Assembly (NCBI GenBank): GCA_964036665.1
Contig: OZ038527.1
Location: 15,035,835-15,099,834 of the forward strand
Length of the DNA: 64,000 nucleotides
Direction: 5' to 3'
Source: Gordius sp. MW1
Taxonomy: Eukaryota; Nematomorpha; Gordioida; Gordea; Gordiidae
The stretch's first letter is position 1. Each line of letters starts with the position of its first letter. Shown here piece by piece: positions 1 through 64,000 of this stretch. Both the position numbers and the translations under genes were made by a program. The notes under the pieces were generated by a model. The model had not been told where the DNA came from. It saw only the letters and a program-made list of their open reading frames with translations, and searched no databases.

Positions 1-176
1 CGATAATAGCTTTAGTCGACTTAAATTTTGCCCAAATTATACACCAATATTAATGTAAAGAGTAAAAAATATTTGGTTTCTTAATAATAAAATTAAAATG
101 CGCTATGGCTTATCAGTCGTTTTTACCGTTTTGCTCTATTCTTTCTGCACAAACTCATATTAAATTGTTGTTGCAG

Positions 177-347
177 AAAAAAACGATACTCCATTACTTC
201 AGTAAAAAATGTCTGGAAATGAACGCTGACGGTCAAAGTTTAAGAATGGATCTCTGTCATGAAACCCCATTTCAAAAATGGTCCGTGGAAAATTACAAGC
301 ACGACAAAGCTTCAAATGAAATAGTGGACTCTTCCAAAAGCATTTAA
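177..347 (+). CDS. Probable last exon of a GALNT-type glycosyltransferase (partial)
   Basis: Seen: an open frame of 56 codons ends in TAA at 345-347 and follows a good 3' splice site (TTGTTGTTGCAG, AG at 175-176, phase 0). The peptide contains KKCLEMNADGQSLRMDLCHE and then FQKWSVENY. Known: a CL...G..L....C....Q.W pattern is the repeat of ricin-type beta-trefoil lectin domains, which close polypeptide N-acetylgalactosaminyltransferases (Golgi mucin-type O-glycosylation). Inferred: this is the last lectin repeat and C-terminus of such an enzyme, with the catalytic exons before base 1. A second acceptor at 201-202 would shorten the exon in the same frame. Possible poly(A) signals AATAAA lie at 630-635 and 764-769. 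Other QxW lectin proteins remain possible because only one repeat is visible. Confidence 0.5.
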   Translation, partial: KKTILHYFSKKCLEMNADGQSLRMDLCHETPFQKWSVENYKHDKASNEIVDSSKSI

Positions 348-1554
348 GTTTTCCAATTACATTGCACCACTACTGTATGTCCGAAATCTTTGCGAACGCG
401 CGCCATATTTTAATATATTCCTATTTTGTCAAGGTGAATGTGTTCAACGCCCATACTTTTTTGGCATGATTGAAGTTAGGGGGTTTTAGTCATTTAAACT
501 TAAATCTGTCTAAAAAGTGCTTTATCGATATATAATGGGTTTAACGAAATTTTTATAAATATACGAAATATGTATGAAACTTAGCAATATGTTTTATATA
601 TGATTGTTGGTTGTTATTTCCTTTTGTCAAATAAATTTGTAAATAATTTATTTGTTGAAAATTATTGATATATGCCAGGGTTCATAAAAGGTTTTTCAAA
701 TAGAGGTTTTACTTGTTATCGGCTTCGACTTTAAATTTAGGTATTTGTAAATTTTTGTTTTGTAATAAATACATAGACAAAATATGGTGAGCTAAAGATT
801 TTATTAAAAATACAGTAGTGCCCAGACTGACTTTATTAGTAAGTTAATTTATAAGGTTTTATAATGAACATCTATGTACTCGGTATATCTATATATTATA
901 GGCAAGATAATTGGTAATTATTTACAAATTATAATGTTTTCAACCGACCTTCTCAGATTCGATAGGTTTGCAGGAGGTATATCTCATATTGTGGTGAAAT
1001 TATAGTTTTGGGCTTATATAAATTTGTGTATGTGTAAGTGGCAAAAGTCACGCAGGGCACAATAATTTTGTCATAATTTCGAAAAATATTAACGCTCTTT
1101 ATAAATTCATGCGAGCTATTTTTTAAATTTTATAGGTATTTGTACTTTTAAAAATTTGAATTATAAATAGAGGGAGGGTGATACTTTAATTGTTATAAAA
1201 GTGTTGGGGAATCAATGGTTTAATCAATTTTAAATTTAGACTTTAAATATTAAATTGTTTGAATTATGGGGAAAAAAACAAGAATAAACCAACCAATGAA
1301 CAGGGAAATTGAATTTTCGGATAAGTGCCGAGTAGGTTGGAGACTCAGGGCAGTAAACGAGGCACAAGCAAAAGCAGGATGGAGCGAATCTGAGTCTTTA
1401 GCACACGATTAGTAGAAAAATGATTGCGCGAAGATTAATGCTTGATTCTTCTTCGACAACCCTTAGGTCAATATATAATCCTCCAAGAGCATAAGGTCTG
1501 GAAGGCTTGTTTCTTCAGGAGCTATTTCCGTTTCCACATTCAGGACTATCTTAA
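348..1554. other. AT-rich non-coding stretch
   Basis: The first few hundred bases are the likely 3' UTR of the preceding exon, with AATAAA hexamers at 630-635 and 764-769. Beyond that I see no gene or repeat I recognise. A 48-codon open frame at 1266-1412 (+) has no recognisable motif. Confidence 0.5.
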
Positions 1555-1562
1555 GTTCTAGT

Positions 1563-1997
1563 AATAGACTTGATAGACTGCTCATGCCATATGTTGCATA
1601 TGGTTAATCGTGTGTCAAATTTTCCCCCTCTTTTGAAGAGTGCAACTCGTGTATTTTAACCACGTAATTTTGCCCTATAACAGTCAATTTACCTTCCTCA
1701 CTATAAATTAAAACGAACGTCAATAAATTAATATTATACAAAATATTGATGGCGCTATATTATTAAACAAACTTTAATCGCATTTTTTACATTTTTATGT
1801 ATTGTTAATGATATTTATTTTAAAATGCTGTTTGTGATATCTACCCAATTCAATATTTTTTTATTTACCTCTTTAAGATTATTTAATTTGCGAAAATTAC
1901 TAATTTCTATATGATCACCACTTTACCATGTTAACATCAAAATGGTGGTAAAAGGGTACACATTTTGTGCGTTGATGAGCAGTCTATCTAGTCTATG
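1563..1997. mobile_element. Non-autonomous TIR element, 435 bp, perfect 8-bp target duplication
   Basis: Seen: the ends are imperfect inverted repeats of about 23 bp. The left end contains GATAGACTGCTCAT. The right end contains ATGAGCAGTCTATC, its reverse complement. The element is flanked by identical octamers GTTCTAGT at 1555-1562 and 1998-2005. Known: 8-bp target duplications are typical of hAT-superfamily insertions. The interior is AT-rich and has no coding capacity. A longer, more decayed relative with the same ends lies at about 51081-52057. Confidence 0.8.
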
Positions 1998-2005
1998 GTT
2001 CTAGT

Positions 2006-2772
2006 GCAGATACGGGAGGGTGGGTTGGCCGGGTTTTTGATAGCGGAGGTCCATTTAATGTTGGATTGAAGATGGGGCAGATACCAGAGTCTGAACGAGC
2101 CTACGAAGCTGGCGCAGGCTTCAGTTTAAGCTTCCCTTAGTTACATGATGGACTCAGACATATCCTAGGGTAGGGCTGGCCCATGTATGGCCATTACGGT
2201 TTCTGCCAGGCTGATGTTTGTTTGGGCCAAGATTATCCAGTTGTTTTGTCATTCTTGCAACGTGATTGAAGAGGCCATGTTATTGACGTATCCGTTATGC
2301 AAGTCCGCCGCATCGACCGTCCATTTTTGCAAGGCCAAGGTTCCTTTGAGTTTTTTGTCTGCCAGGTCTATCAAGATTGGCTAGTAAAATCAATCCGATA
2401 TTATAGTTAGGACAAGATAAATTTTACAATGTTATTCGTGTTTCTTAGTTGTAATTTTTAAAGTTTCAAATTTACACCTGGATTGTCTGCGACAGAAGCC
2501 ACTATAAATTTTATGGCCAACATAACACTTTTATGGCGAGATTAGCATACATCGTGAAAAATAAAGTAATATCATCGGCCATTAGTTTGGGTTTGTGATC
2601 ATGTCATTTAAAATCTTTTGTGAGATTTTTTGATCATAAGCAGGCAGAGTACTAAATCCCTATTTTTCGGCTCAAACGCCTCCCATAAACATTTTTTGAA
2701 TTTTGGGAGTCCCAACATTAGGATAGGTTTAAAATGAAGGGATATTCTTAAAAATTTTGAAAGGTATTGGAA
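2006..2772. other. Unassigned, partly GC-richer stretch
   Basis: 2006-2400 has a higher GC content than its surroundings and short open frames on both strands, as in a decayed coding repeat, but I recognise no family. 2400-2772 is ordinary AT-rich DNA with nothing identifiable. Confidence 0.3.
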
Positions 2773-2965
2773 TTAGAGATATGCAACGGGCGTTTTTAAG
2801 AAGGTCGGCCCGCCCGTACCCGTTTTTGAAACTTCAAGGCCCGCCCGTAATTTTTTTCAACACTTCAGGCCCGTCCGTAATTTCTCGTCCAAGCCCGTTC
2901 GTAAATTTTTCAGGCCTGTCGAGGCCCGTTTATGAAAATGTCAGGCCCCCTCCCCAAGTTCGTTC
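2773..2965. mobile_element. Solitary GC-rich hAT-like terminus
   Basis: A run of GGCCCGCCCGTA-type repeats, separated by T-rich spacers, follows TAGAGATATGCAACGGGC. That start resembles the ends of the elements at 8112 (TAGAGCCTGCA) and 47850 (TAGAGACCTGCA). The opposite end is not obvious, so this is probably a truncated or decayed copy. 2966-3760, to its right, is very AT-rich and holds nothing I recognise. Confidence 0.4.
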
Positions 2966-3935
2966 AGAAAAATTTTAAATTATTTAAAAAGAAAAATGTG
3001 TGAAATAATTAAGAACTACAATTTTACATTGTAACAAAAAGGAATTAAACTTTATAATAAAAAAATACAAAGCTAGTGAAAACTTACCTATTAAGTTTGT
3101 CATTAAAGTTATTTTCATATACACCTTTATTAAAATTAGATAGAATTAAGTACAATTATTTGACCCCACTAGTTTTAAAAAATATGTTATAGACTTATTT
3201 TAACTTTATAGTTCATTTCATGATTTATAGAAAAAAAGCTATCTAAAAAATTCCTTTCGACTTTAACACTACTAAATTGTCAAAAAAAATTAAGTACTTT
3301 GCAACTTTATGTTTTAAAATTGACATTATAATTATATTTATGTAGTAAGGTTTCTTTATTATTTTATGATAATAGTAATTAAATTTCAATATAGTACTAC
3401 CATTAAATTACTTTAAAAAATTACATGAGAATATTCCACCTTTAACAATTTACTTTTATATGATTAATTTAAGTTAATACACATAAGAAGTTACAATTCA
3501 GTATTACCAATAAATAAAAATACTTTAATAAAATTACCTACATGAGAATATTTTAATAAGCAGTTTACACTGATTCGATTAATTTATATCACTTAATACA
3601 CCTAAGTTTTAGATTAGAACAAAAATGTTAAATTAAATGGCACTAATAGTAATTATGCCAGTAAAATTTGTGATAAAATTAAACACAAAAATTTTGGCAA
3701 TTTAAATAAGTATTTAAACTTAAATATAAAAGAATTTGCGAAGCTATAATCTTAGATCAGTCGGACCCATAAACATTAAAGGAATTTGGGGTCGGACGAA
3801 GTCAAAAAATTAAGACAACCAGCGCTCATAAGCTAGTCTATTTGCGAAAGCAAAGTGCATAAATCCACAGCCATTAAAAACCCTTAAAAGTTTCCACGGC
3901 AATTATGCAAAAATTAAAAGTTGGACACGACAGGA

Positions 3936-3972
3936 CAACCAAAAGCGAGCCCATAAATTGCATAGCAATTAT
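3936..3972 (-). mobile_element. Fragment of a HINE-like element 5' end
   Basis: On the minus strand, ATTGCTATGCAATTTATGGG followed by CTCG is identical to the 5' subterminal repeat of the full elements at 5872 and 56448. The next bases differ from the full-length family, so this is a truncated copy or a second subfamily. Confidence 0.55.
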
Positions 3973-4150
3973 AAGGTATTTTCCAAAGTACTAAATTTAT
4001 TAAATATTAAACATAATGTAAAATTATACACAATAAATAAATAAGAGTATAATCTATTTGGAAAACATTCCGTGGTAGCAATTAAATTATATTTACAAAT
4101 GGTTATACCGATTTTCTGTTTTAAGAAATCGCGAAAGTTATGAATGACAT

Positions 4151-5180
4151 ATAAAGCTGTTAAGAACTAGTTCATTTTGAACTAGTTCACTTTTTTCTGA
4201 ACTTAGAACTTGACTAGTTACCTTCCAAAAAATACTGTGAACTTGAACTAGTTAGTTTTTTTAAGATTGAACTTAAACTAGTTATTTTTTTCAAATTCTG
4301 AACTTAAACTTGAACTATACAATATAATTGAGCTAGTTCATCACAAATATATTATTTAAAATAAATTTATAAGAGGAGTTATTGTTTGTATATGCATCAA
4401 CAATTTGACGTGCATTGTCTTCGCGGTAATCATACAGACATATAGTAACCGCGCATTTTTGATTTTAAAAACACAAAAAAGTTCTTGCTTGTTTTATTGT
4501 CAGCACTTAGTAAGATTTAGCTAATTAATGTGATTTATAAAAGCCTGTAATTTTTGCTCTGAAGTAGGTATAGGAACGAGTATAGAGGTGCATACTCACA
4601 ATGGTTTAGATTTCTTAGATATAAGACGTGATAATTCTAATAAAGAATTAATTGAAGACTATATTAAACTCAATAATACCTCATTTGATATATTTGATGA
4701 ATTTCCAAATCTAAAACATATTTTTATCAAATATTAGGCTTGTCTCCCATCTAGTGCTCCAGTTGAAAGACTTTTTAGTTTGGGAAAACTTATATTTGGA
4801 GATAAGCGTTCTTATTTATTAAATGATAATTTTGAAAACAATATTTTATTAAAGCCCAATTCACATCTACTTTTACATGATTTTTATTATAAATTATAAT
4901 TGTATATTGTTTTTAATAAAGATTTTAAACATTGTATAGTTGATGCTTTTGTCATATATGAATATTTCCTTAAATTAGATTTTCAAATATATAATTAATG
5001 AACTATAAAATTTATTTAAAATTGGATAGGATTCAAAAAAAAAAGATTTTATTCAGGAATCATTTCCTAAAACCCCTTGGATTTGATTTAAACTTTATCA
5101 TATTTAAAAAAATGAACTGAACTTTGAACTGAACTAGTTATTTTTGTAAAATTGAACTATTAACTTGAACTAACAGCTCT
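4151..5180 (+). mobile_element. hAT transposon relic with perfect 8-bp target duplication (copy 1, complete)
   Basis: Seen: identical octamers AATGACAT at 4143-4150 and 5181-5188 flank the element. The ends pair as AAAGCTGTTAAG on the left and AGAGCTGTTAG on the right (reverse complement). Both subterminal regions are packed with GAACTAGTTC/GAACTTGAAC repeats. Remains of a hAT transposase C-terminus lie inside at 4576-4899. The left breakpoint of the ~12.55-kb triplication (4227) falls inside this element, so copies 2 and 3 lack its first 76 bp. The flanks resemble the repeat at 51081-52057, so this hAT apparently jumped into an older repeat. Confidence 0.85.
4576..4899 (+). pseudogene. hAT transposase C-terminal remnant (copy 1)
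   Basis: One frame reads through DFLDIRRDNSNKELIEDY and FDEFPNLKHIFIKY, meets an in-frame TAG at 4735-4737, then continues LPSSAPVERLFSLGKLIFG and KRSYLLNDNFENNILLK to a stop at 4897-4899. Known: xSSAPVERLFS...G.....KRS.L....F is the hallmark of the hAT C-terminal dimerisation domain, which sits at the end of the transposase. The catalytic core upstream is absent, so this is an inactive, internally deleted derivative. The same relic recurs in both other copies of the unit. Confidence 0.85.
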
Positions 5181-5617
5181 AATGACATACTATTTTTTAT
5201 TATTCTTAAGGCTTGTAAGGGTGGGGCAAAAAGTCAATGAATTGCGCAGTTCCAGATTTTGACGTTTTAAGGATATCGGCAGAAGCGAGAGGGTCCTTGT
5301 TTTAGTGAGATAGCGAGTACACCGGAATGAAATCATATGCCAAACAAAATCCATGTTCTTAAAAAGCTAGCGTTTGACCATCAGATCTTTTGCTCGCATA
5401 AACCTCTTTGTTCATAGACTGTGGGTTTGAGGATAGAAAGGAAATTATCCTTGTTCAAAGATCTGTGGGTTTAAACATAGAAGAAAAACCATTTGTTAAA
5501 ATAGTGATGGTCAGCTTGCTTACAGCAGTACGGGGTAGGTAACGAGCATAATTGCAATTGCAGGGGAGTTCATTAGGTTTTTTATTATTATTACGCGTTA
5601 ACAAGTGGCGGCAATTA

Positions 5618-5870
5618 CAGCGTTTACCTAAACTTTTGCACTTCGTATTCCTCTCCTGCACACTAGTAGGAGAGAAAAGGGGCGTTTAACATGAATCGCT
5701 CATTCCTTCTCTCGCCTTCGCATGTAACACACTCCTTCCCCAACCTTACATGTTATTTTGCAACTCATACACCATATTTGCAATTTTTTATAAATTGGTC
5801 GTTTTTTGTATAAATTAGTGAATTTTTTTCAATTTTTTCTAGTACAGTTTAAATTAATTAAACTTAAATT
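5618..5870. repeat. Left arm of a long inverted repeat (copy 1)
   Basis: This arm is the reverse complement of 9049-9312 with roughly 94% identity by eye. Shared landmarks are CAGCGTTTACCTAAAC and CTGCACACTAGTAGGAGAG. The pairing continues past the HINE-like element A1 at about 7725-7800, so A1 was inserted into this arm. The arms enclose about 3.2 kb and may be the ends of a foldback or long-TIR transposon. Confidence 0.8.
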
Positions 5871-6095
5871 AATTGCTATGCAATTTATGGGCTCGTTTTT
5901 TGTTGTCCGTCCGTTGTCTGTCCGTCCGTTACCCTCCCTATCTATTTGCATTGGGTATATTAGGTTATCGCTTTTTTAAATTAATGCATGAGAAAGAGGT
6001 GCCCCACCCCTCATCTCTATCTCCCTCGCTGTGTTATTTTTAATTGCTATGCATACTATCTCCCGGTGTGTTATATATAAGATTTGTTAAATTAT

Positions 6096-6345
6096 CTATT
6101 ATATAAACATAAATAAAAGTTGGTTACTTTTAATTGCTATGCAATTTAACTAGTTATATAATAAACATAAATAAAAGTTGTTTACTTTTATTTGCTATGC
6201 AATTTAACTAGTTTTTGTTATATAATAAACATAGATAAAAGTTGTTTACTTTTAATGCTATGCAATTTAACTAATTATATAATAAACATAAATAAAAGTT
6301 GTTTACTTTTAATTGCTATGCAATTTAACTAGTTTTGGGGTTAGA
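6096..6345 (+). repeat. Minisatellite 1 of element A1 (~60-bp units)
   Basis: About four tandem units contain ATAATAAACATAAATAAAAG, then GTTGTTTACTTTTA and ATTGCTATGCAATTTAACTA. Each unit therefore repeats the core of the element's own 5' subterminal motif (ATTGCTATGCAATTTA). One further unit is embedded in the second array at about 6563-6620. Confidence 0.8.
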
Positions 6346-6353
6346 ATCCCGGA

Positions 6354-7320
6354 GTTTTTTTTGACTCTTATGATTGTTCTTGTTACTATCATTGATAATA
6401 AGAATTTTTGGCCGTCCGCTGGCTGCTGACCAATGAAAAAAATGACCATTGGCCAAAATGTGAATCGAAATTATTTTTTTCGTTTTTTTTGACTATTATG
6501 ATTGTTCCTGTTTCTACCATTGCTATTATGACTTTTTGGCCGTCCGCTGGCTGCTGACCAATGTTATATAATAAACATAAATAAAAGTTGTTTACTTCTA
6601 ATTGCTATGCAATTTAACTAGTTCTTGGGTTAGAATCCCGGAGTTTTTTTGACTCTTATGATTGTTCTTGTTACTATCATTGATAATAAGACTTTTTGGC
6701 CGTCCGTTGGCTGCTGACCAATGAAAAAAATGACCATTGGCCAAAATGTGAATCCGAGTTTATTTTTTCGTTTTTATTTGACTATTATGATTGTTCCTGT
6801 TACTACCATTGCTATTATGACTTTTTGGCCGTCCGCTGGCTCCTGACCGATGGAAAAAATGACCATTGGCCAAAATGTGAATCGAAATTATTTTTTTCGT
6901 TTTTTTTGACTATTATGATTGTTCCTGTTCCTACCATTGCTATTATGACTTTTTGGCCGTCCGCTGGCTGCTGACCAATGGAATAAAATGACCATTGGCC
7001 AAAATGTGATTCGAAAACTTTTTTTTCGTTTTTTTTGACTATTATGAATTTATATCCGCTTTACCGTGTCCTGGCTGCTGACCAATGGAAAAAAATGACC
7101 ATTGGCCAAAATGTGATTCGAAAATTTTTTTTTCGTTTTTTTTACTCTTATGAATGTATATCCACTTTTACCGTGTGCTGGCTGCTGACCAATGGAAAAA
7201 AATGACCATTGGCCAAAGTGAGCATCAAAATTTTTTTTTCCGTTTTTTTTGGCTATCATTGACTTATAGAGTATCTGTTGGTACTGACCAATATAGAAAA
7301 AGTGACCATTGGCCAAATTT
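6354..7320 (+). repeat. Minisatellite 2 of element A1 (~100-130-bp units with hairpin)
   Basis: Seven tandem units occur, each with GGCTGCTGACCAATGG, an A-run and ATGACCATTGGCC. CCAATGG and CCATTGG are complementary and can form a 7-bp hairpin. Units at the left carry TTTTTGGCCGTCCGCTGG. Units at the right carry TTTTACCGTGTCCTGG, so two subtypes are segregated along the array. Confidence 0.85.
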
Positions 7321-8111
7321 TTGATTTTTTTATTAAAAATTGTTCAAATTCAACAAAAAATTTCTCCCAACAATTCTGCAAATTCTTAACATTGTGTTGT
7401 TTTATAATATAATGTTTGTTAGACCCATAATCTCTAAAGGCCATAAAAACTAATGTAATACGCAACTAGATGCAAACACTAAATCTAACCCTAACCCTTG
7501 CCTTACATTTTGCCTATAATGGAAAATTTGTGTAAATAATTAATTAATCATTAGGCATTTAATACCCCCCTGTAGGCATTCTCGCCCCTTCCCACCTTTC
7601 TCGCCCATAAATTGCATAGCAAATATGATACATTTATACGAAGTACAGATGAGTCGTCCCCCCTTCCCTTCCCCTCTTCCCTTCCCTTCTCCCCCTTCCC
7701 ACGAGGGCCGAAGGCCCGAGTTTTTTTTTTAATGATCAATTTTTTTAATTTAAAGTTTATTCAACCTTAAAAATAAAATTTTGTCATGTATACGTTTATT
7801 GTCGAAAAAATAATGTAAAATACAATAAAATATGAATATTGTAAAACAAAAGAAATGCATGTAAATTTTAATAATCAATATATTCATTATTCAAACACGG
7901 GTCAATTATCTTTTTACATGGGAAAAATAGTTTCAACAATCTTCTGAAGTAATCTAACGATTAATGTACTATTATTGTATATGTAAAAATAATTTTATAA
8001 AATACCAAAATAATGAACAAATTTAGACGAGAAAAAAATTATGAAAGGCGCAGGGTCAGTTACAAGAGTTCCCAAAACACATTTAACAGTAAATAAGGGG
8101 TGAGGTACATG

Positions 8112-8817
8112 TAGAGCCTGCACGGGCCGCCTTAAGCTCGACCTTGCCCGAGCCCGGCCCGACCCGATTGGGCTTCGGGCCGGGCTCTGACAGAATTTAA
8201 TAAAACAATCGGGCCTCGGGTCGGGTTTGATGGGGCGGCCCGACCCGAGGCTCGAGCCCGGCCCGAATTGACTAAAGCAAACTTATTTTTTTAATAAAAT
8301 ATGATTTAAACTAACTCAACTCGATATTAAATAGTTATCTTCATACACCATACATAATATAGCTTCCAAACTTTAGCTTTTTCCCCCTGTCTATTAAAAT
8401 ATTTTGACCTAAATTGCTAATCGTATTGTAGTATTTAAATATATTTCTATAGCTGTTACTTTAGAAATAAAATAAGGAAATATTTTAAAAAGTTTTTTAT
8501 TTGGGACTGTTAGATAAAACATATTTTATAAAGTTAGATATCCAGTTTTAAATTATTAGCTAAATAAATTGTAGCGAGTGAAAATAAAATTTTATTCAAA
8601 CTTATCCCAGTTTTAAATTACGAGTAACAATTTAATGCAATTTATATGATAAAACAATTTTCAAAAATTTAAAAATAAATTTTTAAAATTTTCAATTTGA
8701 AAAATCGGGTTCGGGTCGGGCCAAAAAAAGTTGTTCGGGCTCGGGTCGGGCAAAATAACTGAGACGTCGGGCTCGGGCCGGGCTCGGGCAAAAAAAATTT
8801 CATTATGCAGGGCTCTA
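8112..8817. mobile_element. GC-ended hAT-like non-autonomous element (copy 1)
   Basis: The ends are TAGAGCCTGCA on the left and TGCAGGGCTCTA on the right, inverted with one base missing. Both subterminal regions are dense in CGGGC/GCCCG repeats (for example GGGCTCGGGCCGGGCTCGGG), around an AT-rich core without coding capacity. The flanking octamers are only partly alike (GGTACATG and GCTACGTA), so a target duplication is uncertain. Confidence 0.6.
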
Positions 8818-9048
8818 GCTACGTACATGCCACATGCCAAATAGGGAGACGGAAAGAGTTAGTGAAATTAGATTTTCATCCAGGAAATATACTATAATAT
8901 ACACCATGTTTTATTAAAGCCGTTAACAAAAAATTTACCAAAAAAATTATATAAATAATGAAAATCACGACAATAAACGTATACATGACAAAATTTCATT
9001 TTTAAGGGTGAATAAACTTTAAATAAAAAAAAATAGTCATTAAAAAAA

Positions 9049-9312
9049 TTTAAGTTTAATTAACTTAAACTATACTAGAAAAAATTTGAAAAATTTCACT
9101 AATTTATACAAAAAACGACCATTTTATAAAAAAGTGCAAAATATGGTGTATGAGTTGCTAAATAACATGTAAGGTTGGGGAAGGAGTGTGTTACATGCGA
9201 AGGGGAGAGAAGGAATGAGCGATTCATGTTAAACGCTATGATGATTACCCCTTTTCTCTCCTACTAGTGTGCAGGAGAAAAATACGAAGTGCAAAAGTTT
9301 AGGTAAACGCTG
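9049..9312. repeat. Right arm of the long inverted repeat (copy 1)
   Basis: Reverse complement of 5618-5870. It carries no HINE-like insertion and so shows the empty site: CTTAAATTTTTTTAATG on the minus strand, where the left arm has element A1. It has a few extra bases near 9238-9249 compared with the left arm. Confidence 0.8.
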
Positions 9313-9325
9313 TATAAGGCACAAG

Positions 9326-9483
9326 CATGGGTGTAGCCAGGGGGTGGCAGGGAGGGGCTGCTGCCCCCTTTAAAATAAAAATCCTTAAAGATTTAACATA
9401 ATTATGGCTAAAGTTTCAAATCATTTTGCCCCTCCTTGAGTCGTTATTGCCGCCCTCTAAATCCAATCATGGTTACGCCCATG
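9326..9483. mobile_element. 158-bp MITE with CATGGG(T/C)GTA ends (copy 1)
   Basis: Left end CATGGGTGTAGCC. The right end read in reverse complement is CATGGGCGTAACC. The interior is GC-rich at its ends (GGGTGGCAGGGAGGGGC). A related copy lies at 61008-61162. It sits just outside the right arm of the long inverted repeat. Confidence 0.6.
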
Positions 9484-9848
9484 GGCACGCACAAGGCACA
9501 TCGTCAAAGGCCTTCAGAAATGAGAATTTGTTACCAGATAATGTAGACCGAGGTTGTGGCTAGGAAAATCTCCAGCCCTCGGGTCCCTAACGTGATTAGC
9601 GTTTAATCCTCTGCAGAAGCGGCAATATAAAAAATTATAAGATCATGCCAACAATTTTGAGTGTTTGCTTCCAAGAAAAGATAGTGAACTTTGACAAAGT
9701 CCTTCCATATATGGAAGGTTTCAGGCTGTATAGTAAATGAGAAAATTAGATGATCATTTAATGGTTGCGATAAAAAGTTTTAAGGGAGATCGAAGCTAAT
9801 GAGTAGGGTAACCCCCTAATATTGTTGGGAGAGAGGAAACATTTATTA

Positions 9849-11400
9849 ATTGCTATGCAATTTATGGGCTCGTTTTTTGGTTGTCCGTCCGTTGTCCGTT
9901 GTCCGTTACCCTCCCTATCTATTTGCATTGGGTATATTAGGTTATCGATTTTTTAAATTAATGCATGAGAAAGAGGTGCCCCACTCCTCATCTCTATCTC
10001 CCTCGCTGTGTTATTTTTTAAATTAATGCATAAGAGGTGCCCCACCCCTCATCTCTATCTCCCTCGGTGTGTTATATATAAGATTTGTTAAATTATCTAT
10101 TATATAATAAACATAGATAAAAGTTGTTTACTTTTAATGCTATGCAATTTAACTAGTTATATAATAAACATAAATAAAAGTTGTTTACTTTTTAATTGCT
10201 ATGCAATTTAACTAGTTTTGGGGTTAGAATCCCGGAGTTTTTTTGACTCTTATGTTTGTTCTTGTTACTATCATTGATAATAAGAATTTTTGGCCGTCCG
10301 CTGGCTGCTGACCAATGTTATATAATAAACATAAATAAAAGTTGTTTACTTTTAATTGCTATGCAATTTAACTAGTTTTTGGGTTAGAATCCCGGGTTTT
10401 TTTGACTCTTATGATTGTTCTTGTTACTATCATTGATAATAAGACTTTTTGGCCGTCCGTTGGCTGCTGACCACTGAAAAAAATGACCATTGGCCAAAAT
10501 GTGAATCCGAGTTTATTTTTTCGTTTTTTTTGACTATTATGATTGTTCCTGTAACTACCATTGCTATTATGACTTTTTGGCCGTCCGCTGGCTCCTGACC
10601 GATGGAAAAAATGACCATTGGCCAAAATGTGAATCGAAAATATTTTTTTCGTTTTTTTTTGACTATTATGATTGTTCCTGTTCCTACCATTGCTATTATC
10701 ACTTTTTGGCCGTCCGCTGGCTGCTGACCAATGGAATAAAATGACCATTGGCCAAAATGTGATTCGAAAACTTTTTTTTCGTTTTTTTTGACTATTATGA
10801 ATTTATATCCACTTTTACCGTGTCCTGGCTGCTGACCAATGGAAAAAAATGACCAATGGCCAAAATGTGATTTGAAAATTTTTTTTTCGTTTTTTTTACT
10901 CTTATGAATTTATATTCACTTTTACCGTGTCCTGGCTGCTGACCAATGGAAAAAAATGACCATTGGCCAAAGTGAGCATCAAAATTTTTTTTTCCATTTT
11001 TTTGGCTATCATTGACTTATAGAGTATCTGTTGGTACTGACCAATAGAGAAAAAGTGACCATTGGCCAAATTTTTGATTTTTTTAATTAAAAATTGTTCA
11101 AATTCAACAAAACATTTCTCCCAACAATTCTGCAAATTCTTAACATTGTGTTGTTTTATAATATAATGTTTGTTAGACCCATAATCAATAAAAACTAATG
11201 TAATACGCAACAAGATGCAAACACTAAATCTAACCCTAACCCTTGCCTATATTACATTTTGCCTATATCATTTTGCCTATAATGGAAAATTTGTATAAAT
11301 AATTAATTAATCATTAGGCTTTTAATACCCCCCTATAGGCATTCTCGCCCCTTCCCACCTTTCTCGCCCATAAATTGCATAGCAAATATGATACATTTAT
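9849..11400 (+). mobile_element. HINE-like element A2, 3'-truncated (copy 1)
   Basis: It has the same 5' end and minisatellites as A1, and the 3' subterminal inverted repeat is present at about 11368-11387. The sequence then stops matching at about 11400, before the pyrimidine tract and hairpin. It is followed directly by TTAATTGCTATGCAATTG, which looks like the start of another copy. A2 therefore lacks the family's 3' terminus. Confidence 0.7.
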
Positions 11401-12388
11401 ATTAATTGCTATGCAATTGATATTAGTTCTAACAAACTTATTAGGCCTCGTCATGAAAGAACACTAAAGAGGAACAAAAGCTATGCATGATTCTCGGAAT
11501 TTAAAAAACAATTTGTAATTAGAAATATACGCTTGGTGCGCGGGGAGGTGTTAAAAAGACTTTTTATATAAGATAATTAACGAGTATGGTTTAATGTCAC
11601 CGATTGGCGTTCCAAGTGGAGTTAATGAGGAAAGAGGAATTTCTTTGTAAGGGATAAGATGCTGGCTGCTGATGAATGTCGTAGAGATCAAATTTAGGTT
11701 GAGCGGAAAGAGCGTCTCGAGAGTTCGATACGCCCGTGGTCAGATTACCTTAAGGTTAAATTATTCCTAGGGGTTTAATACCTAGGCAAAACAGCAGTGG
11801 CCATAATGGGATGTCTTGCTGAATACCGTCAGCAGAGTTTATGATATATATTCTTTAAATTGTAAAATGGAAACAATTTAACATGCATTAAGAAAGGCTA
11901 TATCAATTTAGGCAACTATTGAGAAATTTCGGGCGGTAATCCATTCCAAGTGCGTTTGAAGCTATTTCGCCTCCTCCAGACTTGAATTGCGCTATAGCGC
12001 GGATTTCCACAGCTTGGTTTTTGATCCGCATATTTTACATTTAGCGCTTAGTCTGCCAAGAATATAGTCCAAACCTGTTCGGTGTATCAGAGGTCATATT
12101 TGTTTAAACATTTTTACCCTAACCCGCCCCGGTCTAATTTTTTAACTAAATTTCCCGCCCGGGCCCGATTTCTAAGTGACTGCCCGTCCATTACCGAATC
12201 GTAAAAGCTGCCCGAACAGCCCAGCCCGATTTGATGATTTTTTTTAATTTTCTGACAGAATTTTCGTTATACTTTACAAGAATTTTAAATCTAATTCTCG
12301 ATTTTTTCTTGTAAATAACTACCATTAATAAATATCATTCAATTAATTAAAAAAAATGTATAAAATAATACATAAAAAAATTATATAC
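11401..12388. other. Unassigned stretch, includes a GC-rich hAT-like terminus
   Basis: 11440-12050 has balanced composition and may be a decayed repeat; I recognise no family. At about 12120-12240, repeats such as CCCGCCCGGGCCCGA resemble the GC-rich termini of the hAT-like elements. A possible partner end lies at about 15288-15360. Copies recur in the other two units, partly lost in the gap of copy 3. Confidence 0.35.
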
Positions 12389-12491
12389 TACGCCTGTGGA
12401 TTTCGAATCGAATATTTTAAGTATTCGATTCGTATTCGAGACTTTTATTTAAAAAAATATTCGATTCGAAATTCGTCGAATATTAAAAAAA

Positions 12492-14644
12492 CTCGGGCCT
12501 TCGGCCCTCGTGGGAAGGGGGAGAAGGGAAAAGGAGTAGGGGAAGGGAAGAGGGGAAGGGGGAACTCTTCTATACTCCGTATAAACGTAGCATATTTGCT
12601 ATGCAATTTATGGGCGAGAAAGGTGGGAAGGGGCGAGAATGCCTATAGGGGGTATTAGATGCAAAATAATTAGTTAATTAGTTATAGGCCCTTGTAGGGG
12701 AGGACATAGGGTAATTATCAATGTTAACCAATTCAAAAACGAACAAAAAAATTCGATTTATTTGGCCAATGGTCATTTTTTTATTGGTCAGTAGCCAGCG
12801 GACGGTCAAAAATTCATATTATCATTGGTATTAACATGAACAAATATTAATTTAATTTAAAAAAATTTAAAAAAAAAATTTTCCCCTCCCTGACTTGAAC
12901 CCCACACCTCCAGTTCACAAGCCGGCGCTATAACCACTATACCATGGTGGCTTTAAAATAGTTGAAGTTATTATGTTATTTATATAGATAATGAAATAAT
13001 AAAGTTGTGTTTTATGTTTAGAAAATCAATATATTTCGTCGGTCAGTAGCCAGCGGACGGTCAAAAAGTCATATTATCAATGGTATTAACAAAAACAAAA
13101 TATTAATTTAATGTAAAAAAAAAATTAAAAAAAAAAGTTTTTTTTTAGTTTTAAAAAAGGGCTAAATTCTTAAACTACCAGCCCGATTCGCTCGAAACTT
13201 TACCCGTAGGTGCCCAGGGCGGCCGGGGGTAAAATAATCTTTTCAGATTCCTAAAATACCTTTTCATTTTAAAAATATCGGACATTTCCCTGCCACACGT
13301 GCGGTGTAATATCTATGACACGTATAAAAATTTTACTAATTATATAAACTTACGCGCGCCATCTAATAAAGTACAATTCGTGTTTGAGTTTAATAGTAGA
13401 TTCAATTTAATTAGAAATAACGGGCTATGATTATACCTTTGAAGGAGGTTTCGAATTTTGTGTTAGTTTCTATCGATATATTTTATCGTAAATTAGAATC
13501 TAATACCTATATTATTTTTTTAAATATTATAGGTTTTCTATGAAATCACAATCTAATTAAATGAAATATATTAACCCAATAAAAAAATATATAAGCATTT
13601 ATAAGGTTAAAAATATATATTACATAGTTGGCTGTCAGTTAGACCATCTATAATAAATTTTTAGGTTATATATAAAATTTGGCCAATGTTCATTTTTTTC
13701 ATTGGTAAGCAGCCAGGACACGGTAAAAGTGGATATAAATTCATAAGTCAAAAAAAACGAAAAAAAAAATTTTCGAATCACATTTTGGCCAATGGTCATT
13801 TTTTCCATTGGTCAGCAGCCAGGACACGGTAAAAGTGGATATAAACTTATAATAGTCAAAAAAAAACTAAAAAAAATTTTCGAATCACATTTTGGCCAAT
13901 GGTCATTTTTTTCCATTGGTCAGCAGCCAGGACACGGTAAAAGTGGATATAAATTCATAATAGTCAAAAAAAAACTAAAAAAAAATTTTCGAATTACATT
14001 TTGGCCAATGGTCATTTTTTTCCATTGGTCAGCAGCCAGGACACGGTAAAAGTGGATATAAATTCATAATAGTCAAAAAAAACGAAAAAAAAAATTTCGA
14101 ATCACATTTTGGCCAATGGTAATTTTTTTCCATTGGTCAGCAGCCAACGGACGGCCAAAAAGTCATAATAGCAATGGTAGTAACAGGAACAATCATAATA
14201 GTCAAAAAAAAACGAAAAAATAAACTCGGATTCACATTTTGGCCAATGGTCATTTTTTCATTGGTCAGCAGCCAGCGGACGGCCAAAAAGTCTTATTATC
14301 AATGATAGTAACAAGAACAATCATAAGAGTCAAAAAAAACTCCGGGATTCTAACCCCAAAACTAGTTAAATTGCATAACCAAAATTTAAATATAGATATA
14401 CTTATGCATTAATTTAACGTAGCAATTAAAACCCGACCCCGCCCGAAAGCGAGGGAGATAGAGATGAGGGGTGGGGCACCTCTTGATAGAGATGAGGGGT
14501 GGGGCACCTCTTTCTCATGCATTAATTTAAAAAAGCGATAACCTAATATACCCAATGCAAATAGATAGGGAGGTAACGGACAACGGACAACGGACGGACG
14601 GACGGACGGACACCAAAAAACGAGCCCATAAATTGCATAGCAAT
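12492..14644 (-). mobile_element. HINE-like element A3, inverted, with internal extra sequence (copy 1)
   Basis: Read on the minus strand it starts with ATTGCTATGCAATTTATGGG at 14644. It has six or more units of minisatellite 2 between 14330 and 13680, then about 900 bp not found in A1. That extra part includes a tRNA-like sequence and two lone repeat units. It ends with the GGGCC-GAA-GGCCC hairpin at the 12492 end and a T-run. It lies inside a hAT-like element (12389-15238). A1 and A3 face each other in opposite orientation within each unit. Confidence 0.7.
12884..12953 (-). ncRNA. Degenerate tRNA-like sequence (A and B boxes) inside A3, copy 1
   Basis: Minus strand: TGGTATAGTGGTTA matches a pol III A box. 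GGTTCAAGTC, about 31 nt further on, matches a B box; that is tRNA-like spacing. The acceptor, anticodon and T stems do not pair convincingly, so I do not call a working tRNA. It may be a tRNA pseudogene or the head of a SINE caught in the element. Confidence 0.4.
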
Positions 14645-15238
14645 TAATAAGGATTCGAATTCGATTCAAATATTTTTCAAGTTTCTTTAACTCTTAAATA
14701 TCGAATTAAATTGATTTTAACAATTTAAAAATTTATTCAAAACGCAAAGGTTGAATATAAAAATATTAAAGGCGAAAAGGATAAAGTATCGATATTCCTA
14801 AAACAATGAAGAATTGTTTAGACAGTTTTCTATTTGATCCTAAACCTTTAACTTATTTTCTTCTTCAGTAAATATAAAAATAACATTAAACATTAAATAG
14901 CGGTTAACCTAAAATGTTAGCAAAAATATTGGAAATTTTTTGGAAGTTGAACCCCATATTACATGTAAAAAGCTATTTTCAATATATTTTGTGTACGCTT
15001 ATAAAATTTAAATTTCGTGATCGGGGAAAATAACTAATTTGCGGAAAGACGAACACAGCTTAATTATTTTCGTCTTGTTATATTAAAATAACTATAAAGT
15101 AAAATTCATTTTTCAAATACCTTTTTCAAGATTCGATTAGGATTTTCGAATCTCATCAGTTAAATATTCGATTCGAAATTTGGACCTAAGGATTCGAAAT
15201 CGGTCCAAAATTTGAATCGAGTATTTCAAAGAGGCGTA

Positions 15239-16797
15239 TAATATACTTTATAAATAAATCTCGGTAAGTCCTTGCCAGAATTTATTTTATGGTGCACGCC
15301 CGGACCTGCCCAAAAATCTAAATTTAGGGCAGGTGCAGGGCCGGCCCATGGGTCGTGCATTTTGGGGTTCTTAAATACCACCATCTCAGTTATTAATTTA
15401 TAGTGGGGCGAAAAAATAAAAGGCTACATTTAGGGCACTAGACCTTTTTCTTAAGTTAATGAGGTTGGTGGGAGTGCACAAGAAAAGTCTAAAGTGGTCT
15501 AGATGAGATAGTTCTATAATGTGCGCTGCGCGTAGGCTGTTGAGTCCTGCCTGTGTCAAAGAGCGCTGAAAATATTAATTGTTGTAGGAACTTCTATGGT
15601 TTAGCGGAGAAATCTTGAAGGACTTGATGAATTGGATTGGTTAAAAGTAGGTTAGGCAAGTGAGCGTTTAGCAATTAGTGATTTTAGCGCATAGTTGTTG
15701 TCAGGCGATGTTTTATTATTTACCTTAAACTTAAGAGGTGATAGAGTTTGTATGTGGTTATAGCGATGGGTCACCTATATTTTGCCAATTTGTTACACGG
15801 GTTTTTATACTTACCCTTTACATCGACCCATTCACCTAAATAGTCATGATTGTATTAGGGAGACCGTAAGGCACATATGCCAGGTTGTTAAGAGATTTTG
15901 TTTTATCATTTATTGACGAATGAGTTTTGATCATTTAAAAAAAATGTAAAATGGAATTAAAGAATATAAGAATCTCATAGGATAGGATTAGTTGAAGATA
16001 CTAGCTGTGAGATTGAATTCATTGGAATGGAATATGTAGGAGAATTATATAGCATAAAGCTAGAACTTTAGCTAATATCTTTTATCCTTAAAACTTTCGT
16101 TATATTTAGCCAATAAAATGTTTTTTTAATAAATGCATTCTTTAAATTTTATATACAGAAAGGAAAAATGCATTTATATATTCTAAACAATTCACAATAG
16201 TGTTAAAATATAACCGTTTAGAATTTATATTTCAGGTTTGTCTAAAAATCTTTTATGTTACTATTTATCTAAAATGAACAAACCGTGATCGAGGTGATTT
16301 AGATTTCAGCTTTACCATACCCAAATAACTTTTAAAGTAATTTGAGAAGGTCACATTAATTGTCACAAAAATTTACCTACCATAAGCGTGACATCAAATC
16401 ACGGCTTAGTCGTCACTTACCTAGCCAAAAAATTTTTGTTATCAGACAAGTGCATCACTTCCTAGATACATAAGCAGTCCTTGTAGGGTATTAACCCTAA
16501 GGCGCTAAAAAATCACACTATTACAAATTGTCTAAATGAATGAGACATGTTAAAGTATGCCTTTAAATGTACACATTACTAATTATATAAATATTCCATG
16601 ATCTTATATAAAATCTTGTTTTAACAAAGTCATACTTCAAAATGCTTTATTTGTAAAAAAATAGGCTTTGTCTTTATCGTCAAAAATCGATAACGAAGTT
16701 CACAACTTGTACATGTTTAGAATTTTGAGTAAAATTCGATTGATAAAAATAACGACACAATCGTTGTCAAACTTGGAAACGCCGTTAAAAATTCAAT
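15239..16797. other. Unassigned end of the unit (copy 1)
   Basis: It contains a short stem-loop (ACCTGCCC and GGGCAGGT around a 15-nt loop, about 15310-15340) within a GC-rich patch. The remainder is AT-rich DNA with no gene or element that I recognise. It recurs at 27787-29345 and 34877-36437. Confidence 0.4.
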
Positions 16798-17752
16798 AAA
16801 AAAATACTGTGAACTTGAACTAGTTAGTTTTTTTAAGATTGAACTTAAACTAGTTATTTTTTTCAAATTCTGAACTTAAACTTGAACTATACAATATAAT
16901 TGAGCTAGTTCATCACAAATATATTATTTAAAATAAATTTATAAGAGGAGTTATTGTTTGTATATGCATCAACAATTTGACGTGCATTGTCTTCGCGGTA
17001 ATCATACAGACATATAGTAACCGCGCATTTTTGATTTTAAAAACACAAAAAAGTTCTTGCTTGTTTTATTGTCAGCACTTAGTAAGATTTAGCTAATTAA
17101 TGTGATTTATAAAAGCCTGTAATTTTTGCTCTGAAGTAGGTATAGGAACGAGTATAGAGGTGCATACTCACAATGGTTTAGATTTCTTAGATATAAGACG
17201 TGATAATTCTAATAAAGAATTAATTGAAGACTATATTAAACTCAATAATACCTCATTTGATATATTTGATGAATTTCCAAATCTAAAACATATTTTTATC
17301 AAATATTAGGCTTGTCTCCCATCTAGTGCTCCAGTTGAAAGACTTTTTAGTTTGGGAAAACTTATATTTGGAGATAAGCGTTCTTATTTATTAAATGATA
17401 ATTTTGAAAACAATATTTTATTAAAGCCCAATTCACATCTACTTTTACATGATTTTTATTATAAATTATAATTGTATATTGTTTTTAATAAAGATTTTAA
17501 ACATTGTATAGTTGATGCTTTTGTCATATATGAATATTTCCTTAAATTAGATTTTCAAATATATAATTAATGAACTATAAAATTTATTTAAAATTGGATA
17601 GGATTCAAAAAAAAAAGATTTTATTCAGGAATCATTTCCTAAAACCCCTTGGATTTGATTTAAACTTTATCATATTTAAAAAAATGAACTGAACTTTGAA
17701 CTGAACTAGTTATTTTTGTAAAATTGAACTATTAACTTGAACTAACAGCTCT
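16798..17752 (+). mobile_element. hAT relic, left end missing (copy 2)
   Basis: It corresponds to 4227-5180 of copy 1. The first 76 bp and the left target duplication are absent because the unit boundary lies inside the element. The right end and the right AATGACAT octamer are present. Confidence 0.85.
17148..17471 (+). pseudogene. hAT transposase C-terminal remnant (copy 2)
   Basis: Same relic as at 4576-4899, including the internal TAG. Here it lies in a hAT element whose left end is removed by the triplication junction. Confidence 0.85.
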
Positions 17753-18189
17753 AATGACATACTATTTTTTATTATTCTTAAGGCTTGTAAGGGTGGGGCA
17801 AAAAGTCAATGAATTGCGCAGTTCCAGATTTTGACGTTTTAAGGATATCGGCAGAAGCGAGAGGGTCCTTGTTTTAGTGAGATAGCGAGTACACCGGAAT
17901 GAAATCATATGCCAAACAAAATCCATGTTCTTAAAAAGCTAGCGTTTGACCATCAGATCTTTTGCTCGCATAAACCTCTTTGTTCATAGACTGTGGGTTT
18001 GAGGATAGAAAGGAAATTATCCTTGTTCAAAGATCTGTGGGTTTAAACATAGAAGAAAAACCATTTGTTAAAATAGTGATGGTCAGCTTGCTTACAGCAG
18101 TACGGGGTAGGTAACGAGCATAATTGCAATTGCAGGGGAGTTCATTAGGTTTTTTATTATTATTACGCGTTAACAAGTGGCGGCAATTA

Positions 18190-18442
18190 CAGCGTTTACC
18201 TAAACTTTTGCACTTCGTATTCCTCTCCTGCACACTAGTAGGAGAGAAAAGGGGCGTTTAACATGAATCGCTCATTCCTTCTCTCGCCTTCGCATGTAAC
18301 ACACTCCTTCCCCAACCTTACATGTTATTTTGCAACTCATACACCATATTTGCAATTTTTTATAAATTGGTCGTTTTTTGTATAAATTAGTGAATTTTTT
18401 TCAATTTTTTCTAGTACAGTTTAAATTAATTAAACTTAAATT
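18190..18442. repeat. Left arm of the long inverted repeat (copy 2)
   Basis: Same arm as at 5618-5870, repeated in the second unit. Its partner is at 21643-21907. Confidence 0.8.
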
Positions 18443-18443
18443 A

Positions 18444-20314
18444 ATTGCTATGCAATTTATGGGCTCGTTTTTTGTTGTCCGTCCGTTGTCTGTCCGTCCG
18501 TTACCCTCCCTATCTATTTGCATTGGGTATATTAGGTTATCGCTTTTTTAAATTAATGCATGAGAAAGAGGTGCCCCACCCCTCATCTCTATCTCCCTCG
18601 CTGTGTTATTTTTAATTGCTATGCATAAGAGGTGCCCCACCCCTCATCTCTATCTCCCGGTGTGTTATATATAAGATTTGTTAAATTATCTATTATATAA
18701 ACATAAATAAAAGTTGGTTACTTTTAATTGCTATGCAATTTAACTAGTTATATAATAAACATAAATAAAAGTTGTTTACTTTTATTTGCTATGCAATTTA
18801 ACTAGTTTTTGTTATATAATAAACATAGATAAAAGTTGTTTACTTTTAATGCTATGCAATTTAACTAATTATATAATAAACATAAATAAAAGTTGTTTAC
18901 TTTTAATTGCTATGCAATTTAACTAGTTTTGGGGTTAGAATCCCGGAGTTTTTTTTGACTCTTATGATTGTTCTTGTTACTATCATTGATAATAAGAATT
19001 TTTGGCCGTCCGCTGGCTGCTGACCAATGAAAAAAATGACCATTGGCCAAAATGTGAATCGAAATTATTTTTTTCGTTTTTTTTGACTATTATGATTGTT
19101 CCTGTTTCTACCATTGCTATTATGACTTTTTGGCCGTCCGCTGGCTGCTGACCAATGTTATATAATAAACATAAATAAAAGTTGTTTACTTCTAATTGCT
19201 ATGCAATTTAACTAGTTCTTGGGTTAGAATCCCGGAGTTTTTTTGACTCTTATGATTGTTCTTGTTACTATCATTGATAATAAGACTTTTTGGCCGTCCG
19301 TTGGCTGCTGACCAATGAAAAAAATGACCATTGGCCAAAATGTGAATCCGAGTTTATTTTTTCGTTTTTATTTGACTATTATGATTGTTCCTGTTACTAC
19401 CATTGCTATTATGACTTTTTGGCCGTCCGCTGGCTCCTGACCGATGGAAAAAATGACCATTGGCCAAAATGTGAATCGAAATTATTTTTTTCGTTTTTTT
19501 TGACTATTATGATTGTTCCTGTTCCTACCATTGCTATTATGACTTTTTGGCCGTCCGCTGGCTGCTGACCAATGGAATAAAATGACCATTGGCCAAAATG
19601 TGATTCGAAAACTTTTTTTTCGTTTTTTTTGACTATTATGAATTTATATCCGCTTTACCGTGTCCTGGCTGCTGACCAATGGAAAAAAATGACCATTGGC
19701 CAAAATGTGATTCGAAAATTTTTTTTTCGTTTTTTTTAATCTTATGAATGTATATCCACTTTTACCGTGTGCTGGCTGCTGACCAATGGAAAAAAATGAC
19801 CATTGGCCAAAGTGAGCATCAAAATTTTTTTTTCCGTTTTTTTTGGCTATCATTGACTTATAGAGTATCTGTTGGTACTGACCAATATAGAAAAAGTGAC
19901 CATTGGCCAAATTTTTGATTTTTTTATTAAAAATTGTTCAAATTCAACAAAAAATTTCTCCCAACAATTCTGCAAATTCTTAACATTGTGTTGTTTTATA
20001 ATATAATGTTTGTTAGACCCATAATCACTAAAGGCCATAAAAACTAATGTAATACGCAACTAGATGCAAACACTAAATCTAACCCTAACCCTTGCCTTAC
20101 ATTTTGCCTATAATGGAAAATTTGTGTAAATAATTAATTAATCATTAGGCATTTAATACCCCCCTGTAGGCATTCTCGCCCCTTCCCACCTTTCTCGCCC
20201 ATAAATTGCATAGCAAATATGATACATTTATACGAAGTACAGATGAGTCGTCCCCCCTTCCCTTCCCCTCTTCCCTTCCCTTCTCCCCCTTCCCACGAGG
20301 GCCGAAGGCCCGAG
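18444..20314 (+). mobile_element. HINE-like element A1 (copy 2)
   Basis: Same structure as 5872-7720. It has one additional AAGAGGTGCCCCACCCC block near its 5' end (about 18627). Confidence 0.7.
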
Positions 20315-20705
20315 TTTTTTTTTTAATGATCAATTTTTTTAATTTAAAGTTTATTCAACCTTAAAAATAAAATTTTGTCATGTATACGTTTATTGTCGAA
20401 AAAATAATGTAAAATACAATAAAATATGAATATTGTAAAACAAAAGAAATGCATGTAAATTTTAATAATCAATATATTCATTATTCAAACACGGGTCAAT
20501 TATCTTTTTACATGGGAAAAATAGTTTCAACAATCTTCTGAAGTAATCTAACGATTAATGTACTATTATTGTATATGTAAAAATAATTTTATAAAATACC
20601 AAAATAATGAACAAATTTAGACGAGAAAAAAATTATGAAAGGCGCAGGGTCAGTTACAAGAGTTCCCAAAACACATTTAACAGTAAATAAGGGGTGAGGT
20701 ACATG

Positions 20706-21412
20706 TAGAGCCTGCACGGGCCGCCTTAAGCTCGACCTTGCCCGAGCCCGGCCCGACCCGATTGGGCTTCGGGCCGGGCTCTGACAGAATTTAATAAAAC
20801 AATCGGGCCTCGGGTCGGGTTTGATGGGGCGGCCCGACCCGAGGCTCGAGCCCGGCCCGAATTGACTAAAGCAAACTTATTTTTTTAATAAAATATGATT
20901 TAAACTAACTCAACTCGATATTAAATAGTTATCTTCATACACCATACATAATATAGCTTCCAACCTTTAGCTTTTTCCCCCTGTCTATTAAAATATTTTG
21001 ACCTAAATTGCTAATCGTATTGTAGTATTTAAATATATTTCTATAGCTGTTACTTTAGAAATAAAATAAGGAAATATTTTAAAAAGTTTTTTATTTGGGA
21101 CTGTTAGATAAAACATATTTTATAAAGTTAGATATCCAGTTTTAAATTATTAGCTAAATAAATTGTAGCGAGTGAAAATAAAATTTTATTCAAACTTATC
21201 CCAGTTTTAAATTACGAGTAACAATTTAATGCAATTTATATGATAAAACAATTTTCAAAAATTTAAAAATAAATTTTTAAAATTTTCAATTTGAAAAATC
21301 GGGGTTCGGGTCGGGCCAAAAAAAGTTGTTCGGGCTCGGGTCGGGCAAAATAACTGAAACGTCGGGCTCGGGCCGGGCTCGGGCAGAAAAAATTTCATTA
21401 TGCAGGGCTCTA
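20706..21412. mobile_element. GC-ended hAT-like element (copy 2)
   Basis: Same element as 8112-8817, with single-base differences only. Confidence 0.6.
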
Positions 21413-21642
21413 GCTACGTACATGCCACATGCCAAATAGGGAGACGGAAAGAGTTAGTGAAATTAGATTTTCATCCAGGAAATATACTATAATATACACC
21501 ATGTTTTATTAAAGCCGTTAACAAAAAATTTACCAAAAAAATTATATAAATAATGAAAATCACGACAATAAACGTATACATGACAAAATTTCATTTTTAA
21601 GGGTGAATAAACTTTAAATAAAAAAAAATAGTCATTAAAAAA

Positions 21643-21907
21643 ATTTAAGTTTAATTAACTTAAACTATACTAGAAAAAATTTGAAAAATTTCACTAATTT
21701 ATACAAAAAACGACCATTTTATAAAAAAGTGCAAAATATGGTGTATGAGTTGCTAAATAACATGTAAGGTTGGGGAAGGAGTGTGTTACATGCGAAGGGG
21801 AGAGAAGGAATGAGCGATTCATGTTAAACGCTATGATGATTACCCCTTTTCTCTCCTACTAGTGTGCAGGAGAAAAATACGAAGTGCAAAAGTTTAGGTA
21901 AACGCTG
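21643..21907. repeat. Right arm of the long inverted repeat (copy 2)
   Basis: Same arm as at 9049-9312, in the second unit. Confidence 0.8.
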
Positions 21908-21920
21908 TATAAGGCACAAG

Positions 21921-22078
21921 CATAGGTGTAGCCAGGGGGTGGCAGGGAGGGGCTGCTGCCCCCTTTAAAATAAAAATCCTTAAAGATTTAACATAATTAT
22001 GGCTAAAGTTTCAAATCATTTTGCCCCTCCTTGAGTCGTTATTGCCGCCCTCTAAATCCAATCATGGTTACGCCCATG
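21921..22078. mobile_element. 158-bp MITE (copy 2)
   Basis: Same element as 9326-9483; the left end reads CATAGGTGTAGCC. Confidence 0.6.
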
Positions 22079-22458
22079 GGCACGCACAAGGCACATCGTC
22101 AAAGGCCTTCAGAAATGAGAATTTGTTACCAGATAATGTAGACCGAGGTTGTGGCTAGGAAAATCTCCAGCCCTCGGGTCCCTAACGTGATTAGCGTTTA
22201 ATCCTCTGCAGAAGCGGCAATATAAAAAATTATAAGATCATTCCAACAATTTTGAGTGTTTGCTTCCAAGAAAAGATAGTGAACTTTGACAAAGTCCTTC
22301 CATATATGGAAGGCGACATCAAGGATGGTTTCAGGCTGTATAGTAAATGAGAAAATTAGATGATCATTTAATGGTTGCGATAAAAAGTTTTAAGGGAGAT
22401 CGAAGCTAATGAGTAGGGTAACCCCCTAATATTGTTGGGAGAGAGGAAACATTTATTA

Positions 22459-23951
22459 ATTGCTATGCAATTTATGGGCTCGTTTTTTGGTTGTCCGTCC
22501 GTTGTCCGTTGTCCGTTACCCTCCCTATCTATTTGCATTGGGTATATTAGGTTATCGATTTTTTAAATTAATGCATGAGAAAGAGGTGCCCCACCCCTCA
22601 TCTCTATCTCCCTCGGTGTGTTATATATAAGATTTGTTAAATTATCTATTATATAATAAACATAGATAAAAGTTGTTTACTTTTAATGCTATGCAATTTA
22701 ACTAGTTATATAATAAACATAAATAAAAGTTGTTTACTTTTTAATTGCTATGCAATTTAACTAGTTTTGGGGTTAGAATCCCGGAGTTTTTTTGACTCTT
22801 ATGTTTGTTCTTGTTACTATCATTGATAATAAGAATTTTTGGCCGTCCGCTGGCTGCTGACCAATGTTATATAATAAACATAAATAAAAGTTGTTTACTT
22901 TTAATTGCTATGCAATTTAACTAGTTTTTGGGTTAGAATCCCGGGTTTTTTTGACTCTTATGATTGTTCTTGTTACTATCATTGATAATAAGACTTTTTG
23001 GCCGTCCGTTGGCTGCTGACCACTGAAAAAAATGACCATTGGCCAAAATGTGAATCCGAGTTTATTTTTTCGTTTTTTTTGACTATTATGATTGTTCCTG
23101 TAACTACCATTGCTATTATGACTTTTTGGCCGTCCGCTGGCTCCTGACCGATGGAAAAAATGACCATTGGCCAAAATGTGAATCGAAAATATTTTTTTAG
23201 TTTTTTTTTGACTATTATGATTGTTCCTGTTCCTACCATTGCTATTATCACTTTTTGGCCGTCCGCTGGCTGCTGACCAATGGAATAAAATGACCATTGG
23301 CCAAAATGTGATTCGAAAACTTTTTTTTCGTTTTTTTTGACTATTATGAATTTATATCCACTTTTACCGTGTCCTGGCTGCTGACCAATGGAAAAAAATG
23401 ACCAATGGCCAAAATGTGATTTGAAAATTTTTTTTTCGTTTTTTTTTACTCTTATGAATTTATATTCACTTTTACCGTGTCCTGGCTGCTGACCAATGGA
23501 AAAAAATGACCATTGGCCAAAGTGAGCATCAAAATTTTTTTTTCCATTTTTTTGGCTATCATTGACTTATAGAGTATCTGTTGGTACTGACCAATAGAGA
23601 AAAAGTGACCATTGGCCAAATTTTTGATTTTTTTAATTAAAAATTGTTCAAATTCAACAAAACATTTCTCCCAACAATTCTGCAAATTCTTAACATTGTG
23701 TTGTTTTATAATATAATGTTTGTTAGACCCATAATCAATAAAAACTAATGTAATACGCAACAAGATGCAAACACTAAATCTAACCCTAATCCTTGCCTAT
23801 ATTACATTTTGCCTATATCATTTTGCCTATAATGGAAAATTTGTATAAATAATTAATTAATCATTAGGCTTTTAATACCCCCCTATAGGCATTCTCGCCC
23901 CTTCCCACCTTTCTCGCCCATAAATTGCATAGCAAATATGATACATTTATA
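22459..23951 (+). mobile_element. HINE-like element A2, 3'-truncated (copy 2)
   Basis: Same as 9849-11400, but shorter near the 5' end: one AATTAATGCAT...CCCACCCC block present in copy 1 is missing. Confidence 0.7.
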
Positions 23952-25041
23952 TTAATTGCTATGCAATTGATATTAGTTCTAACAAACTTATTAGGCCTCG
24001 TCATGAAAGAACACTAAAGAGGAACAAAAGCTATGCATGATTCTCGGAATTTAAAAAACAATTTGTAATTAGAAATATACGCTTGGTGCGCGGGGAGGTG
24101 TTAAAAAGACTTTTTATATAAGATAATTAACGAGTATGGTTTAATGTCACCGATTGGCGTTCCAAGTGGAGTTAATGAGGAAAGAGGAATTTCTTTGTAA
24201 GGGATAAGATGCTGGCTGCTGATGAATGTCGTAGAGATCAAATTTAGGTTGAGCGGAAAGAGCGTCTCGAGAGTTCGATACGCCCGTGGTCAGATTACCT
24301 TAAGGTTAAATTATTCCTAGGGGTTTAATACCTAGGCAAAACAGCAGTGGCCATAATGGGATGTCTTGCTGAATACCGTCAGCAGAGTTTATGATATATA
24401 TTCTTTAAATTGTAAAATGGAAACAATTTAACATGCATTAAGAAAGGCTATATCAATTTAGGCAACTATTGAGAAATTTCGGGCGGTAATCCATTCCAAG
24501 TGCGTTTGAAGCTATTTCGCCTCCTCCAGACTTGAATTGCGCTATAGCGCGGATTTCCACAGCTTGGTTTTTGATCCGCATATTTTACATTTAGCGCTTA
24601 GTCTGCCAAGAATATAGTCCAAACCTGTTCGGTGTATCAGAGGTCATATTTGTTTAAACATTTTTACCCTAACCCGCCCCGGTCTAATTTTTTAACTAAA
24701 TTTCCCGCCCGGGCCCGATTTCTAAGTGACTGCCCGTCCATTACCGAATCGTAAAAGCTGCCCGAACAGCCCAGCCCGATTTGATGATTTTTTTTAATTT
24801 TCTGACAGAATTTTCGTTATACTTTACAAGAATTTTAAATCTAATTCTCGATTTTTTCTTGTAAATAACTACCATTAATAAATATCATTCAATTAATTAA
24901 AAAAAATGTATAAAATAATACATAAAAAAATTATATACTACGCCTGTGGATTTCGAATCGAATATTTTAAGTATTCGATTCGTATTCGAGACTTTTATTT
25001 AAAAAAATATTCGATTCGAAATTCGTCGAATATTAAAAAAA

Positions 25042-27192
25042 CTCGGGCCTTCGGCCCTCGTGGGAAGGGGGAGAAGGGAAGGGGAGTAGGGGAAGGGAAG
25101 AGGGGAAGGGGGAACTCTTCTATACTCCGTATAAACGTAGCATATTTGCTATGCAATTTATGGGCGAGAAAGGTGGGAAGGGGCGAGAATGCCTATAGGG
25201 GGTATTAGATGCAAAATAATTAGTTAATTAGTTATAGGCCCTTGTAGGGGAGGACATAGGGTAATTATCAATGTTAACCAATTCAAAAACGAAAAAAAAT
25301 TTCGATTTATTTGGCCAATGGTCATTTTTTTATTGGTCAGTAGCCAGCGGACGGTCAAAAATTCATATTATCATTGGTATTAACATGAACAAATATTAAT
25401 TTAATTTAAAAAAATTAAAAAAAAAATTTTTCCCCTCCCTGACTTGAACCCCACACCTCCAGTTCACAAGCCGGCGCTATAACCACTATACCATGGTGGC
25501 TTTAAAATAGTTGAAGTTATTATGTTATTTATATAGATAATGAAATAATAAAGTTGTGTTTTATGTTTAGAAAATCAATATATTTCGTCGGTCAGTAGCC
25601 AGCGGACGGTCAAAAAGTCATATTATCAATGGTATTAACAAAAACAAAATATTAATTTAATGTAAAAAAAAATTAAAAAAAAAAGTTTTTTTTTAGTTTT
25701 AAAAAAGGGCTAAATTCTTAAACTACCAGCCCGATTCGCTCGAAACTTTACCCGTAGGTGCCCAGGGCGGCCGGGGGTAAAATAATCTTTTCAGATTCCT
25801 AAAATACCTTTTCATTTTAAAAATATCGGACATTTCCCTGCCACACGTGCGGTGTAATATCTATGACACGTATAAAAATTTTACTAATTATATAAACTTA
25901 CGCGCGCCATCTAATAAAGTACAATTCGTGTTTGAGTTTAATAGTAGATTCAATTTAATTAGAAATAACGGGCTATGATTATACCTTTGAAGGAGGTTTC
26001 GAATTTTGTGTTAGTTTCTATCGATATATTTTATCGTAAATTAGAATCTAATACCTATATTATTTTTTTAAATATTATAGGTTTTCTATGAAATCACAAT
26101 CTAATTAAATGAAATATATTAACCCAATAAAAAAATATATAAGCATTTATAAGGTTAAAAATATATATTACATAGTTGGCTGTCAGTTAGACCATCTATA
26201 ATAAATTTTTAGGTTATATATAAAATTTGGCCAATGTTCATTTTTTTCATTGGTAAGCAGCCAGGACACGGTAAAAGTGGATATAAATTCATAAGTCAAA
26301 AAAAACGAAAAAAAAAATTTTCGAATCACATTTTGGCCAATGGTCATTTTTTCCATTGGTCAGCAGCCAGGACACGGTAAAAGTGGATATAAACTTATAA
26401 TAGTCAAAAAAAAACTAAAAAAAATTTTCGAATCACATTTTGGCCAATGGTCATTTTTTTCCATTGGTCAGCAGCCAGGACACGGTAAAAGTGGATATAA
26501 ATTCATAATAGTCAAAAAAAAACTAAAAAAAAATTTTCGAATTACATTTTGGCCAATGGTCATTTTTTTCCATTGGTCAGCAGCCAGGACACGGTAAAAG
26601 TGGATATAAATTCATAATAGTCAAAAAAAACGAAAAAAAAAATTTCGAATCACATTTTGGCCAATGGTAATTTTTTTCCATTGGTCAGCAGCCAACGGAC
26701 GGCCAAAAAGTCATAATAGCAATGGTAGTAACAGGAACAATCATAATAGTCAAAAAAAAACGAAAAAATAAACTCGGATTCACATTTTGGCCAATGGTCA
26801 TTTTTTCATTGGTCAGCAGCCAGCGGACGGCCAAAAAGTCTTATTATCAATGATAGTAACAAGAACAATCATAAGAGTCAAAAAAAACTCCGGGATTCTA
26901 ACCCCAAAACTAGTTAAATTGCATAACCAAAATTTAAATATAGATATACTTATGCATTAATTTAACGTAGCAATTAAAACCCGACCCCGCCCGAAAGCGA
27001 GGGAGATAGAGATGAGGGGTGGGGCACCTCTTGATAGAGATGAGGGGTGGGGCACCTCTTTCTCATGCATTAATTTAAAAAAGCGATAACCTAATATACC
27101 CAATGCAAATAGATAGGGAGGTAACGGACAACGGACAACGGACGGACGGACGGACGGACACCAAAAAACGAGCCCATAAATTGCATAGCAAT
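25042..27192 (-). mobile_element. HINE-like element A3 (copy 2)
   Basis: Same as 12492-14644, including the tRNA-like sequence. Confidence 0.7.
25433..25502 (-). ncRNA. Degenerate tRNA-like sequence (copy 2)
   Basis: Identical A and B boxes to 12884-12953; the stems do not pair well. Confidence 0.4.
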
Positions 27193-29345
27193 TAATAAGG
27201 ATTCGAATTCGATTCAAATATTTTTCAAGTTTCTTTAACTCTTAAATATCGAATTAAATTGATTTTAACAATTTAAAAATTTATTCAAAACGCAAAGGTT
27301 GAATATAAAAATATTAAAGGCGAAAAGGATAAAGTATCGATATTCCTAAAACAATGAAGAATTGTTTAGACAGTTTTCTATTTGATCCTAAACCTTTAAC
27401 TTATTTTCTTCTTCAGTAAATATAAAAATAACATTAAACATTAAATAGCGGTTAACCTAAAATGTTAGCAAAAATATTGGAAATTTTTTGGAAGTTGAAC
27501 CCCATATTACATGTAAAAAGCTATTTTCAATATATTTTGTGTACGCTTATAAAATTTAAATTTCGTGATCGGGGAAAATAACTAATTTGCGGAAAGACGA
27601 ACACAGCTTAATTATTTTCGTCTTGTTATATTAAAATAACTATAAAGTAAAATTCATTTTTCAAATACCTTTTTCAAGATTCGATTAGGATTTTCGAATC
27701 TCATCAGTTAAATATTCGATTCGAAATTTGGACCTAAGGATTCGAAATCGGTCCAAAATTTGAATCGAGTATTTCAAAGAGGCGTATAATATACTTTATA
27801 AATAAATCTCGGTAAGTCCTTGCCAGAATTTATTTTATGGTGCACGCCCGGACCTGCCCAAAAATCTAAATTTAGGGCAGGTGCAGGGCCGGCCCATGGG
27901 TCGTGCATTTTGGGGTTCTTAAATACCACCATCTCAGTTATTAATTTATAGTGGGGCGAAAAAATAAAAGGCTACATTTAGGGCACTAGACCTTTTTCTT
28001 AAGTTAATGAGGTTGGTGGGAGTGCACAAGAAAAGTCTAAAGTGGTCTAGATGAGATAGTTCTATAATGTGCGCTGCGCGTAGGCTGTTGAGTCCTGCCT
28101 GTGTCAAAGAGCGCTGAAAATATTAATTGTTGTAGGAACTTCTATGGTTTAGCGGAGAAATCTTGAAGGACTTGATGAATTGGATTGGTTAAAAGTAGGT
28201 TAGGCAAGTGAGCGTTTAGCAATTAGTGATTTTAGCGCATAGTTGTTGTCAGGCGATGTTTTATTATTTACCTTAAACTTAAGAGGTGATAGAGTTTGTA
28301 TGTGGTTATAGCGATGGGTCACCTATATTTTGCCAATTTGTTACACGGGTTTTTATACTTACCCTTTACATCGACCCATTCACCTAAATAGTCATGATTG
28401 TATTAGGGAGACCGTAAGGCACATATGCCAGGTTGTTAAGAGATTTTGTTTTATCATTTATTGACGAATGAGTTTTGATCATTTAAAAAAAATGTAAAAT
28501 GGAATTAAAGAATATAAGAATCTCATAGGATAGGATTAGTTGAAGATACTAGCTGTGAGATTGAATTCATTGGAATGGAATATGTAGGAGAATTATATAG
28601 CATAAAGCTAGAACTTTAGCTAATATCTTTTATCCTTAAAACTTTCGTTATATTTAGCCAATAAAATGTTTTTTTAATAAATGCATTCTTTAAATTTTAT
28701 ATACAGAAAGGAAAAATGCATTTATATATTCTAAACAATTCACAATAGTGTTAAAATATAACCGTTTAGAATTTATATTTCAGGTTTGTCTAAAAATCTT
28801 TTATGTTACTATTTATCTAAAATGAACAAACCGTGATCGAGGTGATTTAGATTTCAGCTTTACCATACCCAAATAACTTTTAAAGTAATTTGAGAAGGTC
28901 ACATTAATTGTCACAAAAATTTACCTACCATAAGCGTGACATCAAATCACGGCTTAGTCGTCACTTACCTAGCCAAAAAATTTTTGTTATCAGACAAGTG
29001 CATCACTTCCTAGATACATAAGCAGTCCTTGTAGGGTATTAACCCTAAGGCGCTAAAAAATCACACTATTACAAATTGTCTAAATGAATGAGACATGTTA
29101 AAGTATGCCTTTAAATGTACACATTACTAATTATATAAATATTCCATGATCTTATATAAAATCTTGTTTTAACAAAGTCATACTTCAAAATGCTTTATTT
29201 GTAAAAAAATAGGCTTTGTCTTTATCGTCAAAAATCGATAACGAAGTTCACAACTTGTACATGTTTAGAATTTTGAGTAAAATTCGATTGATAAAAATAA
29301 CGACACAATCGTTGTCAAACTTGGAAACGCCGTTAAAAATTCAAT

Positions 29346-30300
29346 AAAAAAATACTGTGAACTTGAACTAGTTAGTTTTTTTAAGATTGAACTTAAACTA
29401 GTTATTTTTTTCAAATTCTGAACTTAAACTTGAACTATACAATATAATTGAGCTAGTTCATCACAAATATATTATTTAAAATAAATTTATAAGAGGAGTT
29501 ATTGTTTGTATATGCATCAACAATTTGACGTGCATTGTCTTCGCGGTAATCATACAGACATATAGTAACCGCGCATTTTTGATTTTAAAAACACAAAAAA
29601 GTTCTTGCTTGTTTTATTGTCAGCACTTAGTAAGATTTAGCTAATTAATGTGATTTATAAAAGCCTGTAATTTTTGCTCTGAAGTAGGTATAGGAACGAG
29701 TATAGAGGTGCATACTCACAATGGTTTAGATTTCTTAGATATAAGACGTGATAATTCTAATAAAGAATTAATTGAAGACTATATTAAACTCAATAATACC
29801 TCATTTGATATATTTGATGAATTTCCAAATCTAAAACATATTTTTATCAAATATTAGGCTTGTCTCCCATCTAGTGCTCCAGTTGAAAGACTTTTTAGTT
29901 TGGGAAAACTTATATTTGGAGATAAGCGTTCTTATTTATTAAATGATAATTTTGAAAACAATATTTTATTAAAGCCCAATTCACATCTACTTTTACATGA
30001 TTTTTATTATAAATTATAATTGTATATTGTTTTTAATAAAGATTTTAAACATTGTATAGTTGATGCTTTTGTCATATATGAATATTTCCTTAAATTAGAT
30101 TTTCAAATATATAATTAATGAACTATAAAATTTATTTAAAATTGGATAGGATTCAAAAAAAAAAGATTTTATTCAGGAATCATTTCCTAAAACCCCTTGG
30201 ATTTGATTTAAACTTTATCATATTTAAAAAAATGAACTGAACTTTGAACTGAACTAGTTATTTTTGTAAAATTGAACTATTAACTTGAACTAACAGCTCT
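29346..30300 (+). mobile_element. hAT relic, left end missing (copy 3)
   Basis: Corresponds to 4227-5180; transposase remnant at 29696-30019. The left end is removed by the unit boundary. Confidence 0.85.
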
Positions 30301-30737
30301 AATGACATACTATTTTTTATTATTCTTAAGGCTTGTAAGGGTGGGGCAAAAAGTCAATGAATTGCGCAGTTCCAGATTTTGACGTTTTAAGGATATCGGC
30401 AGAAGCGAGAGGGTCCTTGTTTTAGTGAGATAGCGAGTACACCGGAATGAAATCATATGCCAAACAAAATCCATGTTCTTAAAAAGCTAGCGTTTGACCA
30501 TCAGATCTTTTGCTCGCATAAACCTCTTTGTTCATAGACTGTGGGTTTGAGGATAGAAAGGAAATTATCCTTGTTCAAAGATCTGTGGGTTTAAACATAG
30601 AAGAAAAACCATTTGTTAAAATAGTGATGGTCAGCTTGCTTACAGCAGTACGGGGTAGGTAACGAGCATAATTGCAATTGCAGGGGAGTTCATTAGGTTT
30701 TTTATTATTATTACGCGTTAACAAGTGGCGGCAATTA

Positions 30738-30990
30738 CAGCGTTTACCTAAACTTTTGCACTTCGTATTCCTCTCCTGCACACTAGTAGGAGAGAAAAGG
30801 GGCGTTTAACATGAATCGCTCATTCCTTCTCTCGCCTTCGCATGTAACACACTCCTTCCCCAACCTTACATGTTATTTTGCAACTCATACACCATATTTG
30901 CAATTTTTTATAAATTGGTCGTTTTTTGTATAAATTAGTGAATTTTTTTCAATTTTTTCTAGTACAGTTTAAATTAATTAAACTTTAAAT
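30738..30990. repeat. Left arm of the long inverted repeat (copy 3)
   Basis: Same arm as at 5618-5870. Its partner falls in the assembly gap. Confidence 0.75.
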
Positions 30991-30992
30991 TA

Positions 30993-31686
30993 ATTGCTAT
31001 GCAATTTATGGGCTCGTTTTTTGTTGTCCGTCCGTTGTCTGTCCGTCCGTTACCCTCCCTATCTATTTGCATTGGGTATATTAGGTTATCGCTTTTTTAA
31101 ATTAATGCATGAGAAAGAGGTGCCCCACCCCTCATCTCTATCTCCCTCGCTGTGTTATTTTTAATTGCTATGCATAAGAGGTGCCCCACCCCTCATCTCT
31201 ATCTCCGGTGTGTTATATATAAGATTTGTTAAATTATCTATTATATAAACATAAATAAAAGTTGGTTACTTTTAATTGCTATGCAATTTAACTAGTTATA
31301 TAATAACATAAATAAAAGTTGTTTACTTTTATTTGCTATGCAATTTAACTAGTTTTTGTTATATAATAAACATAGATAAAAGTTGTTTACTTTTAATGCT
31401 ATGCAATTTAACTAATTATATAATAAACATAAATAAAAGTTGTTTACTTTTAATTGCTATGCAATTTAACTAGTTTTGGGGTTAGAATCCCGGAGTTTTT
31501 TTTTGACTCTTATGATTGTTCTTGTTACTATCATTGATAATAAGAATTTTTGGCCGTCCGCTGGCTGCTGACCAATGAAAAAAATGACCATTGGCCAAAA
31601 TGTGAATCGAAATTATTTTTTCGTTTTTTTTGACTATTATGATTGTTCCTGTTTCTACCATTGCTATTATGACTTTTTGGCCGTCC
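30993..31686 (+). mobile_element. HINE-like element A1, cut by the gap (copy 3)
   Basis: The 5' end, minisatellite 1 and the start of minisatellite 2 are present. The sequence runs into the N gap within a minisatellite unit, which is a typical place for an assembly to break. Confidence 0.7.
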
Positions 31687-31886
31687 NNNNNNNNNNNNNN
31701 NNNNNNNNNNNNNNNNNNNNNNNNNNNNNNNNNNNNNNNNNNNNNNNNNNNNNNNNNNNNNNNNNNNNNNNNNNNNNNNNNNNNNNNNNNNNNNNNNNNN
31801 NNNNNNNNNNNNNNNNNNNNNNNNNNNNNNNNNNNNNNNNNNNNNNNNNNNNNNNNNNNNNNNNNNNNNNNNNNNNNNNNNNNNNN
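31687..31886. other. Assembly gap (200 N)
   Basis: A run of exactly 200 N. Comparison with copy 2 implies about 5.66 kb of missing repeat sequence, so the N length looks like a placeholder and not a measurement. Confidence 0.98.
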
Positions 31887-32026
31887 TTTCTGACAGAATT
31901 TTCGTTATACTTTACAAGAATTTTAAATCTAATTCTCGATTTTTTCTTGTAAATAACTACCATTAATAAATATCATTCAATTAATTAAAAAAAATGTATA
32001 AAATAATACATAAAAAAATTATATAC

Positions 32027-34876
32027 TACGCCTGTGGATTTCGAATCGAATATTTTAAGTATTCGATTCGTATTCGAGACTTTTATTTAAAAAAATATTC
32101 GATTCGAAATTCGTCGAATATTAAAAAAACTCGGGCCTTCGGCCCTCGTGGGAAGGGGGAGAAGGGAAGGGGAGTAGGGGAAGGGAAGAGGGGAAGGGGG
32201 AACTCTTCTATACTCCGTATAAACGTAGCATATTTGCTATGCAATTTATGGGCGAGAAAGGTGGGAAGGGGCGAGAATGCCTATAGGGGGTATTAGATGC
32301 AAAATAATTAGTTAATTAGTTATAGGCCCTTGTAGGGGAGGACATAGGGTAATTATCAATGTTAACCAATTCAAAAACGAAAAAAAATTTCGATTTATTT
32401 GGCCAATGGTCATTTTTTTATTGGTCAGTAGCCAGCGGACGGTCAAAAATTCATATTATCATTGGTATTAACATGAACAAATATTAATTTAATTTAAAAA
32501 AATTTAAAAAAAAATTTTTCCCCTCCCTGACTTGAACCCCACACCTCCAGTTCACAAGCCGGCGCTATAACCACTATACCATGGTGGCTTTAAAATAGTT
32601 GAAGTTATTATGTTATTTATATAGATAATGAAATAATAAAGTTGTGTTTTATGTTTAGAAAATCAATATATTTCGTCGGTCAGTAGCCAGCGGACGGTCA
32701 AAAAGTCATATTATCAATGGTATTAACAAAAACAAAATATTAATTTAATGTAAAAAAAAATTAAAAAAAAAAGTTTTTTTTTAGTTTTAAAAAAGGGCTA
32801 AATTCTTAAACTACCAGCCCGATTCGCTCGAAACTTTACCCGTAGGTGCCCAGGGCGGCCGGGGGTAAAATAATCTTTTCAGATTCCTAAAATACCTTTT
32901 CATTTTAAAAATATCGGACATTTCCCTGCCACACGTGCGGTGTAATATCTATGACACGTATAAAAATTTTACTAATTATATAAACTTACGCGCGCCATCT
33001 AATAAAGTACAATTCGTGTTTGAGTTTAATAGTAGATTCAATTTAATTAGAAATAACGGGCTATGATTATACCTTTGAAGGAGGTTTCGAATTTTGTGTT
33101 AGTTTCTATCGATATATTTTATCGTAAATTAGAATCTAATACCTATATTATTTTTTTAAATATTATAGGTTTTCTATGAAATCACAATCTAATTAAATGA
33201 AATATATTAACCCAATAAAAAAATATATAAGCATTTATAAGGTTAAAAATATATATTACATAGTTGGCTGTCAGTTAGACCATCTATAATAAATTTTTAG
33301 GTTATATATAAAATTTGGCCAATGTTCATTTTTTTCATTGGTAAGCAGCCAGGACACGGTAAAAGTGGATATAAATTCATAAGTCAAAAAAAACGAAAAA
33401 AAAAATTTTCGAATCACATTTTGGCCAATGGTCATTTTTTCCATTGGTCAGCAGCCAGGACACGGTAAAAGTGGATATAAACTTATAATAGTCAAAAAAA
33501 AACTAAAAAAAATTTTCGAATCACATTTTGGCCAATGGTCATTTTTTTCCATTGGTCAGCAGCCAGGACACGGTAAAAGTGGATATAAATTCATAATAGT
33601 CAAAAAAAACTAAAAAAAAATTTTCGAATTACATTTTGGCCAATGGTCATTTTTTTCCATTGGTCAGCAGCCAGGACACGGTAAAAGTGGATATAAATTC
33701 ATAATAGTCAAAAAAAACGAAAAAAAAAATTTCGAATCACATTTTGGCCAATGGTAATTTTTTTCCATTGGTCAGCAGCCAACGGACGGCCAAAAAGTCA
33801 TAATAGCAATGGTAGTAACAGGAACAATCATAATAGTCAAAAAAAAACGAAAAAATAAACTCGGATTCACATTTTGGCCAATGGTCATTTTTTCATTGGT
33901 CAGCAGCCAGCGGACGGCCAAAAAGTCTTATTATCAATGATAGTAACAAGAACAATCATAAGAGTCAAAAAAAACTCCGGGATTCTAACCCCAAAACTAG
34001 TTAAATTGCATAACCAAAATTTAAATATAGATATACTTATGCATTAATTTAACGTAGCAATTAAAACCCGACCCCGCCCGAAAGCGAGGGAGATAGAGAT
34101 GAGGGGTGGGGCACCTCTTGATAGAGATGAGGGGTGGGGCACCTCTTTCTCATGCATTAATTTAAAAAAGCGATAACCTAATATACCCAATGCAAATAGA
34201 TAGGGAGGTAACGGACAACAACGGACAACGGACGGACGGACGGACGGACACCAAAAAACGAGCCCATAAATTGCATAGCAATTAATAAGGATTCGAATTC
34301 GATTCAAATATTTTTCAAGTTTCTTTAACTCTTAAATATCGAATTAAATTGATTTTAACAATTTAAAAATTTATTCAAAACGCAAAGGTTGAATATAAAA
34401 ATATTAAAGGCGAAAAAGATAAAGTATCGATATTCCTAAAACAATGAAGAATTGTTTAGACAGTTTTCTATTTGATCCTAAACCTTTAACTTATTTTCTT
34501 CTTCAGTAAATATAAAAATAACATTAAACATTAAATAGCGGTTAACCTAAAATGTTAGCAAAAATATTGGAAATTTTTTGGAAGTTGAACCCCATATTAC
34601 ATGTAAAAAGCTATTTTCAATATATTTTGTGTACGCTTATAAAATTTAAATTTCGTGATCGGGGAAAATAACTAATTTGCGGAAAGACGAACACAGCTTA
34701 ATTATTTTCGTCTTGTTATATTAAAATAACTATAAAGTAAAATTCATTTTTCAAATACCTTTTTCAAGATTCGATTAGGATTTTCGAATCTCATCAGTTA
34801 AATATTCGATTCGAAATTTGGACCTAAGGATTCGAAATCGGTCCAAAATTTGAATCGAGTATTTCAAAGAGGCGTA
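32027..34876. mobile_element. hAT-like element with TTCGAATCG repeats, split by A3 (copy 3)
   Basis: Same as 12389-15238. Confidence 0.65.
32130..34282 (-). mobile_element. HINE-like element A3 (copy 3)
   Basis: Same as 12492-14644, with the tRNA-like sequence at about 32521-32588. Confidence 0.7.
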
Positions 34877-36437
34877 TAATATACTTTATAAATAAATCTC
34901 GGTAAGTCCTTGCCAGAATTTATTTTATGGTGCACGCCCGGACCTGCCCAAAAATCTAAATTTAGGGCAGGTGCAGGGCCGGCCCATGGGTCGTGCATTT
35001 TGGGGTTCTTAAATACCACCATCTCAGTTATTAATTTATAGTGGGGCGAAAAAATAAAAGGCTACATTTAGGGCACTAGACCTTTTTCTTAAGTTAATGA
35101 GGTTGGTGGGAGTGCACAAGAAAAGTCTAAAGTGGTCTAGATGAGATAATTCTATAATGTGCGCTGCGCGTAGGCTGTTGAGTCCTGCCTGTGTCAAAGA
35201 GCGCTGAAAATATTAATTGTTGTAGGAACTTCTATGGTTTAGCGGAGAAATCTTGAAGGACTTGATGAATTGGATTGGTTAAAAGTAGGTTAGGCAAGTG
35301 AGCGTTTAGCAATTAGTGATTTTAGCGCATAGTTGTTGTCAGGCGATGTTTTATTATTTACCTTAAACTTAAGAGGTGATAGAGTTTGTATGTGGTTATA
35401 GCGATGGGTCACCTATATTTTGCCAATTTGTTACACGGGTTTTTATACTTACCCTTTACATCGACCCATTCACCTAAATAGTCATGATTGTATTAGGGAG
35501 ACCGTAAGGCACATATGCCAGGTTGTTAAGAGATTTTGTTTTATCATTTATTGACGAATGAGTTTTGATCATTTAAAAAAAATGTAAAATGGAATTAAAG
35601 AATATAAGAATCTCATAGGATAGGATTAGTTGAAGATACTAGCTGTGAGATTGAATTCATTGGAATGGAATATGTAGGAGAATTATATAGCATAAAGCTA
35701 GAACTTTAGCTAATATCTTTTATCCTTAAAACTTTCGTTATATTTAGCCAATAAAATGTTTTTTTAATAAATGCATTCTTTAAATTTTATATACAGAAAG
35801 GAAAAATGCATTTATATATTCTAAACAATTCACAATAGTGTTAAAATATAACCGTTTAGAATTTATATTTCAGGTTTGTCTAAAAATCTATTATGTTACT
35901 ATTTATCTAAAATGAACAAACCGTGATCGAGGTGATTTAGATTTCAGCTTTACCATACCCAAATGACTTTTAAAGTAATTTGAGAAGGTCACATTAATTG
36001 TCACAAAAATTTACCTACCATAAGCGTGACATCAAATCACGGCTTAGTCGTCACTTACCTAGCCAAAAAATTTTTGTTATCAGACAAGTGCATCACTTCC
36101 TAGATACATAAGCAGTCCTTGTAGGGTATTAACCCTAAGGCGCTAAAAAATCACACTATTACAAATTGTCTAAATGAATGAGACATGTTAAAGTATGCCT
36201 TTAAATGTACACATTACTAATTATATAAATATTCCATGATCTTATATAAAATCTTGTTTTAACAAAGTCATACTTCAAAATGCTTTATTTGTAAAAAAAT
36301 AGGCTTTGTCTTTATCGTCAAAAATCGATAACGAAGTTCACAACTTGTACATGTTTAGAATTTTGAGTAAAATTCGATTGATAAAAATAACGACACAATC
36401 GTTGTCAAACTTGGAAACGCCGTTAAAAATTCAATAA

Positions 36438-36900
36438 CATTTAATAAACATTTTTAATTTGTTATGTGGCAACAAAGTAAAAATTTACTATGTAAAATTG
36501 TAAATCGATAAGACCTGTGATGGTAATTGATTTACAAGGAATATAATATAAAAATTGCTGTTGCTGAGACATAATAATTTGATACATAACATACAACTTT
36601 AAATCGGTATATCACATGAGAGATGAGTGGTGAGAACGTAAAAATATTACAGGGTTTTCCAGGAACGTCTATTATATTTCCTAAAGAGTGTTTTGTCCTA
36701 AAAATAGTGTAATTCCCCCATCGCTGATTTACAAATTCATCTCCCCTCATACAATTCTATTGGCGGAATTCGAGTATTTTCTGCGACAATATTAATCTTC
36801 GATTGGAATGTGATAGACATTTGAGGAAAAACCAGCAAATAGGTGACTAAATATGGCAAAACAACCGTCGGTGGCTACCTCATGGACGTTACAAGACATA
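36438..36900 (-). other. Likely 3' UTR of the SLC16-like gene
   Basis: Single-copy DNA between the stop codon and the right edge of the triplication. No AATAAA is visible on the minus strand inside it; the nearest is at 36289-36284, inside copy 3. The 3' end of the transcript may therefore lie in the repeat. Confidence 0.35.
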
Positions 36901-38924
36901 CTAACAAGCGTGGTTGATTGAAAGCAAAGAATTTGTCTTGTAACTTTTTATTAACGGGTACACCGGGATGGGCTGCTGGAGGCTGTTAGGCGAAGTGCCG
37001 CGCTGCTTCTTCTTATTTTTTCGCCACCTAGCGACGGCCGGTTCAACGAGCATTATTAAGCCAGAGAAGAGTATAAGCGCGCCGGCCAGATAAAAGGTAG
37101 AGGCGTAAGATTTGGATATGTCGCTCACCCAACCACCGATAGGTGGTCCGGTGAGACTGCCGATGCCTTGAGCAGTTAGGAGTAGGCCGTAACTTGATGT
37201 AAATTCTTCCAATCCCATCAAATCGACCAAGATTATGGAGGTGAGACTGTAATTGGCGCTAATTAAAAAGCCGTAAAGGGCTGACAATATGCACAGGCTG
37301 TAAAAGTCGGAGAAAAAATTGAAGGCGAAACAGCTCAGTCCGCACCCCGCCGTGGCGAAGGTGTAAAGGTAAATAGTGTTGAATTGTGGTCTATCAGCGA
37401 GGTAGCCGAAAAATATTTGACCTATTGTGTTGACGATGCCCATGATAGAGAGTAGAAACCCGGCGCGATAAGGCGATATGCCGTAGGAAATGGCCCGATC
37501 CACGACGTACAAATGTGGTATATCGTCGCACAGGCATAGGAGAAAATTAGAGATGAAGAAGAGGAGGTAAGTTATATCCTTCAACATGGTGAAATCGCAC
37601 ATGGCTTTAAGGGTGTCGATCAATTCGCTAAACAACTCGGCTACCGTGTAGTTCGCGTTGCCACGTCTCAAGCTGCTCGTGTAAACGTCGGGACAACTCG
37701 AAGCCCGTATCATATATTTAGGGGTGTTGAGCATGCAGCCCCGACTAGTTATGTTAGAACGGTTGAGGCGGAGGAAGCGGTAGCGCTCGGCCTTACGCAT
37801 TTTTTCCACGTGCTGGAACCAGAGCTCCTGCGGCGTGTAGTGGTGATGATGCGCCGTGCCACCGGGTTGCTGAGAAATGCTGCTGCGGCCTTTAACAATG
37901 GCATCACTAGCGGCACCCGAAGTTTTGTGCATCGGGGTAGTAGGGGGTGACGTTACCATGGGCTGGGCTTGGTTGAGGATGTCGGGGCGAATTAGGGGTA
38001 GCAGCTGGATGAGGTTGTCGATGTTGTAATCCTTGTGCAACGATTCGTAAGCTTCGTTAGCGAGTATTGGGTTATTCATGAGGAAGGTGGGTATGTCCAG
38101 GGTCGAGTGAGCGCGATATTTGTCGAGATCTTCCTCCGACACTGAGTTGGGGGGATAATAGTCGTTATTTTGGAGATTAATTACGTCACCCGTCAACAAG
38201 GCGATGTTGCCGTGCTGATCCTTAGTTCGGTCCTGAAAATCGTCAAGCCGGGCTTGATATTTTCGTTTCTTCCGCTCGACGGCTAGGTTTTCGGGCCATT
38301 CCACCGGCCTCATCAGAGCCCCCAATACCACGATGTTGAGGAAGAGGCCGGATAAAAGGAGCGTCACCCCGCGCCAATGGTAGCGTTGGATAAGAGTTTC
38401 GATACAGGCGCCGAAGGCAAAAGCGCCAACGCCCGCCCCCGATGTCGAGAGGCCGGTAGCGAATGCGCGTCGCGATTCGAAATAAAAGGCCACGACAACG
38501 ATGGAAGCCACGTTAACGAGGGATAGTCCTAGTCCCGTAATCAGGCCCATAGTGACGAAAAGAGCCTCGATGCGCTTGACAAAAACGCTAGCGCCAAAGC
38601 CGATGAACGAAATCAAACCACCAAGAATGGTCATCTTACGACACCCGTACGTATCGATTAGGATACTAGCTACGGGGCCGGCTAGCAAGGGAACGGCATA
38701 ATAGATGGAAACGACGAAGGCTGTTTTACCTCGACTTTGTTGAAAGTGATCCAAGAAGGCAACGTACAAAACACCAAAAGCGAATCCCACCCCGTCCGTA
38801 ATAAAGTGGGTCATGAAGGAGGCAAAAACTACAACCCAACCCCATCCCCCGTTCGGAGCAGGTGGTATAGTAGATTCGGAGGAGGAGGAAGAGGTATCGT
38901 CTTCGTCAACATTGACATTACCAC
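36901..38924 (-). CDS. SLC16 / monocarboxylate-transporter-like protein, exon 2 (main exon)
   Basis: Major-facilitator transporter of the SLC16 family, expected in the plasma membrane. Seen: NGGWGWVVVF opens TM1 at about residue 157 of an 806-residue two-exon model. YFESRRAFATGLSTSGAGVG is the second family motif. Six hydrophobic segments come before and six after a hydrophilic central loop of about 240 residues (about 339-580), which contains a HHHH run. The C-terminus is basic and ends in TAG at 36901-36903. Known: the family motif is [D/E]G[G/S][W/F][G/A]W; here the acidic residue is Asn. The acceptor CCAATAG at 38930-38925 gives a phase that fits exon 1. If that intron is wrong, an ATG at 38967 in the same frame gives 688 residues. 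The substrate cannot be read from sequence. GC content is far above the flanks. Confidence 0.9.
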
Positions 38925-39072
38925 CTATTGGCAAAAATATAGTAAATACTTTGGATAGCATTGCCACCCCCCTCGATATAAGTAGTTAAAATTGGGTACT
39001 GACTGGTAGAAACACCCAAATCGTTTAATATATGAAGAATGGTTTATGTTAATTTAATATATCATGAATTAC

Positions 39073-39469
39073 CGTGTGGGCCTCCTTGGTAGCCTGAATT
39101 TTGATTGGCTTCGAGTGGAGGCGACCCGAGGGAAGGTATCCCATTGCAAAAATTGTTTCGACAATTTTTTTGGAGGGAAAGGGCGGATTGATGAAGTGTA
39201 TTATTTCCTTTTGACATTTCCAAACGTCCGTTTGCTTGGATCCTTGGACGCTGTAAAAATGTTGGACTTGCACCAGAGGAGTTACAATCCTTAGGTTTAA
39301 AGATAAGCTCGACCGAGCGCGAGTGATTTAATTTGGATTGGTCGGGCCTTGGCATCGTGGACGATAATAATTTTGATATGAAAGAGCTACTCCTAGGCAA
39401 CATTGGTTTGTATGCAGTGTTGGTGTTTGTTTGATGTTTATTTTTGCCAGAACCAACGTTAGATTCCAT
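39073..39469 (-). CDS. SLC16-like transporter, exon 1 (N-terminal cytoplasmic region)
   Basis: Seen: an open frame starts with ATG at 39469 in a good context (AAAATGG). It encodes 132 residues, polar and rich in Ser, Asn and Pro (MESNVGSGKNKHQ...), without a membrane segment. A donor CACACG/GTAATT at 39072 leaves one base, which completes the first Gly codon of the main exon. The total is 2,421 nt, an exact number of codons. The intron would be 148 nt (38925-39072) with a pyrimidine-rich end. Known: SLC16 proteins have cytoplasmic N-termini. Inferred: this is the true start of the gene. The junction is not proven, and the donor is not the strongest form. Confidence 0.6.
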
Positions 39470-42339
39470 TTTACGATGATTTTATTGTATTGTACAAATG
39501 ATTGACAAATTAAAAATTTAAGCTCTCCTTTGGCGCAATAAAATACATAATCTGGCACCCTAAGAGGTAGGTTAAAAAAATATTTATAATTGGCATTTTA
39601 GGCGCGAATAAAAAATTTAATTAAGCGTTTATAATGAACATTGATTAAGCGATCAATAAAATCGAGTGTAAAAAACGCTTGGCGACCGTACTATATAAAA
39701 AGATATGAATAAAGATGTACTGAGCACAAATAGAAGCAACCACAAAATCCAAAATAGTGCTTAAATATAAAACGCACTTAACACACATAATATAAATCAA
39801 ACTCTAAATTGTCTTTCTTATCAAAAATTTTAAAATTGTTTATTTTTGTAATGGTTATCATCATTAATTAAATGGGCATAGACATGTACATTAATCTTCA
39901 TTGTTCGGACCTCACATAGTCAATTTTTGAGTTATTGAAAAATAACTATGCAATAAAACTTGTTTGTAATATTCATTTAACAATATTTCTAAGGACTTTT
40001 AACTTAAATCAAACTTTTGCAGCATAAACATCCAAACAACTTTATTTTTAAACCACAAGAGACCAATTCTATACTACTTTTAATAAATTCCCTACACTAT
40101 AAAAAGAATCAAAAAGTATACCTCACTACCATACCTAAATGTAAAACTACAATGATTTTTAAAAACATATATTGTAATAATATATATTTTTGCTAATAAC
40201 TTTATAAAATAAAGAATTTTAGACTGACTTTGGGTATAAAGTATTTGTATAAGCAATATGCCCTTATATTATAAATAAAGTGAGGACACAAGACCCAGAA
40301 GACCTTAAAGTAAATTAGATAATACCTTGTAATTATATTTATCTAATACTTAATACAAAACTAAAATAAATAAAATGTGTCAAAATAATTTAAATGAAAT
40401 ACTCATATATAATTAAGTATGAGAGCTTTTCATAAGTTAATTAAAATAGAATTATGAAAATTATTGATGGTGTGAAAAAAATATTAATAACCCATTAGCT
40501 ATAATCAAAATGTTAAGTTAAAAAAAAGAATTTGTGTACCTATAAAATAAGCTCTTGTATAATATATTATAAATTAAATAAATTATTGAGACACAATAAT
40601 GGCATTCATTGTGATTAGAATGGCAATAATCCAAAAGGGGACAATAAATATATACATCTAAGTACACCGCAATTCATTCAGGTGACATAACATTACTTTA
40701 AAATATCTTTGTTGTTTAAATTTTATTCAAAAATATTTAGTCAGTGGGAGGGGAGGGCGATCTTATTTAAAGTATAGGATTGTACAGAATATACTTAAAT
40801 TGTTTTTTTTAAATTGGAAAGGTGTTACGGGGATTTCTATAATGTACTTGTTACCCTACAGCCTTTAAAAAAATACAAACGTATTTATTTGTCATTCTTC
40901 TCATAAAATTTTGCCCCAATTGCCTGTAACTTTATTATAAATTTGAGTTATAATTTAAAGGCGATAGGAAAAATAATTTTAAGGGTTAGTTAATGTCATT
41001 GTTAGCGTAAGGGTCGGGATGGGGTTTTTTAGCACTTAACATAATAAATTTAAAACACCCATTTTTGCAGTGAGCTATTGATAGTATAGCAATCTTCTAT
41101 GAATTACTTTTTTTAGTATTAAAGCCATCATCGAGTTCTCAAACAAAATAAAATAGAGTTAAAAGTGAGAAGCGCGTCCATATTGTGAGGTCCCTTTTAT
41201 ACTGATCCCCTCCCCTATGGTTTCGAATCTTAGACAAAATTACCTAAGGTCAAGCGATTTTACAGCAGCATTTTTAGCTGCACTTAGCTTAACAATTCGC
41301 AGCATTTTGCATTATTACACGGCTGATATACATATGTATTTGAACGTTTATTAAGCTTTTTAAGATTTTCCTTTTGCATAGGGAGACTGAGGCCCAAGAG
41401 ATTAATTGCAGTTTTTATTTTGAACATTTTATAAAAAAAAAATTAAAAGTTGAGCAATCCATCATGTATAGATAAAAAAATATGAGTAAATTTTTTTAAA
41501 ACAAGCTTTTTGGGGGCGAGCGGGTCACTCCATAAATCATATTACTTTTAGACCGCGTTTTACGATGATGTAGAAATTTTTGTTGGATACGCATAAAACA
41601 ATTTTTGGGATTGCAGAACGAGCAATTTATATGTTGAAGAAGATTATATATTTGTTGATAGCAAATTTGGAGGAATAAAGTAAAAATATTTTGTCCGGAT
41701 GATATAGGTAAGCTTTTTGATTTAAATTTAATTTTTTATTTAAATGGATAAAGGTTTTCTTATTTTTTTAATTTTTATTTTATTTATAGTTTTCTGCCTT
41801 TATAATAAATGTGTACGTGTGTTATTGATGAAATATTTGATTTTTACATTAGAAATTTATTTGATTAGAATTTAAAGTATAACATAAAATAAATTTTTTA
41901 TTAATTATTTTTTAAAGATGTTTAGTAAGCAACCATCAGTCCTTTTGAATATATACTATTGTATGTTAAGTGAGCGTTTATTAATTGTCGTATCAATTTT
42001 AGTATTAATTTTACTTTAAATATTAGTTAAAATTAAAAGAGTGGAGAAAGTTTGTGAAGTAAAGAAAAGCAACGTTGCTTTATTTGCAATAAGGTTTATA
42101 TTAAAGAAAATTGTTTTTGGAAACAAAGAGCTTTTGGGCAGCAAGCGCAATTCAACGATACATATTTTAATAGAGCGAGTAAAACCCATGTTTAACGATT
42201 GTTGTGAACATAATTGTAGATGCAGCCAGGAGGGTCAACGTTCTGTATAGGAGAGGGCAGGGCCATCTAATTAGAATTGACAATTAGCTGCGCCTAACAC
42301 AGTTAATACGCCATTATTAATTTTGTTAGTATTTTTAGT
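39470..42339. other. AT-rich intergenic region
   Basis: It contains the upstream region of the SLC16-like gene. I see no coding exon, clear promoter element or recognisable repeat. Short open frames here have no family signature. Confidence 0.5.
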
Positions 42340-45300
42340 TCATTACAGATACCTTATGTAAATATTAATATTAAGGATATTAATATAAATTTTTACTTTG
42401 ATACCGGTGCATCGATTACTATAATGTCGCGTAAAATTTTTTTAAATGGCCAGATAAACGTGTTGATAAAGCCAACACAATTGCCATACTATTAAATGGC
42501 ACTAATATTAATATTCTCGGTAGCACTAAAGTTATCATATGCGTCGCAGAGGTAATGCTAAAATTGTAATTATATACAATTGATGATAATGTTGATAATA
42601 AAATGGGATGAATTGGATTAAGATTTTGGGTCCTATTACGAATTGGTGGGGTAAGTGTAAACAGGATAAAATTGGTAAATGTATAAGGGGTTATATAAAT
42701 ATTTTGAAAGAAATGCCGGAGGATCTTTTGAAAGTGACACTACAAAGCCGGTTAATAAGGTAATGGTTTATGGAAAAGAGTCTAAATCTTGGTTTTTGAG
42801 GCAATGGACTCAATTATTGAACCAACCTCGGTTTTTGGGGAACGGTATTTTCTAAAAGCCCCGGATCCTTGGTTTTAGTAGGTAGTGTTAATAGGAATAA
42901 ATTTGCATTATGGCATGCTAAAATTTATAATGTTAAAGAGAGATAAAACGAAATATTTTATGAAGAATTGGGTTGTTTAGGTAATATTATGTTTTCCATA
43001 CGGGTTATTCTAATGCTTTACCACGTTTTTGTCCTGCTAGAAGCATTGCATTAAAGTGGAAAGTTAAAGTGCAAGGTTTTAGAAAACTGCCTAAAAGATG
43101 ATGTGATTGAACCGATAGAATTTTCGGAATGGGCCACTCCCCTAGTTCCAGTTAAAAAGAGTGACAATACTATCAGGGTCTGCGCAGTTTATGGCGTTAA
43201 AATTAAAAAATGGTTCTTTGATGTTAAATAACTATATTAAAAATGGTTTTAGCTAATTTAAAAGATAGTAAATTTCGAAGTTAGATTTAGCTAACGCTTT
43301 TTGCAGCTTTAAGTAGATGAAAAATCTGCTAGATTATTAACAATTAACTAGGATAAAGGTTTATATGCTTTTAAAACGTTACTTTTTGGTTTAAGCGTGC
43401 CCGCACCTAATTTTCAAAGGGCGATGGCATCTATAATTAATATACAGATGGGGTATTTTTTTATTTGGATGACATTTTAATAACAGGTTCCACTCAGGAC
43501 GAACATGATTTAGGTCTAGAGAAAGTGTTACATTTGATTAAAATTAAAAATTTACGAGTTCTGTTAAAAAATGTAATTTTGGTACTGACCAAGTAATTAG
43601 GTCATGTAATAACAGATGGTTATGTTAAACTTTTAAAAAAGATACAAGATATTAAAAATATAATAGACCAGTAGATAAAAAAAGGACTTGCATCATTTTT
43701 AGGTATAATGAATTATTACAGTAAATATAGAAAATTATACAAAAACACGACAAAAAGCGTGACAAGACATTCGGTGCTTGACAAGACATTCGGTGCAAGA
43801 CATGACCGAGCGTGACAGTAAACACATGGAAAGTGAGCCTATAAATTGCATACCAATATTCTGGTTCACTTTATGAGCTAAAAATGATGTGTTATTCAAA
43901 TGGGATAACTTAGATCAATGTTACAATGTCTTAAAAGATGTTTTATTAACGGGTCCAATTCTTAAATGCTTCAATCTCGATAAAGAAATTTAAAAGTTGA
44001 TGCATCTAATACGGTTATTGGTGACGCTTTATCTCAGATAGAAGATGAAATAGAGCATCCCGTTATTCATTTTTCTCGCAAGTATACAAAGACTGAATTT
44101 AATTATTAGGTCATAGAAAAAGAAGCTCTTGCGATGGTTTAAAACGATGGCGGGAATATTTAATTGGCAAGGCGTTTATATTATATACCGATCATAAGCC
44201 ATTGGTAGCTATATTTTATAAAACGCAGAATTTTTAATGTCGCCTCGACTTCATAGATGGTTATTTATTCTTGGAAATTTTTCATTAACATTAAAATATC
44301 GAGAAGGTAAAAGTAATCATTTAACTGATGTTTTATCACGAATGAATGCGAGTAATACATCTAAGGAGATATCTGTTATAAATATTAATCTGGTTAATTT
44401 AGTAAAAATTATTGACCTTGACGACATTGTCAAAAGTAAAGAGAGTAGTGCTGAATTCGCAAATATTCAAAAAATTATTACAGGTATTAATAATATTAAA
44501 AATGTTCCTGTAGATTTTAAACATGTAATTAAGGAACTATATATTAAGGATAATTGAGTCAAACGTAATGATACGTTGGTAATTCATACTGAGCTGCGTA
44601 GTAATGTTTTTAGCATTTTGCATGAAGGACATGCAGGTATAAAGATGAAGGAGCTCGCTAGACTATTATGTCTGGTGGCATAAAATTACAAGGGACGTTA
44701 AGATCTATGTTCGGCAATGTGCTATGTGTAAATTAAATGCAGCCATGCCACTTAGAGATAAGGGGTTATTATTACCTTCTAATTAATATAATTCATGTTG
44801 ATTTTTTTAGTGGCAGGCGCATATTCAAATTGGATTGAATTTAAGATAGTGCACAATATATCTACAAAGGCTACTGTAGTGTTTTTAAAAGAATTAATTG
44901 GCTCATACTCTTTTCCGAAATTTATAGTAACCGATAACGAAAAGGCGTTTACCAGTGTCAATTTTAAAGATTTTTGTAATAATTGGAAAATAACTCACCT
45001 TTTTACACCGCCGTACAGGTGGAGAGATACGTAGCAATTGTTAAAAAATGGTTGGAACTGACACAAACAAAGAGGGTACATGGATATGTCGATTATATCA
45101 TTGACACTTAGATATAGATGTTTGCCAGTAGATGTTTACGTTTTCCGCTTGACTTTTTGCTGGATAGCAGTTTTAAGCATCATTTAACAGGTAAGACCAA
45201 ATATAATATTCATGATCTAGTTTGGTCAAAAAATTATTTAGGTCCGCCTAGGTCGGAGTTATCTAGAATAGTTGACCATGTAGGTAATAAGATTTATCGG

Positions 45301-45372
45301 GTTGAGTCATTAGAGACTGAAAAAATAGAAACTAGTCATGTCGAACAACTGTTAAGCTACTCTGCCTAATCT
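42340..45372 (+). pseudogene. Decayed Ty3/gypsy-type LTR retrotransposon pol region
   Basis: Motifs appear in gypsy order but scattered over frames with stops and frameshifts. Protease FDTGAS is at about 42397-42414. Reverse transcriptase has SEWATPLVPVKK (about 43125), FKTLLFGLSV (about 43372) and FFYLDDILITGS (about 43455). RNase H has VDASNTVIGDALSQ (about 43997) and YTDHKPLVAI (about 44180). The spacer region has LHEGHAG (about 44610). Integrase has AYSNWIEF, IVTDNEKAF and HLFTPPYR (44818-45020). A C-terminal NIHDLVWS...HVEQLL region ends at 45369. Known: integrase after RNase H defines the Ty3/gypsy order. No convincing pair of LTRs was found. It cannot encode a working polyprotein as it stands. 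Confidence 0.88.
43740..43857 (-). mobile_element. Small insertion with HINE-like 5' end inside the gypsy relic
   Basis: A segment with the repeated word GACAAGACATTCGGTGC ends with GAGCCTATAAATTGCATACC, close to the inverted 5' motif of the HINE-like family (two mismatches). It interrupts the reverse transcriptase/RNase H part of the retrotransposon, so it arrived after it. Confidence 0.5.
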
Positions 45373-45389
45373 GTATGTTTTTTTTTTTT

Positions 45390-45900
45390 TTTAAATGGAA
45401 GTGATCATTTCATGGTGCATCGTGAGAATAGTGGTGCAGCGTTTGGCTGGATTGCGTCCCCCGTGCCTATATATATCTTGCGTGATCGGGAATCGGGATA
45501 AACGGTATATCGAGGATGGCGTTTTTTCGGAGCTTCCTGTGGCTAGGGTTTTTAGGATAACTCCTGTGTTCACCCGGAATGACGGAATTGGCCGGCAAAG
45601 AGCCAAAATAATCTCAGGGGTAATGGCCGACGGCCCCACGGGGCGTTTACCGGAGGCGTTGTTAGAGATGCCAGCGATGGCATCGGCTACCTATGTGCCA
45701 ACCCTCCGGAGTAATCTTAAGTAGTATTACGAGTACCCTGCCTATCGGAGGGCAGGTGGTCACACTCCAGGTGCAGACCAGCGGGTCGGTAACGACCGTT
45801 TGGGAGCACACTGGTAACCTCTTTGGCTGCTGTAACCATGACAGGTGGTCTGCAAGGGCCGCAACTGGCTTGTAAATGAGAAGTGTAGCATAAGCCATTT
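45390..45900. other. GC-richer block of unknown origin
   Basis: About 500 bp with open frames on both strands (45395-45724 + is the longest) and clearly higher GC than its surroundings. It follows the gypsy relic directly. It could be a remnant of that element or of a separate repeat; I recognise no motif. Confidence 0.3.
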
Positions 45901-46329
45901 TGTCGACTAAAGTTTAACTATCATATGCGCGTTCATCCTCGCCTGTCGCCTCCTTCTTGCGTTTTTCGCTTATCATCGTCTTATATATTGAAGAAGATTA
46001 TATAAATATAACTGTTTTATCATCAGCCAAATGCGACAAACAAGTTAATTACTATATTATTGGCGAGTCAATTTTTACAGTTTTAATTGCAGCATTTAGT
46101 TAAATATTTTGTACTAATCTTAATATAAAAAAATAGCTTGTAAATGAAAGGTATATAAACTTCATAATTAAGTATGCATTTTAAATATTTTATATATTAT
46201 TGATTTAATTGTTATATTCTCAATATGTTAATAAATTTGTTTTTTTCAATGAATTGTTTGTTGGGTGGTTACAGTGAAACTAAGATTATTTATAAAATTA
46301 ACCTGGAATCAAAAATATTCATCAAGGTT

Positions 46330-47782
46330 ATATACAATCGAATTTACAGCGGGTGGATGAAATAATTAAAAGCAATCAAACAGGGTTTAGGAAGTGCCGT
46401 ACGACGACAGAGCACATAATAAGGAACATAATGGATATCACGGACAAGCGGTGCCCCCCTCGTTCTTGTTTTTTTAGACATCGCTAAAGCTTTTGACTCG
46501 CTGTGCCATCTATAGATTTGGGAAGCGCTATGCCTATTAGGCTTGCCTAAGAAAATAACTCTCATGTCTTTCTACTCTATGAAAACATGAAACTAGTTAT
46601 CTCCCACCTCCACCATAAATCGGAGCCCATACCAGTAACATCGGGTGTCAGGCAAGGTTGCCCGCTGTCCCCTCTCCTCTTTATAATTGCGATTGATCTA
46701 ATAATGAAGAGATCCACACTTCCGATCGATGGTATCAAACTAAATGGCACTATTCTATCATCCCTGCTGTTCGCAGACGACATATGGCTAGTGGCCCCTT
46801 CTATTTCCAAAGCATAACCTATGTTAGACAGGTTCAGCATCCAAGCCAAGCAAGCAGGACTGTTTATAAACCCCGAAAATGCTCAATGATTAGTATAAAC
46901 GATTCTTCGAACTCTACTCTGCTAGTCAACAAAAACGTAATAAATGCATCTGAAAAAGTCCGTTATTTGGGAGTGGACCTTACTCCAGATACCTACGCCG
47001 AAGCTGATGTCGAATCGAAGATCCGTCGGACCATGGTCAAATTCTACTCATGCTCAGCGATTTGGCGCTCACGTCAACTGACGCTCCATACACGTCTGAG
47101 GATTTTCAAAGCACTATCCTACCAATTCTCCTATACGGTTGCGAATCTTGGTCACTGAAGGCTCCCAGCTTAAAGAAACTACAAGTCAGTCTCAATAAAA
47201 TGCTACGTATCGTTTGCCGGATATTTTACCCGACGAAAATAACCAACGAGGATCTATGGGTGCGCTGCAAAATCGCTCCAATTAAAAACATTCTACTGGC
47301 GAGGAAATGGGGCTTTCTGGCTCATCAAGTACGAAGGAAAGGAACCAACTATTGTCTGTCTTCCCTGTTCTGGCGTCCACCCATGCTAAAAGGTCGCAAA
47401 TGCAATGGCAGCTGGCTCTACAAGGTGTTCCGCGATGTCCAAACACTAGGCCATGATTGGAATTCATTGCTGACCAACATGCAAGACAGGAAACTTTGGA
47501 AAGACTTCTCAAAAAACCATTTATTGCGGCTCTCTCATTAAGGATCTTCACACGGATTATTCATTTACGACATTATCATTAAAGCTTTACATTACTCTCA
47601 AGTCAATAGGTATTACATATTTACATGTCATAATTACATTGCATATTAACCATTTTATTACAGCATACTCACACACGTTATCGCTAACGTGGCCTGATGC
47701 GCCATTTGGCGTTAGAAGGGGCTCAATCTTAGATTGCACTAACTAAGCTCTTGGGCCTCTTCGCGGCAAACATACATACATA
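46330..47782 (+). pseudogene. RTE-like LINE, 5'-truncated reverse-transcriptase half with 3' tail
   Basis: Seen across frames: NQTGFRK.RTTTEHI (about 46375), FLDIAKAFDSL (about 46470), SGVRQGCPLSPLLF (about 46640), LLFADDIWLVAP (about 46765), EKVRYLGVDL (about 46955), ILLYGCESWSLKAPS (about 47125) and NEDLWVRCKIAPIKN...RKWGFLAHQVRR (about 47245-47340). The frame stops at 47539. The 3' region ends in CATACATACATA at about 47770. Known: GFRKGR, QGCPLSP and FADD are LINE reverse-transcriptase blocks. The C-terminal pattern and short simple tail suit RTE and related clades. Several frameshifts make it inactive. Confidence 0.85.
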
Positions 47783-47849
47783 TAAAATTTCAATTAGCAT
47801 GATTGTACAGCACACAGCGTGCTTTGACAATCAACTAACACTCCGTATC

Positions 47850-48950
47850 TAGAGACCTGCAAAATCGATTTTTTTAAGACCCGGCCCAAGCCTGGAATTT
47901 ATAATAAAAAAAAAATGAGGCCCGGCCCGGGCCCATACCATCTTTAAAAACAGCCCGGAATTTTAGTAATTGCAGAAACTTAATTTTGGTAAAAATTTTT
48001 ATTAAATAATAAAATGCACATAATAAATTGTTAAATCGATAATAAAACTATTTTGATGCAAAAAAAACACAGACATTAAAAATTTCCGTGTTTAAATTTG
48101 TTCTCCGCTCTTCATAAATGCGGCCCGCTGATGAAAAACATCTCTTATTCGAGGCAAAAGCAGATGTCGAAAAAATCTTACAAACAAGAGGGCTAAGCGC
48201 TGGAAATGACCACTGTGATCTTACCACCGATCCGATAATTCTATTTTTTTCTCGTTGTTCTTTAACTTTGTGTTGGTGTCAACTTCATTTTCCTCTACAT
48301 TTTTCTTCATAGAAGATGTTTCATGCCATATGCATTCCACAAAAATGGGCTATTGTGGATATGAGATTTTTTTGATTTTTGCAGGGCTTGTAAGTTTTGT
48401 TGAAAGTGGCATGCATGGTTAATTGTCAAATTTTTATTTTCCTGGACTTCTTTAAAGCATTTATGCCTTTGGAGATGAGTGTTCCATATTAAGCATAATA
48501 AAAACTAACATAAAAATTAATAATTTCCTGATGAGTAAAAATTATAGGATAACACATTCTTGCAAATCTTAGAAAAAATAAAATCTATTTTCCTATAATC
48601 TTTTCCATACTTGACTCTTTTCTCTAATATTTTCTTTTACTTTATAAAATTCTTTCTGAATATTTACAGCTATTAGCAGTAGATTTTTTTTTCCCATATT
48701 TAATTGTTTGTATATTAGAATAAGCGCGAAATGAATAAATGAGTGTTTAACAGATTCAATGACTTGTTGTAATTAATTTCTTTATATTTTATAGATTGTT
48801 TTAAACAGAATAAAAGACTACTTAGGCACTTCTAAATTATTCCGGGCCGGGCCTTTTATTTATAAATTAGGCCCGGCCCGGAATTTTAAAGCCTCAAAAT
48901 TTAAGGCCCGCGGGCCCGGGTTGATCACTTATACAGGAGAAGTAATAATC
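47850..48950 (-). mobile_element. Internally deleted hAT element with GC-rich termini
   Basis: TAGAGACCTGCAAAA begins the left end. Both ends carry GGCCCGGCCCGGGCCC-type repeats (47870-47960 and 48838-48925). On the minus strand the interior retains transposase pieces. These are FASNKRCFSSAGRIYEERRT (about 48185-48110), which fits the hAT C-terminal dimerisation region, and a polar linker (NVEENEVDTNTKLKNNEKK) at about 48300. This ties the CGGGC-rich ends found elsewhere in the window to the hAT superfamily. Confidence 0.65.
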
Positions 48951-48965
48951 TTGTATCTATACATG

Positions 48966-49136
48966 CTAGCGTTTTGGCACCATCCCCAATACCCCAAGTA
49001 AACAAGGAGGAAGGTGCATCAAAAAAGTATGAGTAATCTGCGCAGGAGTACCACTCGTAAGGGTATTTTTCATACTCTCATCTACTGTGTCAATTTCTTT
49101 TCCGCATGCTTCAATCATGCATCCTTCGTTTTTAAA
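48966..49136 (-). other. Unrecognised coding-like segment
   Basis: An open frame of 56 codons follows a plausible acceptor (GTTTCTAG). It has balanced amino-acid use (MIEACGKEIDTVDESMKNTL, SGTPAQITHTFLMHLPPC). A GT within GGGGTATTG could be a donor. I recognise no family. It may be an exon, or a piece of a decayed transposon next to the hAT element. Confidence 0.25.
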
Positions 49137-49267
49137 CTAGAAACTAAGTTTGTTAGTGTCAACGTAGATATTGATGATCAAATTTAAAGACATAATAATC
49201 TTCATTAGTAGTTTACATTTAACCTTAACGCAACTTAAGTTGGCATGGCAAAGGCATAATTATAAAA

Positions 49268-49402
49268 TTTCGGCCTGCGGATGGCTTATAAACGTGCCGG
49301 GTAAAGGATGGGCTTTTTGTTAAAAATATTATGAACCGGGCTTGGATGGGCCTTAAGATAACCAAACACGCTCGGGCTGGGTCCAGCTGGCTCCGGCCAA
49401 CA
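49268..49402. mobile_element. Decayed GC-rich hAT-like terminus
   Basis: Repeated GGGC words (CCGGGTAAAGGATGGGC, ACCGGGCTTGGATGGGCC, GCTCGGGCTGGG) resemble the GC-rich termini of the hAT-like elements. No partner end is evident. Confidence 0.35.
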
Positions 49403-49644
49403 AATTAATAATAATGCTTTTATTTTTGTATCTTAATGTATAAGAAATGGTGTGTTTGACGTTTATTATATTTTACAAATAATTAATTTTTACCGTTATG
49501 ATTTAATCATTATTAATTTCTCCTCATCATTTATTCATATAAAATGGGATTTTTAATAAGTGCCACGGGCAGAATTGGGTCCCAAAATTAAAATGATTTA
49601 ACTTTTAATACTTTTCTAAATACAAGTGAAGACGTTATTAATTC

Positions 49645-49710
49645 ATAAAGTTAGTTTCCAATATCGCATTTTATCAATCCTAAACTACCATTATTGGAAA
49701 CTAACTTTAT
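49645..49710. repeat. Perfect 19-bp inverted repeat with 28-nt spacer
   Basis: ATAAAGTTAGTTTCCAATA at 49645-49663 is the exact reverse complement of 49692-49710. A second pair, TATCAATCC in the spacer and GGATTGATA just to the right, allows an alternative fold. 49403-50890 otherwise shows nothing I recognise. Confidence 0.85.
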
Positions 49711-50896
49711 AAATTATAATGGATTGATAGTACATAAATACATACGTTATTCATATTTAAACCTGCAAATAATTTTAATCAATATTTGCTTGTTCGAAAT
49801 TTTTCGTTATAAAGAAGCTCGATCAATAACTAGCCTCGGTCTCCCATATTTTTGGAATCATACTTAGACATATTATAAGTTTTTAATTCACTAGTTATAA
49901 AATTTATAAGGATAGAGCAAAAATTCTACCCTTTTAAACATTTATTTCGTTTGAATGTATAAAATATAGCAAAATTGAAAAACAAAATTTACAATATAGA
50001 AAAATAGTTTGCATAAACCCTTTGAACGTTTTGAATAAAAGGTTTTATATTTATTGTACTTGTCTATAATTTTTCCCATTAAAAGTCCAAATTTCCTCAA
50101 ATATTTGAAATTTAATGTTTGTAAGCTATGCATCTCTTTTGCGTAAACTGACGATTTTTACCTAATACTCAAACAAAATCCTCACACCACTGAATAAAAG
50201 CACATTTCATAATATCGACATCTGTTGTAATTTTATACTAATATAAAATAATGGTATTTTAGTTTAAATTGTAAAATGTTTTGTTTCTTCCACTGGAGAA
50301 AGTAGAAGTTGTAAATGTTACAATATTAATATTACAATGAGTTGCATGGTATATATATATATAGTTGTGAAATAAAAATCATCCCTCACATCACCCAAGC
50401 TTCTACAATTGAACGAAAATTGATTATATTTAAATAAAATTGCCGTAGAATTTAGAACAGTATGTTTGATACTATAGATTTATAATAACCTACTTGTTAA
50501 GATAAATCGGATCAAACAAAACTGAATTTGTAACTAAATAGATCACCCAAAAACTATATAAGACCTTTAGCAATTTAATAGGTCTATATAAATTAAAAAT
50601 GCGTAAAATTGCAATAATGTACGAGAAGATTGTAGGAAAATTGGTAGGTGTAAGAATAGAAGAACAATGTAATTTCAGCCAAAGTGGCAATATCTTAGCC
50701 TTATTAACTTTATTGCATATTTTAGTACTTCAATTTATAGTTCATACCTTCGCGTTTGGGGATCTTTCGTCATTCATTCTTTCCGCAATATATAATTTCT
50801 TTTCACGATATGACCTTAGGAAGTTCCTTCTTTATAATATTTCTTTTCGCAACTTAATTTTCCTCAATAGCAAGTGAGTTAATTTTTTCGCCAATA

Positions 50897-51082
50897 TCAA
50901 GCCCATGGCCGACGTTCAAGAAGATCTTTAAATTTTTTGATATTAGCCGGTGAGGCCAAACGTATTTCAATAACCGGCATGTAAGCCGGATAAATAGGCG
51001 CAAGGGTGTGAATATTTTTGAGAGCTTCTATGGGACTTGAGTCCCCAGGCCTTAACTTTATAAAAGCTTCGCACTCCTTCCT
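50897..51082 (-). other. Unrecognised coding-like segment ending at a repeat boundary
   Basis: Sixty-one sense codons with protein-like composition (IEALKNIHTLAPIYPAYMPV, IEIRLASPANIKKFKDLLER) end in TGA at 50897-50899. The frame is cut on its upstream side at the terminus of the TIR element at 51081. This suggests a coding sequence, host or transposon, that was interrupted. I cannot name the family. Confidence 0.3.
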
Positions 51083-52057
51083 CAGATGGATTCATACACT
51101 GCTCATGTCATATTTTTCATATGGTAAAATGTGAACCATTAAATGCAATATATTGAATTTAAATATCTCCCATGTCTTTCTACAGTGTCCCGCGTTGTTT
51201 AAATAAAAAGTGACCTTGCCTTCCTCATTAGTTAATAGATAAAAAAAAGGATATTAAATGAATATTTACTAAAATGCAGACGGCACTAAATTGCTCTAAC
51301 ATCACATCATCACAGTACTTTTATTATTATGAAATTTGTAAATGATATATATTTTAAAATGCTGTTTAAATGTTTAACTAGTTTAATATTTTTAATTTTT
51401 TTATTATCAATCATTTATTATTAAAAAAATACATATTTTGTGAAGGTGAGATAAATAAATTAAGAATTGTAAATATTGGGAAAACATTCCGCTATGGATA
51501 ATGAATTATATTTAGAAATTTATGCCCATTTTCCGTATAAAAAACGATTCGTGATTATCATGGGATAGTAATAAGATTTGCTTCCCTATCTTTTTAAAAA
51601 GTTGAAAGGATTGGGGGCCAAAGGTTGTTAGGGTGTTTGTCGCAATGAGACAAAAAATTATAGATAACATTGTTCATTTCTAAGTTGAAATTTTCAGGAC
51701 CTCGGCTGCAGACAAGGGATGTTTGTTGTGGTTAAATGGGGCAAATACGTCAGTACATGTATAGTCCCATGCTAAACTGAGTCCTTTTCCCAAGCGCCTA
51801 AATTTGGCCATCGGGTCGTTTGTTAACTTCACAGAGGCCTGTGGGTTTGAGAATAGAAAGGAAACCAGCTTTGGTGAAATAGTTATGTAAAAATTTGTTA
51901 ACCGCGGTGTGTCGAAGGCACCGGGCTCCGTTGCGATTAGTGTAGGCCATGACATTTTATAAACACTTTAATTAACAAAAATTGTCCTTCCCTTATTTGT
52001 GCACGTTTCAAAATGTCGGAAAACGGTAGAGTCGATGAGCAGTCTATCTAGTATATG
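51081..52057. mobile_element. Longer, decayed relative of the 1563-1997 TIR element
   Basis: The left end ATACACTGCTCATG and the right end ATGAGCAGTCTATCTAGTAT match the termini of the 435-bp element. The outer 350 bp of both are alike, for example TTTTAAAATGCTGTTT. The middle also resembles the sequences flanking the hAT relic (about 4020-4150 and 5190-5560). No target duplication is left. Confidence 0.6.
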
Positions 52058-53644
52058 GTCAAAATATAGACTTTAGGAACTCAAATTAATCACAATGATC
52101 AAAATTATAAGTGAACAATTTCATGCTTAAACTCCCTATAATTTACAAATTACGAGTAATCCTTCTCTACATCATAATGACCGGTACAAGTTATCAAGGT
52201 GGAAAAAAATTTAACTACGAATGATTAAAAAATATATTAAATTCACAACAATGAACATTTTTTTTTTCAATTGAGTTTTGTTGTATTCTAAAAATTTTAG
52301 ATGTTTGAAGATTATAAATTGTGACTGAATTCTTTCGAAAACTTCAAAAAAATAATTGGTTGACTTAAAAACTTAAGACTATTTTTTATAAAACCTTGAA
52401 TTCTCAAAAACATCGTCTGGTCAAGAGTTTTAAATTAGTCACAAATCGCATATGCCGTGTTTATATAAAAATACTACAGAGTGCCCTGCAAAATATATTT
52501 GATTCGGCCCGAGCCCGACGTATCACTTTTAATTTACCCAAGCCCGACTTCTTTTAAAAAAAACTTTAAAACAAATTTTAGAATTATTTTAAATTTAATT
52601 CTTGTTATTTTAAACTAAAACAAGGATAAATTTGAAATAAAGAAACCAAGTCTCTTGCTGGAATATATTCAACTAGATATTCAAATGTAATAAACTTACT
52701 TTATAAAAATATATATAACAGTTACCAAAAACATTTTTTCGAAATATTTCCTTATAGATTTATATAAACACTAGAATAAAATTTGCCCTTTGATCGAAAA
52801 ATAATTTAGACAGGGGGGAGGTCGTGGAGTATGGTTATATATATATATCTTATTTTAACAATGGTTAATTGGCTAGGGTCTAATTTTGGCCGGGCTACCT
52901 GAGCACGTTCGACCCGAGCTAACTACTTTATTAATGAGCTCGACCCGAAACTTTCTCAGGGTAACCTTCAGGCAGCCCGTGCAGGGTACTGACTATACAC
53001 TTTAAATACAATATTAATTATAAAAAACACTATAATAAACGTTTATTTTATTACTAATTGTGTTCCACAAGCTCTTATAGGAGTTTAATTGAGGATGATC
53101 AGTTTAATAAATTTCTCGACTTTGATTTTGTTAAATTATCTTTCCTAAAAAATATTAGAGTAAATATGTAGGACTTTTAAAATATTATATTTTCACTTAA
53201 TGAACTAATGTAACCTTTTAAAAAAATTTATTTTTCGAGATGATAAAAAGTTTAACATTCCTCAAAAATTATTAATCGCATATCCCTTTTACTATTAATC
53301 AGTACGCATGCAAAAAAAGATGTTAAATTAAACGGAACAATACAATAAACGTTTACTATTACCCATATCCCAATTACCTAAGGTCATCTATAATAATTTT
53401 ATAAAAATCATTTTTTGCACAGGTCATATTGCTCAATGTTAATTTTTATTTAATTTATCCGCCAAATCTAGGTGATGGTTTGTTAAAGCATGATAAACCT
53501 TGTAAATTAGAAGATAAATATTTGTTTTAGTCAATAAAAATTTTAACAAAACTTAAGATGTTAGAGTAAATTGCAGGCGAATGATCGGGCATTCATAGAA
53601 AAAAGCAAGCTATCAATACCATATGTTATTGACAAGTTAATCAC
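52058..53644. other. AT-rich intergenic DNA around a hAT-like element
   Basis: Apart from the element at 52480-52990, I see no gene or repeat that I recognise. Confidence 0.45.
52480..52990. mobile_element. GC-ended hAT-like non-autonomous element, ~510 bp
   Basis: AGTGCCCTGCA on the left and TGCAGGGTACT on the right are near-perfect inverted ends. GGCCCGAGCCCGAC-type repeats follow inside each end, around an AT-rich core. It is the same type as 8112-8817. The flanking octamers TACTACAG and GACTATAC match at only five positions. Confidence 0.55.
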
Positions 53645-53650
53645 TTTATT
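53645..53650 (-). terminator. Poly(A) signal of PDAP1
   Basis: AATAAA on the minus strand, about 47 nt after the PDAP1 stop codon. Confidence 0.6.
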
Positions 53651-53696
53651 TTACACGAAATAATATGAACATTTTTATAAAACAAGAGCATTCCAA

Positions 53697-53758
53697 TTAT
53701 GAGGTTCCTTGAGTAGGCTTCTTTTTAAAGGTTGAAGCATTTTTGGCTAGATCTTTAG
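53697..53758 (-). CDS. PDAP1: PDAP1, exon 6 (C-terminus)
   Basis: An acceptor (GATTTTAG at 53759-53760) continues the open codon of exon 5 (G + CT = Ala). It encodes KDLAKNASTFKKKPTQGTS and TAA. The lysine-rich end fits the basic C-terminus of the family. The six exons total 519 nt, giving 172 residues against about 181 in human PDAP1. Confidence 0.8.
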
Positions 53759-54207
53759 CTAAAATCAATAATACACAAAAAAATGATATATGAAAGTAAC
53801 ATCAGATAACTCACAAAGGCATTAATATTTGTACAGCTAACCAAACAAAGTTAATAAATTTATTTTGGTTTAATAATTTAGGATTAAATTGTGCATAAAA
53901 CATCAAATTTGAAATGCGTTACACATCCTCCTATAAATTATTTTATAATATAAAACCAGATTATCCTTCATTTAGTGTATTAAAAAATTAGACAGTGAAA
54001 ACAATTCAAATGATTTCTAAAGAAGAGATGAATATTCATAAAACCTAGGTAAAAAGGATATTTTATCTTAAAATAATTTATCTCGCTGCGCCCTGTGCAA
54101 AAAACAACTTTAATAACGCGTTATTTAAACAAATTATCGATTTTATAAAAAGTTGTTTGAAATTTCCAAATCGATATAAAGCTTCAGGTAAAACACATGT
54201 ATTATAC

Positions 54208-54359
54208 CTTCAGCCTCCAGTTTTTTCTTCGCAGCTAGCTCTTCACGTTTTTGTTTAATCAAAGCGAGTCGTTCTAAATCTTTACGAGCTTCTTCTGTTT
54301 TACCTTGGGAATGTAGTAATTCATATCTTTGAGTTGCACGCTCCTTCTCAATGGCTTCC
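54208..54359 (-). CDS. PDAP1: PDAP1, exon 5 (conserved charged helix)
   Basis: This exon encodes EAIEKERATQRYELLHSQ, GKTEEARKDLERLALIK and QKREELAAKKKLEAE. Known: the 28-kDa heat- and acid-stable phosphoprotein family (PDGF-associated protein) has [33 protein letters not shown] and RKQREEAARKK here, so the match is close over the whole exon. The acceptor is ATTTTAG (54360-54361) and the donor G/GTATAATAC (54207). The frame is continuous with exons 4 and 6. The protein is small, highly charged and cytosolic or RNA-granule associated; its exact role is not settled. Confidence 0.92.
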
Positions 54360-56447
54360 CTAAAATTATTAACAAATCATTTTGGATTTATATTTTTTTA
54401 AATTTAATATATATTTGTAATACACTCCTATAACCGTCAAAAATGAGCCTTAACATCTTTCTAAATAGCATATTATTTAGATGCAAAATTAATTAAGGGG
54501 CAAAGTTTAAACAGAAAAATAAAGCGCAAAAATTACGTGATTGAGATTAAAGCGCCATAAACAACATTTTCTAATTTCAAAAATGCTGATGATAACATTG
54601 AAAAGGCTTAAGCTACTTTGTTTTTAGATCGATAAAAGGTCAAAGGTTTAAAAATGGGACCACAAGATCATACTGAACTTGCTGAAAAGTTTTATAAACT
54701 AAATGGATATAATGGGTAAGTGGCAGCTAGGCCAATTAACCGGTATTGTTAAAACCGAGGTATTAAATACTATGTTATGACTGTTATCTTGCTAATGGTA
54801 ATTTAGTGTTCAAATAATATAAATGTATTTAAATACGTATAGAAAATGCCAAAAATTAGGCAATTAATGTTTAGACGAAGCGATTAGTAACATTTTTAAA
54901 TTTATTTTTGATAAAAAACCTTATTATTATTATTATTGGGAAGTTTTAATCACAAGAGATTGTTCATTTGTAAAAACGTATTATAATCATAAAAGTATCT
55001 AGATATATCTATGGAAGATGCCCAGAAATTTCGAAAAATAAATGTTAGTTTGGAGCATTTAGTTACCTTATAAAAATTATTTTTGTAGGAAAATACTAAT
55101 TAATTACCTAATTACAAGGCAGGATTGTTCATTAATTATGTACAAACATATTATATTAGGGTTATTCTATGTCGAATTGTCAAAAAAAAACGATTAACAA
55201 CTCAAATTTGGATAATTTCGGTGAAAGGTATAGGCTTCATATATTGTAGTAATTCCTGAGAAGAGTGGTCACTTTAGCCAATTATTTTTGGGTTATGAAC
55301 GCTGTTTTACTGAATTTGATATTTTATCATATAGTAAAATATAGCGGAGCATCTTATTAAATTAATCCAATGTTAAGCTTGAAGCGAGTATTAAAAAATA
55401 ATAGTTATCCGTAATAGGTTCAAAATTATTATTAAAGATTTAATTCAATATAATTCGGAAAACTTTAATTTAAGGCATGTCTCATATACCCTTGGCCATT
55501 ATTCATATTAAATGTATTCGATATCTGATAAAATTTAGATGTGTCCGAAATTTGTTGCCTCATACGTGGAACATTGGAAACATTTTCCTAACTAACATTA
55601 CAAACAATTTTTGATAAAATATTATTTTACAAGATTTAAAGGGTAATTGTCATGGCTTGTTAAAATTTGCCCCAATCATTAAAATTTTAGCTTAATTATA
55701 TTTTAATATTGTTTATTTACCAAACCTTTTATTTTACAAATTTGTACCTAAAAAATTTATTTATTTTTTTAAATAATTTAGACTGCACCTAAAAATATTT
55801 TTAATTTATTTGTTGATTTCTTGTCTGATGATCAATTGATGACTTTTTAGCTAAAGCACTTTTGCTTTTAAAATTCAAAACGTAAGGGATATTAAACAAA
55901 ACTCATTTACACATATTAAACAAGAATTACAATATTTAATTTATATAATTACTTCCTTGGGATACAATCCAAATGTTTTTATTTAATATTTTAAAATGCA
56001 ACAAAACAAATTATAACTTTAGTTATAATGATCCTTAGTACATTTCATTTCCACCCAATTCTTAGGTTTAACTAATCATGACTTTTAATTGTAATACAAT
56101 TTATATTTTATATAATTATTGGTATTCTCAATCTAAACCTTCAAAATCTCTAACTATTTATAACCTTCTCAAAAAAATAACTTAATTTGTAATATTTAGT
56201 ATGGTAGCATTTACATTGAAAAATCTGAAAGGCTTTTACTAATAATTATATTAGAATATTTTGCAGCATTACATTTTATAGGACATAAGATTAGAATTAA
56301 AAAGAGAGATGCAAACAGCCATCTCTTATAACACAAACATAATATTCTAGTCTACCTTTAGAATGATCAATAATATGTCATTGCTTTGTTCAATAAAAAT
56401 AACATTTTTGCCAAAGATTGTTGTACCACTTTTTCCATAAGGTATTA

Positions 56448-58292
56448 ATTGCTATGCAATTTATGGGCTCGTTTTTGGTTGTCCGTCCGTTGTCCGTTGT
56501 CCTCCCTATCTATTTGCATTGGGTATATTAGGTTATCGCTTTTTAATTGCTATGCATGAGAAAGAGGTGCCCCACCCCTCATCTCTATCTCATGCATAAG
56601 AGGTGCCCCACCCCTCATCTCTCTCTCCCTCGGTGTGTTATATATAAGATTTGTTAAATTATCTATTATATAATAAACATAAATAAAAGTTGTTTACTTT
56701 TAATTGCTATGCAATTTAACTAGTTATATAATAAACATAAATAAAAGTTGTTTACTTTTAATTGCTATGCAATTTAACTAGTTTTTGTTATATAATAAAC
56801 ATAGATAAAAGTTGTTTACTTTTAATGCTATGCAATTTAACTAGTTATATAATAAACATAAATAAAAGTTGTTTACTTTTAATTGCTATGCAATTTAACT
56901 AGTTTTGGGGTTAGAATCCCGGAGTTTTTTTGCCTCTTATGATTGTTCTTGTTACTATCATTGATAATAAGAATTTTTGGCCGTCCGCTGGCTGCTGACC
57001 AATGAAAAAAATGACCATTGGCCAAAATGTGAATCGAAATTATTTTTTTCGTTTTTTTTTGATTATTATGATTGTTCCTGTTTCTACCATTGCTATTATG
57101 ACTTTTTGGCCGTCCGCTGGCTGCTGACCAATGTTATATAATAAACATAAATAAAAGTTGTTTACTTCTAATTGCTATGCAATTTAACTAGTTTTTGGGT
57201 TAGAATCCCGGAGTTTTTTTGACTCTTCTGATTGTTCTTGTTACTATCATTGATAATAAGACTTTTTGGCCGTCCGTTGGCTGCTGACCAATGAAAAAAA
57301 TGACCATTGGCCAAAATGTGAATCCAAATTATTTTTTTTGTTTTTTTTGACTATTATGATTGTTCCTGTTACTACCATTGCTATTATGACTTTTTGGCCG
57401 TCCGCTGGCTCCTGACCGATGGAAAAAATGACCATTGGCCAAAATGTGAATCGAAATTATTTTTTTCGTTTTTTTTGACTATTATGATTGTTCCTGTTAC
57501 TACCATTGCTATTATGACTTTTTGGCCGTCCGCTGGCTGCTGACCAATGGAATAAAATGACCATTGGCCAAAATGTGATTCGAAAACTTTTTTTTCGTTT
57601 TTTTTGACTATTATGAATTTATATCCACTTTTACCGTGTCCTGGCTGCTGACCAATGGAAAAAAATGACCATTGGCCAAAATGTGATTCGAAAATTTTTT
57701 TTTCGTTTTTTTACTCTTATGAATTTATATCCACTTTTACCGTGTGCTGGCTGCTGACCAATGGAAAAAAATGACCATTGGCCAAAGTGAGCATCAAATT
57801 TTTTTTCCGTTTTTTTTGGCTATCATTGACTTATAGAGTATCTGTTGGTACTGACCAATAGAGAAAAAGTGACCATTGGCCAAATTTTTGATTTTTTTAA
57901 TTAAAAATTGTTCAAATTCAACAAAAAATTTCTCCCAACAATTCTGCAAATTCTTAACATTGTGTTGTTTTATAATATAAAGTTTGTTAGACCCATAATC
58001 ACTAAAGGCCATAAAAACTAATGTAATACGCAACTATCTAACCCTAACCCTTGCCTATATTACATTTTGCCTATATTACATTTTGCCTATAATGGAAAAT
58101 TTGTATAAATAATTAATTAATCATTAGGCATTTAATACCCCCCTATAAGCATTCTCGCCCCTTCCCACCTTTCTCGCCCATAAATTGCATAGCAAATATG
58201 ATACATTTATACGAAGTACAGATGAGTCGTCCCCCTTCCCTTCCCCTCTTCCCTTCCCTTCTCCCCCTTCCCACGAGGGCCGAAGGCCCGAG
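56448..58292 (+). mobile_element. HINE-like element A4, complete, in PDAP1 intron 4
   Basis: Full structure: 5' motif ATTGCTATGCAATTTATGGG; four units of minisatellite 1 (about 56655-56900); seven CCAATGG/CCATTGG units (about 57000-57880); the 3' subterminal inverted repeat at about 58172-58195; a pyrimidine tract; and the GGGCC-GAA-GGCCC hairpin at 58277-58289 next to a T-run. It is almost collinear with A1 although it lies outside the triplication, so A1 and A4 are independent insertions of one family. It is antisense to PDAP1. Confidence 0.75.
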
Positions 58293-58927
58293 TTTTTTTA
58301 TTTATTCTTCAACAAGTCTCATTATATTATCTACCAAACAACCAAATCATGAGAAATATAACCCATTAAATATATTTCGTAGGTTATCAAAAAAAATTAT
58401 GTGATTAAGTTTGCAGATTTTTGGCATAATTTTTAATGATATTATAACATAAATTTGTTCTTTAAGGATTAGATGTTATGCATGTAAAGTTTTAAGGTTA
58501 ATTTTATAAATAGGCCAACAATACTGTTAAGAGTTTATGGCATCAAGACCCCTTTAATATCTCTTTAAACTATTTAACCAGACCATTAAAAGGTGTACAA
58601 ACTATTGAAGATTAAAATTGAAAACTAAATGTGTAATCGAGATTAAAACACTCCTAAAAATCCAATGAGTAGGTAGAAAGTGATTAAGATTTATATCCAC
58701 TTTGCAATCACAATTTAATATTAAAGGCCAAAAATTGTTGTTACTATATCATAGGTATTATTTTTAGCTAATATTCTAAAATGTTTCTTAAATAATTTAA
58801 TCTTTAATGATTTATAAAAATGAAGTAAAATGACAATATATTTTTTGCAAAAAATGAAAAATTATTCTCACAATATTTAATTTAGTTACTAAAAACTGAT
58901 AAAATGTATAAAAAAATAATAATATAC

Positions 58928-59052
58928 TTCTCCTTTCTGGAAAGTTGCACCTTTGGTTCGCTATCTATATTTTCATCTTTTTTAGGTTTCACGGGGATTC
59001 TATTAGGGTTTTCAATTTCAATTAAGCCATGCAGACCTTTTTGCTTGGTAGG
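58928..59052 (-). CDS. PDAP1: PDAP1, exon 4
   Basis: This exon encodes PTKQKGLHGLIEIENPNRIP, VKPKKDE and KVQLSRKEK. Known: GVEGLIDIENPNR followed by LSRRERE is the family signature, and both parts are present in order. The acceptor is TTTTTTTCAG (59053) and the donor GGAGAA/GTATAT (58927). Intron 4 (54360-58927, about 4.57 kb) contains the complete HINE-like element A4. Confidence 0.92.
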
Positions 59053-59897
59053 CTGAAAAAAATATGAGTATTAAGATTTATAATAGTATTTTTTTTATTA
59101 ATAAATTTAAAGCTAACTGCTTATAATAAAAAATAAGTGTTTGAGTGTTGGTTTGAAATTTTCTTGATTACCTAAATAATATTTAGCCATCAATAATATA
59201 ATTAAATAGTTCTTAGTCTTAAACAGATTTGTTTCTTCCAATATGATACCCATTGTTAAAAATATTTTACTAATGGCGAATGTAGCTCAAATACAAAAAA
59301 CCAAAAAAAATTATAAACTTTGGGATTCACTAATTTAAAATTCACAGATAATTTTAATGAGAAGGAAAAATAAATAGCAACTAAAAACTTAATTCTATTA
59401 TACTAGCCAGAGCTAGGCTTTATTTATATATAGGCCCAGCCTGAGTATGCATGATTCCCTTATGGCTCGTAATATTAGATCACCATAAAACTGTACAAGC
59501 CTGGTAGTGCAGGTCTTAGGATATTATGTAAAAATAAAAGTACGTTTTTTCTAATAATGTCAAAACTCTAATAAGATTTTATATAATAAATGACAAAATT
59601 TTAATTACTTTTTATATAAATGAAGATCAGCAATTTGAGTGCATTAAGTTTCCCTCAAATTTAAGTAAATAACACTATTAATTTTTATGTAAAGAATAAA
59701 ATATAGAGTTGATCTTTAGAGTAAAGATATGTATTAGTTAAACAAACCCAAATATATAATAACATAAAATCAAATTCATGTTAAATGACAAATAATTTCG
59801 ATTTAAGATTTGATTTAAATAATCATTTCAAATATTTTAATGGTCTAAGCTAAGGCAAAAAGTATTATTTAAATATATTGCAATAATAAAAATATAC

Positions 59898-59978
59898 CAC
59901 AACTTCTTCTTCCTCGTTACTGTCACTTGACTTTTCACTATTTTCTTCGGCAGAGACTTCTTCTTCATCATCTTGACG
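59898..59978 (-). CDS. PDAP1: PDAP1, exon 3 (acidic segment)
   Basis: Exactly 27 codons, phase 0 on both sides, rich in Glu, Asp and Ser (RQDDEEEVSAEENSEKSSDS). Known: the family has an acidic serine-rich segment here, with casein-kinase-2-like sites. The acceptor is TATTTAG (59979) and the donor GTG/GTATATT (59897). Intron 3 is 845 nt and has nothing recognisable. Confidence 0.85.
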
Positions 59979-60018
59979 CTAAATAGATACCTTTATGTAG
60001 TTACAATATTGTAGTTAC

Positions 60019-60098
60019 TTTGGCCTTCTCAAATTGCCTTTGCATCTCATCAGGGGCTGTAAAACATCTTGCTCTCCCTTTATGATTGAACTTACTAG
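60019..60098 (-). CDS. PDAP1: PDAP1, exon 2
   Basis: This exon encodes SKFNHKGRARCFTAPDEMQ and RQFEKAK. Known: [20 protein letters not shown] is the conserved N-terminus of the family. The donor is AAA/GTAACT. Intron 2 (59979-60018) is only 40 nt, yet phase and both splice dinucleotides fit. Confidence 0.85.
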
Positions 60099-60139
60099 CT
60101 ATTTGAAATATTTATATTTGTTTAAACATTAAAAGTTAC

Positions 60140-60158
60140 TTCTTCCTCGCCTTGACAT
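60140..60158 (-). CDS. PDAP1: PDAP1, exon 1 (start)
   Basis: ATG at 60158 encodes MSRRGR plus one base, then a donor A/GTAACT at 60139. Joining to exon 2 gives MSRRGRTSKFNHKGRA, comparable in length and charge with MPKGGRKGGHKGRA of vertebrate PDAP1. Intron 1 would be 41 nt. It is a very short exon, so an alternative first exon further upstream cannot be ruled out. Confidence 0.65.
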
Positions 60159-60479
60159 AATTGATTTGGTGGACTAGTGCTAACTTGTTACAATAATTTA
60201 TCGTTAAATCTATTTGCAAATATAACCATAGACTATTAGTCTATGAATATAACTCACCTGAACGTTGCAATATACCTCCTCATAAAAAAATTGATACGCC
60301 GGGCTAGTGTTGCACTCCGATGATTTTACATTTTGAGCAGGGATGCTAGTTATCTTACTTTGAAATCATTTCTATTTGAGGTTCAAGGCACGATTGGTTA
60401 GAGGTTAACCTAATTGTCAATATGAGGCTAATTATTTCGTTACTTTAGTATTCTATACCTCTTATATTAGGGTCCGATT

Positions 60480-62210
60480 TTGAATTTATTCACTGTCGCT
60501 GGCAACTCACAGGAAGATGAATAAGCCAGGCATCTCTTACCCTTTAACAAACATGCTACACAGCATATAGCAATTCTTTAATGCATCGCAATGAGAGCAA
60601 AACGGTATCTTTAAGGGGATATATGAGTCCTTTGGGCTCTGATTAATCTGGAGCGATATCCTGCACCATAAGTTTGTAATTGCTACACTCCTGAGGGGTC
60701 CTTTGCCTTTAAATAAGGATATCCTGCCTGCTTCCATTGATTAAAAATCGTTTATCTGCCAATATTTCATTGAATATGTTCGTCATAGTCATGACTCGTT
60801 CCTCCATCATTCTAGCCATGCTTCCAAACAATTTCCATTTGGTCCAATTATTTCCCCTTTTTGATCTTTTTTATTAGAGGCCCAATTTTATCCCCAAAAA
60901 AGAGTTTAATTATATTTATGCTTGACTTAATATCGGGAAGGTAATCTTTGTCATTTCCATTTGTAACATTCATAAATTGCTTGGAACATTTTTTCCACTT
61001 ATACATAGGCGTAGCCAGGGAGTGGCAGGGAGGGGCCGCTGGCCCCCTCTAAATCCAACATTTTTTTAAGATTTTATCAAATTCTGGCTAAAATCTAAAA
61101 ATTAAGATTTTGCCCCTCCCTAAATAATTATTGCTCCCCTCTAATACGAATCCTGGCTACGCATAATTTTATCGCGCTTCTTTTACATTTGATCAAAATT
61201 GTACCTAAGCCTGTCATCCCTTTAGAATCGCTTGTTTGCCATATTGGTGTACGTAGCATTCTTCGCTTTTGCAAGGGACTATTCGCGGCCCTCTATTATC
61301 TCTATATTCTTAATACTCGACTTTTTAGTATGACCCCCTTTTATATAGCTTTTTTTCTATAAAATCCCTAACCGATTTATCCCACTTCCCTATTCAAAAC
61401 TTTGCCCCATTTGCTCTTTCCACCTGAATAGCAGTTTCTCTTATCGCAGTTGCGTCTCTCAATCAACGTCTACATTCCGCCATAACTTCTGGCACCCACC
61501 AGTGTGTAATCTTACTTATGGTCTTATAGTTCGTCTATATTCTTTAGCGTTTCGTGTCAAATTTGAGGTTCATAAACCTTTTGTCACTCCATAAATAGTC
61601 TTTCATGATCCATAATAAGTGGAAATTTTTGCCTCCGGATTCTTTGCATGTATTACTTAGCATTCCTTATTCCATAATCCCTTTCGCCGTGTAAGCAAAT
61701 AGTCGATTTGACTAAATTGCTTTCCACTTATGTTCATCACAAATCTAGGTTTGAAGATAAGTAGTAACGATCGCCATATTGTATGCTGTGTAATTTAAAG
61801 AAATTTACCTTCTTCCTTTTTCTTCAAATTAAGCCCATGGCCTCCATGATTTCTTTTATACCCGAGCCGATCTTTTTCTTGGTGAACTAAAGCCGGCCTG
61901 AATAATTAGCTTTTCTTCCTGTCCTATTCCTTTTGTCTTTTTTTTCCAATAAATTTAAGAATATGTATTTTTCATACACCCAATTTGGGGGAAGGGGCAT
62001 ACGCGCACATAAGAGGCATCCCTTGATCTGCAATCTTCACCCACATTAACCCTCTGAACAACGCTTGACCTATCACCTATCCCTGCACGCTTCGCATAGC
62101 GTGATACCGACCCTATTTTCAGGATTAGGTACCCACTGTGGAATAACTTTTAACCCTGTACTACCGTGCTTTATTTCCATTTCACCTTTCTCTTTTAGGC
62201 TGGCGATGTG
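60480..62210 (-). pseudogene. Decayed RTE-like LINE, endonuclease and start of reverse transcriptase
   Basis: Minus strand, scattered over frames: YVRAYAPSPKLGV (about 62000), HGGHGLNLKKKEEGKF (about 61840), SQIDYLLTRRKGLWN (about 61700), WVPEVMAECRR (about 61490) and FNEILADKRFLING (about 60760). Known: AYAPQ..., HGGHG...N.EG and SQIDY.L.RR are successive blocks of the apurinic-type endonuclease of RTE-like LINEs. Stops and frameshifts are frequent. A MITE (61008-61162) is inserted. It lies about 320 bp upstream of the PDAP1 start. Confidence 0.75.
61008..61162. mobile_element. MITE, second copy of the 9326-9483 family
   Basis: GGCGTAGCCAGGGAGTGGCA on the left and CCTGGCTACGC on the right are inverted ends. 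The interior GGGAGGGGCCGCTGGCCCCC matches the copy at 9326-9483. It interrupts the LINE relic. Confidence 0.6.
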
Positions 62211-62539
62211 TTTTTCTCCTTTTTAGCATTTGGACGACCTCAATACTTCACCCCACCGAGCCAAATAATGCATGTTAATCGCTTTAAATCCACAAATAAA
62301 TTCCTTAAGCGCCTTCGCTGTAAGTCAGGCGGTAATCCTTATGTATTTTTTGCAAGTGTCGTTAGTGGAGGAAGCCTTAACTTTCTTCTGTAAAATTAAA
62401 TTTAAAACAATCTTGAATTTAAATTGGATTTTTACAGATGGTTTCCGACCTGTTAACCCTCGACTTTTTGCACGAAATCTTGTGAACGCCGTAGTATCTT
62501 ATTATAATAGCATAATTTTATAAGTATAAATTTTATTTT

Positions 62540-62720
62540 TTATTTACACTAAATCGGCATAACTATCTGTAAATATAATTGATTAGCCATAACCGAATTT
62601 TTTCCCAATATTTACGATTTTTAATTTTTTAATCTATTTATTTCACCTTCACAAAATATGTAATTCTCTTTATAAAAATAATAAATGATTTAAAAAAACT
62701 TATAGATCAAATGTTATAAT
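62540..62720 (-). repeat. Inverted fragment related to 51081-52057
   Basis: In reverse complement it shares CATATTTTGTGAAGGTGA and TAAATATTGGGAAAA with 51430-51500. It is a decayed partial copy. Confidence 0.5.
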
Positions 62721-62953
62721 AAGAGTATCCATAACTACCATTTCTTCAACGAAATTGAAAGACTTAAGAAAATAATCTGCTTAAATAAACATTAAATTTG
62801 ATTTATTTTATTTAATAATTATTCGCACATGTGATTCATAGGTTATATAATCAATTAAAACTACAAATCGCGATAATAATAATTGGTTTAAATTTATGGT
62901 TGAGCAATAAAAAATAATTTATATTAAGAGTTAAATAATAAATTAATATTAAA

Positions 62954-63088
62954 TTAGTATTCTAACAAATTAGGCGAACGAGTAATAATTTTTAATAACA
63001 ATTTGTCGATGTATTGCTCAAGTTCCAATATCTTTTTATCCTTTATCTCCAAAAATTTCTCGTTTGACGCTACAATTTTCAATAAGTC
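62954..63088 (-). CDS. Last exon of a Rab11 family-interacting protein (partial)
   Basis: Seen: after an acceptor ATATGTTTAG (63089-63090, phase 0) there are 44 codons ending in TAA at 62954-62956. The sequence is a charged helix, then LELEQYIDKLLLKIITRSPN and LLEY. Known: the C-terminal Rab-binding domain of Rab11-FIPs has the pattern L.[ED].YIDNLLL+V[ML]E..P.[IL]L, which binds Rab11 on recycling endosomes. The match covers the whole YID core. The upstream exons were not found between 63089 and 64000 and probably lie beyond the window. Class and orthologue cannot be decided from this exon. Confidence 0.72.
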   Translation of the reverse strand, partial: DLLKIVASNEKFLEIKDKKILELEQYIDKLLLKIITRSPNLLEY

Positions 63089-64000
63089 CTAAACATATCA
63101 TATTCATTACAAAAATTCAAACAAATAAAAACCAAATATGAAAACACGGTAATCACAATTATTGCATTATATTGTTACCAATAACTTTTTCCAAAAGCAA
63201 ACAAAAGTTGTAAGATAATAAAAAATGGACAAGGAAAGTTATGTCTATTATATCAATTGTTGTCAAATTGTTAAAGGCTGACTATATATTTTCTGGTGGT
63301 TGTGAATCTCTTAGACAATAATTCACATTAACAAACCACTTGACGACCATAACAATTTTTTAGTATTAATTTTTAATTTTTTTACGAAGAGGATGACTTC
63401 AAAATCATGTTTAAAGGCTAAAGGAAGTCGTGAGGGCTACAAAAGATAGAAGATGAATAGTGGAGGCTACAGCGTATGGGAGGAGGAAATTTAATTTCTA
63501 TTGATACCCTTATTTAAAAAATATTTTAAGCAGCCCGAATGCTTTTCACAATATTAAAAAAGCCCAAACTAAATTTTATAGCAAGTCTATTTGACTAATC
63601 ATATTTTAAATAGTAACAACAACAAAAATAAATTAGGGGAAAGTATGGACGTAAAATACATGCAAGGGTAATTATTTTGGCCTTCAATAAAAGAAAATTA
63701 TTCGATTCGTACTATACGTTGCTCACGTCACGATCATAAACTATAATACAAACCCATAGAACTGTTTTCTATTCTCAATACAAATGGTACTATATTTTCA
63801 ATAATAGCACTGGTGCGGAAATCTGTTAACATATTTATACCTAAACTTAAACTTGAAACATTTTTTAGCTTTATATATGGAGATAAATTATTACGTTAAC
63901 ATTTGTGTTGTGCTCATTTTTTATAAATATACTCAGTTTAAAAAATGTTATGATCAATTTATACAATGCATGCCAATTGAAATTTAAAATTATATTATTG
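63089..64000. other. Probable intron of the Rab11-FIP gene
   Basis: AT-rich, with no further coding exon recognised on the minus strand. If the exon call is right, this is part of its upstream intron. Confidence 0.35.

Follow-up and report, generated by a model that had tools for sequence, protein, structure and literature searches.

A 12.5-kb, mostly transposon-derived segment repeated head to tail beside a transporter-like gene in the genome assembly of Gordius sp. MW1

In the genome assembly of Gordius sp. MW1 (GCA_964036665.1), a mostly transposon-derived segment of 12.5 kb next to a transporter-like gene occurs as head-to-tail repeats, with two copies complete and a third interrupted. 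The best reading of this arrangement is a true duplication. We consider it rather probable that a segment of mainly non-coding DNA was recently duplicated in tandem by end joining and that the array was later expanded by unequal crossover to three or more copies. The analysis covered a window of 64,000 nucleotides (contig OZ038527.1, positions 15,035,835 to 15,099,834), and all coordinates given below are positions in that window.

Layout of the array and the interrupted third copy

The array and its neighbouring gene are arranged as follows.

4227..16798, + strand: unit copy 1, 12,572 bp, complete
16799..29346, + strand: unit copy 2, 12,548 bp, complete; apparently a mosaic, with its left like copy 3 and its right like copy 1
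29347..31686, + strand: left part of copy 3, 2,340 bp, corresponding to the unit start and stopping at the gap
31687..31886: assembly gap of 200 N, with about 5.7 kb of the unit missing from the assembly
31887..36437, + strand: right part of copy 3, 4,551 bp, corresponding to the unit end, beginning at the gap and leading into the right flank
36904..38985, − strand: monocarboxylate-transporter-like (SLC16/MFS) ORF, a neighbour outside the unit, with its TAG stop at 36901–36903

Re-measurement reproduced the predicted outer boundaries (4227 and 36437) and the offsets of 12,572 and 12,548 bp, and the unit end, expected about 460 bp from the stop codon of the SLC16-like gene, lies 463 bp from it. 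Copies 1 and 2 differ by 14 mismatches and 7 indels over 12,509 aligned bases, a likeness far above chance, and as adjacent direct copies longer than 1 kb with more than 90% identity they qualify, in the assembly, as a tandem segmental duplication. The native neighbouring sequence is retained, on the left flank over a full unit and on the right flank over at least the 4.55 kb assembled.

The original prediction described a triplication with three continuous copies, but copy 3 consists of two ends on two contigs, one on either side of the 200-N gap, and the segment equivalent to positions 6546–12248 of copy 1 (approximately 5.7 kb) is absent, so the assembly by itself leaves the copy number unfixed. 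More generally, a scaffold is unreliable for the copy number of an array when contigs end within the array. A third copy is likely to be present, and the array was probably enlarged by unequal exchange. Near-identical middle copies might also be hidden in the gap, which would add to the preferred explanation rather than exclude it; we regard this as quite possible, if short of probable. The break falls within the array, the left part of copy 3 is almost the same as copy 2 (no mismatches in 2,338 aligned bases, and five 1-bp indels), and copy number varies in arrays changed by unequal crossover, as described in PMC4232551, whereas the length of the gap is uninformative.

Breakpoints and content of the unit

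The end of the unit (TTCAATAA) is fused to the interior of a hAT element, 75 bp in, and this single junction, with its A-run and one base of microhomology, is common to both predicted sites, near 16798 and 29346. The left breakpoint of the duplication (4226/4227) correspondingly lies 75 bp into the element.

4152..5181 (4144..5189 with the target duplications), no strand assigned: non-autonomous hAT element, with the 8-bp ATGACATA at 4144–4151 and 5182–5189
16798..16804, + strand: junction 1, TTCAAT + A-run + TACTG, with one base of microhomology
29346..29352, + strand: junction 2, the same as junction 1, inside a 5,322-bp exact match

An 8-bp target duplication and short terminal inverted repeats are the hallmarks of hAT transposons, and the element has the termini TAAAGCTGTTA and TAACAGCTCTA with ATGACATA duplicated on both sides. 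It contains no ORF of 100 aa or more, and its family has 36 matches outside the window with 87–96% identity among the best 40 of 476 candidates scored. Only in copy 1 is the element intact, with both of its 8-bp target duplications; it is truncated in copies 2 and 3. When a 401-bp junction sequence was used as a query against the 211.8-Mb genome, full-length matches were found at two places, both within the window, among the best 40 of 476 candidates scored.

The breakpoints do not resemble each other. In a comparison of 300 bp on either side of each breakpoint, in both orientations and with 200 shuffles, similarity was no higher than in the shuffled sequences (direct, 26 vs. a shuffle mean of 26.0; inverted, 23 vs. 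25.5), and no related repeats, the signature of NAHR, were found at both breakpoints. The single base of microhomology is at the level of chance (P of at least one base, 0.48), and such an absence of all but one base of homology between breakpoints is what characterizes an end-joined duplication. Together, the one-base microhomology and the lack of breakpoint homology point to end joining as the putative origin of the initial duplication.

Besides the hAT element, the unit contains three HINEs (non-autonomous Helentrons) and a stretch of DNA that, among the candidates scored, matched only the array.

5868..7733, + strand: HINE TR1
9837..11420, + strand: HINE TR2, without the 3′ palindrome end
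12481..14651, − strand: HINE TR3, inverted
15240..16798, + strand: DNA matching only the array among candidates scored, 1,559 bp

The assignment to Helentrons is based on subterminal inverted repeats, core tandem repeats, the 3′ palindrome, and a T-rich insertion site: a 20-bp subTIR and tandem repeats were present in all four HINEs examined, the palindrome GGGCCGAAGGCCC followed by T was present in three of the four (absent from TR2), and the flanks were T-rich as judged by eye. The original prediction that the unit is made of nested transposons was borne out for most of its length but not for 15240–16798, for which the best 40 of 639 candidates scored gave matches in the array alone, or for approximately 0.65 kb at 11421–12075, with the same outcome (best 40 of 979 candidates scored). 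All repeat copy counts reported here are those among the best 40 candidates of each search. The segment at 15240–16798, which is probably low-copy host DNA, matched only three places among its best 40 of 639 candidates scored, all in the array, and an alternate haplotype elsewhere in the assembly was rejected on this result.

The abundance of HINE and hAT copies in the unit would suit a duplication made by the transposons themselves, either through the recombination of related elements at its ends or through tandem replication of a Helentron. This origin is extremely unlikely, because the junction joins a point 75 bp inside the hAT element to DNA matched only in the array (best 40 of 639 candidates scored), at the end of no element, and the breakpoints have no mutual homology; on these two observations, a junction formed at a transposon end or mediated by repeats was rejected.

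As predicted, no host gene was recognized in the unit by reading frames or by Pfam, Rfam, and tRNA searches, from which short exons could escape. Every unit frame of 100 aa or more falls in a HINE or at a HINE margin. Pfam gave no match above the cut-off for three of these frames and, for a fourth, a PAN_3 match below it. There was no frame over 61 aa in 15240–16798, no Rfam match at the gathering score, and no tRNA in the unit, and a host gene or RNA gene was dropped as a candidate on these results. No indication of a function of the unit was found.

Differences between the copies and the apparent mosaic structure of copy 2

The indels between copies 1 and 2 include differences of 22, 15, and 61 bp, and derived changes are present in each copy. 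The 22-bp loss is derived in copy 1 and the 61-bp loss in copy 2, each of the lost segments being kept in all nine relatives with the anchor (of 35 loci); other derived sites are 12531/12532 in copy 1 and 7145, 10650, and 11240 in copy 2. The argument that copy-specific indels speak against a simple assembly echo thus holds for copies 1 and 2, given these indels, the 14 mismatches, and the changes derived in each. It fails for copy 3: the changes private to its left part are five 1-bp indels, none more than 702 bp from the gap, and no difference separates the two junction regions along 5,322 bp that contain 28 homopolymers of at least 7. Identity of this length is expected from a recent real exchange and from assembly re-traversal alike.

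Copy 2 looks like a mosaic, resembling copy 3 up to 13115 and copy 1 from 14580. At the 11 informative sites kept, copy 2 agreed with copy 3 at 6 of 6 up to 13115 and with copy 1 at 5 of 5 from 14580. This single-switch order is 1 of 462 possible orders, tested after the pattern had been seen and with seven rows dropped. Five of these rows are 1-bp indels found only in copy 3, close to the gap; the others are site 12868, private to copy 2, and a 1-bp run difference at 13966. The run difference would agree with a single switch, but the five indels are contrary: copy 2 matches copy 1 there, on the side where it should follow copy 3, and the pattern fails if they are counted as real. Mismatch densities also differed between comparisons across the two sides of the switch, being 18 per 12,572 for the "old" comparisons and 1 per 6,886 for the "young" comparisons (P = 0.0036 by Fisher test, chosen after the pattern was seen and with site 12868 counted on both sides). 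None of the 14 mismatches between copies 1 and 2 falls in 4227–7144 (P = 0.004), a mismatch-free stretch that is unaccounted for by one crossover.

13116..14580 (copy 1 coordinates), no strand: inferred exchange or assembly-switch interval, overlapping the minisatellite core of the inverted HINE

A mosaic copy 2 is expected from one unequal crossover and also from an assembler jump from unit 2 back to unit 1. If only two units existed, the assembler would have walked unit 1, the junction, and the left of unit 2, switched back to unit 1, recrossed the junction, and stopped, and the next contig would carry the right-hand part that really belongs to unit 2. The order of the mosaic is exactly that of such a switch, the sequence breaks in the third copy (200 N) approximately 5 kb past it, and the junction regions are identical throughout their 28 long homopolymers. 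Against this, the stretch without informative differences is only about 1.5 kb, which is short for long reads; by reasoning, a double walk through the junction needs reads that were reused or that truly came from two places; and copy 2 differs from the right part of copy 3 at 12868, albeit beside a homopolymer. We judge an array of only two units to be unlikely.

Identical junctions would also be expected if all copies had originated simultaneously, by rolling-circle replication or re-replication of a unit circle. Such an origin is improbable, because mismatch density differs approximately ten-fold between the "old" and "young" comparisons around the switch, which implies two ages, and the order of the flanks is that expected of a single-copy locus. 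The predicted recent event or homogenization can be narrowed to a recent head-to-tail duplication with its junction in the hAT element, with homogenization entering only as one inferred exchange.

Proposed history and comparable systems

Under the favored explanation, the DNA would have broken once within the hAT element and once in unique sequence downstream of the transporter gene. The two ends, sharing one base of microhomology, would have been connected between homologues or sister chromatids, either by end joining or through a microhomology template switch, yielding the order unit 1–junction–unit 2. Separate mutations would then have accumulated in the units, as is seen in copies 1 and 2, to approximately 0.15%. 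Misaligned copies may subsequently have undergone homologous crossover in the interval matching 13116–14580, leaving a middle copy composed of unit 2 on its left side and unit 1 on its right, in an array of three or more copies. This history is supported by the shared junction, the hAT element intact only in copy 1, the absence of breakpoint homology, and the changes derived in both lineages, and the proposed crossover is supported by the agreement of all 11 kept sites and the lower mismatch density in the "young" comparisons.

The event is of a known kind, an ordinary duplication with an unusually readable history. Both steps in the birth of an array are seemingly recorded at one locus: an end-joined duplication whose junction is intact, followed by an exchange localized to within 1.5 kb. 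In Bar-type exchange in Drosophila, shown genetically, misaligned homologous crossover in a tandem array alters the repeat number. The array described here is similar in that its repeat number would have been changed by a misaligned exchange, but the exchange is read from a mosaic copy, for which assembly error is also possible.

Bar-type unequal crossing over is named in PMC4232551, which concerns the CUP1 arrays of Saccharomyces cerevisiae. In that account, the unit is delimited by a junction that recurs and has at most 3 bp of homology, the first duplication is ascribed to non-homologous joining, and array size is changed by unequal crossover. The present array likewise has a recurrent low-homology junction, with end joining and unequal crossover proposed, whereas a metallothionein gene is present in CUP1 units, which measure approximately 2.0 kb in Type 1 and occur as five types among strains (PMC4232551), as opposed to a 12.5-kb unit with no recognized gene in one genome.

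It is very doubtful that the array is still changing, with the minisatellite core of the HINE (13678–14339 in copy 1) as the preferred site of exchange; if this were true, dispersed Helentron minisatellites would serve as recombination points through which ordinary duplications become arrays. TR1, TR2, and TR3 share the anatomy of the HINE/DINE-1 non-autonomous Helentrons described in PMC4067079 and PMC7492417, and they are passengers in this unit, with the junction at none of their ends.

Layout and composition of the array

The window covers 15,035,835-15,099,834 of contig C1 (OZ038527.1) in an assembly of 211.8 Mb in 12 contigs. The array and the elements discussed with it are as follows.

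4227-16798: unit copy 1, head-to-tail array
16799-29346: unit copy 2, head-to-tail array
31687-31886: run of 200 N, interrupting copy 3
5868-7733: HINE (non-autonomous Helentron) TR1, within the unit
9837-11420: HINE TR2, within the unit
12481-14651: HINE TR3, inverted, within the unit
5616-9315: other repeat families, in pieces
14659-15238: other repeat families
56443-58305: fourth related element, outside the array
36904-38985, minus strand: transporter ORF, outside the unit

The original prediction of three nearly identical copies held for copies 1 and 2, which are complete; their alignment covers 12,509 bases and contains 14 mismatches and 7 indels (22, 15, and 61 bp among these). Copy 3 is broken by the 200-N run, which had been overlooked; 2,340 bp of the unit start remain to its left and 4,551 bp of the unit end to its right, and there is no counterpart of 6546-12248 of copy 1. 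Scaffolds are typically padded with N runs of round length such as 200, so copy 3 most likely represents two contig ends meeting. No N runs of at least 5 occurred in 254,904 bases of retrieved loci, many of them overlapping.

TR1-TR3 and the element at 56443-58305 all carry core tandem repeats and the same 20-bp subterminal inverted repeat, TTGCTATGCAATTTATGGGC; three of the four also have the 3' palindrome GGGCCGAAGGCCC followed by T. PMC4067079 and PMC7492417 describe these as HINE features. Copies of the HINE-like elements are dispersed genome-wide at 92-98% identity. Low-copy DNA probably makes up about 2 kb of the unit, since genome searches matched 15240-16798 only in the array (3 places; best 40 of 639 candidates) and 11421-12075 only in the two complete copies (best 40 of 979). 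As anticipated, the analysis recognised no gene within the unit, and the SLC16-like gene beside it corresponds to the transporter ORF, which matches MFS_1 and solved monocarboxylate transporters.

The junction and the direction of changes

4152-5181: hAT element, with an 8-bp duplication, ATGACATA, at 4144-4151 and 5182-5189

At the junction, the unit end TTCAATAA is fused to an A-run 75 bp within the hAT element, confirming the predicted joining to the hAT interior. The right-hand ATGACATA repeat alone is present in copies 2 and 3, which indicates that the hAT insertion preceded the duplication and that copy 1 retains the original left context. As had been proposed, there is one base of microhomology between the breakpoints, an amount that breakpoints placed at random would show 48% of the time. 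Between the breakpoint regions (300 bp on each side), neither direct similarity (score 26, reached by 99 of 200 shuffles) nor inverted similarity (score 23, reached by 179 of 200) stood out. A 401-bp junction query had full-length matches at only two sites, both in the window, among the best 40 of 476 candidates in the genome.

The polarity of changes was judged from relatives of the unit's transposons. For the 22-bp and 61-bp indels, an anchor outside the indels was present at 9 of 35 relative loci, all nine of which held both repeat units; thus, 22 bp were lost in copy 1 and 61 bp in copy 2. Polarity was also sought at 15 mismatch sites, namely 11 of the 14 that separate copies 1 and 2 and the four of the right part of copy 3 (31887-36437), with counts representing hits rather than loci. 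Sites 12531 and 12532 were derived in copy 1 (7/7 matches), and 7145 (copy 1 base in 15 of 18 matches, a third base in 3), 10650 (13 of 15, with the copy 2 base in one), and 11240 (10/10) in copy 2. Four matches indicated copy 1 as derived at 8791, a third base was seen at 8370, and the relatives had no match at the other 8 of the 15 sites. Judged from these alignments, copies 1 and 2 each carry their own mutations and represent two real units, as an assembly echo would not yield private mutations. The earlier argument from copy-specific indels stands for copies 1 and 2 but fails for copy 3, whose five private 1-bp indels on the left side all lie near the gap. In our judgement, the two-unit duplication is almost certainly real.

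The mosaic pattern of copy 2

Where copy 3 sequence exists, copy 2 agrees with copy 3, unlike copy 1, at 6056, 12531/2, 12744, 12751, 12878, and 13115 (copy 1 coordinates), and with copy 1, unlike copy 3, at 14580, 14779, 15511, 16252, and 16327. Of 462 orders of these 11 sites, one shows this single switch, a figure computed after the pattern was noticed. Seven rows were omitted: 12868 (private to copy 2), 13966 (a 1-bp run difference consistent with the switch), and 5864, 6062, 6163, 6355, and 6474, which are 1-bp indels private to copy 3 and contrary to a single switch. If real, these five would break the pattern; all are 702 bp or less from the gap, and consensus is expected to be weakest close to an assembly gap.

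If unit 2 of one chromatid underwent a single unequal crossover with unit 1 on another, exactly this mosaic middle copy would result. The same copy 2 would come from an assembler path that ran from unit 2 into unit 1, crossed the junction a second time, and stopped. The two junction regions are exactly identical across 5,322 bp, including 28 homopolymers of at least 7, which is compatible with either process. The crossover is favoured on two grounds: informative differences are absent over only 1.5 kb, and a contig passing twice through one junction should require reads from two places. We consider a copy number of three or more fairly likely. Mismatch densities (18 per 12,572 in the expected-old comparisons vs. 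1 per 6,886 in the expected-young, with 12868 in both; post hoc) fit two ages. Copies 1 and 2 have no mismatches over 4227-7144, which the proposed history does not account for.

The mechanism is not new. According to PMC4232551, the yeast CUP1 arrays, the closest case found, have recurrent junctions with ≤3 bp of homology, ascribed to non-homologous joining, and their size is altered by unequal crossover. The Gordius array is of the same kind but, unlike CUP1, has no recognised gene.

Other features of the window and genome

66-344, plus strand: weak match to a ricin-type lectin domain at the left window edge, under the Pfam cut-off
44792-45031: remains of an integrase-bearing element (rve), within 44792-47538
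46551-46814: reverse transcriptase remains (RVT_1), within 44792-47538
48051-48278, minus strand: C-terminal fragment of a hAT transposase, scoring slightly under the Pfam cut-off (20.9 vs. 21.4 bits)
54146-54376, minus strand: PP28 phosphoprotein gene exon

Elsewhere in the assembly, the presumed mitochondrial record (L059, from contig C12) contained, by eye, several short inverted duplications in 1-1500 and the 3' part, with an 11-bp unit repeated in tandem upstream of COX1; these repeats reflect an unusual mitochondrial genome or else a faulty assembly. Both places found in a search for five pure TTAGG repeats, which skips common simple repeats, fell in C6:3773184-3780620, where internal stretches mix TTAGG, TTAGGG, and TTGGG units. 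COX1-like nuclear copies occurred at C4:356383-379815 and C4:1458719-1486890, with 22-kb and 27-kb spacing; the two sets lie on opposite strands, ~1.1 Mb apart, with identical scores, and may be nuclear mitochondrial DNA that underwent a large inverted duplication.
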